Shown here in pieces: positions 1 to 64,000 of a DNA stretch of 64,000 bases. The position numbers were made by a program, and so were the translations under genes. The notes below the pieces were generated by a model. It ran no database searches. It was not told where the DNA came from and was given only the letters and a program-made list of their open reading frames with translations. Numbering within the stretch: position 1 is the first letter of the stretch; every line of letters begins with the position of its first letter. Source of the DNA: Allacma fusca (taxonomy: Eukaryota; Arthropoda; Collembola; Symphypleona; Sminthuridae); NCBI GenBank assembly GCA_947179485.1, contig OX359245.1, positions 7,793,001-7,857,000 of the forward strand. The letters are read 5' to 3'.

Positions 1-860
1 AAATCCTCAAAACGTGGTACACAGTAATTGCTGTATCTAACTTATCAAAGTCTGCTTTTGATTTTTTGTGATTGTAGATTGTATTAACGGATTTCGGCAG
101 TTCAATCAGGAACACCAAGTTGTGTCATTCATTTGTGTAGAACTAAAAACAAAAATTATTAACTCACGTCGCAGTTTAGGAATTCAAAACAAATTTGATT
201 TCACCGGCTCTACAATCTGAAGTTTCAATGACCATAAACATTTCAAGTTAGAGTGTCCCAATATCTTTCTAATTTCACACATTGTGAAATCCTTAATTGA
301 AATATCTTCAATGTACAAGGTGGTATTGGAAGCTTGTCTGTTGTGACAAATTTATTACGAGACAAACAAGGAATATAATCTAACTTTGGAATTTTAAAAT
401 AGATTTGGATCATTTCCTGAGTAACCGGATGACAATACATCCTATTATCAAGTAATAAATCATAATAATGTCCATGTTTGACGGTGTATAGTCGTCTCAC
501 AATGGTTAATTGCACGAATGAAGAAACATCCAATGCGTCTTTTATTTTCAATTATTATTCCCGTTAAAGAATCTCCTGCGGCGTTAAATAATTTACAATT
601 TTACTAGATTTTTGAGTGACGGAGATGAGCAACGTCCCTGACAGGTTCTTAAAATATTTTCTGACTGGAAGCGACAATTTCATTTTATGTCAGAACAGAG
701 CTATTGGAGCAATTTGCACATGGACGTTTGATTTGAACACTTTTAGCAAGTATTTTCAGTAGGTCTAGGTAACAACCTTTGGTAGCATAAAGCCGTCTTT
801 AAATCTTTGCACACATTAATTACAATTTCTACAAAAAAGAGGAAGTTTCAAATTAATGCA
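1..860. other. Intergenic, no gene seen
   Basis: AT-rich sequence with no open frame that I can support and no recognisable splice-phased exons. A 102-codon open frame on the minus strand near 243-551 has an amino-acid content expected of AT-rich noise and matches nothing I know. Confidence 0.4.
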
Positions 861-1290
861 AAAATAATTTGCGTGTACGAATTAAAAAGTTTGTGCCTTC
901 TCGCTCTGGTTTGCGCGGGAAATCGCGCAGAAGTTTTAAATTCTAATTAGTGAACATAGGGTCCCCCCTGTCCAACTTAAATTTTCCAATGGTAAATCAC
1001 ATAAGAAAACTTCATTTTCAAATTTCACGTAAAAATAAAAATGCATCAAAGCTAATTAATAACCCTTATAACACAATATTAGCATGTTTGAAAACTTGAT
1101 TTGGGCCATCTCGCTCATGTTTCCGGTGGAAACCGGATTTACGTTAGAAATGTTTTTAAAAAGATAAAACGGTCCCCGTCAAACTTCTGCTCTCGCTGGG
1201 ACATTGGGCCAGGTACCTAAGCTCCCACAAAATTTCATTCCAATCCCGAGTGCGCATGGGGCATGGGTTACTTGTTAGTGTCCACACTTC
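860..1290. repeat. Short copy of the inverted-arm element family
   Basis: Positions 890-1010 match 29600-29710 in the same orientation, sharing CTCGCTCTGGTTTGC and AATCGCGCAGAAG. Positions 1195-1260 match the opposite strand of 29520-29580, sharing GGCCAGGTACCTAAGC. This is the arrangement expected of a copy that kept both arms of the element at 29.5-32.6 kb but lacks its 39-bp minisatellite. The outer end near GTTAGTG at 1275 resembles the end near 29495. No target duplication was recognised. Confidence 0.5.
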
Positions 1291-2836
1291 AAATTTTAAA
1301 TATAACAACAAGCATCAAATTTTTGTCTTTCATAATTCGTTATTTTGGTAAAAATTAATTTTCAAGTTTGGACATTTTTGACCAAATAAAATAACTCTGC
1401 AACACTTTTTCCCCAATATGTAACGAAACTCGATGCGTTGATGACGGGCTAAAATTGTTGATCGGATTATTGCACGAGGGATAAAACGAAAATGAGTTAA
1501 AGAGGCGCGAAAACTGTTATTTATTAACATTACTTTAAAAAAATTTCTTCGTTTTTCCTGAATTTGCATGGAAATTCTATTATCTAAATTAAATTTCACT
1601 TTGAAAATCGTGTAATTTATTCAAACATGGCTCGTAAAATATTTCATTCAAACAGTGCGCAGGAAATTGAGGTCCAGTTTTTTTCAAATTGACTTCACTG
1701 ACCCAGGTCAAGTTAGTTCAGAACGTGACGGAAATTCGACGTTTTTTAGAACCTCAAGTTCTTCATTTTGTTATTGCAATAAAGCATTTATTTGAGAAAA
1801 TACTTGCGTTAAACAAGTGCAGCTCTGATATCTATCATAATAATCATCATATTAACATTTCAAATTATTTCACATATTGTAAGTTCAACCACGCATTACA
1901 GGGACGACTTGTTTGGCGTGACCTTCCATACTCTACACCTGAAAAACAGATAAAGAAGAAATAGGCGGCGTGGAACCGTATTTATTTTACAAATACTTCC
2001 TTGTACTATCATTATGAGCATTTTCAAAAAAATCCGATTTTTTTCCAAGGGACGTCTACCATTGAGTGACTGGTATTTACGATCTCAATCTTCGCTTTCT
2101 GTTACCAGATATTTTAATTACAGTATTCAAAACAGGGACCTAAATAGATTATGAAACAAAAATGATTTCTAAGATTACCCAAATATTTCAAAACAATTTT
2201 AGAAAAATTTGAGTTCAAATTTGAAAAACTCTCGAGAGAATTACATTTTCTGTTACCAATCAGGGAACTAATTATGCAGGGTCCTAAGACGGCATGGACC
2301 ACAACTAAGCGATCAAGAGTTCTAGTTTAAAATGTCCGATTCCCTCTTGATTAAGCAAATCCTTTTTAAATTTTTGAAAACTGGTTCCATCCTTCTTAGT
2401 CAAAATTTTAATCCTGCAGTCATTTGTTTGATTTATTTCTGCTGTAAGTTAGTCCCTTTAAGACAGCTACATGGGAGATATCTATGAGCCTATAGAAATT
2501 CAAGTAAAACCTTGGAAATTAATTTAATTTAATTTAATTTTTTTGTTCATTCAGATAACGTAATTTTATTAAGATAATTTACTTCCAGTTCCTTGATAGA
2601 TCCGTTGTTCACGGAAGAAAACCCTGCTTGAAATAATTTGCTAGTGATTTGAATGTCAATTTTTGAAAAAGTCTGGCGGAAATTCGTATTTCCAGTAACT
2701 GATCAAGAACCAATTGAATGGGGTTTTAACAAAGGATTTACTCCTTTCGCCTCCCATTACAAAGAAGGGTAGCAAACAAAATATTTAAGACCTAACGAAG
2801 CCCACACACCCAAAATGGCTCGATCAGTAAATAAAT

Positions 2837-2850
2837 AATAATAATAATAA
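2837..2850. repeat. ATA microsatellite
   Basis: A short run of AAT/ATA triplets inside the segmental repeat. Confidence 0.7.
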
Positions 2851-4359
2851 AAACATTTTTATTCACTTCTTCATTTTTTTTGGTGCCTTGAATACTTTTC
2901 ATTGGATTTTAAATTAGGGTTTTATACTCAAATTTTGTATACTAACCAGCAATTTTCTTTTGAAATTCAGAAACTAAAGACCACTTTAAAAATTGTGTAT
3001 TTTATCAAAACACGATTGTAGAATATCAAATATTGAGTTCCAGCGTTTCTCAGTGAGCTTTTACTTTATTGACTTAGGACACAAGCATTTTAGTTATGAC
3101 TATTACAATGTAATTCTAATAGCTGCGTATACTGTATCATGCGTAATTGAAATCGAAAGCTTTTTGGTAGTAACGAATTTGAAAACAAATAAAATCGTAA
3201 CTTTGGAATTTTGAAATAAAATTGTGTAATACAAAATTGGACCATTTTCTAAGGACCCCAATTGCAATATATCACAAGCACAAGAAATAAATAAAAATAA
3301 TTCGACTTTTCTCCTTGCTGGATTTCTTATAGTGAATAATATTCTAATGGAACGAGCCCTTCATAGTTCTGCATCCTAAAGTAAGATTTGGCGTGCCTGT
3401 TAATTGGTACAAACAAACTTTAAATCAATTTTTTTATTTATGATTTTGAAAATTGTCTACAAAAAAAATAATGTCGGGATTACAAATTGATCATATAGTT
3501 CTGAAATGCTGGCAGTTCTTCCCTTAATTTTTCATTGAATGTTTTGAAACGATAAAATGAAATAAATTTTATTTAAATTAAATTTTTTTGCAGTCCATAC
3601 CGATAACATAATTGTATAAAGATAATTTATGGACAACTCCTCGATAGATCCGTTGTTTACGAAAGAAAACTCTGTTTGAATTAACCTTTGAGAGATTTGT
3701 ACATCACAAGTATTACTGATTGAGAACCCCTTGAGATTTGAGACGTTTAAAAGAAACAAAACGTCGTATTGAATTTTTTGGCAACAAGAATGACACGCAA
3801 TTTGAACAGTATTACTTCCAGGAGCTAATATAGTACATCTTATCAAAACACCCCAGAAATGGCATTGTTGCTGAATTTTTCAGAAACATTTAACTCTTTC
3901 GGGAACAGTGTCCTACGACTCAGCCTGGTAATTTTTTCTGATTTCCGCATGTATCGACACTAAAACCATGCCCAAAAATCGACCTTAACAATTCCTTCAA
4001 GAATCCAGGCAACTTCAGTTCATCTCTGTTCTCTTCTCTGCAACTTCGGAATATTTGCAAACGGAAATATAAAGTGACCAAATTTAAGAAATGCATTGAA
4101 TAGTAATGACAAAATGATTCTCCTTTCATACTTAAATGTAGTCAATGATCTTTTTGGTCGACTAGCGACAGCATTAAAATTTTGAAAAGATGAACCACAC
4201 GGTGACAAATTTCTTTGAATGAGAATTCGCGACCAGCAAAAGATACTCCCGGACTATTCCGAATAACATTTCAAGTGGCTTCTAAATTATTCTTGCGTCT
4301 TATTCTTCGCCATTCCCTGCTACGTATTTTGTAACATTATTCAAAACTTGGTCTCATAA

Positions 4360-5190
4360 ATGTATGCAGAAATCTATGAGCCGAAAGAAATTTTAATGAA
4401 ATGAATTTCAAATAAAAGTTTTTTATTTGAAAACATTCTCGTGTTTCGTTATTAAAATTTACTATAATTTCTAAATAGTTCGTGTAAAATTGCGCATCGG
4501 AAATGTCTCGGAACGGATTTACATTTATGAAGCGTAATGATCTACATCTATTGATGACATTGTTTTTTACCGATTCTAGAGCTGTTTACATAAAAAATGT
4601 ATTATACCCGAGGGGATAATATCATTGTCCTCCGTTGGGATTTATGTGAGCAAATCTTTTTTAACTTCATTCACTTTGTGAGCTTATAACAGTATTTTCA
4701 GAACAAAATTTTCTTGTGTTCATAAGTATTTTACCCAAATGTGGATTTTTAAATCAAGAAACGTTTCTCACTCCTGAAATGTATGTAGATATATATGATC
4801 CCAAAGATATTGAAATAAAATGAATTTCAAATAACAGTTGGTAATTTGATAACATTCTCGTTTTTCATTAATAAATATTTATTACAACTTCCAAGTATTT
4901 TGTGCAAAATTGCTCACAGGAAATGTCTGTATATATATTAACATACATATATGAAGCGCAATGATCTAGATCTTTAGACGGCATTGCCATTTGATCAATC
5001 GTAGCACTTTTTACATATAAATTTTAGACTATCCATGGGGATATTGTAGTTGATCCCCGTTGGGATTTATGTGAGCAAAACGTTATTACTTAATTTTTTT
5101 TATTTATTTTATGAGCTTTTATGAGTTTTTTCCGAACAAAATTTGCTCGTCTTCATAATTATTATAGCCAAATGTTGAATTTTAAATGAG
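4360..5190 (+). repeat. Internal tandem duplication, about 420 bp
   Basis: The tract 4370-4770 is repeated in diverged form at 4790-5190. Both halves carry AATAAAATGAATTTCAAATA-like text, a GGAAATGTCTC/GGAAATGTCTG block, GATCTAGATCTTTAGACGGC-like text and GTTGGGATTTATGTGAGCAAA. The second half also has a counterpart at 14870-15210. Confidence 0.6.
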
Positions 5191-5758
5191 GAAACGTTTT
5201 TGACTCCTGTAACCCTGGGAAATTTTTCAAGGTTTTTTTTTATAGAAAACGTGATTTCTATTTTATGTTAGAATCAGAACAACATAATTGTTTGCGTACA
5301 ACTCATTTTTCAATAAATGTGCTCACTTTGATAGATAAGTTGACATATTAAATGTTTACATATAATTATTGTTTAAAAATGAACTAAAAAATCTAGTTGT
5401 AATAAACTTTCTTTATGCACACATAAACAAATCGAACAGCTGACCCCGACTTACCACAGTAAGATGATTAAATTTTGGATTTCTCACCAAAATAAATAAC
5501 TGACGTGGAAGTTATCTATTTAATTTCAATAATTTTCTTTACATCAATTCTCAACAAAAATAACCACTTCAAGGAAAAATGTACAGTTGTGCTTCTAATT
5601 ACTTCTGCTGTAGCATGCTTACTTGAAACCTTAAACCGCATATCCTAAACTTAATAGTTTACTGTAACTTTGCATTAACTACAAGTTTCAATACAAAAAA
5701 TCATATTTTTAAACTTTTTGCGGAGAATAATCTGTAGGATATCCTACAACAGTAAACA
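5050..5758 (+). repeat. Near-identical block shared with 15141-15852
   Basis: About 700 bp are almost identical to 15141-15852, far closer than the flanking segmental repeat. Shared text includes CGAACAGCTGACCCCGACTT and GTAGGATATCCTACAACAGT. Identity stops after ACAACAGTAAA, where the two copies diverge abruptly. This implies a younger duplication or gene-conversion tract inside an old duplication. Confidence 0.8.
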
Positions 5759-5953
5759 TTTTGCATCGCATTTTCAAAACTTTCTTTTCTATTTCGAATA
5801 ATTTTACTTTTGGCTAAGTATTTTACAAAAGCGACTCAACTAAATATTTATAAATTGGGGCCCAAACTATTTTTAGGAGCAAAGCGTCTGCTTAATGAGA
5901 GCAACAATTTTTCAAAACGATTTCATATCATTGTTTCTTTCTAGCTAAAACTA

Positions 5954-6236
5954 CAGTAAAACCTGTATATAATGGTTTTCCTAGGGACGCCAAAATTTGA
6001 CCACTATAGACAGGGACCACTATATAAGTATATAGTGGTCAGGGGTCACTATATAAATACATACACAAACAGGCATACCAGCACGAACCCGACAAAGGTT
6101 TACTTATATATATATATTATTGAAAATCCTTTACTTTACACTTTTTTTGAATAGTCGCTACGTTTTTGGCCAATTTTAGCTCTTCAACAAGGTCACTCTG
6201 GGATTCCCTATTTTTGATACTTTCATTAACTGTAAG
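5954..6236 (+). mobile_element. Left end of a pogo/Tigger-like element
   Basis: The sequence CAGTAAAACCTGTATATAATGG begins directly after TA in a host repeat whose unoccupied version is visible near 9078. The family is known for CAGT...AACC...TATAA termini and TA duplications. The element is interrupted by the hAT-like insertion at 6245. A diverged candidate right end lies at 7895-7920 (ATATACAGGT followed by CTG), but the flanks do not confirm it. Confidence 0.4.
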
Positions 6237-7558
6237 TTTGTTAGCAGTGCTCAGCACGGGTATGGGTAATACTCGGCTAAACGGGTATGGGTACGGGTAT
6301 TTGTACTACCCGGGTACCGATTTTGTGTACCTGAACAATTTAGGGTACTACCCGGGTACACTTTGGGTATAAAATTTCGGGTATGGATACGGATATGGGT
6401 ACGGGTACAAGGATTTCAAATTGGGATTATACCCACCGGGTACGGGTATAATGGTGTCATTTACCCGTACCCGCAACAATTCAATTGTACCCGAGTATTT
6501 GGATACGTTGACATTTGAGACATTTTGATGAATTTTATGCCATCATGCTGGGTACTTCCGTTGGAAACTTCTGTCGGTATTTTTAGTAATTCTGAATACA
6601 TATAGGTAATTGTAAACATGCAGCAAATGTATTTCAGACTGTAACATGTTTTAGGAAGAATAAATAAATAAACACAGACGAGGAATAATAACAAGATAGA
6701 AGTGGAGAACAGGATTCTACGAAGTTTCAAAACGTCTACATAATACTATTTATTATGTATTATAATACGGTTTAATAATGTATTGTAGTATTTTGTCACT
6801 AATTACATTAAGAGTCTGTGTGACATGTACATGATACTTCGTTAGCCACAATTAATACAATTTATAAATTTGAGTTCCGAAAAAGTTGGATGGCAAGTTA
6901 TTTTGTGTAATTGGTAGTTGATTAGGAGAAGGCGGATATTTGTAACAAGATATTAATGAGTAATATGTACACAAAGCTACTGAGATGAGAAAATTAGTGG
7001 AAAAGGCCGAATAAATCTAGAAGTTAAAAATCAAAAGTCCCAAGCCAAAACTGCATGTTAATTATCTCTATGCACAAAAATGCATGTACATATAGACTGG
7101 GTGCTATAAAATAAAACCCCATAAACAATCAAAGGGGGATAGTAATAATTTTACTTCTAATCAGAAACGCTTCTAGTTTTCTACTCTTCTATAAAAATAT
7201 ACAATGTCAAATACCTCTCTAGGTAGTCAAAATTACCCACTCATGTGTCATACGTAATTACATATAACGTACTATGTATTACATTTAAACAAATCTGGAT
7301 AAAGTACTCGGGTACGAGTACGACACTGCGATACCCGAGTATGGGTTCAATTTTCGAGTATTTTTCGGGTACGGGTACAATACGGGTACAGGTACATGGA
7401 TTGAGATTACATTGCGGATACGGGTACGAAAAATTTGTACCCGGATATTCGGGTATGGGTACGGGTATAGATACCAGTTATTGAAATACCCGCACTTCGG
7501 GTACGGATACGGGTACGGGTACCGATTTTTCGTACCCGTGCCGAGCACTGTTTGTTAG
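6237..7558 (+). mobile_element. hAT-like non-autonomous element with GGGTAC arms (TSD TTTGTTAG)
   Basis: The 8-bp direct repeat TTTGTTAG (6237-6244 and 7551-7558) flanks a 1306-bp element at 6245-7550. Its termini are imperfect inverted repeats: CAGTGCTCAGCACGGGTATG on the left, and CAGTGCTCGGCACGGGTACG read inward from the right. Eight-bp duplications and CAGTG-type ends are hallmarks of the hAT superfamily. Both arms (6258-6500 and 7305-7535) are degenerate arrays of GGGTAC/GGGTAT words, in opposite orientation on the two sides. The core (6510-7290) has no convincing transposase, so the element is non-autonomous. Its termini match those of 21901-24682, but the cores differ. Confidence 0.9.
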
Positions 7559-7980
7559 AGAGAGTGAAAACTTTGCGTAACTTCGACCAAATCATTACTA
7601 AATTATTTGATTTCTTGCAAAGCAACTAATAATTTTATTATGATGATTAAAAACCACTAGTAATTAATTTAATATATTTCAAAACACTAATAAGAAACAA
7701 GGTGCTTAAATACAATTGACCCAATATATAAATAAGCATTTGATGTGGTACATATACATAAACACATACACAAAACCGCTTCAAATATTTAAAAACATAG
7801 TCAAAATGCCTTTAATTGAGTTATTGAGTAAAACTCAAGCAGCTGTTATTTTTTCGGGTTCGCGCGAGTTGTATCCCTTCGTTCTGACTGCTTGACCACA
7901 ATATACAGGTCCTTCAAGCTGCATTTTTACAACACTATTCGAACTTTTTCATACAAAGTCTTACAAATCCACTAGCAATG

Positions 7981-8826
7981 TACAGTGAATTTCCTATATA
8001 GTGGTTTCCAAGGGAGTAACAAATTCCTGCCACTATATAGGGGTGCCACTATATGTTACTAATGCTTAACTATATACTATTAATGTTTTTAGACAATAAC
8101 TATAACTAAATACATTTATAAATTTATTTATTTTTACAGAATACTCAAAATTATCAGGTATGCTAAGCTTCATTGAGTTTAAGATGTTCAGTAACTTTAG
8201 GTTTCCTCATACAATTAATAATATTAGTCGTAACAAACTTTTCGACTGCAAGGTCACCATTCCAGAAACCAAAATCCTGGAATTATGGCAATGGGAATTA
8301 CTTCCACTGAGTACTCTGCGGTTTTGTCACAATGAGGTTTTGCTTGACTTCCTGTTTAATGTCATTTTAAATCTTCAATATAATAATTCAATTTATTTAA
8401 AAAAACCAGCACGAATTGAAACTTATTAGAAGTGAGCCAAGCCAAGACAAACATGGCAATGATTTGTGTTATAACTGTTCGTTTTAACTTAAGTAACTAA
8501 ACCACAATAATAATCAAACTGTATTAACGTTTGAAATTAAAATTCAACCAACCGAGATAAGCATTATTAAACGCCCGCACGTTTTATAACATCATGTTAT
8601 ACTTTCGTAGCCATTATCTAGCTAATTTTATGCCAACTGCCATTATAATTTCGCATTGTCTGAGCCACCGTAACACATAATAGTGCAATTATAGAGGGAA
8701 TACCATTATAGCGGGTGCCACTATACTGTATACCTTTAACATTGCAACCTCTAGGGAGGGTTTTTTGATGCCATTAAAGAGGGAATGCCATGTAAGAGGA
8801 AACCACTATGTGGGAAATTCACTGTA
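7981..8826 (+). mobile_element. pogo/Tigger-like MITE (TA duplication)
   Basis: The element 7983-8824 (842 bp) is bounded by TA and has inverted ends: CAGTGAATTTCC on the left, and GGAAATTCACTG on the right. Inside the ends, ATAGTGGTTTCC is mirrored by GGAAACCACTAT. The related repeat near 21738-21755 reads through the flanks without the insertion. An 89-codon open frame at 8160-8429 resembles no transposase. The family assignment rests on terminus type and TA duplication only. Confidence 0.75.
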
Positions 8827-8839
8827 GCTCAAAATAAAA

Positions 8840-10290
8840 TACAAATATAATTGATGGCTACTTTTACTCCTTACTGATGATTGAACAGTTAAGTAGCTAT
8901 AATAAGGATATTAAATAAAAGTTTCAATAAAAAATTACTTTTAGTTTCACAAGCAGGATTCCATTTCCCAAATTTAAAGTGGTGCCCAAACTTTATTTTG
9001 AGGGGCTAAGCGTCTGTTCAACTGGCGTGAATAAAGCATCGGTTTTTCAGCGTGATTTCTTATCATTGTCACTTTCTAGCTAAAATAATTTCTTTATTTT
9101 CCCAGTTGAATTTGGAAACCAAAAGAGAGATATTTAAATCATAATTTGAAAATACAATTCTCAATGTAATCACATTTGAGCATTTATTTTTAAAATAAGC
9201 AAATTTGAATACACAAATTAGGATAAAGTTAAAACTGACTTCAAAGATTCATTGCCGTTTATTTAAATTGGCTAGGATCGAAATTTAGTCTCCGAACCTA
9301 GACTTGAACAATTGACCAAAATCCGACAAATGTTTAAAACAAAAGTTCAAGGGGAGAGAAACCTTTGAATTTTTACTTGATTCTGACTTAATTCTTCCAG
9401 ACGTCCAATGTCACAAAAATTCTCAAAGCTGTCATTTGTCAGTCGAACTGAGAAGTTTTCCGAAAAGTGGCAAAATTTTAAAGATGTAGATACTCTTATT
9501 GGAAAATTTTCTCCACATTGGTTTAAACTAATTATTTCCAGTGTGCAAATAATTTTGCATGTCCCGCAAACTGTACTTCCCCTTCCCGAAATCCTTAGGA
9601 CCTATGTAAATATTAGGCCAGCTTCCGTACTGAAATAATACCGGGACAATTGTCCCTTTCCGAAACTGTCGCGGCGCCTCGTCCCAATCAGAATCCTTAA
9701 ATAATAATTATAATTAATTAATTAATTAACATACTATGGAAATGTCTGTTTAAACTTTAAACGATGCCATGTTATGAAGATCTTTATATTAATTTTTTTC
9801 TTATTATTTTGCCAGAGTAACTTAAATGAAACTTTTTTTCATTTGTTAAATACATCCTGCGAAGCTATAACGTTACAGTACATTTACCACTCAACAAAAT
9901 CAAATATTCCATAAATTGAGTTGGTCGGTACAAAAAATATTCAAACAGGCGCAAACGTTCAAATATTTAAGCACACTACTGAAAGTCCACTGGAGTTACT
10001 TGAAATCGTTTAAAATCGTGAATGTCTTATCTTGTTCCGAAAATTTTTCAGGTTTTGCTTTACACCAAAAGGTTACTGCATAAATCTGTTATTCGTCCCC
10101 AGCCAAGCGATACCTTGACAATTGGTATTTATTATTTGGAGATTTTTTTAAAATGGACCGAAAGTAAAAAAAAATATACTTATTTCATTGCACTACATAT
10201 TTCTCTTCATAAAAATCTTTAAAATAATCTTCACTAAAATTTCAATAATTACTCAACAGTACATTTTCCAATTGAAATACGAAACATACG
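8840..10290 (+). repeat. Dispersed repeat family C, copy 1
   Basis: Positions 8840-9400 match 21740-21900 plus 24683-25120, that is, both sides of the large hAT-like insertion. Positions 9400-10290 match 26100-27250 and, more loosely, 18680-19560. Shared words include AATTGATGGCTAC, TAGTTTC, CGTCTG, GCAAATAATTTTGC and TGTACTTCCCCTTCC-like text. An internal stretch carries CCGGGACAATTGTCCC-like words (9640-9660) that are more elaborate in the other copies. No gene is supported. Confidence 0.65.
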
Positions 10291-10599
10291 AATCTGACCA
10301 AAATCATTTGCCCTTCTCTAGCTCTTATGACAGAGTGAGCAAAAATGTTTTTGAGAAAATACTTTGACACTCGTTTATAAAAACTTTCATGGGCTATCCG
10401 GTGATGTTTTGGAAAGGCTTATGCGTTCAAAACTGTGAGCATATCAGGCAAAACCGCGTAAGTAGTAAATTCTGATTCAAGAGAAAGTGGAAAAGCGATG
10501 TGAAAAATAATGATCTCCACGCCACGTGATTCTGTGATGTAATTGGACTTTGAAACAAATATTTCGCTCATATTATAAATAGTGAATTGCCTTGTTTCA

Positions 10600-11700
10600 A
10601 TTGAAATGTGAAAGATACATGGAATAATTTATTTTGTGTAATTTTAATTTACAGGATGACTATAGTCATTTCCCCCCTCCCCAGCCCACACGATATATTG
10701 ACACTCCAAATATTTCATAAGTCCAGTTTGCAGGAAATTGAGTACCAGCTTTTTAGAGCATGAAGTTAAATCGATTTTTCTTTAGAATTTGAGTTCCAGC
10801 TTTTCTCAAATTTACTTTATTGGTCCATGGTAAGATAGATGTGTAATTACGGGGTCAGGACGGTAAGTAACTTCAGATTTTCATTAGAATATCAAATTCT
10901 TCATTTTGTCATAGAAAGTTATTTTTCAGAAAATACTTTGACGTTTGTTTATAGAAATGTTTACGGAGCTTCGGGGTTTGTGTCTGATGTAATGGTCTAC
11001 ATTGAGGATAATGAGCTTTAAGCATACGAAACATCTTTGAGAGAAATTTAATTTATTGAGCGAAACTGGGAAAAACTGTTTTAAGCAGTGAAAATGATGG
11101 CCCAGCACTATCACTAGCTTTGATGTTCAGAAATAAATAATACATATTAACGTGCCGATAATACGAACCAAGCACGTTTCTCATTTCTACCTACCGCATA
11201 TTTTACTAAGTCTAAACATTACTTCTGACAGGACCGAATTTGCTGGACACCTTTAATTGACTAGTGAAATAACATAGCGAAAATAAACATACGGCGTGGA
11301 AACCTGTGCATTTAAAAACATTTCATTTCAATGTTTATATCTCAATTTTCAATGAATATAAGAATTTGAACTGCAAATGTCCCAATGTATTTAATAATTA
11401 CATGTACTTTAACATGATTAATTGATAACAACTTTAATACGCAAGGTGCCATAGGACCATGTAAGGATCTTTTCCCATTTACTTTTAAATTAGATTTCAT
11501 CATCTGACTCAAAAGATCTAGGTACCGGGATAAGAAAACGAAGGAAATCCGGGATTGGTTTTTGAAATGGTCAACATTTTAAAACAAACAGGGCCCCAAA
11601 TGGTGTATATGATTATCTACATCTATGAGCTCGTAGAAATTCAAATAAAATTGGGGATTTGATTGGACAACAATGAAATTTAAATTTTATTGTTCTCAGA
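10600..11700 (+). repeat. Dispersed repeat shared with 36.85-37.5 kb
   Basis: Positions 10600-10740 closely match 36850-36990, sharing TTTTGTGTAATTTTAATTTA and CAGTTTGCAGGAAATTGAG. Positions 11100-11400 match 37220-37480, sharing TTAACGTGCCGA and ACGGCGTGGAAACCT. The order is conserved between the two places. Confidence 0.65.
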
Positions 11701-12353
11701 ATTACAAAAAAAAAGAATTTAAAGGAATACCCAAATATTTTGCACCAAGTTTAGAAAAAAATTAAATGCAAATTTTAAAAGCTCCAGGGATTATACAGGG
11801 CTCTAAGACAACATTGACCACAATCAACCTATCATTAGAACTGGTTGAAAATATCCGATTACCCCATGATTTAGCAATACTTTTCCATATTTCTCAAAAT
11901 GTGTTTCATCCTTCTAGCGCAAAACCGCTGAACAGAGCAGAGAAGGAAGTGTCGCAATTTCTGGAATTTTTTGAAAAGGTGAGTTGCGGGAGTTTTAAAT
12001 TGTTTACTGAAATTGTAAAATTTTTATTCAAATCAAGTCTTCTTATTCACTTGTTAATTTCCGTTAAATATTTAAATTTCGAATTTTAATAAATTTCAAA
12101 TCTAGGAAACTTGAAAAATATTCAGTGAAGGATTTCAGGGTCTCAAATGAATTTAGTGAGAATTTAAGATGCAATCTACCATGTTTGAGACGAAATTGGA
12201 AATTCTGTAATAAATTTTCGTTTGAAATTCTGAAACTGAAGTTCACTTTAAACTCTGTGTACTTTACACAAACGTAACTAGTAAAATGTTTGACTGGCCA
12301 ATGTTGTAAAATATACAGTTCCAGCGTTTCTCAAGGCGGTTTTGTTTTATTGA

Positions 12354-13385
12354 CTCAGGACCAGAGGTGTCCATCCTTCGAAAGATTTCCTTCAGAGAAG
12401 GCTTCTTTGAACGAATGAAGCGTTATCTTTGACAAATATGAAGGGAAGGGAAGGAAGGCTGGAAAGGAAACGAAGACTGAACGAAGGCTTCTGCTCTTTG
12501 CAGAAATAATGGAATGTGAAGGAACATGTTGTTTTTACGCCTTCGAACGCCGCTGGAACTTGCAATTCCATCTACTATATTTTAGGCAAAATTCTTCCGT
12601 AACTTAAGTTCATGTACGTACGTACACCGTTACTTAACTGAAAACTATTTTTCTGGCGGGTCGGCTTAACGTTATCTATGGGAGCGTTCATAAATTACGT
12701 CATTCAAATTTTGAAGATTTCTGACCCGCCCCCCCTCTAAATCACATACAATCAAATTTGGCAACCCCCCCTCCATCATAACGTCATTTGTCGTGGAAGT
12801 CATCATAGGTGTTTATATACGGTGGTAACTGGTTACCAGAACTGCTTTCAGGTAGCAAAAAATGAAGATACGCACCTGAACCCGACCCGTACCTGAAATA
12901 TGAGGCTAATTTTTTTCGTGGAATAGTCTTTGTTTTATTGCGAATCGAAGGGTGACATTGTTAAAATTATCTGATTAATAAAACTACTCAATTTTCCAAA
13001 ACTTTTACGAAATTCTCACTTCCAGCAAGCAATTGTTGCTGACATCATGTTTTCGTCAACCCCCCATTTCCCCCTCATCATTTTCTGTCAAATATTTTCA
13101 ACCCCCCCACCGTACCAAGCACATGACGTAATTTATGAACGCTCCCTATTCTGAAACATTTATATCACAAAGGCAGCATGATACCCGAAGCATGAAGGAA
13201 TTTAAATAATTTTTGAAGGCTGAAGGAAGGATTATAGCATGGTTTTGAATGAAGGAAGGGCGAAGGAAGGATAAACATTCAGAAGGCTTCATTTTACGGA
13301 ACGATGAAGGAACGGGTAATTGTAAACGGTTCTCCTTCTGAAGGATGAACGAAGGTGTTTTCAAATGGACACCTCTGCTCAGGAC
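12354..13385 (+). mobile_element. hAT-like non-autonomous element with GAAGGA arms (TSD CTCAGGAC)
   Basis: The 8-bp direct repeat CTCAGGAC (12354-12361 and 13378-13385) flanks 12362-13377. The inverted ends are CAGAGGTGTCCATC on the left and GGACACCTCTG on the right. The arms are packed with GAAGGA/GGAAGG words (12376-12545 and 13185-13355), reading GAAGG on the plus strand at both ends in part. The unoccupied site survives in the paralogous repeat at 3065-3085, where GACTTAGGACACAAGC is uninterrupted. No transposase frame is present. The core is itself occupied by the element at 12680-13146. Confidence 0.92.
12677..13149 (+). mobile_element. Nested TIR element with C-rich interior
   Basis: Inverted ends GGGAGCGTTCATAAATTACG (12680) and its mirror, ending at 13146, bound 467 bp; TAT on both sides may be a 3-bp duplication. 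The interior has several runs of 6-7 C (for example 12730, 12766, 13101) near the ends, always on the same strand. It lies inside the GAAGGA-armed hAT-like element and is therefore younger. I do not assign a superfamily: the duplication length is ambiguous (TA, TAT or none). Confidence 0.75.
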
Positions 13386-14871
13386 ACAAGCATTTCAATT
13401 AAGTGTTACAATGTAATTCTAATAGCTGCATATACTGTAACATGCTTAATTGTCACTGGCCTCTTTGTTGTTACATTTTTGAACAAGAATAAAATCGTAA
13501 GCTTGTAATTTTGGTATGAAATTTTGTAACATACAATTGGACTACTTCCTAATGAACCAAATTGTAACATAATTATATCAAGCCCAAGAAATAAATAAAA
13601 ATAACCCTACTTTTATCCGTGCTGGACTTCGCATACTAAATATTATTCTAATGGGTTCAGTTCTTTTCACAGTTCTGTATCTTAATTTAAAGTAATGGCA
13701 CGTGCTTTGGCCTCCTTGTTAATTGTCTATTACAAACATACCTTAAATATTTATATATTTTTAATGATTTTAAAGCTTGTCTACAAAACATTATTGTCGG
13801 GATTCCAAATTGATCATAAAATTCTACCAGCACTTCCCTTAATTTTCCATCAAGTGTTTTCAGGCGATAAAATGAAATGAATTTTACCCATTCGTTTGGA
13901 TAATTTCCTTGAATTACTATTCTTGGACAGTATAAATAAAACAATCACTAATTGACCCATAAAACATCCAGCTAATTAACCTAGTCTATTATCAATCTCT
14001 ACTCTCAAAGATAATTTTCTGCCACGTTAAGTTGTTTCTGAATTTCATACTAAATTGTTCACAATTCATATAAATTTCTTTGCCGATTGACCTTAAAATG
14101 GCATTTAAGGAGTGAAATTTCAAATATTTCTTGAATGTGCTATCAAATATTCGTCAGCAATTATTACTTTGTATTTATATTATATTGACATCCCAATGCA
14201 TTACTGAATGGGAACCCCTTGAGATTTGAGGTGCTTAAAAGAAAAAACTTCGTAGTGCACTTTGTGCCAACAAGGATGGCACACAATTTGAACAAATACA
14301 TCCAACAAATATACGTATGGACACCTAATCAAAGTAATCCCGAAATTTCATCGTTGCTGAAGTTTTCAAAAACATTGAATTCTTTCAGGAACCGTGTCCT
14401 ACGACTCAGCCTGGTAATTGTTTTTCATTTCCCTAAGTATTAACAGTAAAAATATTATTTCGAAGAGAAGGGCTTTCGAAGGAAAAGATCCCCCTTTAAA
14501 ACGAACTTAACATTTTCTTCAAGAATCCAGGCAACTCCGGTGGCTTCGAAATATTGGCAACTAGAAATATAAATGGAACGCCTTCGAAAATGCATTGAAT
14601 CGTAATGACAAAATGATTCTCTTTTCATACTTGAATGTAGTCAAGGAGGTTCTTCTTCGACTAGCGACAGCTTTAAAATTTTGAAACGATGAACTAGAAG
14701 TACCCCGGGTGAAATAATTAATTGAGGATTGTTTCATAAAACAAGCTGTACAAGTTTAGCTTGCACTATTCTAAATAACATTTCAAGTGGCGTCTAAATT
14801 AATTACGTTCTTATTCTTTGCCAATCTCTGATATACTTTTGTTACAGTATTCAAAACACGGTGCCATCAAT

Positions 14872-14890
14872 GTGTGTATATATATATATG
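14872..14890. repeat. AT microsatellite
   Basis: Short TATATA run inside segmental repeat copy B. Confidence 0.6.
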
Positions 14891-15106
14891 AGCCCAAAGA
14901 TATTGAAATAAAATGAATTGAAAATAAAAGTTTGTAATTTGATAACATTCATTCGTTTTTCATTAATAAAAATTATTAGAACTTCCAAATATTTTGTGTA
15001 AAATTGCTCATAGGAAATGTCACTGTATATGGAGTAACATATTTATATGAAGCTCAATTATCTAGATATTTAGACGGCATTGCCATTTGATCAATCGTAG
15101 CACTTT

Positions 15107-16130
15107 TTACACATAAATTTTAGTATACCGAGGGGATATTGTAGTTGATCCCCGTTAGGATTTATGTGAGCAAAACTTTATTACTTTATTTATTTTTATT
15201 TATTTTATGAGCTTTTATGAGTTTTTTCCGAACAAAATTTGCTCGTCTTCATAATTATTATAGCCAAATGTTGAATTTTAAATGAGGAAACGTTTTTGAC
15301 TCCTGTAACCCTGGGAATTTTTTCAAGGTTTTTTTTTATAGAAAACGTGATTTCTATTTTATGTTAGAATCAGAACAACATAATTGTTTGCGTACAACTC
15401 ATTTTTCAATAAATGTGCTCACTTTGATAGATAAGTTGACATATTAAATGTTTACATATAATTATTGTTTAAAAATGAACTAAAAAATCTAGTTGTAATA
15501 AACTTTCTTTATGCACACATAAACAAATCGAACAGCTGACCCCGACTTACCACAGTAAGATAATAAAATTTTGGATTTCTCACCAAAATAAATAACTGAC
15601 GTGGAAGTTATCTATTTAATTTCAATTAATTCTTTACCTCAATTCTCAGCAAAAATAACCACTTCAAGGAAAAATGTACAGTTGTGCTTCTAATTACTTC
15701 TGCTGTAGCATGCTTACTTGAAACCTTAAACCGCATATCCTAAATTTAATAGTATACTGTAACGTTGCATTAACTACAAGTTTCAATACAAAAAATCATA
15801 TTTTTAAACTTTTTGCGGAGAATAATCTGTAGGATATCCTACAACAGTAAAAATTTTACACATAAATTTTAGTATACCGAGGGGATATTGTAGTTGATCC
15901 CCGTTAGGATTTATGTGAGCAAAACTTTATTACTTTATTTATTTTTATTTATTTTATGAGCTTTTAAGAGTATTTTCCGAACAAAATGTGCTCGTCTTCA
16001 TAATGATTATAGCCAAATGTTGAATTTTAAATGAGGAAACGTTTTTGACTCCTGTTACGGGAATTTTGTCAAGGATATTTTTATACAAAACGTGATTTCC
16101 ATTCTATAATAGAATCAGAACAACAAAATT
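15107..16130 (+). repeat. Local tandem duplication, 749-bp offset
   Basis: The tract starting at 15107 (TACACATAAATTTTAGTATA onward) recurs from 15857 with an offset of 749 bp. It is nearly identical for about 110 bp and then diverges over the next 160 bp. The junction falls just after the ACAACAGTAAA that ends the 700-bp block, so the block in copy B is bordered by a partial repeat of its own start. Confidence 0.75.
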
Positions 16131-18600
16131 GGTAACATTTATATTTTATATATTTCATAAAATAAATTCATACAACTCATTTTTCAATAATGTTGTACCT
16201 TTGATAGTATTAGTTTTAATTACACTCATAATTATTTTTTTAAATCCTTTAAAATATCCAGATTTATTAAAGTTTCTATATATACATAGATTTGCATGCA
16301 TAAATACATCAAATGTCGTTAAATATAAAACATGCCTATTTAACTGAATCTTACAGGTGCCATGTCTCCGAATCAATAAATAACTGGCGTTGAAGCCTAA
16401 GTATTTAATTTCAATTAATTCTTTACCTCAATTCTAAATTAGGATAATCATTTCAAGGAAAAGTGTACCATTGTGTTCCTAATTACATCTGCTGTAAAAT
16501 GCTTGCTTGGATCCTTAAGCCGGAAATCCTAAATATGGTTGTGCAATACTGTTTGAGCATTTTCGAATGCGGATCCTAAACTAATGATTCAACACAAATA
16601 TATAACGTAGCGTGTTTGGGTCGATACATCTGCTTAATTGGCACGAAAGCATTAGTTTTGTAATGTAATTTCACACCATTGTTCCATCCTTGCTAAAATG
16701 TTATTCGGATATTTTCCCAGTTGAATTAGGACATTAATGCATAGGCATATTTAAATTAAAGCTTGAAAATAAAATTCTCAATAGAATCCCACTTGAACAT
16801 TTAATTTCATATTAAGCAAATTTCAGTAGAATAAAATTAGGAAGAAATTTAAAATAACCTTAAAACGTCGTTACTATCTATTTAGTATGATTACAAATGA
16901 AAATCCAGTTTGCAAATTTTAATTGTAATATTGAATACGGCTGGAAACTTGTGAATGTTCACAAAAAATACTTCATTCAAAAATAATTTTTTCAAGACAT
17001 CTATTATCATTTTCCCAATTTCAAATAAACTTGATTAAAATGCAGTTTACACTATACCAATCAATACTACTAATTAAAAGAAGTCTGTAGTAGTCGTTTA
17101 AGTTGAAACTGCCGACCATTACATAATACATGCGGGGAGAGCCAATGACCTGCGCAGAAGAGCGTCAAAAGTACAAATTCTGTTACCCTCCGCCATTGCA
17201 GATGGACATTAATTTTTTTTACTTGGACAGGCTTAAGTTATAGTCACGTAGACGATATGGTACTCAAGTGTTACTACAGCCTATTCCTGTCCAAGTCAAC
17301 AAAAGGTAATTCAAATTTTTTGGTATTATTCTTTTTCAATTTTTATTATGAATACAAATTTAATCGTCGGTCTTCCTCCTACTGGTTTGTCATTGGGAAT
17401 ACCAAGTATCACAAGAACTACCTAACGGGTTTATTGGCGGTATGTATTGTTACTTATGTATGAAGTTGCGGTTCGTAAATATGAGCCTTTGGAGGAAATA
17501 AAGGCAAAAATGCAAGGAAACCAATATAAAGTAATAAAGTAAGGAATTTTAAGAAATTGCAAGTGAGAGTGAGAAGTTGGGGCTAAATGGGGAGAAGTGT
17601 ATCAGAGTAGAGATTCACACACTTGGAGTGAGGGATTTCAGGTTTAGTCTCAACGTATGGAGAGATACGAAAAATAAGTGCTTATGTGCGTATACAGGGT
17701 TATTCTCACGGTATAGTTTATTTCTGTATAGTGCGTAGATGGATACACTGTGTTAGTCTCTCACGCGTTCCCTTTGCCTCTGCTTAGCTGTGAGTCTCCT
17801 CTGCTGTGCCTTCGGAGGCAGCAGGTTTTATACGGAGATGAGCAAAGAATTGCCCACCTCCCGTATTTGCTTTGGAATTTGTTTAGACCAATGATATACA
17901 GTTAATGCTAGTACGTAACGTACAATTTCATACAATATTGTATCTTAGCAGTACATATATGTACGCTAATGTTGATGTTACATGTATTGTGTTACAAAAC
18001 CACATATCGGTTAACAGTATATATTTCCTGCCCTATTTTTAAGCCAGAGCTCTTTTTCCCCCAAACAAATCGAAGGAAAACGTAAAAGTAGTTATTAACG
18101 TGGAAGACCAATGGGAATTTTAGGTGAAGGAAACGGCACTTAATAACTGGGCCTGCCCAGAAATGTTGTTATTCGTTAAAACTTACTATCACCATGAATA
18201 ACTTCATCAGTGGCGTTACCATCCGCATTTGAGGATAGTTTTACTGCCAGTACTTTTGAATGTGTAAACCTAAACCATCTTTAAAGTTCCCGCCAGTTCG
18301 ACCGGGCTCAACCGCTAGAGGTTGAGGAAAAAATGAGTTTTCCTCATGAGTTAAGTAAACGCAGGCGTCCTGGCTATAACAGGTGGATATTGCGGATTAT
18401 TGCATGTAAAACTGCATAAAAGTTATAAAGAATTTCAAATGACAACAAAAATAATGTTCAATTGTTAAAACCCGGTCAAAATTCATCAAAATTTTTAATT
18501 AGAAAAAAAACAGGTTTTCCTCCCAGTATTAGCTCGAATGAGTTCATTGTATGCAATTTGTGGCAGTAGTTTGTGAGAAAACAATACACTTAATAATAAT
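16130..18600. other. Diverged repeats and unassigned DNA
   Basis: Positions 16370-16900 match the host repeat seen at 5490-5900 and 21540-21900 (ACTGGCGTTGAAGCC, CATCTGCTTAATTGGC). Positions 17040-18300 look single-copy within the window; open frames of up to 73 codons there carry no recognisable domain. A stretch at 17560-17700 has GAGAGTGAGAAG/GGAGTGAGGG text loosely shared with 39050-39160. Confidence 0.4.
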
Positions 18601-19560
18601 GTTATGAAAAAGAAGACTATGACAATTGTTCATTTCTGCAGACGTCGGAGGACAGGTGGAAAGAAATCATTAAAATCATATCATTGACACTTCATGTCGA
18701 TTTTGCAAAAGAATACAAAAAAATACTTTTCTCCGGGAATGTTAATTGTCATTCCTTTCAACCCAATACGAGTTTCAATTAGGACTTCTGTTGGGAAAAA
18801 CATTTTCAGTTCAGCAGAAGAATTCGTCGGGTTCGGAAATCCTCGGTAGGAAATAAATGTCCAGATCCTGTCCCGAAAAACCACTGGGGACAATAAAAAT
18901 TTTCGTCAAAACAAAAATCTTAATCCACTGAAGGTCCGAAATAACACCGGGACAACTTTCATGCCCGAAAGTTTCCCGTTCCGAAACCATTGCGGTGCCC
19001 CGTCCCAAACAGAATCATTAATCCTATTATATGGATATGTCAGTTTCAACATTAAACAATGCATTGCTATAACGGTGTTTTTATTGATTTTTAATATTTT
19101 TATTTTGCCAGTTCATTGAAAGTGCATTTCAATAATTTATTTAGAAAACTCGATTATTCCATCTTTAATAATTAGTAGGGACGGGTTCGAAAAATATTTA
19201 TTGTAGCGTGCAAGTTCAAATCTTTAACCTCACTGATAAAATTCCACTGCAGATACTTCTAAAATCGTGAATGTCCAATCTTGTTCCGGCTATTTTTCAG
19301 ATTTTGCGTTATTATACAAAAGGTATAAATTTGTTATTCGTCCATAGGCAAGCCTTACCTTGACAATTTGTGTTATCATGGTAATGATTTTTTTAAAATT
19401 GAGACAAATGTAAAAAATACACTTATTTCATTACACAACATGTATCTCTTCACAAAAATCGTTGAAGTAATCTTCGCTAAATTTAAATTACTAAACCAAC
19501 AGTATATTTCAAATGAAAATTCAAAGCATGAAAAAAATTATTTTCTTTAATTTGAATTTG
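18600..19560 (+). repeat. Dispersed repeat family C, copy 2
   Basis: Matches 26680-27250 and 9590-10220 through CAGGTTTTCCTCCCA-like text, CACCGGGACAACTTTC and GCCTTACCTTGACAATT. An internal segment (18815-19010) contains several GGGACA/TGTCCC words, suggesting an eroded element with palindromic GGGACAATTGTCCC units. No ends or target duplication could be fixed. Confidence 0.55.
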
Positions 19561-21740
19561 CAGGGTGACCAAAATACAGTCTCTCTCTTTGGAGTAGATA
19601 CACATGATTGAATGACTCATCACATATTTGGGCTGCCCAGATTGTAGCAATTCTAGTTCCGGATCTTGAGAAATTTTCTTTTCAGTGTCATTTTCTCAAT
19701 TTTTTGCTTTCCCATACAGAATTTGTTTGGGACAATATTTCGACACTCGTTTATTGAAACTTTCAAGGGCTTTCCGGGGAGCTATTGACAGTCCAAAGAC
19801 CTGGAGCAAGTTCAAGTTAATTCTGATTCAAGACAAAAGGAAAAACGATTCTTAAAAGGACTTTGTCTACAGTGGCAAACTATATTATATGATTTCAAAC
19901 TTTATTAAAATTTCCTAAATTTTGAAAAACGTCAACGGAGGATATTTTATGTGGTAGATCCATGACTACATCGAGCATTTAAAAAATGAGCCGGATTTTA
20001 CTTAATAATAAAATGTTATTTATATACTTGCAATTTGACCGGGATATAGTTTGAGTGGCGTCAAATCCCAAATAATTTCGCGATGACCTGCATATTAGTA
20101 CTTATCCCCTTCCATATATCGATATACATATGTATATTATTTTCAGGTAACAGGGGTTCCTGAAAAGAAGACGTTCAGAAAGTCATTCTGCTCAAATTTT
20201 ACAGAAACGTTGTTAAACAGATTTTGTTTTCAAATATTTTGTAGTTCCAACAAGCCGGAATTTAATTAGACAATTCATTTTTTGTATTATCTAATATAAT
20301 ATAGTAAAATTTTTTATATTTAATATTAATTTGAATTTACACGGTGACCATAGGCATTTACCTCCAGCTCACATAAGGGGGAGAATCAGCCGAAACAGGA
20401 AACTCACAAGGTTGGATTTGTCACTGAAAATACGTTTCTAATTTTGAAAATTCTAGAGAGAAAATAGCTATAAAAAGTATTTCATAGTTTGTAATAAATC
20501 GATTCAGATCTCGGACTTTTCTTCACATCTCACAAACCTGAGGATTCGTTCCCATGCTCCTCATTCCCTTCTCATTCTTTTTGGTATTTGATAGTTTTCA
20601 ATCAGTTCCTGACCCCTGTAACCTCAAAAATTGATCCAGGTCAATGAAACAAATTGAAGGAAATCTTTATCCTTACAATTGTTTAATTCACGTTGCTGAA
20701 TTACCCTTATTGTTGCAAAATATTCTTCAAGTATTGCATCATGCGATTGTAAAGTAAGGACGAGGACATTTACGTCCTTGGATATTTGCTAAAATAAACA
20801 AACCTTGATATAAAGTTGAATTACCATTTTTCTGAAAAAAAGGAATGTTAGTTTTAAAACGTTTCAGAAAATTCTCCCACTTTTCCTAAATTTTTTGCAT
20901 TAATAGTTTTTGCAACAACGAAATCGAACACAATAAAACAAAATTGAACAGATATCTCTTCTACACGGGTTGTGTTTCCAATACGAATCATTTGATCTGC
21001 GTTTACAATATTTTAAATTAACAGGTGCTACTGAATGGAAGCCCTTTGTAAAAAAAAGACATTCAAAGAAAAGAAAACTTTTTCAACGTGTTTCTTGGGA
21101 ACACGTTTTTTGGAACCACTTTTTTAAAGTAGAAATTCCCTGAAATCTAAGCATAAGTGACTCCTATTGCCAATATTCCAACTTAAAATTTTCTTCTCAA
21201 ATCAACATAACATCAAATTATTTTGAATATATTGAATGAGGAATATAAAAGAATCGACATTGAGAAATTATTAAGATTTTTTGATCGGAAACGGGATTGC
21301 CATTCTCCGGCAGAATCATGAAAGAATAATTTGTTAACACACAGCTAGTTTTTCAATAAATGTGTCCACTTTTTTAGGATAAGGGAATTGCAGATGTTTA
21401 CACATAATCAGTTTTTAATTATGTCGTAAGAATCTAGAATAATTAATTTTATTATTGAAGTTAGTTTTTTACAAACAACTAAACCACAAACATTCAAGCT
21501 GGAAATCTGCACAATATACATTGTCCATCCTAATATGATATAAACAACTGGCGTGAAAGCTTAGCCATTTAAAATAATATTTTATTCTATGCTTTATCTC
21601 TATTCCAAATGACCATATAATAACTTAAAAGTGTTAAAATTTAAAAAAATAATGACACCTTAAATCGGAATTCCTAAATATGATTTTACAACAGTATTTG
21701 AACATTTTCTTACAAAGTCTTACGACTCCCTAGCAATACA
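19560..21740. other. Unassigned intergenic DNA
   Basis: AT-rich with no supported gene. A copy of the recurrent CTGGCGTGAAAGCTTA motif sits at 21547, leading into the host repeat that carries the next transposon. Confidence 0.35.
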
Positions 21741-22924
21741 GCTCAAAATCAATTATAAATATAATTGATGCCTACATTTATTCCTTGCGGATGATCTAAC
21801 AGTTAAGTAGCTATAATAAGGATATTAAATAAAAGTTTCACCAAAAATGTATTTTTAGTTTCTTGTTATATTTAAAGTGGCGCCCAGACTCTATTTTTAC
21901 CAGTGCTCGGACTGGGTACAGAAACCGTGTACCCGTACCCATACCCGTACCCGAATATCGGGTACTACAAAATGCTGTACCTATACCCGTACCCATACCC
22001 GGACCCGTAATGTATTCAAAACCTGTACCCGTACCCGAGTATCTATTGTGTGTACCCGGGTATTACTCGGGTACTGGAAGTTTGGCCGATTTAAAATCCC
22101 CGACGACATTAGCCTGCCCAGCTGAAAAATTTCAAGTTGTCAATTTTTTGACCTCCATGAAAAGTGTCCGGGATTTTGGGAATTTTCCCTAGGCGTTAAA
22201 GACATCCTATTTGAATTTTTTGAAAAAATTATTTAAGGCATTGTGTGATTTTTTTAATAAACACTGACGAAATTCAAATCCTACTACCCCAAAATAATAA
22301 CTTGCTGAATGAAATGAAATGTGTTCTCGCTAATTGGAATTGGGACGGATTCTTTAATACTAAACTCTCCATAACTTGCTTTTCAATTTCGAGAACAACA
22401 AGAAACCATTTTTTTCCGGCTAATCGAACTCTGTGTATAGAAAATGTTAAACGGAAAAATTGAGTTGATCATAATTTTTCCAAGTCAAATATTGCGGTTT
22501 CAGGGAATAAATGTGGGAGGCAATATTGAATATTCATTTTATATTACAGCTTTATAAAACAAACATTCGTAAACTGTCTCTCACATTTATGAAGCCCGAG
22601 ACGGAGATTTTCGAAAAATGCAGGCAAAATAGAACTAAAATGCAACCCCATGGAAGTTTTGAACGCCAAGTTCAGATGTCTGTCAAGTTCTTTTAACATC
22701 AAAATTATCAAGATTAATCAAAGGGACTGAAATATAAATATTGCGTGCAAGGAATGATATTTTTCATTCTAAAATGTTATAAATATTCACCTCAATGAAT
22801 ACTCAAAGTGTCATAAATACCCAGAATTGAAAATGCTCAAATTGCCTGCATAAAATGCCTTGGCGTTTTCAAATGGACAACCCTGGGTACTTGTAACGTT
22901 AAGAAATGGATCTGCTAATAAATG

Positions 22925-23156
22925 TATCAACATCCAATTTACAGTTGAAGTGGAACTTAATGAAACAATACCATTTTTAGATGTTTCCATACATCGGCAA
23001 GAGAACAATACCATTAAAACGAAAGTATACCGCAAGAAGACACAAACCGACAGATATTTAAATTACAATTCATATCATCACCAATCAAACAAAATCTCAG
23101 TCAGATATTTTACTATTCAGAGCTTTCTCTATTTGCCACAAAGATTTCTTAGATGA
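22925..23156 (+). pseudogene. Penelope-like reverse transcriptase, C-terminal remnant
   Basis: The frame reads NIQFTVEVELNETIPFLDV followed by VYRKKTQTDRYLNY, the signature of the RT thumb end in Penelope-like elements (PFLDV, then YRKxTxTDRYL). The catalytic palm with its YxDD motif is missing upstream, so the copy is 5' truncated, as expected of target-primed insertion. A one-base frame break between about 23100 and 23121 separates it from the nuclease frame, which picks up as AFSICHKDFLDEEIQYVKY. Not functional. Confidence 0.8.
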
Positions 23157-23874
23157 AGAAATTCAATATGTAAAATATATTCTACAACGGAACAGATATC
23201 CTATAAGCCTCATTTCAAAACGATTGAATAGAATGCGTCTAAAGTTCAATACGTTTAACCTACAAAACGTACCCAATTTAGCCATTCAATATAATTCATC
23301 AATAAGAAATGATAATCCAGTTATTACTGATTCTCAACTTCAAATTAAAATGGAGGAAGTAGTAGAAGAAATTGAAGAATACACTAAATGGGTTCCCTTT
23401 CCATTTCTTGGTACTTTATCCAATAAAATTGCCGGATTATTACGACGAAAATTTCAATGGAAGATAACTTTCCTGCCCGGTAAGAAAATTAAAAGTATGC
23501 TTAACCGATTCAAGGACAAAGAAGAGAACGAAACTCACGTAATATATAATTTTCCATGCAAATCATGTGACAAAATTTATTACGGTGAAACATACCATCC
23601 TTTAAATACACGGCTGAAAGAACACATGGACCATGTTCAATTAAAGAATCGTGAAAAATCAGCAGTTGCTCGGCACATTTATAACAATCGGAAACATTCT
23701 ATCGATTGGGATAACGCCAGATCAATCATGAAAGAACCAAATCAGTTTTTGAGAAAAATCAAAGAAGGTTTAATAATCCAACAATCGGATAAGAATTTGA
23801 TGAACGTCAACGATGGTTTTTTATTAGACGCTGCATGGAATCCTTTAATTCAGAAAATTATAACTAATTCTTAA
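23122..23874 (+). pseudogene. Penelope-like element GIY-YIG endonuclease domain
   Basis: The frame opens after the break at about 23121; an ATG at 23224 gives 216 residues. Counted from that ATG, residues 108-190 form a GIY-YIG-like nuclease: CKSC at 112-115 and KIYYGET at 117-123 (YYG in place of the canonical YIG), then Arg130, Glu133-His134 and His151. The C-terminal tryptophan region AAWNPLI is at 203-209. Cys112/Cys115 and His134/His151 could form the zinc-binding set reported for this clade. In life this domain nicks DNA to prime reverse transcription. The domain itself is open, but the element lacks its RT core. The frame ends with TAA at 23872. Confidence 0.85.
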
Positions 23875-23954
23875 AAAAGTTTGTTCCTAGAAAATTGATT
23901 TTTAAAAAATATGTATTTTTCTCGAATTGCAAATTTTTCTACCACTTGCTTGTT

Positions 23955-23998
23955 AGTGCCTGAGGATGACAGTCTGTTAGATGTCGTAAGCTTGCATA
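23955..23998 (+). ncRNA. Possible degenerate hammerhead ribozyme core in the Penelope 3' region
   Basis: CTGAGGA (23960-23966) fits the hammerhead CUGANGA box. GACA (23968-23971) can pair with TGTC (23982-23985) as stem II, followed by GTAA where GAAA is expected. Hammerhead motifs are known in the terminal repeats of Penelope-like elements. The GAAA box is changed and stem I is not evident, so at best this is a decayed relic. Confidence 0.3.
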
Positions 23999-24689
23999 TA
24001 ATTTAGCTTGTTTAATAAAATTAACCACGTAAACCAAAGAAATGGATTCTATTAATAAATGTATATTTATTCCGATCTTATCTCGTAATGCGTCTTCAAA
24101 TAATTGTAATGTTACGCTCCCAATGAAGATAATTAAACTGAATCCCAAGAACTTCCCTTTTGAAATTCTTCGTTGATGAGCTTCACTATTTAAGTCGATA
24201 AACAGATGATTTCACTGACTCTACGCTCTATTTCTTTATTAGATTCCTTGGATGAATTATTAGAAGCGTTAGATTGCAACTACCACGTAATCATAAATGA
24301 GACGAAGCCACTTGGCTCTGTCACTAACACACGTATCTGTATACTACGAAATAAGCAACTCCACGGTTGGTAGGTCTTATTGTTAGCCATTGTAAACCAT
24401 TCCATCAGGAACCCTTGAAGTACCCAAAAATACTCGGGTACAGCACCCACGGGTACAGGTATTTTACATAGTGATACCCGTACCCATTAGGTACTACCCG
24501 ATTGTCACTGAGTGAGTACCCATACCCGTACCCGCACCTGTACCCACTTTATTGTCTAAAATCCAGAGTACCCGGGTAGTACCCGCGTACTTGCGAGTAC
24601 GCAACTTCTGTACCCGGGTAGTACCCATACCTGTACCCGTACCCATTTACCCGAGTATTACCCGTACCCAGTCCGAGCACTGATTTTTA

Positions 24690-27300
24690 CGGACAAAACG
24701 TCTGCTTAACGGATCGGTGTTTCAACGGGATTTCATATCTTTGTCCCTATATATCTAAAATCAATTAGATTTTTTCCCAGTTGAAGTTGTTAGCTAAAAG
24801 AGGGATATTTAATTCGTATATTTGAAAATAAAAATCTCAATGGATTCACGCATGAACATTTATTTTTAAAATAAGCAAATTTAAATACACACAAATTAGG
24901 ATGAAGTTCAAAATGACCTAACTAATTCATTACCGTCTATTTAATTTGACTGCGGTTGAAAAAATAGTCTCCAAACCTAGGCTTGAATATTTGACACAAT
25001 CCGGAGAAATTTTGATTACAAAAGTTTGAGGGGCAGAAAACCGTTAAAATTTTGCAATTAGTACTTGATTCTGAATTAATTCTTCCAGACGACCATTATC
25101 AATTGCTGAATTTTGAAAGGTTTTTATTTTTGATTCCTATCTGGTAAAAGCTGGTTTTAATTTTCTATAGGTACTTGTAATGTCTTGATCCGATGTAAAA
25201 TTTGGAGTTTAAAATCTCCAAAATATTGTAGAGCAACGCAGACAAAAGTAACCTTAATTTACTAGTTGTCATTGGTACTCACCCTAGCAATAGCTGTCTT
25301 GATTTCTACAACTCTCGAGAGTGAGGGTAATCTTCATCTACAAGGCAAGTTTCAAAGTTAACCTGGTCGAAGTTCGTCCAAACAAAAGTTTTAATTTGTC
25401 AGTCGAACTGGGAGAAAATTTTGAGGATGTACTTACAATTTTTAGTGGAAGTTGACTTTTTCATTATTTTAGGTAGAGAACGATAAAAATCCAAATAAAT
25501 GAGAACCTCTATCAAAAGCGAACTACGCTTGCTCTACAACATTTCAGGAATCGTTGATGTCTTTGAAAAATTTGGAATGACGAGATAGAAAACGTTCCCG
25601 AAATATTTTTGAAATATTTGTCGCAGTAAGCAACACTTCCATTCTATGTCACAAAATGTATTTAAAAGCATTTTCAAACAAAGTTTTGATTGTCAAAAAA
25701 TGCTGGAACAGCCTGTGGTAGGACGTCAAATCTTGGCACACATCAATTAAAGTATTTAGCTTGTCAAAATAATTTTTGTATAGTTATATTAACATAACAC
25801 TGGACGAAATTGATTACCTAATGTAATGCAACTTATTTGAGCTTTCAAAAATTAATAGCTGGCGTGGAAGCTTAGGATTTTAAAACCAATTTCATTGCGC
25901 ATTGTATTTCGTTTCTCAATATTTTATAGCAAAAGTGTAGAAATGGGTGTAAGGTAGAAGCTAAATTTTGAAGTAGAAAAGAAGCCAGTATTTTTGAAAA
26001 AGATGGTAACTTATCAAATTGGACAGTAGTAGGAAAGTAAAAATACAGTAATTTCATTTCTCTTAATACTTGCAAGGAAACCTCGCGGAATGTAGTATTG
26101 AATCGAAATGAAACTTTGAGTAGAGAAAAATATTCAGTCGAGTTTGGAAATACTCGGGATAAAATAAGTGCCCCGGTCCTATTTACAAATACCACCGGGG
26201 ACAATAATTATTTTTGTTCCGGAATTGTCCCGTCCCGAAAAGTAACTTATAACATTCCAAATTCCTATTTTTCTAAAGTGACAAAATGTTAATCCATAAA
26301 GATTTAGATACTCTTATTGGGAAGCTTTCTCCTTATTGGTTGAAACTAACTATTTCCAATGTGCAAATAATTTTGCCTGTCCCCGCAAACTGTACTGCCC
26401 CTTCCTTAAGACAAAAATGTTGGGTCGGCTTCCGTACCGAAATATCACCGGGTCAATTTTCCGGGTATTGTCCCGTTCCTAAATCAGCGCGGTGTTCTTT
26501 CCCGATCAGAGTCATTACTTTTGATTATATGGATTTGTCAGTTTTAACTCTAAACGATGCCTTGCTATGAAGGAGTTTTTATTTGTTTTTATTCTTATTA
26601 TTTTGCCGGCTCATCCTAAATACGTTAAAATCTAACGTTAAAAAAACAAACTTTTAAACTCGAAAAAGCTGGTTTCCCCCCAAATTTTAGCTTGGATGAG
26701 TTCATCGTTGGAGATTTTCGTTCAGTGTTTCGTGAGAAAACAATAATCTTAGAAAGAATTCTGTGGAAAAGGAGACTATAATAATTGATCATCTCTGCAG
26801 AAGTTGGAGGAATGGTGGGAATGCTTTGCTATGATGGTCTTTCTGTTTATTTATTTTTGAATTATGTTGTCAAACAATCCCAAATTTTTTTAATTTGTTA
26901 AATGGATCCAGAAAAACCATGCCTTCCAATCCCAATGAACGTTTGTATGGAAAATTTCAAATCTTTAAACAAACTGATCAAAGTTACCTGGAGATACTCT
27001 TAAAATGTTTCTTGTTCCGATATTTTTCAGATTTTGATTTAATGGTTATTATTAAAAGGTTATTAATGTCTTACTGGTCCTCAGGCTAGGCACACCTTGA
27101 TAATTAGTATTACGGTGGAAATTTTTTAAAGCGTACCCAAGGTAAAAAATAAACTTATTTCATTACGTTACATACTTCTCTTTATAAAAATCGTTTAACT
27201 AATCTTCACTAAAATTTCAGTTAAGTTACGCAGCAGCAAATTTTTAAATAGAAATGTGAAGAATGCAATAGTTCAATTAAGTTAATTTGAATCTGGCCAA
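24690..27300 (+). repeat. Dispersed repeat family C, copy 3
   Basis: Continues the host repeat interrupted by the hAT-like element (24690-25120 against 9000-9400). It then matches 9410-10290 at 26280-27250, with an additional middle section. Words such as CACCGGGGACAATAATT and TTGTCCCG (26190-26240) resemble 18860-18990. Short open frames (for example 25872-26204 on minus) are not shared between copies. Confidence 0.6.
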
Positions 27301-28400
27301 AATCGTTTGCCTACTATCTTGCACTCGTGAGTGAGTGACTCATAAAATATTTTACCCCCAGTTTGTACCAATTTTTGTACTGGAAGTTGATAACCCAGTC
27401 TATCAGACTGACCAATGGAACTGCTAGCGAAAAATAAATAATTGGCGTGGAAGCTTATGAATTTAGTGTAAACGTTCATTCCATTGTCTATCTCAATTCT
27501 CAATTCCCAACGCACACAATCGTTTAAAGCAAAAGGGAACAAAACCTTTATTGAAGATCAGTCTTTCGGAAGTTAAAACAATAAATATTGCATAACAATG
27601 TTTTCAAAATTTGCCTTTCAACTTTGAAGATTACGCAACTGCAGGGGAAGTGAATTTTAGTGAATGACAATGATCCACGTTTGAAGACATTCTGTACTAA
27701 CAAATTCAAAATTCAGAAAATAGTTTCCCCGGTGGTTCGAAATTTTCATACGTAATCAAAATATTTGTGGATAACATCATTGCAACAACTGTAAGGACAT
27801 GTTCAATAAAACAGTCTTGATCAAAATTTTCAAAGTATGAATTACCAATTATGAAAAATCAGAATTGGCAAATATATATATATATATATTGTATTGGCGA
27901 ATATATTTTCTACCGATTTACTTTTGAATAAAATAAGACATCAGTTTCCACACTGGGGTGTGAGAATATGAGTGGATGAAACCCGCAAGTCTTAAAAAAT
28001 AATTGAGGATATGGAAGCTACAAGTACCTCCATAAAAACATAAAGTGGTTACTGTTAGCAACCGAAGTTATATTTGGATGTAAAGTAAATAAAAATAATC
28101 TCACATTGATTGTCAAACAATAAAAAAAATGAAAAAATGCATGGAGAGAGTGGTTTGTCATATAAGCACCCCGTTGTGCATTACTATATGGTGGCACTAT
28201 CAAAACAGTCCACAACTTTTATCATCATGCTACTGGAATGCAAACTAACAGCTGGGTACCTTGATAAGCCCTTACAGGGTTTTCAGAGGTTGAATATAGA
28301 TATTTGTGCTTTTGACATACTTCTCTATGATTTGGTCCACACATTTAACTTTCAAAGATAAATACCAGTCAATATTTTTGTCTACATAAACATAAAACTG
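27300..28400. other. Unassigned intergenic DNA with a TA run
   Basis: Contains the recurrent TTGGCGTGGAAGCTTA motif at 27432 and a TA microsatellite at 27871-27889. No supported gene. Confidence 0.4.
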
Positions 28401-29070
28401 TATCAATGAAGATTCCTAAGAGTTACAAATTCAGAACTCTAGTTTTCCATCCTGTACGGCATGTACTAATTCTATACTTTTCCTTAAAAAATCCAATTTT
28501 ATGTCGTACTTTCAAGAAAACAAAACTGTCCCTGGTACTTAAATAAATATCAAAATAAAATATAGGAATTCCTACAGGCTGAAGTGATGCAAATGATTTG
28601 AAATGATGAAGGCGATTCCTCAGAGTGACTAATTCAGAACTCAAGTTTTCCAGCCTTCTATCGAAGGATCTTCTCATGAAGGCGATTCCTAAGAGTGACT
28701 AATTCCAAACTCAAGTTTTTCAGCCCTCTATGCACTGTTCTTCTCATGAAGGCGATTCTTAAGAGTGACTAATTCCGAACTCAAGTTTTTAAGCCTTCTA
28801 TCGACTGTTCCTCTCATGAAGGCGATTCCTAAGAGTGACTAATTCAGAACTCAAGTTTTTCAGCCTTCTATCGACTGTTCCTCTCATGAAGGCGATTCCT
28901 AAGAGTGACTAATTCAGAATTCACGTTTTCCAGCCTTCTATGCAGTGTTCTTCTCATGAAGGCGATTACTAAGCGTGACTATTTTGAAACTTCAGTTTTC
29001 CGGCCTGATATGCGCGTTCGTTTTATGAAGGCGATTCCCAAGAGTAACTAATTCACAACTCAACCTTTAC
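28401..29070 (+). repeat. 70-bp minisatellite
   Basis: Units begin near CTCATGAAGGCGATTCC and recur at exactly 70-bp steps (28671, 28741, 28811, 28881, 28951, about 29021). A diverged unit lies upstream at 28602 and a more eroded one at 28401-28470. The core is AAGAGTGACTAATTC followed by ACTCAAGTTTT and a CAGCCTTCTAT block. The 84-codon minus-strand frame at 28423-28677 comes from the edge of the array and is not a gene. Confidence 0.9.
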
Positions 29071-29829
29071 ATCACTTGGTATAGGTACCCATGCTATGAT
29101 GTTACTAAAAATTCCAATATTTGTACTTACTAATGATTTAATATTACAATGAAACACCAGTTGAAAATATCATGAAGGATATATGTCAATTCTAGCCGCG
29201 TCAGAGCAAAAATTTGAGCTATTGATTCATATCATGAACCAGCCACTCAATATCGATGACGACATTTTTGAGCCGGAAACCTTTGCTAATAGCAGTAAAC
29301 TCAAGAAACGCATTAGGAATACGTCAATTTGGGCTCGCTAGTTATCAAAGATGGCTAGAGTAGCTGGTGCTTTAATATACGCAATTGTATTTAAGTATTT
29401 ATTTGTAAAGCATTAAGTTCATGTGGTACTATGATTTCGATGTGATTTATCGAAAATATTTTGTAAGCTGTTTACAATTACTTTAGGTTCCTAGGAACTA
29501 ACTGACAAGTTACCCTCCCACCGTGCCCACTCAGGATTGGAATGAAATTTTGTGGGAGCTTAGGTACCTGGCCCAATGTCGCAGCGATACCAACCGTTTG
29601 TGCAATCTCGCTCTGGTTTGCACAGGAAATCGCGCAGAAGTTTTAAATTCTAATTCGTGGGCAAATTCTAATTCCCTCCTGTCCAACCTAAATTTAACTA
29701 AATCCCACAAGAAATTTTAATTTTCAAAAGTTAATGCTATTTATATGAAAGACACGTTCATAGCATGCATTAATCATACGTGGTTTTAGCTACCTTCTTG
29801 ACCTTAGATTGACCAATATTGTTAACAAT

Positions 29830-31470
29830 CAGTCACAATTAGTTGTGTGGTCTCAGATTATTCAATGTTGCTCACATGTAATTTTTTGCCCACGAATTGG
29901 TCACAATTAGTCACAGGTACTTGTGTGGCTTAAGATTGGTCACAATTAGTCACAATTAGTTTTTGGCCTTAGATTGATCAATATTGGTCACAATTAGTTT
30001 GTTTGGCCTCAGATTAGTCACAAATAGGTTTTGGCCTGATTGATAAATATTGGTCACAATTAGTTTGTTTGGCCTCAGATTAGTCACAAATAGGTTTTGG
30101 CCTGATTGATGAATATTGGTCACAATTAGTTTTGTTTTGCTCAGATTGGCCAATATTGGCCACAATTAGTGTTTGAGCCTTGGATTGGCCAATATTGGAC
30201 ACAAGTAGTTTTTGGTTTCAGATTGGTTCATATTGGTCACAATTAGCTTATTGACATCAGATTGGTCAATATTGGTCACAATAAGCTCATTGACATCAGA
30301 TTGGCCAATATTGGTCACATATAGCTTATTGACATCAGATTGGTCAATATTGGCCACAATTAGCTTAATCACATCAGATTGGTCAATATTGGCCACAATT
30401 AGCTTAATCACATCAGATTGGTCAATATTGGCCACAATTAGCTTAATCACATCAGATTGGTCAATATTGGCCACAATTAGCTTAATCACATCAGATTGGT
30501 CAATACTGGCCACAATTAGCTTTTTGACATCAGATTGGTCAATATTGGTCACAATTAGCTTTTTGACATCAGATTGGTCAATATTGGTCACAATTAGCTT
30601 TTTGACATCAGATTGGTCAATATTGGCCACAATTAGCTTTTTGACATCAGATTGGTCAACATCGGTCACAATAACTTTTTTGGCATCAGATTGGTCAAAA
30701 TTTGTCACAATTAAGTTTTCGCTCTCGGAGTGATAACTATTAGTCACAATTACTTTTTTGGCCTCAGATTAGCCAATGTTGGGCGCAATTAGTTTTTTGG
30801 ACTTAGATTGGACAATATTGGATACAATTGGTTTTTTGGTTTCAGATTGGTCAATATTGGTCTCAATAAGCTCATTGACATCAGATTGGCCAATATTGGT
30901 CACATATAGCTTATTGACATCAGATTGGTCAATATTGGCCACAATTAGCTTATTCACATCAGATTGGTCAATATTGGCCACAATTAGCTTTTTGACATCA
31001 GATTGGTCAATATTGGTCACAATTAGCTTTTTGACATCAGATTGGTCAATATTGGTCACAATTAGCCTATTGACATCAGATTGGTCAACATCGGTCACAA
31101 GAACTTTTTTGGCATCAGATTGGTCAAAATTTGTCACAATTAAGTTTTCGCTCTCAGAGTGATAACTGTTAGTCACAATTACTTTTTTGGCCTCAGATTG
31201 GCCAATATTGTGCGCAATTAGTTTTTTGGACTTAGTTTGGACAATATTAGATACAATTGGTTTTTTGGTTTCAGATTGGTCAATATTGGTCCCAATTACC
31301 TTATTGACATCAGAATGATCAATATCGATCACAATTACGATTTTTATCCCTAGAGTGGCAAACATTTGACACAATTCGGTTTTCGCCCTCAGATTGGTCA
31401 ATATTGGACACAATTAGTGTTTGATCTCATTGACCAACGCTGGTCACAACCGATTACTTGGCAGTAGATT
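29830..31470. repeat. 39-bp minisatellite, open on both strands
   Basis: About 40 units of a 39-bp repeat (TTGACATCAGATTGGTCAAT then ATTGGTCACAATTAGCT). Because 39 is 13 codons, one frame stays open on each strand: minus 30166-30747 (193 codons) and 30769-31413 (214 codons) repeat IDQSDVKKLIVTN with variants; plus 30212-30733 repeats SDWSILVTISLLT. The unit has no stop in these frames, so the long frames follow from the repeat length. Two sub-blocks (30200-30760 and 30840-31180) have the same order of variant units, showing a block duplication. I do not call a protein gene. Confidence 0.85.
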
Positions 31471-32327
31471 GGCCAATTTTATTTAATTATTCGATTTCCC
31501 CAGTTTGAAGCAAGATGGTTTTCAAATTTTTGCAGCCGTAGGCGTCATGTACATCAGACAACGTTGGAATAGTTTGTGGTTTTCCAAGTCTACAGTTAGT
31601 TAATTCAGCAAACATTTTTCTTAAGTGTCTCTTATTCGTAAAATATTTTTAGCTAAGCTGAGACTTGCACATTTGAAGACGTTTCAATATTTTATTTTCT
31701 CTGTCCTGGAAAAAACCTGCAAGCTCTTTTTTGAAACTATAAGTCCTCAATCTTGCTCTGTTTTCATCCAAGGCAGCTCCCCTCGTGCCCTGGTAAGCAT
31801 CTCCCAGGATAACAAATAAACGTTGCTACAAATGTACGTTATATTCAATTCCATTCATCAGTCGCCAATAACCTGATTTTAACCAATTTGACCAATATCT
31901 CAGAAACAATAACTAATTGTGACTAACATTGGTCAATCTGAGGTCAAAAGGATGATTGAGACCATTTTTGGCTATCTAAATTCAAAAGGGTAGCTGCGCT
32001 ATGACAAAATATTTTGCACAATCTGAGGATAAGTAACACCAGTTATCAATATAAGATAACCTGAGGCCAAGAAATGTTGGTTACCAATAGTGGTCAGTAC
32101 TTGAACCATTGAACCACTTATAATGAATGCATGCCATAAATGTATCATTCATCTAATATAGCTCCAACTTTCGAAAATAAATTTCTTGCGAAATTTAACA
32201 TTGTAAAATTTAAGTTTGACAGGGGGCCGTTTGCCTAGGAATTAAAATTTAAAACTTCTTTGCGATTTATCGAGCAATCCGGGGTAAGATGGTTCAAGCC
32301 TATGTTCTCACTGGACATTGGGCCAGG

Positions 32328-32507
32328 TACAGTTGACTCTCTCTATATTGACACCTCAAGGGCACCAATTGTTTTGACGTTTTAAGGGGAATGCCGTTAT
32401 AACGGGTGACTTAACATTGAATATTTACTGCGGTGAGATTCTCAGAGTGTGTCGTTATAAGGGAAGTTTCCTTATAGGGAGAGATGTTATAGCGAGAGTT
32501 GACTGTA
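32328..32507 (+). mobile_element. pogo/Tigger-like MITE (176 bp, TA duplication)
   Basis: The element 32330-32505 is flanked by TA and has ends CAGTTGACTCTCTCTATATT and, read inward from the right, CAGTCAACTCTCGCTATAAC. It interrupts the right arm of the inverted-arm element; the empty site is visible at 1210-1222 (CCAGGTACCTAAGC). CAGT...CTCTCTATA termini with TA duplication fit Tc1/mariner-pogo MITEs. Confidence 0.85.
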
Positions 32508-33928
32508 ATTTAGCTCCCACAAAATTGCATCTAGCGAGGGATACTTATAAATGCATTGTGACGTTTCAATATATTTTAACAGGGCTTGAACTATTTTGAG
32601 CCTCAAGTTCTGTAAGCTGCTACATACAGACAAGCGCGTGTCTCTTTTCAAATTGTTAGTGTTCAACTCATTAAATTCTCGGAGGATCGAAGGAGATAGT
32701 CGTGTTACAAGGTTCAATTCTTTGTCTCAACTTTTAAGTCTCCTATCAGATTTAACATAAGAAATTTTAAGCAATGAGAAACCCCTCGCCAGTTTCTAAT
32801 ATGTTTGACAAAATGTGAAACTTGGGCAACTAATGGCCGCCGAACTCATGCGTGTTTGTATCTCAATCCAGAGGACACTAGTATACATTTCCATATACGT
32901 AGTATTACAAAATAGGTTCAGCTTTGGGTTTCGCGATCTGTATGTGGCAACTTCCGGTACTGGACGCTCAATTCATAGTTAATAATAAATTTTAAAAATT
33001 ATATGGGAGATTATTCAGTATGTAGGCAAAACCTAAGTGTGTAGCCTGTAGATTTGAAAAATATATAATAATTATTTTATCGGAGGCACATTTAGCGTCC
33101 ATATACTCAATTATTCTTGATATTTGTGTACCTTCCTGCATTTTTGGATTTTAAATTAAAAACTGCAGAAATAACCAACATTGCCTTAAACTTTAACAGT
33201 TCAATTATTAAAAACTTAATGGGATTAATTTGGATTATTTTGAATTCTCAGGATGACAATAAGCAATTGCTTCAGTTGCTTCAAGCTCAAATAAGGAAGC
33301 GTTTCGTAAAATATTTGCTTACCCAAGTTAGTGTGAAATTTAGTTCCAGATTTTCTAAACTTTACTTTTGAGGCCACCGGGGTTCCGAAATCTGAGGGAA
33401 ATCCAATTTTTAAGAAAAAATAAAATGAAAATTTCTGCAAGTTATTTACCGTCACACAAATGATTCAAAAATGGACCCAGCCCTTGAAATTGAAGGCTTT
33501 AATAAAAACTTTAATTTTGAACCTTTGTCAAAACAAACTAGTGGTCCCGATCTTTCAATTCTGAATCAAAATAACTCGAATCGATTCGATTCAATTCAAT
33601 TCTGATTCATCATTTTTCGATTCAATTCAAAACATGAATTGAATTATTTCATTCAATTCACTTCATGAATGAAATCACGCAAAATGCCTTGAATCGCGAT
33701 TCAAATGATTCACGTGCATCGAAGTTGTTTGCATATCCCGCTAAAAAATGCAGCTAGAAACGCATATTTAAAAACCTCGCACGTGTTTCTGAGAGACATT
33801 TTTGTTGGAAAACCGACTTATCAATTATTTCGTAAATAATAATTTGTATACATTAAATACATCAATTATTATTAATTATTATTACAGCGTTTACTAACGA
33901 TAGAATTTAAGTCATAATTAGACAGTTA

Positions 33929-34775
33929 ATTAGGAGCAAGGATGGGAATCAGAATCGGTATTGGAATCGGAATTATATTCGAAAATTTGAGGATTTTAAT
34001 TCATATTAGAATTCCAACTAATTCCCAGAAAGTATTTTAATTCAAAATCGCATTCAAAAAGATGTTTGGAATCCGAATTGGTATTCAAATATTTTTTAAT
34101 GAATTCCGATTAAAACAAAGTATTGTTTTCAATGGTATATTTCATCAAGTGTACATACTTAAATATAAATTTAAAATTGTCGCAATTTTTTACTTACAAC
34201 GTAAAGTTAATCAAAGAGCATTAGCGAACGTTTTCTTCGTCCGAAATGAACATGCTTCCGCATTCTACGTAAAATAGAGTCAAATTATTAGCACTTGTCA
34301 GAGGCTTTTAACGGTTGTGCTCAAAACTATTGTTTGTCGTACAAGTTAATTACTTGTAATTTAAGTAATTTAAATCGTTGATACTAAAATGTTTGTAGGT
34401 AACTAAAAATGGGCCGAAAGAAAATTTGTAATGTTGGAGTTCAAATATCAGTTGAACGTGTTTTTTTAGCTCTTAAATTTATACCTAGTGACCTGCCGGG
34501 GGAAACTAGCTTCCCAAAACATTCATGATATCATGTTTCTAATGTTGAACTTTTTCCATAATTAAATTCTTTGTATTTTCAGTATACTAGGAGTATTCAA
34601 ATAAATATTCAAATCGGAATTCATAATGAACGAATACTCGAGGATATTTAAATCCGTATTATAATTCATATTTTTCAGTATTGCTATAAGTATTTTAAAT
34701 CGGAATTCTTCGCCTTGAATATTTTAATTCGAATTAGAATTCATATTTTTCCGATTTCCCATCCTTGATTAGGAG
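33929..34775 (+). mobile_element. Nested hAT-like element with GGAATC arms (TSD ATTAGGAG)
   Basis: The direct repeat ATTAGGAG (33929-33936 and 34768-34775) flanks 33937-34767 (831 bp). The ends are CAAGGATGGGAATCAGAATC and, inward from the right, CAAGGATGGGAAATCGGAAA. The arms contain repeated GGAATC/CGGAATT and ATTCATATT words on both sides. A 71-codon frame inside (34062-34277) matches no transposase. It sits wholly within the element 33539-35242, so it inserted later. Confidence 0.9.
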
Positions 34776-34801
34776 GATATGTAACTCGATTTCGTGAATG
34801 T

Positions 34802-34988
34802 TACAATCCATTCTCGCTATTAAGGGATGCTCATGTGACCTGAAAAATATGTCCCTTATACACATTATACCGTATAAGCAGTGTTATACATTGTGTAAAT
34901 GGGAATCGGGACTGTAAATCCCAATCCCTTATATCAAAAAATCCCCCCGGGGAAAAAAAGGGTATCCCTTATATGGAAGGTCACTGTA
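34802..34988 (+). mobile_element. Diverged pogo-like MITE, nested
   Basis: The element 34804-34986 is flanked by TA. Its right end, read inward, is CAGTGACCTTCCATATAAGG; the left end CAATCCATTCTCGCTATTAAG is only partly complementary. Both ends continue with GGGAT. It lies inside the 33539-35242 element, next to the other nested insertion. Confidence 0.55.
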
Positions 34989-35519
34989 ATGACAAATTTA
35001 TACAATATTCTTCCGCTGTTTTATGTAGTCATTATAAAATCCTTAAATAAAATGTTTATGCTACCACCTTTTACGTCCTGAATGATTTGAATCATCATTC
35101 GATTCAATTCATCACGCAGAATTGAATCAAATTGAATCCTGTGAATCGTGAATTGAATCGAATCATTGTATGTCATTCAATTCATACGTTGAATTGAATC
35201 AAAACGAAATTTTTGAATTGAATTGAAAGATTGGGACCACTAAAACAAACTATGAAATACCATTTGAATAATTACTTCCAACAATCACCATACGTACAAT
35301 CAAGCAACAACCCAACAATTAAATTTCCTGGTAATTTCGTTTAACGCATCAAATACACTGATTCCTAAATATCAATAGCAGTTTTAAAATTTTGTCCGCA
35401 AATATTCGCCGGTTGGTTTTCAATGTTGAAAGCTCCAAGGGAAATAAATTACCAGAGAAAACAAGAATATATAATATAAGGATTTCTGACCTTGATTTAT
35501 ATTCCAGAAATCTAATTAT

Positions 35520-38500
35520 CTACTAATAATAAGTTATTTAAATACAATTCCGTGATAGATCCGTTTTTCAAGAAAGAAAGTCTTTATTTAAGAAATAATT
35601 GATCCATTTAGCTCAAAAAGGGAAAGGTAGTAACAAACATCCAATTCCCCCCATGCTTTAGCAAATCCTTGTCCAGATTTTTTAATATTTTTTTGCTTCC
35701 TACGGCTCAAAACCATCAAAAACAGGAGAGTAAAGGAAGTGTTGCCAAATGAGAAATGTTTTTTTGTAAAATGTCTGCTATTGATGTTTTTGATCTTTTT
35801 GAATTTTGCAGCAAATTTAAGTCAATTTAAAAAATAATCAATGAACGATTTTGTAGTTGTCACATCAATTTAGTAAGGAATTAGGATGTAATATTTGAAA
35901 CAAGTTGGAAACTATTGTAGTTTACTATGCATTTCACTTTTCATCTACACAAACCCCAGATTCTGGAACAACAGAAAATGCATGAAGTGGTGTTGAAGCT
36001 GAATTGTAAAATTCCTTCCCTTTAAAATGTATTTTCCTAAATTGTCATTTATGTATTGGGGAAAGTACAAGAATGTGTCCATTTCCTGCTGTTACATAAT
36101 AATGGATTTCGTAGACACATGACATAATCTAATTATTCTCGTTGCGCCACCTCTGAAATTTATATTTTTGCTCATTGGCATTAGAAACTTATCAAAAAAT
36201 TAATAGATATAAACAACGCTGAACTGGAATTTCTTAATGTTCCCCTTAACATAATGGGAACAAAAAATGACAGAATAGATCGTTTTTTCAAATCAAGAAA
36301 CTTTATAAATCCGAGCGTATCCCCAATTGCAAATCCTTTGTTAATTTGAATTTATTAAAACCCTTCGCCACATTGTTGAAAGGCATACAACAATTGGAGC
36401 ATCCGAGTTTGAATTTTGAATAATTAAATGAACAAGCGTCAATTTGATTTTTTCAGTTTTACTCGCGGGTGGAACCAAATTTACCTTTTTTTGACATTTT
36501 AGTAAGGATTAATCTTCAAATTTGAACCTTTTCAACGGAACAGGCAATTCAAAGTTCACTTTTAAAAGCTAAACTTCCTTTTTCAGCATCATCAATTCGT
36601 TTCCAAATAATTTTCCCAGATGTACCTTGCCAGGTGAGTTGTTTTAATATTTAAAATTATTCAAACTTGTGAATCACCATCAACCAATCCGCATCATTAC
36701 CATAGTAAAATTCTTGGAATGTTTTGAAAATATGATCGTTTAAATATTAAAAATACATGATTTTCCAACTATTTACCCGGATTTGTCAGTGGTTCTCTGA
36801 ATTAATTGAACGTTAAAAACTTCATGTTTTAAATCATGAATTGCTTTTTTCAAATTGAAATGTGAAACATTCATGGAATAATTCGTTTTGTGTAATTTTA
36901 ATTTATAGGATAATCATAGTCGTTTTCCCCCTCTTCAGCCCACAGGATAGATTCACACGCAAAATATTTCATCCTCCCAGTTTGCAGGAAATTGAGCTAT
37001 CCAGAACTAAATTGCATTTTCTTAATTAATTTAATTTAAATTTATTTTGTTATTGTTATGGCAGATTCGTTTGAGGGAATACTTTGAAGTTCGTTTATAG
37101 AAGTGTGGACCTTCGGAGTTTGTGATTGACATATGTGAATGAACCTTAAGAATACGGAACAGCTTTGCGAGAAATTAAATTTCTGGAACGAAACTGTGTA
37201 AGACTATTTTAAACAGTGAGAATGATGGTCCATCGCTGATACTAGCTTTGATGCTCAGAAAGAATAATGTTAACGTGCCGACAATCTTAACCGAGTACAT
37301 TTCTCATTTCTACCTACAGCATAATTTAAAAAGTCTATGCATTACTCTAGCAACACATCAGTTGTTTAACACCTGTTAGCAATTTAGCTAGCAAACATAG
37401 ACAACATAAATAGACGGCGTGGAAACCTATTAATTTAAAAAATATTTTATTTCATTGTCTATATCTCAATTTTTAATGAAAATAAGCATTTCAGGTAAGA
37501 TTGCTAGAATATAATTCCAATAATTGCATGCACTGTAACATGCTTAGTTGAAAGCAACTTTAATAGGCAAGGTGCCAAAGGACTTTTTTGTTGTTACAAA
37601 TTGGAAAAAGACTAAAAGCGTAACTTTGGTATTTTGAAATAAAACTGTACCACTTCTTAAGGAACCAAATGGATATACACCTAAAGCTCAAGAAATACTT
37701 AAAAATAATGCTCCTTTTTTCCCCTGCTGGCAAAGTGACTTTCTTATTCTAAATATTACTCTACTGGGATGAGTCCCCTTCTCGTGATTTGAAAGTATTG
37801 GCGTGTGCTTGAGCGTCCTTAGCCGTTTCGTAGAGAATTGTTTGGATAAATGTCATTGTTTTAGGATAGGTGTCCTTTGACCCATTCTAGGAATTGGGTC
37901 CGAGCTGCCTTGGTCTCTAAAATATTTGGCAGTTGGGGGTGTACGTGCTAAAGTTAACTTTATTAAGTCCCGGCGAAAAGTGTCGAAGTTGTCATTTGAA
38001 TTGAGCCAAAACACAGGTGTAAAAACATTAGTAAAACAATTTTAAGGGTGTTTTCAATGTTCAGTTAGAAACCTCCAAATATTGAAACACAAGCGAACAT
38101 CTTCACCAAAAAACGTACTTCACTTTTTCTACAAAATTCCAGGAAACATCAATAGCTTTGAAAAACGGTTTAAAAATGGAGACAGCACTAATCGTTTGAA
38201 AAAATGAACTTAACCAACCGAATGAAAAACAAATTCATTTAGCACTTTCCCGAAAATGGCAACCATCGGCGTGTTACTGCAAAATATCAACATGACATTT
38301 CAAGTTAATCCAGCAAATTTTTTTATGATGCCGTAATAAGTCACAGCGCTGTTTAGGAAGTAAACTGTCCACTGTTTAAAAGAATTTGTCAAAATTTTGA
38401 ATGTCGATATGTTGCATATAGATATGAGACCCATGCAAATTAAAAAAAAAATGTTTTTATTTTAAAATAATCAATATTTCCATTTATAAGAGAAAAATGG

Positions 38501-39050
38501 TTTCGAACGATTTCCTCAGAGAAGAAATTCACAAGTTCAGATTTGGCATTCAAAATACAGCTGTAATTTTGACGAACTGTTTTAAAGTTAAGTTGTTCGG
38601 AAATATTAACCGATTGATTCCAATTTTGAAAATTCCGAAAATAAATGTTCAGAAATCATAGAAATAGAAAAGTTTCATTTAGCCCTCCGTCAGAAGTCAT
38701 TTCAGATTTCTCACTGTGCTTTACAACTCCCAAACATGCGGATTCGTACCCATGTTGCGCAATCTCGATTTTACATCTTTTTCAAATGCAATAGGGCGGT
38801 GAAGCGGAAATTAGCAATAAGATTATACTGCTCCATGGCAGATCCGTTGTTTGAAAGAGAAAGCTCTGTTTGAAGTAACTTTCGATAAGTTTGAATCACA
38901 AATTTTGTAAAGCTCTGACGAGAAGTTGTAGTTCTTGGAACCAATTATGTACGATGCCAAAGAAGGATTTAAGACATTCGATTACTCCATGATTTAGCTA
39001 AAATTTTCAAAAATTTTCAAAATGTATTTCATTCCACTAGTGTTATGAAA
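35520..39050 (+). repeat. Mosaic of diverged intergenic repeats
   Basis: Positions 36850-37480 match 10600-11400; 37480-37800 match 13390-13690. The GATCCGTT...GAAAG block at 35560 and 38835 matches 2595 and 3645; 38990-39050 matches about 11850-11920. The order is only partly kept, so this is an older, rearranged copy. No gene is supported. Confidence 0.55.
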
Positions 39051-41410
39051 GGGGATGGGGATGAGGGATGATGTGTGAGTGTGTTTAACTGCGTATGTAC
39101 GTAAGTATAGAAGGGGATAGGGGTTTGGGGACTCAAGCTTGGAGTGAGAGAGTACGTGACCAAATAATGTACAGTATGTGAAAGATAGTAATAATTTAGA
39201 GAACTTGATCCTTTACTAATTATGAGTTGATGGTTAAGCCAGAACTGAGGATTGAACTGAGGTTCAATCCTTATAAGTGTTACATTGTTTACTTATGTAC
39301 CATACAATAATAATAACATTCTGTACTTATTACTTATGTATTGCATTCCTTAACTATTACATAATGTGGAGAGCATCTTCCCATGCTCTCTATGAATAAA
39401 CATGCATATATGTACGTGCTGTACGTAACACTAGCTTCAAATATAAACTGAAAGAGAGGAAGAAACAGGGTTTGAAATTTTGTGGTAAGATGGGAAGATT
39501 CTTTCCGGGGAAAAATATTTCGTGCAGGGAAATATCAAACAGATGAAATTTATTTTTGCAAACAGGAATTTGTAAATTCGTTGACGGCTTTTTTGGCGGA
39601 AATGTTTTAATTTGATGGCGCATCTGATGGAAATCTGTTATGCAAACAGGGATTTCTGAAATCTTTGAGGACCTCCATCCAAGTTTAAAAGATTCAGCAG
39701 GGAAATTCACAAATGATCTTCCAGGGAGATTTACAAAAATCCGACCCGTGGTAGGAAGTATAGCCAAATCGGAAATATTTTTTTTAAATGCCAGCCGTGG
39801 AATTGATTTAAGTGTATGAATTTTACCCCAAATTCAAATCTACGAAATTTAAAAAATAATCAGTGAACGATTTTGCATGTGTCACATCAAGTTAGCAAGA
39901 ATTTAGAATGTAAATAAATACCTTTGGAACGGAATCGCAAAATTGGTATTCAGTTTGGCACAAAATCTGCAGTTAAAATTCTTGAAGCATCGTAGAGAAT
40001 TCATAAAGTGGCGTTGAAGCTCAATTGTTAATGTAGTTGTGCAATGTAACTTTGTAAATTATCACTGATTGGGGAAAGTAAAAGAATGCGCTTATTTTCT
40101 CCTGTTACGCAAATATGGGCTTAGTAGACACATTTGATAGTCCCTGTCTATATATTATCGTTGTGTCACCTCTGAAATTCATTTCATTAATCGTTCAAAT
40201 TCATCAATAAATTGGCTCCGGGTTTCCTTGGAAACTATAATACTCGAATGTTGGGGACGTTCGCTTCAAACTTAACCTTAAATAGATAAATCCTGGAGTA
40301 AAACGTTGACAGAACAATTTTAAGGGTCCATTCAAAATTTTTGCAGTGGGAGATGGAGTTTTTCATAGTTAAGATAGAATTCACCGAAAATTTAAACATC
40401 AATGAGAACCACCACCAAGAAAACGAACTTCACTTTTCCTACAAAAATCCTGGCAACTTGGGTTGCTTTGAAACATTTTGAATGACGGAGGCAGCACTAG
40501 GAAGTGAATCCAATTCTGAAATGTTTTTGAAAATGGTGAGTTGCGAAAGTTAATTTTTTACTTGATATTTGATTGAAATCAAATTTCTTTGTTGCTGTGC
40601 ATGTAACTTTTGAATTTCGTGGCAAATTGCCTTTTTATACTAAAGGTACTGGAATGGAATACACCTCGTCTCCTTACCCCTAAAAATTATTTGCTAGAAG
40701 CGAACGATAAATCCTTTTTTCCGTAAATTGAAATTCGACTTCAAGATGTCGGGATTTAAAGTAATTCCGAAAATTTTGCAGATGTTCTCCTACTTCCCTA
40801 AATATTGTCCGAAGAGTACTTACGCAGCAAACTTAATATGTTTAAAAAAATAATGTCTTTGCTTTAATATTGCTTCACATGGTAAACCTTACAATAAACA
40901 ACTCTCGATACAACAATTATGCAAATATGTACCTCGGAAAATCAATTGATATTGTGGTGAAAAATTGACGGTGACGTCAGTTCCAGTGCACACACTCAAA
41001 AAGACTTGAACACATAAACAGGAGGTTAGGCTTTCATTGAAGGTTTTATAAATAGAGGGGTTCGCACAGTTTAGAAAAGCAAATATTTATTTTCATTAGA
41101 TATGTAAATTTTTGAATTTGATGCCAAATTCAAATCTGCGGAACTTAAAAAATTATCAGTGGATGATTTTTAAGGTGTCACAACAATTTAGCTAGATTTT
41201 GGGATGTAATATTGTTTGCAACAAAATTGAAAATTTGTGAGCTAACATACCATGCTGCCAATTGTCTGAACTAATTGTATTTGGAATTTCACAGAAAATG
41301 TGAAAAGTGGCGTTGATGCTCGATTGTTTAATTTCTTCCATTTGTCTTGTAGCTTTTTCAATGATCATTTATTGGGGAAAACACAAGAATGTGTTTATTT
41401 ACTCAAGTTA
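35820..41410 (+). repeat. Dispersed repeat family D, three copies
   Basis: Copies at 35820-36110, 39845-40110 and 41140-41410 share ATCA(G/A)TGAACGATTTT-like text, GTGTCACATCAA, a GTGGCGTTGAAGCTCAATTG-like motif and GGGGAAAGTACAAGAATG-like text. They are separated by unrelated sequence. Confidence 0.55.
39466..39750 (+). mobile_element. Probable hAT-like MITE related to 59640-59795
   Basis: The left end CAGGGTTTGAAATTTTG and right end (inward) CACGGGTCGGATTTTTGTAA resemble the termini of the element at 59640-59795, and both carry GGGAAGATTCTTTCC. The flanks do not give a clean 8-bp duplication. The 125-codon minus frame at 39390-39767 spans the element and its flank and is not a gene by content. 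Confidence 0.55.
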
Positions 41411-41899
41411 CAAGAAAGTAGCCTTAGTAGACACACGAAATTTTATTCTTCCTGTGTCACTCACTTTTTAAATCCGATAATTTTAAGCGATATCATTTCA
41501 TTGGTTACTTTGAATTTAATAAAATGCTTGGCCCCAACGTTAAAAATGTACGTAACAATAGGAGCCTCTGCGGTATTGTGTCTGCAATTCAAATTTTAAA
41601 TGTACTAATCAGGGTCAAATTTTATTATATTTTTCACTAATTTTTAATTACTGTAAGAATTGATTTTCAAATTTGAACCTTCTCAACGAAATAAAATATT
41701 CTACAAAACTTTATTAACCATTACAATATGATACTAACTTGGAGGCACAGAAAAATTTGTAACGCGTGCCCTTCTTAGTTGACAGACTAGAAATTATTTA
41801 AAGCGGCGTGGAAGCTGTTATTTAAACAAGCATTTGATTCACTCGTTCATTTTTTGTTCACTTCTTTTGTGGCTTGGATAATTTTAATTGGATTTTAAT

Positions 41900-43040
41900 T
41901 AAAGGCTTTATACGCAAACTTTTTATACTAACAAGTAATTTTTGTTTGAAATTCTGAAACTAAAGTTCACTTTAAAAATATGTACTTTACAAAAAAAAGG
42001 CTCATAAAATATTTGAGTTACAATAATTAGTCAGGTTGTAGCATATCCAGTTCAAGCAGGTCTCAAATGTACTTGATTGACTCAAGTAAAATTAGTTTTG
42101 AAATCAAGTGGGCCAGAATGGGAAGGAAATCCGTTTTTTTAGAAACTGATATTCTCCAATTCGTTATTGTCAGATCGTTTATTGATCATGTCTCAGTCTG
42201 AACGATTAGAATTATACGCGTAAGCCTCAATGCAACATTATTAAAATGCCTACCACGTGGGTATGAACTATATTTAAAGTGGGGCGAAAGTTTAAATTTT
42301 TAAACACACTGATGGTACTTTTAAAATAATTGGGAACTAGTAAAAGCCCCGTGCTTCGCACAGGAGCAATTACTTGTGTAAATAAATAATGTACATAATA
42401 AAAGTGTAAATGGCAATAGATCTCGTATCAAGGCATGTCGAGAAGGCTTCATATTAATATCCCGCTTCGCCAGGCAAAGTAATCTCATATAAGACGTGAA
42501 GTATTAACTGTAAGACTAACAATTCGTTTCATATAGGTAGTTGGCAATTCATCATCAAAATATTATGGGACAACAGCTTTCGGCTACTAAAGTTTTCTCC
42601 CAAACTCAATATTTGGCTATACACGTGGAATTTAACTAACCGCTTGATCAATTTAATACCAACGTCGTTATTAAATCTTGCTGTTGCATCACTGTATGGT
42701 GCTTCACTCGTTATTGTTAGTGGATCAGCACAACGTGCTGATCAAATATGATTTTTTATGTTATTATAATTTGTATATAAATCCGTTGTACCGCAATATT
42801 GTAACTGAAGCCTCAGACACTGGACGCACTGATTATTTAATTTTTCCTAGTAAGAATCCCACACTAATGTGAACAAAGTTCAGTCATTAAAATTCTCCTC
42901 TTATCAAATTATTCTGTACTGTAACCGAACGTAGTTTTTCTCACTACCAGTCTTAATTTAATCCAAATGATTGATGATTTACGTCTAATGTTTATATAAT
43001 AATTATGATTAGCGCTTTTAAGTGATAATCTAAAATGGCG
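41900..43040. other. Diverged repeat then unassigned DNA
   Basis: Positions 41805-42180 resemble 2870-3070 and 12200-12330 (CTGAAACTAAAGTTCACTTT). After about 42340 (CCCCGTGCTTCGCACAGG) the sequence looks single-copy within the window; no gene is supported. Confidence 0.35.
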
Positions 43041-43059
43041 TAATATTGAGAGCTTCCCT

Positions 43060-43205
43060 TCTAGTAGGCTGCAAGCAGTTGCGTTATAGCCGAGAAGAAA
43101 AGCGAGCTGAGCGAGCTGAAAAAGCTCTACTCCTCCTCTGCGACAGAGTCTCAGCTTTCAGCCCGCTGTGCTTCTCGGCTTGTTGTATATACCACCGACT
43201 TGCTT
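43060..43205. repeat. Imperfect palindrome
   Basis: AGCCGAGAAG (43088-43097) is mirrored by CTTCTCGGCT (43171-43180), and AGCTGAAAAAGCT is partly mirrored by AGCTTTCAGC. It has locally higher GC than its surroundings. It could be a small foldback element or a hairpin; no target duplication was recognised. The 64-codon frame at 43046-43240 reads straight across the palindrome. Confidence 0.5.
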
Positions 43206-43269
43206 GGCTTAAGCCGGGATGGTTTGAATTCGTGAAATAAGCCGCGAAGGTTTAAATCAAAGGACAGGT

Positions 43270-43480
43270 CGAGAGCAATAAGAAGAAGGATGTCTAATCT
43301 TGTTCCGACTATTTCTCAAATTTTTTTGTATTATACCAAAATGATATTAATTGTTATTCTTCCTCAGGCAAGCCATACCTGGACAATTAGTATTAACAAT
43401 TATTATTAATTAGGAAATGATTTTTGTAAAAGCTAAACGAAAGGAAAAAATACACATATTTCATTACATTACATGTTTCT
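43270..43480 (+). repeat. Fragment of dispersed repeat family C
   Basis: TGTCTAATCTTGTTCCGACT, then ATTATACCAAAATG and CAGGCAAGCCATACCTGGAC, match 10022-10140, 19268-19370 and 27005-27110. Confidence 0.6.
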
Positions 43481-44224
43481 CTTTAGTTTGAAATCGAGAA
43501 ATATATAGATATATCAAAAGTAGAAAGCTTTTGTGTAAGGTATTAATGCCTACCTACTTGCCCAATTCTTGGCTCAGTTATTCATGCTCAGTTTATTGCA
43601 GATCGACCTATTTTGCAGTTTGCAACTTCAATATAGCACGAATTTGCTAGAATACAAATATTATCGATGAAAATTCCTGTAAATATGGTTTGTATTTATT
43701 TCCAACAGTTACACAAATGGGTTTAGTATTTCATTTTCCATTTCAAGTTATCTCTAACTATTTGGGATATTTGGATCGGCCAAATTACTTTGAATAAAAT
43801 TAAACTGTGGATACAATTTATCCATTGATTTGAAAATTTCTTGGTGAGTATTTTCATTACTCTGGTTTGATTGATGTCACAACGTAATATATTGGCAAAA
43901 GTTAGACAATGTGTGTTAATTTTCATTGTTTTTTAAAATAACACTTGAACCACGCTGAGGTCCTAAAAATAATTTCACCTCCTGTCATTGAGATTACATT
44001 GGTTTTGCTCTCATTGTTTCTGCAATTAATATTATCGAAAGAGCAAGTCACAATTCATTCACATTTGTGACTTTTATCTTGTGTAGATATTCCTAATCTA
44101 AGCTAGTAATTCAATTTCGGTGCTCACTATTTTAATTGTAGGAATTTGTATCTTGAAAATGCCCAAAATGCCCAAATTGCATGTGACCAGGGGGGTCATT
44201 CTCGAACAGAATTTACGATATCGC

Positions 44225-44447
44225 AAGTTACGACTTCGTAAGAACGTACGACACTTGTCGTACGATGCACTGCTGCCCTAGTCCAGTCAAACTTGCCTAG
44301 GAAACTCTAGACTTGACTAGACTAGGAACAAAATGGACGTAAAAGATTAGACTTGGCTTGACTACGAATGGTGTTACTATTATACGACTTGACTAGAATA
44401 GACTAGGTCAGCTTGCAAAAACACAGGACTTGACTAGAATTGACTTG
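44225..44447. repeat. GACTTGACTAG-rich array, truncated element
   Basis: A hairpin CGTACGACACTTGTCGTACG (44255-44274) is followed by an array of GACTTGACTAG/GACTAGACTAGG words. The GGCAAACCTAGTCCAGTC words reappear right of the next insertion (45343-45361). It looks like the subterminal arm of another word-rich element, split by the insertion at 44456; I could not find its ends. Confidence 0.45.
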
Positions 44448-45340
44448 CATGACTCTAAGGTTCTCAACGAGTCGGATAAAATCGGATATCCGCGACTCGG
44501 GTATCCGAAAACACGGATCGGATGGAAGGTTCATCCGATCCGATGTCTAATCGATCGGATCGGATCGAATACTAGTCATCCGACTGAAAACACGAGTCGA
44601 ATCGGATAATTTTAATCGGATGATTTCGTTGGATGATCCGCGGATTTCCAAGTTTCAATTTTGTGCGCGAATCTCAACCTAATCACAGTGATTTTGTGTA
44701 TCGCCAGCAACAAACAATCAAACTCACCTACAAACATCTGCTGGAAAATTTTAAACTGCTATTTGCCAGTGCAGCTGTGACAATGTGACATATATATACC
44801 AATAATTTTGTGGTTACCTGACAGGTTTAATTTTTTAAAAGAAGCCAGTGATCTTTAAAACAAGTTCCGGAGGATGCTTGGGTAAAACTATAAAAATATC
44901 GCTCTGTGGTTCAGTTCACTGATGTTTGTAAATATCTTCAAAAACATTTACCACTGAAAATTATTGTGAGGATGACAATCTTTCGCCTGACAATTTTGAA
45001 TGTCCCAACCTTGAATCGAAAACGCACATCACTGAATCGGAAGTCCCAAAATATTTGGTACAGGGTATTTTTGTCAAATACAGTTTGAAAATGCTTTCCT
45101 GCGTTTAAAGCAATTACTATTTAATGTTAATGTCTGATGTCGGATATCCGCGGATCGGATCGGTTTATTAGACGATCCGGACCGTTTTCTGACGGATCGG
45201 ATCGGATTTGCAAAATTTTTTATCCGAGCAACAAGGATCGGATCGACTGAGCATAATACTTCATCCGAAAATTCCGGTTCGGATCGGTTTCGGATCGGAT
45301 GATAAATTTATCCGACTCGTTGAGAACCTTACGATGACTC
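44448..45340 (+). mobile_element. hAT-like element with CGGATC arms (TSD CATGACTC/GATGACTC)
   Basis: Near-perfect 8-bp repeats CATGACTC (44448-44455) and GATGACTC (45333-45340) flank 44456-45332 (877 bp). The ends TAAGGTTCTCAACGAGTCGG and their mirror match over more than 20 bases. GGTTCTCAA is a common hAT end motif. Both arms are packed with CGGATC/GATCCG words (44470-44650 and 45140-45310). No transposase frame was found in the AT-rich core. Confidence 0.88.
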
Positions 45341-46440
45341 CATGGCAAACCTAGTCCAGTCGTAATTACATGAGGCTCCCTCATGTAGCTGGAAATCATA
45401 GCTAGAAATACAGTTAAAATCCAGCACCGCTTACTTTTCTTAAGTAAGTACATGGTTTTAGTTTCGACGGATTAAAACATGAAGTTGAGCCACGTAGAAA
45501 TGTTGAGGGGAATCTAGCTTTCAGTTACAATGTCTTCCTTAAAAATGTAATTGATCATAAGGAAAGCTACATTACATTTCCCACATTTCATTTTCGCAAA
45601 AATATTTCCATTAATACTCTTCAAATTTCAACTAAAATTAAAAATAAAATTATTCGGGATGCGCTTTCCTTCCTGGTGAAGGACCTCTATCATACACCTG
45701 ATGTGATAATGGTAGTTCACACTACACACACTTCATTTTCTTATACAAGGAAAACTACCTGGTGTACAATACATTGTACCAGGCACTTGTTGAACCTCGA
45801 ATACAGTCTGCGCTTTAATGTAGGAAACTGTAAAGCTCTACCTCGTATACATACAAACAGGGATTCCTGAGGGAGGCCTCTTTAATCCTTCGAAATTCAA
45901 CCTACAAAACAAGCTAATCACTACATTCAGAATATTTTCGGTATCAATCTTTACCATTTCACGGAAGTTCCACCAATTATATTTTAACCCCATCGAGAAC
46001 ATAGTTGGCAATAACTGATAGAAAGCAGGTGCTAACAATGATAAATAACATAAGTTCCACCAAGTATATTGTCACCCCACCTAGAACACAGTTGGTATAA
46101 TTTGAAAAAATTAGTGCTGTCAAAGAGGATTATTCAGAGTTATTTGTACTGTACTTTTCATGCCACAATTGTATCTAAATCACCATCTTTATAATGTCTA
46201 TCAATTGTCAGACATATACTCCTAGGAATTGTATTACAGATGCATATATATGTTTAAACATACTTGGGTTTTCAAAGGTATATATATATGCACTGGTATA
46301 TGTTCTGAGAAACCAACAAGTTATACGTGTCCATGAATTGTCAGACGTGTATATACTCGTAGGAATTGGCATGAATATATGTAAAATTACATAGTGTGCT
46401 GGATTTTTCGAAGGAATATATAAGAAGAAAAATACAAATA
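45341..46440. other. Unassigned intergenic DNA
   Basis: A short palindrome TACATGAGGCTCCCTCATGTA (45368-45388) is the only structure noted. Open frames of 64-66 codons show no domain. Confidence 0.35.
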
Positions 46441-46484
46441 TATAAATAAATATACATAGAAATATTTATATGTATATTTATATA

Positions 46485-46725
46485 CAGATATCAACATCCT
46501 ATATATACACATATAAATGTAAATATGCATATATTAGAAAATATCTAAAATCAATATCCTATATATGCATATCTATATAAATGCATGTATGCATATATAA
46601 GAAAATAACTGAGATGAACATCCTATATAAACATATATAAATGTATGTATGCATATATTGGAAAATATTTGAGATCAACATCCTATATAAACATATAGAA
46701 ATGTATGCATATATTGGCAAAAGTC
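46485..46725. repeat. About 62-bp AT-rich tandem repeat
   Basis: CATCCTATATA recurs at about 46494, 46555, 46619 and 46679, each followed by TATAAATG, GCATATAT and GAAAATA(T/A)CTGAGAT-like text. Four diverged units with 60-64-bp spacing. It feeds into the TA-rich microsatellite downstream. Confidence 0.75.
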
Positions 46726-46774
46726 TGTAAGTTGAGATAGAGAATTTCAGACTTATATATGCAGACTGCATGAG

Positions 46775-46870
46775 AGCATATGAATATATATATGAATATC
46801 ATATATATATGCATATCATATATATATATATATATATCTGTATATATGTGTATCTATGTATATATTCAAG
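46775..46870. repeat. TA-rich microsatellite
   Basis: Compound ATATAT/ATGAATAT/GCATATC repeats, including a TA run at about 46815-46840. Confidence 0.8.
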
Positions 46871-47609
46871 TTAGTTGGTTTTGTCGCATAGCACATTATA
46901 TAGAAATCGCTGGCTGCGCGTGCAGTGCCATAGTTGATATGTATGAAAATTAACGTATATATATACGACGCCGAGAAGGGCTTAATCGGCTATATAGTAT
47001 TGAAAAATTCTAGACAAAATGATGCGGATCACGAGATGCATAAACAGACTTCGATTTCGCCAATTGTAAATACACCGCAAATAAAACGGGTAGTTAGACA
47101 TTAAGGCAATTAGTACTCTGAATTGGTACTCAATCTCAGGTCAATAGTAATTTTTGGCCTGTTATGAATGATTTAGTTTTAAATGGGAAAGATTTTTATA
47201 ATTTTTAAGATTTTAAGAGATTTTCAGATTTTTTACAATTAGGATTAGCTTTCGCGTTATATGCACCCAAAAAAGCGTATATATAGAGCTTAACGAGTTT
47301 GGTTATACGTATATAGTAAATCTACTAGCATGTGCAAAAGTTGCATAAATGAACGGGCATATACTTACATAGCAAAGCAATATCCATAATAATATTGGGG
47401 CGATTTGGAGACATGTCTCGGTACTTTAGAACGATATGTGTCATCATAATAAACCATTGTAGTTTGGTTGACATATATGTTAAGCGGTAAAATGACAATT
47501 CTCAGTTATGCCGACTGAAACCAACACGCCAAATATTGTTTTCGTTATTGAAAAATACTGAAAATTCATAATATACGAAATTTAAATAGTACACTGTCGA
47601 TATATTTGA

Positions 47610-49062
47610 TCATTGTGAATCAAATGCAAAAATCTGATTCAGAATGTCATCATTGTCAAGCGAGGAATGGGAAGTACGAGAGTATTCTTCGTCCAAACGG
47701 GATTTATTGGACTGTGACCCTACGTTTTCGGGCTCAATAAGTTCCGGTGGATCGTTGGATTCTTGGAGGTCTTTGGTTGTTTCGATTGACTTGACTTCAC
47801 CGCTACGCAATCTACTTACTGCTCGGCGACGAGCTAAAGGCACGTTTCGAGTCTTTTGCGAAGGAATAAAAAATTCTTGTGAGGAGTCTGTTTGACTGAA
47901 ATAACTTGATGCAGTTCGACGGGGAGGGGCACTCTTCGTTGGAACTGGTGCATAAATGTTTGATTTGTTTTTCTCTCGACACCCGAACTTAGGGGGTTTT
48001 GCTACCTTTGCTACTACATTCTTCGGCTCTTGGATATTTTCTGGTTCCCCATAATTCTCATCTATCGTTGTCCCCTGTTCCGTTTTATTATCATCGTCTG
48101 AATCCTGCAAATCCGTCTCTTTATCATAATCTGTGGTAACTTCCTGATCATTAAGTTTCTGCTTTTCAGAACTGGACTCAACCAGTAATATGGTTATACA
48201 TGAAAGACTTGAAGAAGGGTTAGCCTGTATTTTACTGTTAATATCTAGCTCTGCTTGAATTTTCGTCAGTTTGTCGAACTGTTTTTCTAATTGAGCGATC
48301 CGCTTCTTTTTGGTATTCAAGGACCTAGTGATGGCTCTGGTCATTTTCTCTAGCTCTAGCTGTTTGGCCTGCATATTGTCTACCTAGTTTTGCACGCTGT
48401 GATTCTCTTCCGCTGATTCTTCAAGACTTAGAATCACCGTTTCCAAAAGGTGACTTACCGATGGAAAAAGTTCTACCTGCGGGAATCAGAAACATCATCT
48501 GTTTCATTGATATTGTAAAAGTGAGACTTAAACAAACTGCTAAATCGAATGTGAATTGTTACTATCAGGAAACTTTCGTACTTTCTCTAAACGTATTCAA
48601 CCCATCAATACTTTTTTTGTTATTATTTCTCCTAAAATTTAGGGTAGCTGAATGGTCCTTCGGTGATTTGAGCTCGACCTCATACTCATTTTGACCATTC
48701 AGTGCTTTTTGCATACACTCAGCAACTCCAGAATCACCTGGGTCTGATGTTTTCGTTCCGCTCCAGTCTCGTAACATATCCGAAGTTATCTAGGTTTTTA
48801 AAATTGAATATATAAACAATTTTAAACTGAATTTTAACTTTTTAAAATGCAAAAGCAATAATACGAAATAGCTTCTAACATTTGATTTGTACAACTTATA
48901 GTGCTTTTGTCCAGTCTCTCTTGTTTTCCCTGAATCTGTAACCTCCAAAGTAGTCAAACATACTGGGACAATTGTACTTGTATATCTTGATATGCAGTGG
49001 GTGACTTTATCAGATTCCTTGAACGCAAACCCATTAACAAATCTGACAAAATTGGAACTCAT
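47610..49062 (-). CDS. XRCC4: XRCC4-family DNA end-joining protein (one in-frame TAG)
   Basis: Proposed exons: 49062-48964 (33 codons, donor GTATGT), 48789-48574 (72 codons) and 48476-47610 (ends in TGA). All join in phase 0, giving about 393 codons; human XRCC4 has 336. The head keeps a VTHCIS strand, TSDMLRDWSGT (counterpart of the TDG...WTGT hairpin) and ECMQKALNG before a YEVELK...ATLNF strand. Then follow LLETVILSLEESAEEN, a coiled coil with LNTKKKRIAQLE (about 158-169), an acidic YDKETDLQDSDDD site (about 222-234, like the CK2 site that recruits PNKP) and a basic-to-acidic tail. XRCC4 scaffolds DNA ligase IV in non-homologous end joining in the nucleus. Oddity: codon 136 is TAG (48386-48384) inside the coiled coil. 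A 75-nt GTAAGT...CTAG segment containing it could be spliced out in frame but would delete conserved residues. Donor 2 (AAA/GTTTCC) is weak. The family call rests on motif order read by eye. Confidence 0.6.
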
Positions 49063-50060
49063 ATTTGATGGATGTGGTGAAAGTAATTTTAGCCGGAAGT
49101 GGAAATATGTTCAAACCCTAATAATTACTGTTGGCTGTGTAGACCCGACAATGGCTTGCTAACTCCGTAAGTTTCCGACACTTTCCTTCGAATAAATATA
49201 CAATTTGAACAATTATTTTACACATGCAGTATACAACTCTGTAAACCCGCTCAAATTTTATACATCTCCATTATAATTAAAATAGATTAGGCTGAATAAA
49301 ATATCAAAACAAAGTGATGGAGCAAATTATATTTTTATTTAGTTTGACTAGGAAACTTAAACCGATTCTATAACAGTTAAACAAGATTCTTCTTACTGCA
49401 GCAAGTTTTATCTATCATTATTTAGTCAACACTTAATATTTAGTTGTAAAACATTAATCCGAATAAATTCCTATTAATTTCAATCGTTATTTTGTAGCCT
49501 ATTGAATTACAATTACCAGTACAATACTATAATAATTAGAGTCTAAGTTCGTGGAAACGAACTCAAATACGTGAGCTTGGTAATTAAATTCATGACAAGT
49601 TCACGTGCGGCAAATTGGTACCATGTCTTTTTTTCAGTTTTGATTATCAATGAAAAAATTCCTACACTTCGATTTCAAAAGCAGAACTTTTCATTGAAGG
49701 AATAATTCGTTAAACAGTTCTTTCGCCTTTTCGATAGGAATCTTCGTTGCGTTCTCGTCGACCGACTGCTTTTTTGGAAACGCTTGAATTCCCTGAGCCA
49801 TATTTGTAATCCAGCTATCGTTCTACTGCTGGACGGACCGTTTATTACCTTAAACATTTTTGCCTGTTGAAGAAATCTATAGGAACAAAGCCGTTGGGAA
49901 CTCTACAAAACGTGTGGAATAACACTATGGAATTATCTTGTAATTATAATTTTCACATGTGTGAAGGGACAATACGAGGGCATTTTCATTTGTGCAACAT
50001 TAATTCAGTTAATTGTACTTACATAATTTTGTAAAACCGAATATTTTCCAACTTCACGTC
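49063..50060. other. Upstream region of the XRCC4-like gene
   Basis: AT-rich, with no supported gene. It should hold the promoter of the minus-strand gene starting at 49062; I see no clear core promoter motif. A 60-codon minus frame at 49675-49857 is unassigned. Confidence 0.3.
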
Positions 50061-50069
50061 ATGGACCGT

Positions 50070-50957
50070 TCATTTCATGGACATCCCAAACAAGTTTTTC
50101 ATAAAATTACAGAAATTTCGATGGCTAGATCTCCACAACATATGCTTGTTATACGTGTCTTTCTCAACGAATGACTCACAATAGAAAGAAGTAACTATTG
50201 TATCTCCAGCGCTGTACATGATGTCGGCCACAAGTAAGCCGGCGTGATTTCCAGCATTCCTTTTCCCTTTAATGCCTTGAAACGCTGTTCTTTCATTGCA
50301 CTGTCTCCAAAGGGCTGAAGACTCCCAGCGATGCCAGTGCAACATAAATAGTATGGCACGATTTAATGATTTATTTTGCATTCCAGCCTTGACCAATTCT
50401 TTTAAGGCTACTCGTTTTGTGTGCTGCGTAATCAGAAATCTTGCCAAAACGTTCACATCAGTTCGTTCATCAATTCGGTTCCTATAATTTGGTTTCAACT
50501 GAAAAACAACTTTGTGATCCTCGACCTTTCGAATGATCCCATGTAGCATCTATAACAATGCTTTCCGTACATTCCTTGAAATCGGGGATGTTGAATACTT
50601 CTTCCCATGGATATCGTAATTTCCCCGACAATGAAAGAAGTCGAGAATGCACGGGCCCCCTGTGATTTCACCCAAAAGATTGGGTATCCACGACAATGCG
50701 TCAGCTGCTACGCCTGGATTTATTCCTTTTACATTTATTTCGCACAACAAACGAGGATGAGAGGGTTTCTTCTGCATTACAATTACATACATTTTCATTG
50801 TAATATTCAAAACAAGGATCAAAAACTAAGATGTTACACCTAAATTTCAATTAGAAAATAATGTACCTTTACGATTGAAAAAAGGGCGCAATCGTCGGTA
50901 TTCGTGTGGTTTACATGATTCTCCATGTCCTTTATCTTTTGTTATCTTTGGTTGTAG
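50070..50957 (-). CDS. Unidentified spliced gene, partial
   Basis: The last open frame (50549-50070, 160 codons, TGA end) has balanced composition and is unlikely to be chance; it includes NAGNHAGLLVADIMYSAGD and DTYNKHMLWRSSHRN. Upstream, 50957-50867 looks like an internal exon (acceptor TATACAG, donor AAAG/GTACAT) encoding GHGESCKPHEYRRLRPFF. Between them two frames compete. One (50822-50550) leads straight into the last frame except for TAG at 50552-50550. The other, with an intron from a GTAAAAGG donor to a TCACAG acceptor, encodes YPWEEVFNIPDFKE and ends at TAG. I recognise no family and cannot fix the joint. Confidence 0.35.
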
Positions 50958-51135
50958 CTGTATATAGAATTTATATAAAATAGACTTGGGATTTAAAAAA
51001 CAACTCTAATCTACTGTGTTTCGTCGGTGTATTGACGATGGATGTGTACACCATGAAAGATTGAGTATATAGACATAAAAGATGCGAAAGATGGGGAACA
51101 CTGCGAAATTCGTGCCAATTTAAAACTAAGTTAAT

Positions 51136-51420
51136 TTAACTTAATGTGAAATGTAAATGTGAGGACAAGTTGGGTATCGAAGGAATGTAGTACAAGAGCG
51201 TTTGTGTTTGGCTTATACGAGGAATGAGGTAGTAATCATCTTTTCTACATTTCGTCAGACACGCAGGGATGCTAACACATAAATGGGAGGAAACTTTAGC
51301 TTCTTGAACAATTATATCTAAAAATAACATTGTCCTTACAATGAGCCATGCACATCCATGGTGGTAGCTTGACACACTTTACATATTCTCAGGAGACGAA
51401 AAGGTAAAATAAGGTTAAAA
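51136..51420 (-). other. Possible exons downstream of the BED finger
   Basis: After the acceptor CTCCTGAG near 51394, a short tract encodes ICKVCQATTMDVHGSL up to a GTAAGG donor, in phase with the zinc-finger exon upstream. A further open frame (ends 51136) follows a TTTTTAG acceptor but in a different phase. Both are weak; they are listed because they are adjacent and on the same strand. Confidence 0.2.
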
Positions 51421-51584
51421 TGCACTGACTGTATATAATGTTGGCACCAACACACTGGCAATTACCGACTAATAATTATTGAATACTCAGGCCTTTTAAA
51501 TAAATTAGTGTACTCCTTCAAACTCATATTCTTAAATGTACTATTTTCAGGCAAACTATCCTGCACACCTAATTAGGTTTTTAC

Positions 51585-51763
51585 CTAAACAGGAGCTTGG
51601 GACACAAATAAGCCACATGCGTTTTCAGTTTTTTGCCATTCCCAGCTCCAAACTGCATCATACAGAAGTTGCATTCTTCGACATCTTTGGCTCGAGTTGC
51701 TATGATATCTTTATGAGTACAAATAGCTTGCCGTTGTATCTTTAGATTAACCAGCTGCGGCAT
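51585..51763 (-). CDS. BED-type zinc-finger exon
   Basis: From ATG at 51763 the exon encodes about 59 residues ending at an AG/GTAAAA donor (GT at 51584-51583). CNFC, then twelve residues to the region GKKLKTHVAYLC, gives the C-x2-C...H-x4-C spacing of BED fingers, the N-terminal DNA-binding domain of hAT transposases and of ZBED genes derived from them. No DDE or dimerisation region is visible nearby, so this is either the first exon of a domesticated gene or a transposase relic. Confidence 0.5.
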
Positions 51764-51779
51764 GTTTCCGAGGTTTAAT

Positions 51780-52620
51780 AATTAACTAATTAACACTAAT
51801 TATTAGTGTTTTCTTCCTCTTGTTAACTTTGGTGGACTTTGTTCTTGCCATTGTGGTAAATTTTCTGTTAGTTGCAGACCCTAGGCGAACAAATTCATGA
51901 CTCAGGATGAAAGCAGACATGTTTAAACTCTACACACAAAGAAAATGGATTACTGGCAAATTATAATTGTTTTCACTTTTTATCTAGTAAGTAATTCGAC
52001 CGCAATAAATTCCTATCTATATGCAAAAAATGGGAATAACTCAAAAAAATTAATACTCTAAAAAAGAACAACAGGATACTTAACTGCCATATAATAGCAT
52101 TCAAGGCTCTCACTGCATCACAAGTATACAGAACCTTGCCATCAACTAATATTAAGTAATGATTCTGTTGATTACCACTTTAAATACTATTGTCGTTCAA
52201 TAATTTACAAATAGAAATGAAGCATTCCATCCAATTATCCAGAAGGGACTTGAACAGAGCATTATACAAAACAATTTATTTTATTTTATCAAACAACCAC
52301 GTTATTAAACTACATCTCAACAAAAAAGACAATATAACAACAAAAATCCACCTTGTAATTTGATTGCAGTATGAACTGAACTCGGATCACCTATTTACTT
52401 ACAACGTTTATGTAAACACTCATCAATTCTGTTGTACTTGATGACACACCTAACGTAGTTGCTAGTATACACTGCACAGATTAATAACCACCCTGTATTG
52501 GTCAACTAAATAGGGCCACAAATTAAAATTAATTTTAGATTTCGCTACCTTATAAACGAAAATGTAACTAAAATAAAAAAATAACAAAAATAACAAAAAA
52601 TCAAATAATCGTACTTATAC
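51780..52620. other. Unassigned DNA with a small hairpin
   Basis: AACACTAATTATTAGTGTT at about 51793-51811 is a perfect short palindrome. The rest is AT-rich and without a supported gene. Confidence 0.3.
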
Positions 52621-52639
52621 CTGATTGAATCAAATAGGG

Positions 52640-53125
52640 ATTTTCCCGTATCCGTTCTCATACCCGTACCTGTACCCATACCAAACTTGGGAATTGCGTA
52701 CCCAGGAAGCACAAAAAATGTTTGGCTACAAAATGTATGTATCCATTTTTTACTCGAATCTGTACCCCAATAACCGGGTACTACTTATACCCATGAGGGG
52801 CACCAGCCGGGGGGGCCATTTGTTTTTGATCTCCGCTTGGTATGCCTTTTGCACATGTGGCGTCAACCATTTTCAGTTGACCAACGTGTTGTGCAGCCGT
52901 CGGAGTAATTCTAAAATACTGAATTGAATTACGTGAACCTGACCCGCACCTGAAACATCATGTTATTTTTTTGTCGACCTAAAATTGACCCTCAGGGTCA
53001 GATTTAGTATCCGCGCCTGTCAATTATTTTTAGATCAGGTATTCCTTGGCTACCCACACCTAAATAAAAGCCTGAGTAGCGGATCTGAAATAATCCCGAA
53101 CCCGAACCCGACTTTCTCGTATATT
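52640..53125. repeat. Eroded GGGTAC and CCTGACCC arrays
   Basis: CATACCCGTACCTGTACCCA (52658-52681) and related words to 52795 match the arms of the GGGTAC hAT-like family, but no ends remain. From 52935 to 53125, CCTGACCCGCACCTGAAA and CCCGAACCCGAACCCGAC form a second word array; its unit also occurs at 12876-12900 inside the element 12680-13146. Confidence 0.5.
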
Positions 53126-55800
53126 GTCTGAGCAAACTTTGTAAGTATCACAAAAGGACTAAAATCAGCCAGTAGACAATCCTAAATCATTGTCGGAGCA
53201 ATAGCTTTAGCACGAGACCGAAGTTGTAACCAAGCCTTGAGGAAAGAGTGCACAAAATAGATTCAAATTTGATGAAGTCTGCTGAAACGTTAAAGATATA
53301 TAATAAAGATAGGCTATATATATAAACTAATTAGCAAAGTTTGGTCATTTGTTAATTTAATTGATATATCTATGTGGCAGCTCTCATGTATCGCTAACTA
53401 CAACGCGTCCTGCAGCCATGTGAAGCTATATTTACGTTCAGATCAGCTTTTAAATTTTAATCAAGTAGACTAAAAAGGTACAATACAGCGGTAAACTAAT
53501 ACTTGCTAAATACCTAAAAACGCACTTTGAATTCGTAGTACCGAACTTGTACTTGACATTTAACTCAGGTATGTTTTTAAACCGTGATTTGATCATAAAC
53601 GGGCATGTACTTACAGGTGCGGATCCTTCTTTTAACACGACTTGACCCGAACCTCATTTACGTTTTTTGTAGCTGACCTATGTATATTTTCCAAGTACTA
53701 CCTCAAGTAGTTCTGCGTTGTACACTTTCTACAACAAACAATGTGAATGATAAACCAAAAATAGTTTAATCTCGGCAAAACTCCGAGGACAAACGGTTTG
53801 GTTTATAATACTGTAATTCAGATTTGAGACACCCGGAACACTTATTGCCAGTGTAAATGTAAGCGGTGTTTTAAAATCAAATTTGAAAGCGTTCAAATTG
53901 TATCATGTTTTGAAATCATGAAGAAAAAACAAAAACTCAAATTAAGCTGGAGTGTGAAGGTTTCGAATGCAAACGTTTCTACAAGGGCTAGCATCGATCA
54001 ACCTTTAGGTGTTTATGATGAGTAATATACATAAAAGGAGAATCAAGAACAAACATTCTAGTAAAAGTTACCTAACGTCAAATGAAACCAAACAGGAATG
54101 ATCCAGTAAATCACTAATAACATTCAACTAAAACTTTGATGTGCATGGTCACACGCTTGATACATAAAAATAATCGTTCTATCTCTACTCCTTATATTAA
54201 CAAGACGAATACAAAAACCCGGACAAAGTAATGTACGTTAAGATTACATAAATATAAATGTATGTATAGAAATGATTTGACAAATAATTTTGACGTAAAA
54301 GGATAAATGATGACAGAAGCACGATATCAAATTCGTAATAAAAACACGAAATTACTCTTTGTGTGCTTACAAGATTGTTGAGGATGAGTCCGTTTTGTAG
54401 ATACATCAGTGATCGAAAATCTAATTATTCCCGGCTCCGGAGTTTCGTTGGAGCTATAAGTTGATTTATCGGATGATGGAATTTATAGCAAACCACGATC
54501 GTCTGATGCTATAGTCGAAAACAATCGAATGGCCACCAAAAATCAAAATCAATTATAATAAGCACCAATTATACGAGTCAAATTTTCGACTTTTAACTTC
54601 AAAGTGCACTCCAAATCTGTACTACCTCGGTCTCTCTTATATAACCTTAAGTGCAAATTGAAAAACTGATTCCCAACCAGAACATAAAATGCGTCAAAAA
54701 CTCTAACAATCAAGAATTTAAAGCAATGACATGTGCACTTTACTAACCCTTCCAACCTACAAAAGAACCAAAATATACATTTAATTGTATAATATTTCTA
54801 CATACACACGTCAATAACTCTATTATTACATTTTTTTTATAAATTTTTGAAGAGCTTTAGTACTTACACAGCGGAACCACTAATTTGTGATTATTTGTAG
54901 TGAACCTAATTTTATGGGGCGACACGAAACACAGAAACAAGAGATATTATTTAACGAATTAACTAGGTTTTTAAACGATACGATCGCATAAAATAAGTAC
55001 CTATTAAGTCAAAACCCTGCAAACTTTAAAGAACGAACCGAGTTTCAAAATGCCGTTTCCAAAAATTTTCCCTAGCACACAACTAATAGTATAAACGATA
55101 TATACTCACACGAAAACCCGCTTCTATATATTTCATTCGGAATATATATATCCGGCCTTTGTTCCATCATAGAAGCAAATCAGCGTCATATATACTTAAA
55201 CGGTTGACGGCTATTTATACTCGCTTGGTGTCTAACGTTTCTTCAGCCTTATGTTTATACACACAATATTTTATTTTATCCGTGAGGAGCCGTGCCGCAT
55301 ATATATTCATTCTTTCATAATCCAATTATTACTGTGTTGTTGCTGCGCACGCATCGCATTAAAACTAAAACTTCAAATGCTATATATTATGTAGTGCAGT
55401 ATATTATATTTCGTGTACGTGCAAATAGGTTTGTATATACAAACGGTTTACCTCACTATTTGATTCAGACAAACAGACAGACACTGACGGACAGACACTT
55501 CTCATTTTCATTAGCGCCTCGTAGCCTCATATGTGCAGTGCTCAGGGACATATATGGTGTATGTTCGGTCCACGTGAATTTTTAATCCTGATTCGATAAT
55601 CTTGAAAGTGAAGAGTTAAGTTAACGAATTTATGTTAATAAACTCGTCCAGTGTATCTGTAAAGAGCATAGTAATAATAATCTTATAATTTTACGACTTG
55701 TATTTGTTTATTGTAGACAATTATTTTAACAACATTTGATATCGTAGTGTTTCAACCAGTGGAAGACTTGAACCCATTTGAACCAGTTAATAACTTGGAC
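53126..55800. other. Unassigned intergenic DNA
   Basis: Contains scattered CCTGACC/GACCCGAACC words near 53640 and AT-rich stretches. I cannot support any of the short open frames here (longest about 97 codons at 55292-55585). Confidence 0.35.
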
Positions 55801-55808
55801 GAAGTTTG

Positions 55809-55915
55809 TTAGTTGACTTTGGCTGCATAAATTACTTGTGGATTCATTGGAAAAGGGTTTTCGTAGAATCCTGTCCATTTATCTAATTTTCTGAATGTGC
55901 CTGACATTCCAACAC
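55809..55915 (-). CDS. Candidate terminal exon or small protein
   Basis: After a CCATTAG acceptor, the minus strand encodes VGMSGTFRKLDKWTGFYENP and PMNPQVIYAAKVN, then TAA. The composition is unlike AT-rich noise. An ATG within it would give 33 residues. The upstream side (higher coordinates) is taken by the inverted-arm element at 56000-56990, which may have displaced the preceding exon. No family recognised. Confidence 0.3.
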
Positions 55916-55999
55916 CTAATGGAGACGTGTTGTCAAATATTCAAGGTGAACAAATCTGTATTTATTACTAAAGTGTAACCCTCGCTGCATGACCACTTA

Positions 56000-56990
56000 G
56001 GATTATCCAAAGTTAAATCCCATAAAGTTTCATTTTCGGAAGTCGATTTTATATGAATGATACATTTGGAGCATGCAATAATCATGCATGGTTCTAGCTG
56101 TCTTCTCGACCTCAAATTGACCAAAACCACTCATGGTCTCTGATCGATCAATATTCAATATAGGTCTTATTTGGTCTCTTGGTCTCAGATTGACAAATAA
56201 TGGTCACAATTGGTTTTTGATCTCGGGTTGACCAATACTGGTCACAATTGGTCTGTACGATTTTCTTGGGCCACAGGTTTCATTTAATTATTTGATTTCT
56301 ACAGCTTGTAAAATTCTTTTTCGTAGGTGACACGGAGATCCAGCAAAGATTGAATAGTTTTTGGATTTTGATTCAGAAGTTAGTTAATTCAGTAAATGTT
56401 TGTCTTAAACTTCTTTTATTGCTGACACTATTGTTAACAAAGCCCCGAGTTTTCCAAATCTGAAGTTGTTTCATTATTTCATTATCTGCCTGTGCCGTGG
56501 GCAAAACCTGCGAAGATCTGAAATCACTTCATTGGCGCTTCCATCTCACCTTTTATTATCAAACAATATAAATCGTCAGTCTTGCTATCTGTTCTCAGCC
56601 TCAACAATCCCTATCGGGAATTAGTAAGCACAGCTTACATGAAAGTTACTACGAATAACATATTGGTCAATCTTGGGTCAGGAAACCGATTGTGACCAAA
56701 ATTTGTCAATCTGAGGCCAAGACTAATTGTGACAATTATTTTAGTAAGTGCGGCATTCATACATAATAGCATCGAATTTTGCAAACTAAAATTTTTTATG
56801 AGATTTAACATTAAACAATTTTGGTTAGACAGACCGGTAGTAGGGTCACGAATTAGAATTTATATTATACTCAAATTCCAGCGGAAACCAGTTGCCAAAC
56901 TTTTGGTCTCGCTAGGACATTGGGTAAGCTACCGTCAAGCTTCCACAAAATTGTGAGCACGAGTGGTCTTTAGGGGATGGTTCGTAATAT
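56000..56990. mobile_element. Inverted-arm element, copy with a short array
   Basis: The left part (56025-56130) matches 29690-29810 (TCATGCATGGTTCTAGCTG, then TTGACC). Positions 56140-56260 hold three or four degenerate TTGACCAAT..TGGTCACAATTGGT units, and 56665-56740 carries the inverted form. The right arm 56760-56990 matches 32140-32560 (GGACATTGGGTAAGC, CTTCCACAAAATT). This is a second full copy of the family at 29.5-32.6 kb without the large expansion. Confidence 0.6.
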
Positions 56991-57149
56991 TTATACGATT
57001 AAAAATATTTCTTAATAAGATGCGTTATTTAGTTTTGATTATTGCATTTGTTTGCTCATTTGTTTACATTATATGCAGAATAATATTCATGCAACTACTT
57101 ATGTGCATAATCCACATGGTGTGTTTTCTGTCTTCCCACTCAGTCACCT

Positions 57150-57415
57150 TGTTGGGAGATTTCATTATCAAACAAGTTGCTGCAACTAGGCATGGGCAGT
57201 TTAGTTCATATAACAGTTTACAGCGACCTATTACCATCGGGAGTTCGATAATATGCAAACCAAATACACATTTCTGGTTGCTCAAAGAAATTTACTTATG
57301 TACGGTTGTTCTGGTGAATAATGCTGAAGAGCAGGTGGACACTGAGGACAGTGAATATGAAACCGATGAATTGGGAATTATTTGGATGCAATACGGGTAT
57401 GAAATTTACGGATGA
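57150..57415 (+). CDS. Candidate C-terminal exon with acidic tail
   Basis: The open frame 56963-57415 is AT-noise-like at its start, which lies in the transposon arm, but from about 57160 becomes gene-like: RHGQFSSYNSLQRP, then EEQVDTEDSEYETDELG and a TGA stop at 57413. The real exon probably starts at an acceptor inside the frame. No family recognised. Confidence 0.3.
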
Positions 57416-57419
57416 TTGC

Positions 57420-58660
57420 ACTTAATTAATCTTTGCAAATATTTTAAAACGGGTACAAAATGAGGTATTTACATACATTGATGTTTTAACAGAGACCTGC
57501 ATGAAGCGTGAATGCAGTCATGTTGGTATGTATGGCTTGATAAGCAAAGGTTTAGTGTTCAATGCTACCTAAAATAAGTAATAATAATATATGGTGATTT
57601 CGAAAAATCAGAAAGTAATACTACAAGCAAATTGAAATAATTGTCGTAAATCTGCGTATGTTTGTATATATGCAATAGATTGATGAGACCTGTTTGTTTA
57701 ACATTATGTGCATTATAATTAGTGAGATATTAGTTTTTAAAATTATACGAATGTTTGTATACATGTATTATGGCTACAGATATGTGCACGAAACTTGTAA
57801 CCAGATGTAAATACAATATAAAAACCGGTAGCTAGATATAACTAGTATCACAGAATGATATTGTAAGCCATACGAAATTCGTACATGTCCCAATAAGTTA
57901 AAATAGTAACCTAGTTAAACTAGTAACTATAGCATATATGCATGAACTCATTGTTTAAGGTTTTTAATACAGCTGCACATGGTTTAATATGAGTAATACA
58001 ATGCGGGAAACAGTTAAGGTTTTTGCAAATTGGGTTGCTGAATAAAGGTTCATTAATAAATTTTGCACACTCAAAACAGCGATTTGTTTGAATAATAAGT
58101 AGTTAATTTATTGTCAGAAATACGTGGATAAATATTTGAAAAGAAATATTTATTTGGTATATTATGTGAATGATGTGAGAAAGTATATAATAGAAGATAT
58201 AGAACTGGGTGGAAGAACTCTGTATTCCACATATTCATGAAGGGTCTAATCATTGCGGAGGTACTGATTTGTAGCAAAATTCGTAGATGCATTTTTTCTA
58301 ATTACAGACTTCAATATTTATCACAAATATATTGTTCAGATTCTAAAAATGTGAGACAATGCAACCTCAAAGGAGAGCAAATAAAGTTTCCTATGAACGG
58401 GAGTTGAAAGGTGTTTAGAAAACATTTCATGCAGATGTTCCAAAAACGTTTACTTGCTCCATATCCTTTAACGTGTTTAATTTTGAACGTCAAGGATCAC
58501 ACACATTTTAAAACAATTAGAAAAGCATTTGCTACCAGTTTCAGAATTTGAATACGTTTTACCGTTTCTCCGTGCATACAGGCCATACAGTTGGGGGGTC
58601 AGATAATTGATGGAGTGTATGTATATGCATTCTGTTATTCCTAACTGAAATAAAATGTTG
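57420..58660. other. Unassigned intergenic DNA
   Basis: AT-rich; no supported gene. It probably includes the 3' flank of the minus-strand gene ending at 58662. Confidence 0.3.
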
Positions 58661-58661
58661 T

Positions 58662-59632
58662 TCATTTAATTTCGTCTTCATCAAAATCTGTTGAGTCACT
58701 GTCGCAATGTAAATCATTGCCATCAAAATGAGTAGCAATGCTGTCCGAGCTGCCATCGATGGCTGCAACAGCAATCTTGAGTTTTCTTGATTAAGTTACC
58801 AACCGAATGATCAATGTTATATATCACTGGTGCTTTTAGTAACAAAATATCAACATTTTTATCAACTCTATTTCACAATTATGTTTAGTCTAAGTGTTGC
58901 ATTTAACATCATGTTTTGGTTGAAATATAAGGGGGTTACCTCCAGCCGAGTTTTACAGTTGGCCAAATTTCCCACGATTTTTTTCGTTTAGGTAAGGATA
59001 CACGCAGGAATAGAGGATTTTTTAAATACAATTTGCAACGATGTTTAAATTTCGTGATTGCAAATTGTTGGTAATGGCACGTTTGCGATAATGCAGATAC
59101 TGAGGGTTCCAGTTTATCAGTGGACGTGCATGAAGACGATGAACCCAGAGGTGTTGCAAGGCTCCACCGAAATGACTTTAAACGTACAAAAAAATCGTAT
59201 TTAACATTATTATGTAGGGCACGCAAAGCGATGCCAAATGTTGTTTGCCAAAAAAGACCTGCCCTTCAAAGTGTTTTCAATGTGATAAAGGAAGGTTAAC
59301 AACTTCGACGAATCGGGCTTAAAAAATGAAGATCTGCACGATATAAGACAACTACGATGCTCAATCACCTTGAGAAACGTTCTGGTTATTCAGGTAACCA
59401 TATTCAAATATATGTTTATTATAATTTTTTATACTGTTAATAGTACTGGTAGAAACATATGTACAAGTTATGTTGTAATATAGGAAAACAATATAGTCAT
59501 TGTTCACAACTGAACACCTGAATATTTCGCGATGGGTGTTAGTACAAAGACGACAAGCTCATGCAATTCTTCCAAGTCAGAATCAAGTTTGAATAGTTTT
59601 TGGCATATGCTGTGTTGCTGGAAATGCACTAC
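58662..59632 (-). CDS. Unidentified spliced gene with acidic C-terminus
   Basis: The terminal exon 58785-58662 ends in TGA and encodes IAVAAIDGSSDS...STDFDEDEIK. The exon before it, 59381-58940, has donor GGAG/GTAACC; both joints are phase 2 and fit. That exon encodes a basic, Ser-rich stretch (ATPLGSSSSCTSTDKLEPSV; LRVSLPKRKKSWEIWP). Its first part (TFLKVIEHRSCLISCRSS) is in a different frame and becomes continuous only if the six-base homopolymer at 59250-59255 is one base shorter. A possible upstream exon at 59632-59530 encodes QKLFKLDSDLEELHELV. I recognise no family. The frame break may be a sequence error or decay. Confidence 0.4.
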
Positions 59633-59803
59633 CTGTGTGCAGGGTTCGGATTTTTGTAAATCCCCCTGGCAGATTATTTAAGATTTTCCCTGCTGACTAT
59701 TATCTCCCTGCTGGTAGATCGTAAACGATTTCCTTACAAGACGTGAAATACCTGGGAAGATTCTTTCCATCTTCCTTCAAAATTCCGACCCCCTGCCTGT
59801 GTG
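59632..59803 (+). mobile_element. hAT-like MITE, 156 bp (TSD CCTGTGTG)
   Basis: The direct repeat CCTGTGTG (59632-59639 and 59796-59803) flanks 59640-59795. The ends are CAGGGTTCGGATTTTTG and, inward from the right, CAGGGGGTCGGAATTTTG. It is related to 39466-39750. Unlike the other hAT-like elements here it has no word array. The target is at the proposed acceptor CACACAG of the neighbouring minus-strand exon, and the duplication copies that acceptor. Confidence 0.88.
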
Positions 59804-60650
59804 TACATACTATCTCCTAAATAAATTTAGTTAAAGTATAGTTAGGCTGAAAATGCTCCCATTTTTCATATACCGTTGTTATTATTATTTGTCGTCTACA
59901 ATTATTGTGGCATGCTAATGTATTTTGCTTTAAATATATTTTAAATTGGTAAATGTATTTTGTAAGATGAAGCTGATGAATCACTTGAAAACACGGGAAC
60001 GTTAAGGACATTCACATCTATATGCATTTTCAAAAATAAACCGACACATGCAAGTATTCAGTGTTCTGAGAAAATAAATATAATGCAATTGGTACTTACA
60101 CTCAGTGATGTTTAAGTATGTATACAGTATTAGTATGCAATCATATGCTTCTGCAAGTCTGGGAACAAACTGTGTTACAGCTCAACCTCACAAAATTATA
60201 CAGGTGTACTAATTTAAATAAACTGTGTACTGATTTCCTGTGTGTGTTGAGCCAGAATGTTGATTTTTTACATGCTTTATTTCAACACATTTTTTGAAAA
60301 TTTTAGTGTTCTGGACGTGACTCAATGTATTATGTTATGCCACCGCAAGATTATTATATGACAGGAAATAAACATCTAATACTGCAAATGTAAGAAAAAG
60401 TGACAGAATATATGTAGACGAGTGTAGATTTTGCATTGCAATAAATTTGTTATTATTAATAGACGCCTGAAACCCTTCCACGTTTAAACATGAAAACATG
60501 CTGATAATAATTGTTTGTATGGTGGCTCTAAGTAATTCTGCTAATTAGTGTGCCCTTGGAAACGTGTGTTCTGTCGGTTATATAGTATCGAAGTGCGAAG
60601 TGGTAATTTTTTCTCGAACAAGCAGTATAGATCGTGTGTTTCTAAGTTAT
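59804..60650. other. Unassigned intergenic DNA
   Basis: AT-rich spacer between the minus-strand gene and the plus-strand tract starting at 60652. No gene supported. Confidence 0.3.
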
Positions 60651-60651
60651 A

Positions 60652-61075
60652 ATGACGGAAGAACAGGAACAAGTTGTTAAAGAGATTTAGAAAAAATACT
60701 TAGGTCCCAAACTCAAAGCACTTGCCTCGAATGTACCCAAAGGACTGACATTAAAGCACTCGTTGTTGAAGTATATAACCACTGAAATTATTGAGCAGGC
60801 GGCGTTCCATAATTTGTTAGAAAACATACAGGTGGTAGAACATGAGATCGATAATGAGTAAGCAGTCCATGTCTTTAAATATATAGTATAGTTCATGTGA
60901 CTTTATTTGCTGACGGTTGTAATATTTCTATAGTATTTATCAAATGAATTTAAAGCAGTTTTGTGTAACATCGTTGTTTTACGAAATATGAATAGATCAG
61001 AGGAAACAAGAATGGGCATTAGAGCTACGGGTCCAAACGCTAACATAATATTAAATCCGTCAACAACAAACAAGG
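60652..61075 (+). CDS. Unidentified gene, first two exons (one in-frame TAG)
   Basis: From ATG at 60652 the frame reads MTEEQEQVVKEI, TAG (60688-60690), then KKYLGPKLKALASNVPKG and ITTEIIEQAAFHNLLENIQ, all gene-like and helical. A donor at CAG/GTGGTA (60832) joins in phase 0 to an exon starting at 60934 after TTTCTATAG, encoding YLSNEFKAVLCNIVVLRN and SEETRMGIRATGPNANII; a second donor GTAAGC lies at 60858. Exon 2 ends near a GTATGG donor at 61076. No family recognised. The TAG makes this a pseudogene under the standard code unless an 18-nt GT...TAG segment is removed. Confidence 0.4.
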
Positions 61076-61223
61076 GTATGGAATCTTGCAAATAGGTTTT
61101 TTTACAAGTACATCCATACACAGACAGCATCGTCATGAAAGGATTCATTAAATATCAAAGAGAGTTTATTTTTGGTAATTTTTAAAAAACATTCTAGGAT
61201 CCATTCCATGATCTAGCCTGCAG

Positions 61224-61469
61224 AATGATGAAGCCAGGAAATATCTTATTCATAGTCTTTTGGTGCTGCTGGTACATCTTGAAGAACATACAGAGTCTAT
61301 ATGTGAATTGGATGCTGCACCTCAAAAAGGTTGAATGATTACAAAAGCCATGTTTCCAACAGATGTTAAAGCCGCAATGGGAGAGGACAAGTTTGAACCG
61401 TAAGAATTAACTAGGAATCGTTTTGCGAATGTAACTGAATTTACGACATCTGGGAAAAACAAACAATGA
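61224..61469 (+). CDS. Coding-like tract with several in-frame stops
   Basis: After the acceptor CCTGCAG, one frame reads NDEARKYLIHSLLVLLVHLE, ESICELDAAPQKG, TGA (61332), MITKAMFPTDVKAAMGEDKF, EP, TAA (61401), ELTRNRFANVTEFTTSGKNK, Q, TGA (61467). The two inner stops lie in segments that could be read as 33-nt (GTTGAA...CAACAG) and 15-nt (GTAAGAATTAACTAG) introns, both multiples of three. It may continue the gene at 60652. A competing frame through 61330 also lacks TGA. No family recognised. Confidence 0.3.
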
Positions 61470-62300
61470 ACGAACACGCATGTTGAAAAGTAATATTCAT
61501 TCAAATTAGCATGATCAGTGGTTCAGATGCAACTATACAGCATTGTAAAAACGTTGTACTGGTCGATATGCTTTTTGTTAGTGCTTAAAAGTAAGTGAAA
61601 TGTGTATAATTGAAATTGTTAAAAAACTAGCATTCTATACATCAGATTTTATGCCAGCGTTTTATAAAGTTAGTATACACATATATAATGTTTGGTAATC
61701 TGCAGTTGCTGGATTTGTTCTGACTTGTAATAGCTTCGAAAAATCAGTTTATGTTTCAAATAGTTTAGTAGCAATGGTACATTACAGAAAATCACATATA
61801 TACAACGTAAATAAATTAAAAATTGAGCGAATGCAGAAATGCGTTGTTAAAATTTCCTTTGACGACTTAGAAACAGTGCATGTTTCTTTTGTATTCAAAA
61901 TGGGGATGAAGTTGCATAGGTGTATGGTTACGCCTAGACCCCTTTGCTTGCATTTGACGTTACATGTATCCAACTTAAAATTACACAAATTTATTTCTGC
62001 ATGTTTGCAAAAAGATCGTATATGTATACGGAATTTAATTATTTACGTAATTTAAAGGTAATTATGATAGTTTTGGTTTTATTCATGCTTTCAGTTTTTT
62101 ATTTTACGTTTGTTTTTAATGTGCCTGTTAGTCAATGTTGACAATGTCTGCAACGAAGGGATGGTATATATGCTTCACATGTTAATTAGAAAGGCAATAA
62201 ATTATAAAGACAGGATAACTTTACAGAATAAAATTAAGGAATAATATACCTTGAATATATGTGTACACACATATACACAGTTTAGTGTTTCGCTTCCACA
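61470..62300. other. Unassigned DNA
   Basis: A 93-codon plus frame (61774-62055) and overlapping minus frames are open, but none has a recognisable domain or convincing splice context. Confidence 0.3.
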
Positions 62301-62304
62301 GATG

Positions 62305-62306
<2 letters not shown>

Positions 62307-62369
<63 letters not shown>
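62307..62369. repeat. AT dinucleotide microsatellite
   Basis: Sixty-three bases of uninterrupted AT repeat, the longest simple repeat in the window. Confidence 0.98.
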
Positions 62370-62372
<3 letters not shown>

Positions 62373-62824
62373 ACCCTCAAGGACAACACATTATCCTTAG
62401 CTGATGACCAGTGGCGATACTGTTCGTTGACATTGAACTCGTTTCGTCACGACATGTAATCGAACGAATGTATACACATATGTATATACCATGCTGCCGC
62501 AGCCGCATATATAATCAAAACAGGCTATTAATAATTACAGAAACATACGTAATGGGGAACAATAATAAAAACGAGTGCAAGCATATTTGCACATATACCT
62601 TAAAAGCCTTAGTGATAGATTTTTGTGCGGGCTGCCCACAGCACGGACCCGCGCGCTATCGTGTGTATATATTCTGGCTTGAAACGGCAGTTTGAAAAAG
62701 GAGTGTAAATTATTAGTTGTTTGTGTAAATACGTCAGAGTGCAATTTGATACGATCTTAAACGGGTAGTGTTTTGCGTACAAATAGTGTTATAAAAGTAA
62801 TGACATATTCTGTGACTCATAAAT

Positions 62825-63882
62825 AGTCTACGCAGACAATATGAACAAGAGCACTATGGACAGTCCAAATACCAGAAAATTGCGTCGTCCACTTCGAAAA
62901 GCGCTGAAAATACATTAGAAAAAATCCACAATTGGACGAAACAAATTTGGACAGCGCTAACGTGCGACAAATATGACGAGTATAAGGATAATAAGCTAAT
63001 AATAGCAACATTCTCAGAAATGTTAGACGTAAACTGAATCAAAGTAAGTGGTATTTATTAAGCGTTAAGTCATATTATATTTACAAACTGCATGGAAAAA
63101 CGACCACATGGGGATTTACAGCAAGTTGCATCCGAATTGAAGATTGAATTCAGCATCGGAACCGTCAGCTACAAGAGTGAAATGATGATCGAAACGAAAG
63201 GGAGAAAAAGGTATTTATAAAAAGCGAAAATGTGAACGGCAAATCAGGATTGAACAAGGATGTGCTGGACATTTGCTGTTACTGAAAAAGCGATAAAACT
63301 TGCGACAAATAAACTTGTGCACTCAATTCATTAACCAAATGACATTGTACACATGAGTCCAAAGCACGCGACGGATATTGGTATGGGTGTATTTTAATCA
63401 AGTTCAATCCATTTGTTTCTCATCTAAATGAAATTTTGACATTAGGGGAGGCTGAAATATTGCAAACATTGTGAATAATTACAATAATAGTTTATTTAAA
63501 TGAATGCAGTGGAAGATAATTTCCCCCTCACTATGGTCACGAACCCAGAAGTGAATGAGATCAGCACCTCCAAAAATATACGGGAGCCAAAGATTGTAGA
63601 GATTATATAACTGAAGACGGATTTCAAAATCCGTCTCCACTGTTAGGCAAAATTTAGGACAGACTGCTGGATTTTAATTTTGGAAACGAAAAAATGGCAT
63701 AGCCGGGTACTCACGAGATGTGTTTGAAGAATTGGGACTTACGTACGACCAAATTGGTTTCTCGAAACCGAATTCAAGATGCGAATCTCCTACTCATGGT
63801 TCATGCGAATCCTGCGATGGCTCGAAAGGGAATTAGAAATATTACTTAGAAGATGCTTTAATCGAAGGATCGTTTGGACCAG
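62825..63882 (+). CDS. Unidentified multi-exon gene, partial (in-frame TAGs, one frame break)
   Basis: Three gene-like tracts. (1) 62828-63028 encodes LRRQYEQEHYGQSKYQKIA, WTKQIWTALTCDKYDEYKD and ATFSEMLD, with donor GTAAAC at 63029 or stop TGA at 63035. (2) 63092-63210 encodes MEKRPHGDLQQVASELKIEF up to donor AAAAAG/GTATTT. (3) 63565-63882, after ATCAG, encodes GAKDCRDYITEDGFQNPSPL, TAG (63655), DRLLDFNFGNEKM. After a one-base frame break at a run of six A (about 63690) it continues SRDVFEELGLTYDQIGFSKP, then SCESCDGSKGN, TAG (63834), KYYLEDALIEGSFGP up to a strong donor GTATGT at 63883. The gene probably continues past the window. No family recognised. Confidence 0.4.
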
Positions 63883-64000
63883 GTATGTAAGGGTTTATAT
63901 GTTTGATAAACTTATTAAAGGGGCGTACAACGCAACTTGCACTTATTGTGCTTGACGTTTGTTAGTGCTGGAGTTTGTCAGGGCAAATCATTATTCGACA

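Follow-up and report, generated by a model that had tools for sequence, protein, structure and literature searches.

hAT-type elements in the window

The window, a 64,000-nucleotide stretch of the Allacma fusca genome (contig OX359245.1), contains six hAT-type transposons. They belong to five families out of the many hAT families of this genome, and most, if not all, are non-autonomous. Their coordinates, target-site duplications (TSDs), terminal inverted repeats (TIRs) and subterminal words are as follows.

6245..7550, no strand assigned: E1, non-autonomous hAT-type element; TSD TTTGTTAG (8/8); TIR CAGTGCTCRGCACGGG (11/12); word CGGGTA/GGGTAC, arrays at about 6201-6520 and 7301-7600
12362..13377, no strand assigned: E2; TSD CTCAGGAC (8/8); TIR CAGAGGTGTCCAT (12/12); word GAAGGA/CCTTC
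12677..13148, no strand assigned: inverted-repeat element (about 470 bp) that lies within E2 and is unrelated to it
21901..24682, no strand assigned: E1b; TSD ATTTTTAC (8/8); TIR CAGTGCTCGGACTGGG (12/12); word as in E1 (CGGGTA/GGGTAC), arrays at about 21881-22140 and 24401-24720
33539..35242, no strand assigned: E3; TSD AAACAAAC (8/8); TIR TAGTGGTCCCRATCTTTC (11/12); word TTCAATTCAA/TGAATC, arrays at about 33541-33740 and 35041-35300
33937..34767, no strand assigned: E4, nested in E3; TSD ATTAGGAG (8/8); TIR CAAGGATGGGAA (12/12); degenerate word GAATY
44456..45331, no strand assigned: E5; TIR TAAGGTTCTCAACG at both ends; TSD imperfect; word CGGATC/CGGATA, arrays at about 44401-44680 and 45101-45380

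The TIRs of hAT elements are short and have a YARNG-type consensus, and the tips found here (CAGTG, CAGAG, TAGTG, CAAGG, and TAAGG) agree with it. The first-pass annotation described five elements with short TIRs and 8-bp duplications. Both features are present, but E1b is a separate element that represents a subfamily related to E1, which brings the number to six. The 8-bp TSD is exact in five of these six elements, as well as in nine of 10 E1 copies. The exception is E5, in which the left flank is CATGACTC and the right flank is C followed by GATGACTC; this match (7/8 plus one extra base) is slightly worse than the single mismatch reported earlier. The nested part of E2 has other genome matches at 86-98%, and E2-type copies that lack it are present at C1:61238443-61238984 and C1:1159475-1160016. 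A loose scan of the window for the TIRs of other families returned uninformative matches.

Word arrays and their copies across the genome

The best 6-mer common to both 200-bp arms (tips skipped) was compared with 500 dinucleotide shuffles. The observed value was reached by none of the shuffles for E1, E1b, E3, and E5, and by three for E2. Among the 17 elements tested, 13 had 0/500 and E2 had 3/500, whereas E4, its L018 copy, and L063 failed. For E4, 80/500 shuffles reached the value of the exact 6-mer, and its array becomes clear only when the word is allowed to be degenerate, in a form picked after inspection of the arms. In arms of 120 and 170 bp, GAATY occurs 15 and 21 times (shuffle maxima 11 and 13-14) and GGAATY five and eight times (shuffles 4-5 and 5-6); the density of GAATY per 100 bp is 6.1 in the arms and 0.2 in the interior. 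The earlier claim that the arms are saturated with a family-specific word is thus borne out, since the counts per arm exceed those of shuffled controls, for E4 in the form of GAATY only. The left and right arms of one element have cosines of 0.38-0.76, compared to mostly 0.01-0.15 between the arms of unrelated families.

Exact TIR ends are abundant in the genome, with 2163 of the E1 type (1095+1068; reversed-pattern control 0+0), 350 of E3 (178+172; control 0+0), 335 of E5 (171+164; control 2+1), and 309 of E2 (155+154; control 3+1). Copies that share a TIR but lack the array would speak against a link between the two, and the E1 family did not provide such cases. Among the matches listed for C1:1-9.36 Mb, GGGTA follows 60 of the 62 exact 13-bp E1 TIRs (hand comparison). 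E1 copies with both ends number 10, counting the one in the window, and every one of them carries an array at each end.

The arrays could also be products of neutral slippage or short tandem duplication near the ends, carried along by copying and without a role in binding. The words, which occur on either strand with uneven spacing, do form short runs with a 5-6-bp period, and a 29-bp unit is repeated 7.3 times in one arm of the transposase-encoding partner of E2. Moreover, no extra conservation of the words was found among the 10 E1 copies: divergence is 0.030 in words and 0.032 in the other arm bases (0.032 and 0.027 with CpG excluded), compared to 0.040 in the interior, such that the words are no better conserved than the neighboring arm bases. 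However, one word is found in both arms and on both strands but is confined to the ends rather than the interior, and arrays of this kind occur in unrelated families. In addition, the 3' arms of L061 and L065 keep the word, while its arrangement does not exceed that of block-shuffled arms (score 15 vs. a mean of 16). Inside the arms, Tandem Repeats Finder detected no more than two small stretches (21930-22037 and 45151-45209), and therefore a single slippage product does not explain the arrays. Taken together, slippage is an improbable origin.

Transposase-encoding partners

The ends could be set in 10 of the 17 hAT regions read, but not in L051, L052, L054, L056 (left end), L058, L066, and L067. 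Three of the 17 (L051, L054, and L066) have no array at the scan threshold and no convincing ends, and therefore some hAT copies in this genome may lack arrays or be truncated. A search for hAT transposases with matching TIRs, as the first-pass annotation had proposed, was successful in part. E2, E3, and E5 (three of the five families) have coding partners that match in both TIR and word, whereas for E1 and E4 neither the hAT regions read nor two protein searches yielded one. The alignment of E2 to a coding element of 3791 bp (95% over 315 bp and 97% over 166 bp) shows it to be a deletion derivative of that element. The arms of E3 match those of coding element L055 (495-4916) at 92% and 86%. 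The hAT C-terminal dimerization domain is present in the partners of E2 (L007 ORF) and E5 (L060) and inside that of E3 (L055); overall, Pfam reported this domain in eight of the 10 ORFs submitted.

None of the interiors of E1, E1b, E3, E4, and E5 resembles the transposases read, and when the peptides of these transposases were compared with the window, nothing matched at E 1e-3. L053 and L064, used as protein queries, found no match inside the long E1-type pairs listed for C1:1-9.36 Mb (best candidates only). L025, L028, and L030 were rejected as the E1 coding partner because their coordinates place the hAT domain outside the E1-type element. L068, a 3.3-kb E1 pair, has no transposase-like ORF (longest 102 aa). 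Longer pairs of the E1b type, 4593 bp each, lie at C1:1331050-1335642 and C1:1344920-1349512.

These partners bear on the suggestion of the first-pass annotation that binding sites expanded as non-autonomous copies competed for transposase. E1-type ends far outnumber those of the other families counted, and an E1 transposase was not found, as competition might predict. However, in the three families with partners, the short copies have no excess of words. In 200-bp arms, ATTCA occurs 14+15 times in E3 and 15+12 in its partner, ATCCG 15+15 times in E5 and 17+13 in L060, and CTTCA 4+7 times in E2 and 6+4 in its partner. Array expansion is therefore not peculiar to non-autonomous competitors, and the clearest recent expansion, the 29-bp unit, sits in a coding element. 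An origin of the arrays by such competition is very improbable.

BED fingers and subterminal words

A zf-BED domain scored above the Pfam cut-off in L064, which also matches Hermes structures at E about 1e-10, and a C2H2 pattern was recognized by eye in 11 others. By eye, Asn occupies the position of Hermes N67 in 11 of the 12 fingers, while the positions of Q64, S66, and R70 vary. Among 11 coding elements, the similarity of arm words tracks that of BED fingers (Mantel r 0.87, 0.77, and 0.60, the last with two close relatives left out).

The correlation may merely reflect joint inheritance, in which case the word need not be the target of the BED finger. Between L060, L061, and L065, the arms can still be aligned (at about 67-77% over stretches of 99-241 bp), and core similarity is also correlated with arm similarity (Spearman 0.43; BED 0.55). 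On the other hand, the trio of L056, L053, and L057 is discordant. The core of L056 is closer to L057 (54%) than to L053 (42%), whereas the 24 residues around its recognition helix share 15 with L053 and 12 with L057. The words follow the helix (GTAGTG in L056, GTAGAG in L053, and CGTTAC in L057), and with just one L056 arm readable, the 5-mer cosines are 0.39 and 0.28 to L053 compared to 0.27 and 0.23 to L057. However, across the whole BED domain, L056 is nearer to L057 (51%) than to L053 (45%), which weakens this argument. Joint inheritance is quite possible as the full explanation, although we consider it somewhat doubtful. Accordingly, the earlier idea that each family is tuned to a different transposase holds in that every family has its own word and words correlate with BED fingers, but shared descent would fit as well. 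The higher identity of words than spacers between families (0.87-0.99 vs. 0.57-0.73) was dropped as evidence because the aligner pulls words together, such that identity at words is 0.88-0.93 even in block-shuffled arms.

Word polarity

Counted post hoc in 24 elements, the words lie predominantly on the same strand in both arms in 16 and on opposite strands in three, with five ties; by family (hand grouping), the numbers are 11, one, and three. The TIRs are inverted, yet the words tend toward one strand across both arms, and therefore they face the tip at one end and away from it at the other. Purine loading of the coding strand was rejected as the cause, as only L053 fits well; the purine fraction with words removed is 0.44-0.63 in arms and 0.50-0.55 in middles.

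Proposed mechanism and significance

Subterminal arrays are of a known kind but unusually diverse within this one genome. In the excerpted account of maize Ac, the transposase binds AAACGG subterminal repeats cooperatively (PMC3260210). The springtail elements resemble Ac/Ds as described there in their 8-bp duplications, short TIRs, subterminal hexamers, and deletion derivatives that retain the terminal 200 bp, but the words differ, and three hexamers suffice at the Ac 5' end (PMC3260210), whereas about 10 or more copies of the word, a putative site, are common per 200-bp springtail arm. Hermes of the house fly likewise combines a BED finger and hAT core with many subterminal repeats at both ends in an end-specific orientation. 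The repeats that its BED domain binds, AAGT/AAGC, number 17 and 14 at the two ends and are sparser 4-mers verified by structure, unlike the springtail words of 5-7 bp that are predicted from counts. GTGGC, first taken as the Hermes binding site, is not the word bound by BED, which means that binding may involve a word other than the most frequent one. For four hAT DNA-binding domains, the excerpted microarray motifs match the elements' own subterminal regions (PMC8097297). This set of CGGBP/hAT-19-type BED and Hermes DNA-binding domains has similarly diverse BED specificities, measured by protein-binding microarrays (PMC8097297) rather than predicted from the DNA of one genome as in the springtail.

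We favor, with a probability of roughly 0.83, the reading that these family arrays are subterminal transposase-binding arrays comparable to those of Ac and Hermes and read by the BED finger of each family. In this reading, each family has its terminal 150-250 bp packed with a 5-7-bp word, a candidate binding site that the BED zinc finger of the family's own transposase may recognize. An oligomeric transposase could place many fingers on many words and thereby bring the short TIRs to its active sites, so that a dense array would aid mobilization; the families would differ as a result of the distinct BED finger of each transposase lineage. A bolder proposal, which is rather unlikely as a whole, is that word polarity marks left and right ends for the oligomeric transposase and that the word also records BED specificity in at least 15 families, from which a recognition code could be derived. 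If true, same-strand polarity would be a simple account of how hAT transposases distinguish ends with near-identical TIRs.

To our knowledge, BED fingers lack a general recognition code. If the words do record specificity, the many transposase/word pairs in one genome would constitute a training set obtained without binding assays, and the Allacma fusca genome may be a natural catalog of enzyme-to-word pairings.

Element ends and nested insertions

Six hAT-type elements in the window (C1:7793001-7857000 of the contig, in a 392.7-Mb genome) were examined at the base level for terminal inverted repeats (TIRs) and duplications. Exact 8-bp duplications flank E1, E1b (an element of a related subfamily), E2, E3, and E4, whose TIRs agree at 11–12 of the outermost 12 bases. 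Both ends of E5 read TAAGGTTCTCAACG, but the E5 flanks match at seven of eight positions, and only once an extra base is allowed for. E3 hosts the nested E4. An inverted-repeat element nested in E2 has many further genome copies, with 86–98% identity among the 40 of 898 candidates scored. Other features of the window (window positions) are as follows.

12677-13148: inverted-repeat element of about 470 bp nested in E2, ends GGGAGCGTTCATAAATTACGT
23300-23870: coding stretch within E1b, resembling the end of a Penelope-like retroelement (GIY-YIG type)
30104-31424: 39-bp unit in tandem, 33.9 copies, 80%
44200-44455: word-rich stretch (GACTTGACTAG) adjoining E5

An ACTTGA array is also present in five of the loci fetched (L010, L016, L021, L052, and L056).

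Subterminal word arrays

The first-pass annotation described the arms (terminal parts, here 200 bp) as saturated with a family-specific word, and shuffled controls largely bear this out. The joint test used the top 6-mer common to both arms, with the first 14 bp left out, and 500 dinucleotide shuffles for 17 elements. No shuffle attained the observed score in 13 of these (E1, E1b, E3, E5, L055, L060, L061, L062, L065, L053, L057, L059, and L064), and three did so for E2. The test was not passed by E4 (80/500), the E4 copy in L018 (70/500), or L063 (76/500). In a second test, which left out one- or two-letter words and used 300 shuffles, the scores for 6-mers and 5-mers were attained by 0 and 1 shuffles for L063, 4 and 0 for E4, and 1 and 45 for L019. 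L064 did not pass (58 and 230) because its own word, CAACAA, falls under the excluded words. For E4, enrichment is clear as the degenerate word GAATY, which was picked post hoc with the sequence in view. The words occur on both strands at uneven spacing, with short stretches of 5–6-bp period.

Arrays of this kind are known, as hAT subterminal binding repeats are established for Ac and Hermes (PMC3260210 for Ac). Judged by titles and abstract starts, which is weak evidence, no multi-family comparison inside one genome was found in the open-licence literature.

Copies across the genome

The E1-type pattern CAGTGCTCRGMMYGGGTA has 1095 + 1068 genome matches (0 + 0 for the reversed control), and the bare 13-mer CAGTGCTCGGCAC has 604 + 585 (control 2 + 1). 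Copies sharing a TIR and lacking the array, named at first pass as what would refute its reading of the arrays, were scarcely seen for E1. By hand comparison over C1:1-9.36 Mb, the span common to both lists, GGGTA follows 60 of 62 TIR 13-mers, the exceptions being at 4158187 and 7562065. Both ends are present in 10 of the 12 fetched E1 loci (window copy counted); all 10 have arrays on both ends, nine with an exact duplication and one with a single mismatch. Full-length E1 copies other than the query are 77–98% identical (40 of 1457 candidates scored).

The TIRs of E5, E2, and E3 have 171 + 164, 155 + 154, and 178 + 172 genome matches, respectively (controls 2 + 1, 3 + 1, and 0 + 0). Among the E2 matches listed, at least eight pairs span exactly 542 bp. 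The close plus/minus pairs of E3 type that were inspected by eye have CCCGATC at one end and CCCAATC at the other, a single-base difference between left and right tips in all of them. For E4, 40 of 769 candidates were scored, and every one of these matches has an identity of 90% or higher. Two E1b-type pairs, each exactly 4593 bp and about 14 kb apart (C1:1331050-1335642 and C1:1344920-1349512), may represent either a longer member or the duplication of a nested insertion.

Transposase-encoding partners

A Pfam hAT dimerisation search of the genome (150 of 860 candidates scored) led to 17 regions that were read, besides short loci from the same search. Element ends were definable in 10. No array reached the scan threshold in three of the 17 (L051, L054, and L066); another four (L052, L056, L058, and L067) had arrays with no complete element found. 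Pfam detected the dimerisation domain in eight of 10 ORFs and a BED finger above cut-off in one; no domain was found in the L055 ORF or in the short ORF bearing the finger of the E2 partner.

The E2 partner (L007 joined to L069) is 3791 bp long, with a 13/13 TIR at each end and the duplication CCTCCCAG. The two termini of this partner align to E2 with identities of 95% (315 bp) and 97% (166 bp), and the deletion junction lies close to E2 position 842. The E3 partner (L055 495-4916) is flanked by a duplication that differs at one position, and its arms are 92% and 86% identical to those of E3; it also contains a nested E1 copy. E5, its partner L060, and the near copy of the latter, L062, have a 14-base TIR in common (two mismatches at the L062 right end). 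The actual mobiliser of E5 may be another family member, since the L060/L062 arms align to E5 at only 72–74% over about 117 bp. Other coding elements have words of their own.

L053: CTCTAC
L057: CGTTAC
L059: GTACAA
L063: ACGTTA (weak)
L064: CAACAA
L061 and L065: CGGATA

The proposal that arrays expanded through competition of non-autonomous copies is not supported in the three families with partners, where the word density of short copies is not above that of coding copies. Arms can grow by tandem duplication within a coding element, since an arm of the E2 partner holds a 29-bp unit in 7.3 copies at 97% (L007 1097-1309).

Word polarity

During counting, we noticed post hoc that words tend to favour the same strand in the two arms, despite the inverted TIRs. 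Among 24 elements, a non-random sample retrieved via hAT or element queries, in which words within runs are not independent and weak members are included (E4 at 5:4 and 6:4), 16 have the same strand in both arms, three have opposite strands (E3 and its partner, plus L025, which is close to neutral), and five are ties. With the eight commonest 5-mers as the score, 21 are same and three opposite. Grouping by hand into 15 families gave 11 same, one opposite, and three ties (one-sided sign test about 0.003, post hoc). When counts were oriented by gene, the E3 partner was again opposite and L063 undecided. In Hermes, repeats STR2-7 of the left end run antisense, whereas STR1-5 of the right end run in the sense direction; this would be the same arrangement if, as the legend appears to indicate, both ends are drawn inwards from each tip. 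No word-polarity rule was found in the open-licence literature, as judged by titles and abstract starts (weak evidence).

Words and BED fingers

BED specificities that differ and match their own subterminal regions have already been shown (PMC8097297). Here, BED identity (peptides assembled partly by eye) was compared with arm 6-mer cosine among 11 coding elements, giving a Mantel r of 0.87 (0/5000 permutations). The value was 0.77 without L062 (0/5000) and 0.60 without L061 and L062 (5/5000). Common descent stays a live explanation of this correlation because transposase core similarity likewise correlates with arm similarity. Against descent stands the discordant trio L053, L056, and L057, which departs in the direction predicted if the word tracks the recognition helix, although only one L056 arm is readable and the whole L056 BED points the opposite way. 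In Hermes, base-specific contacts are made by Q64, S66, N67, and R70, together with main-chain R63 and T65, just ahead of H71 (PMC10368747). By eye, 11 of the 12 fingers have Asn at the N67 place (Thr in L055), and the fingers differ at the other Hermes contact places.
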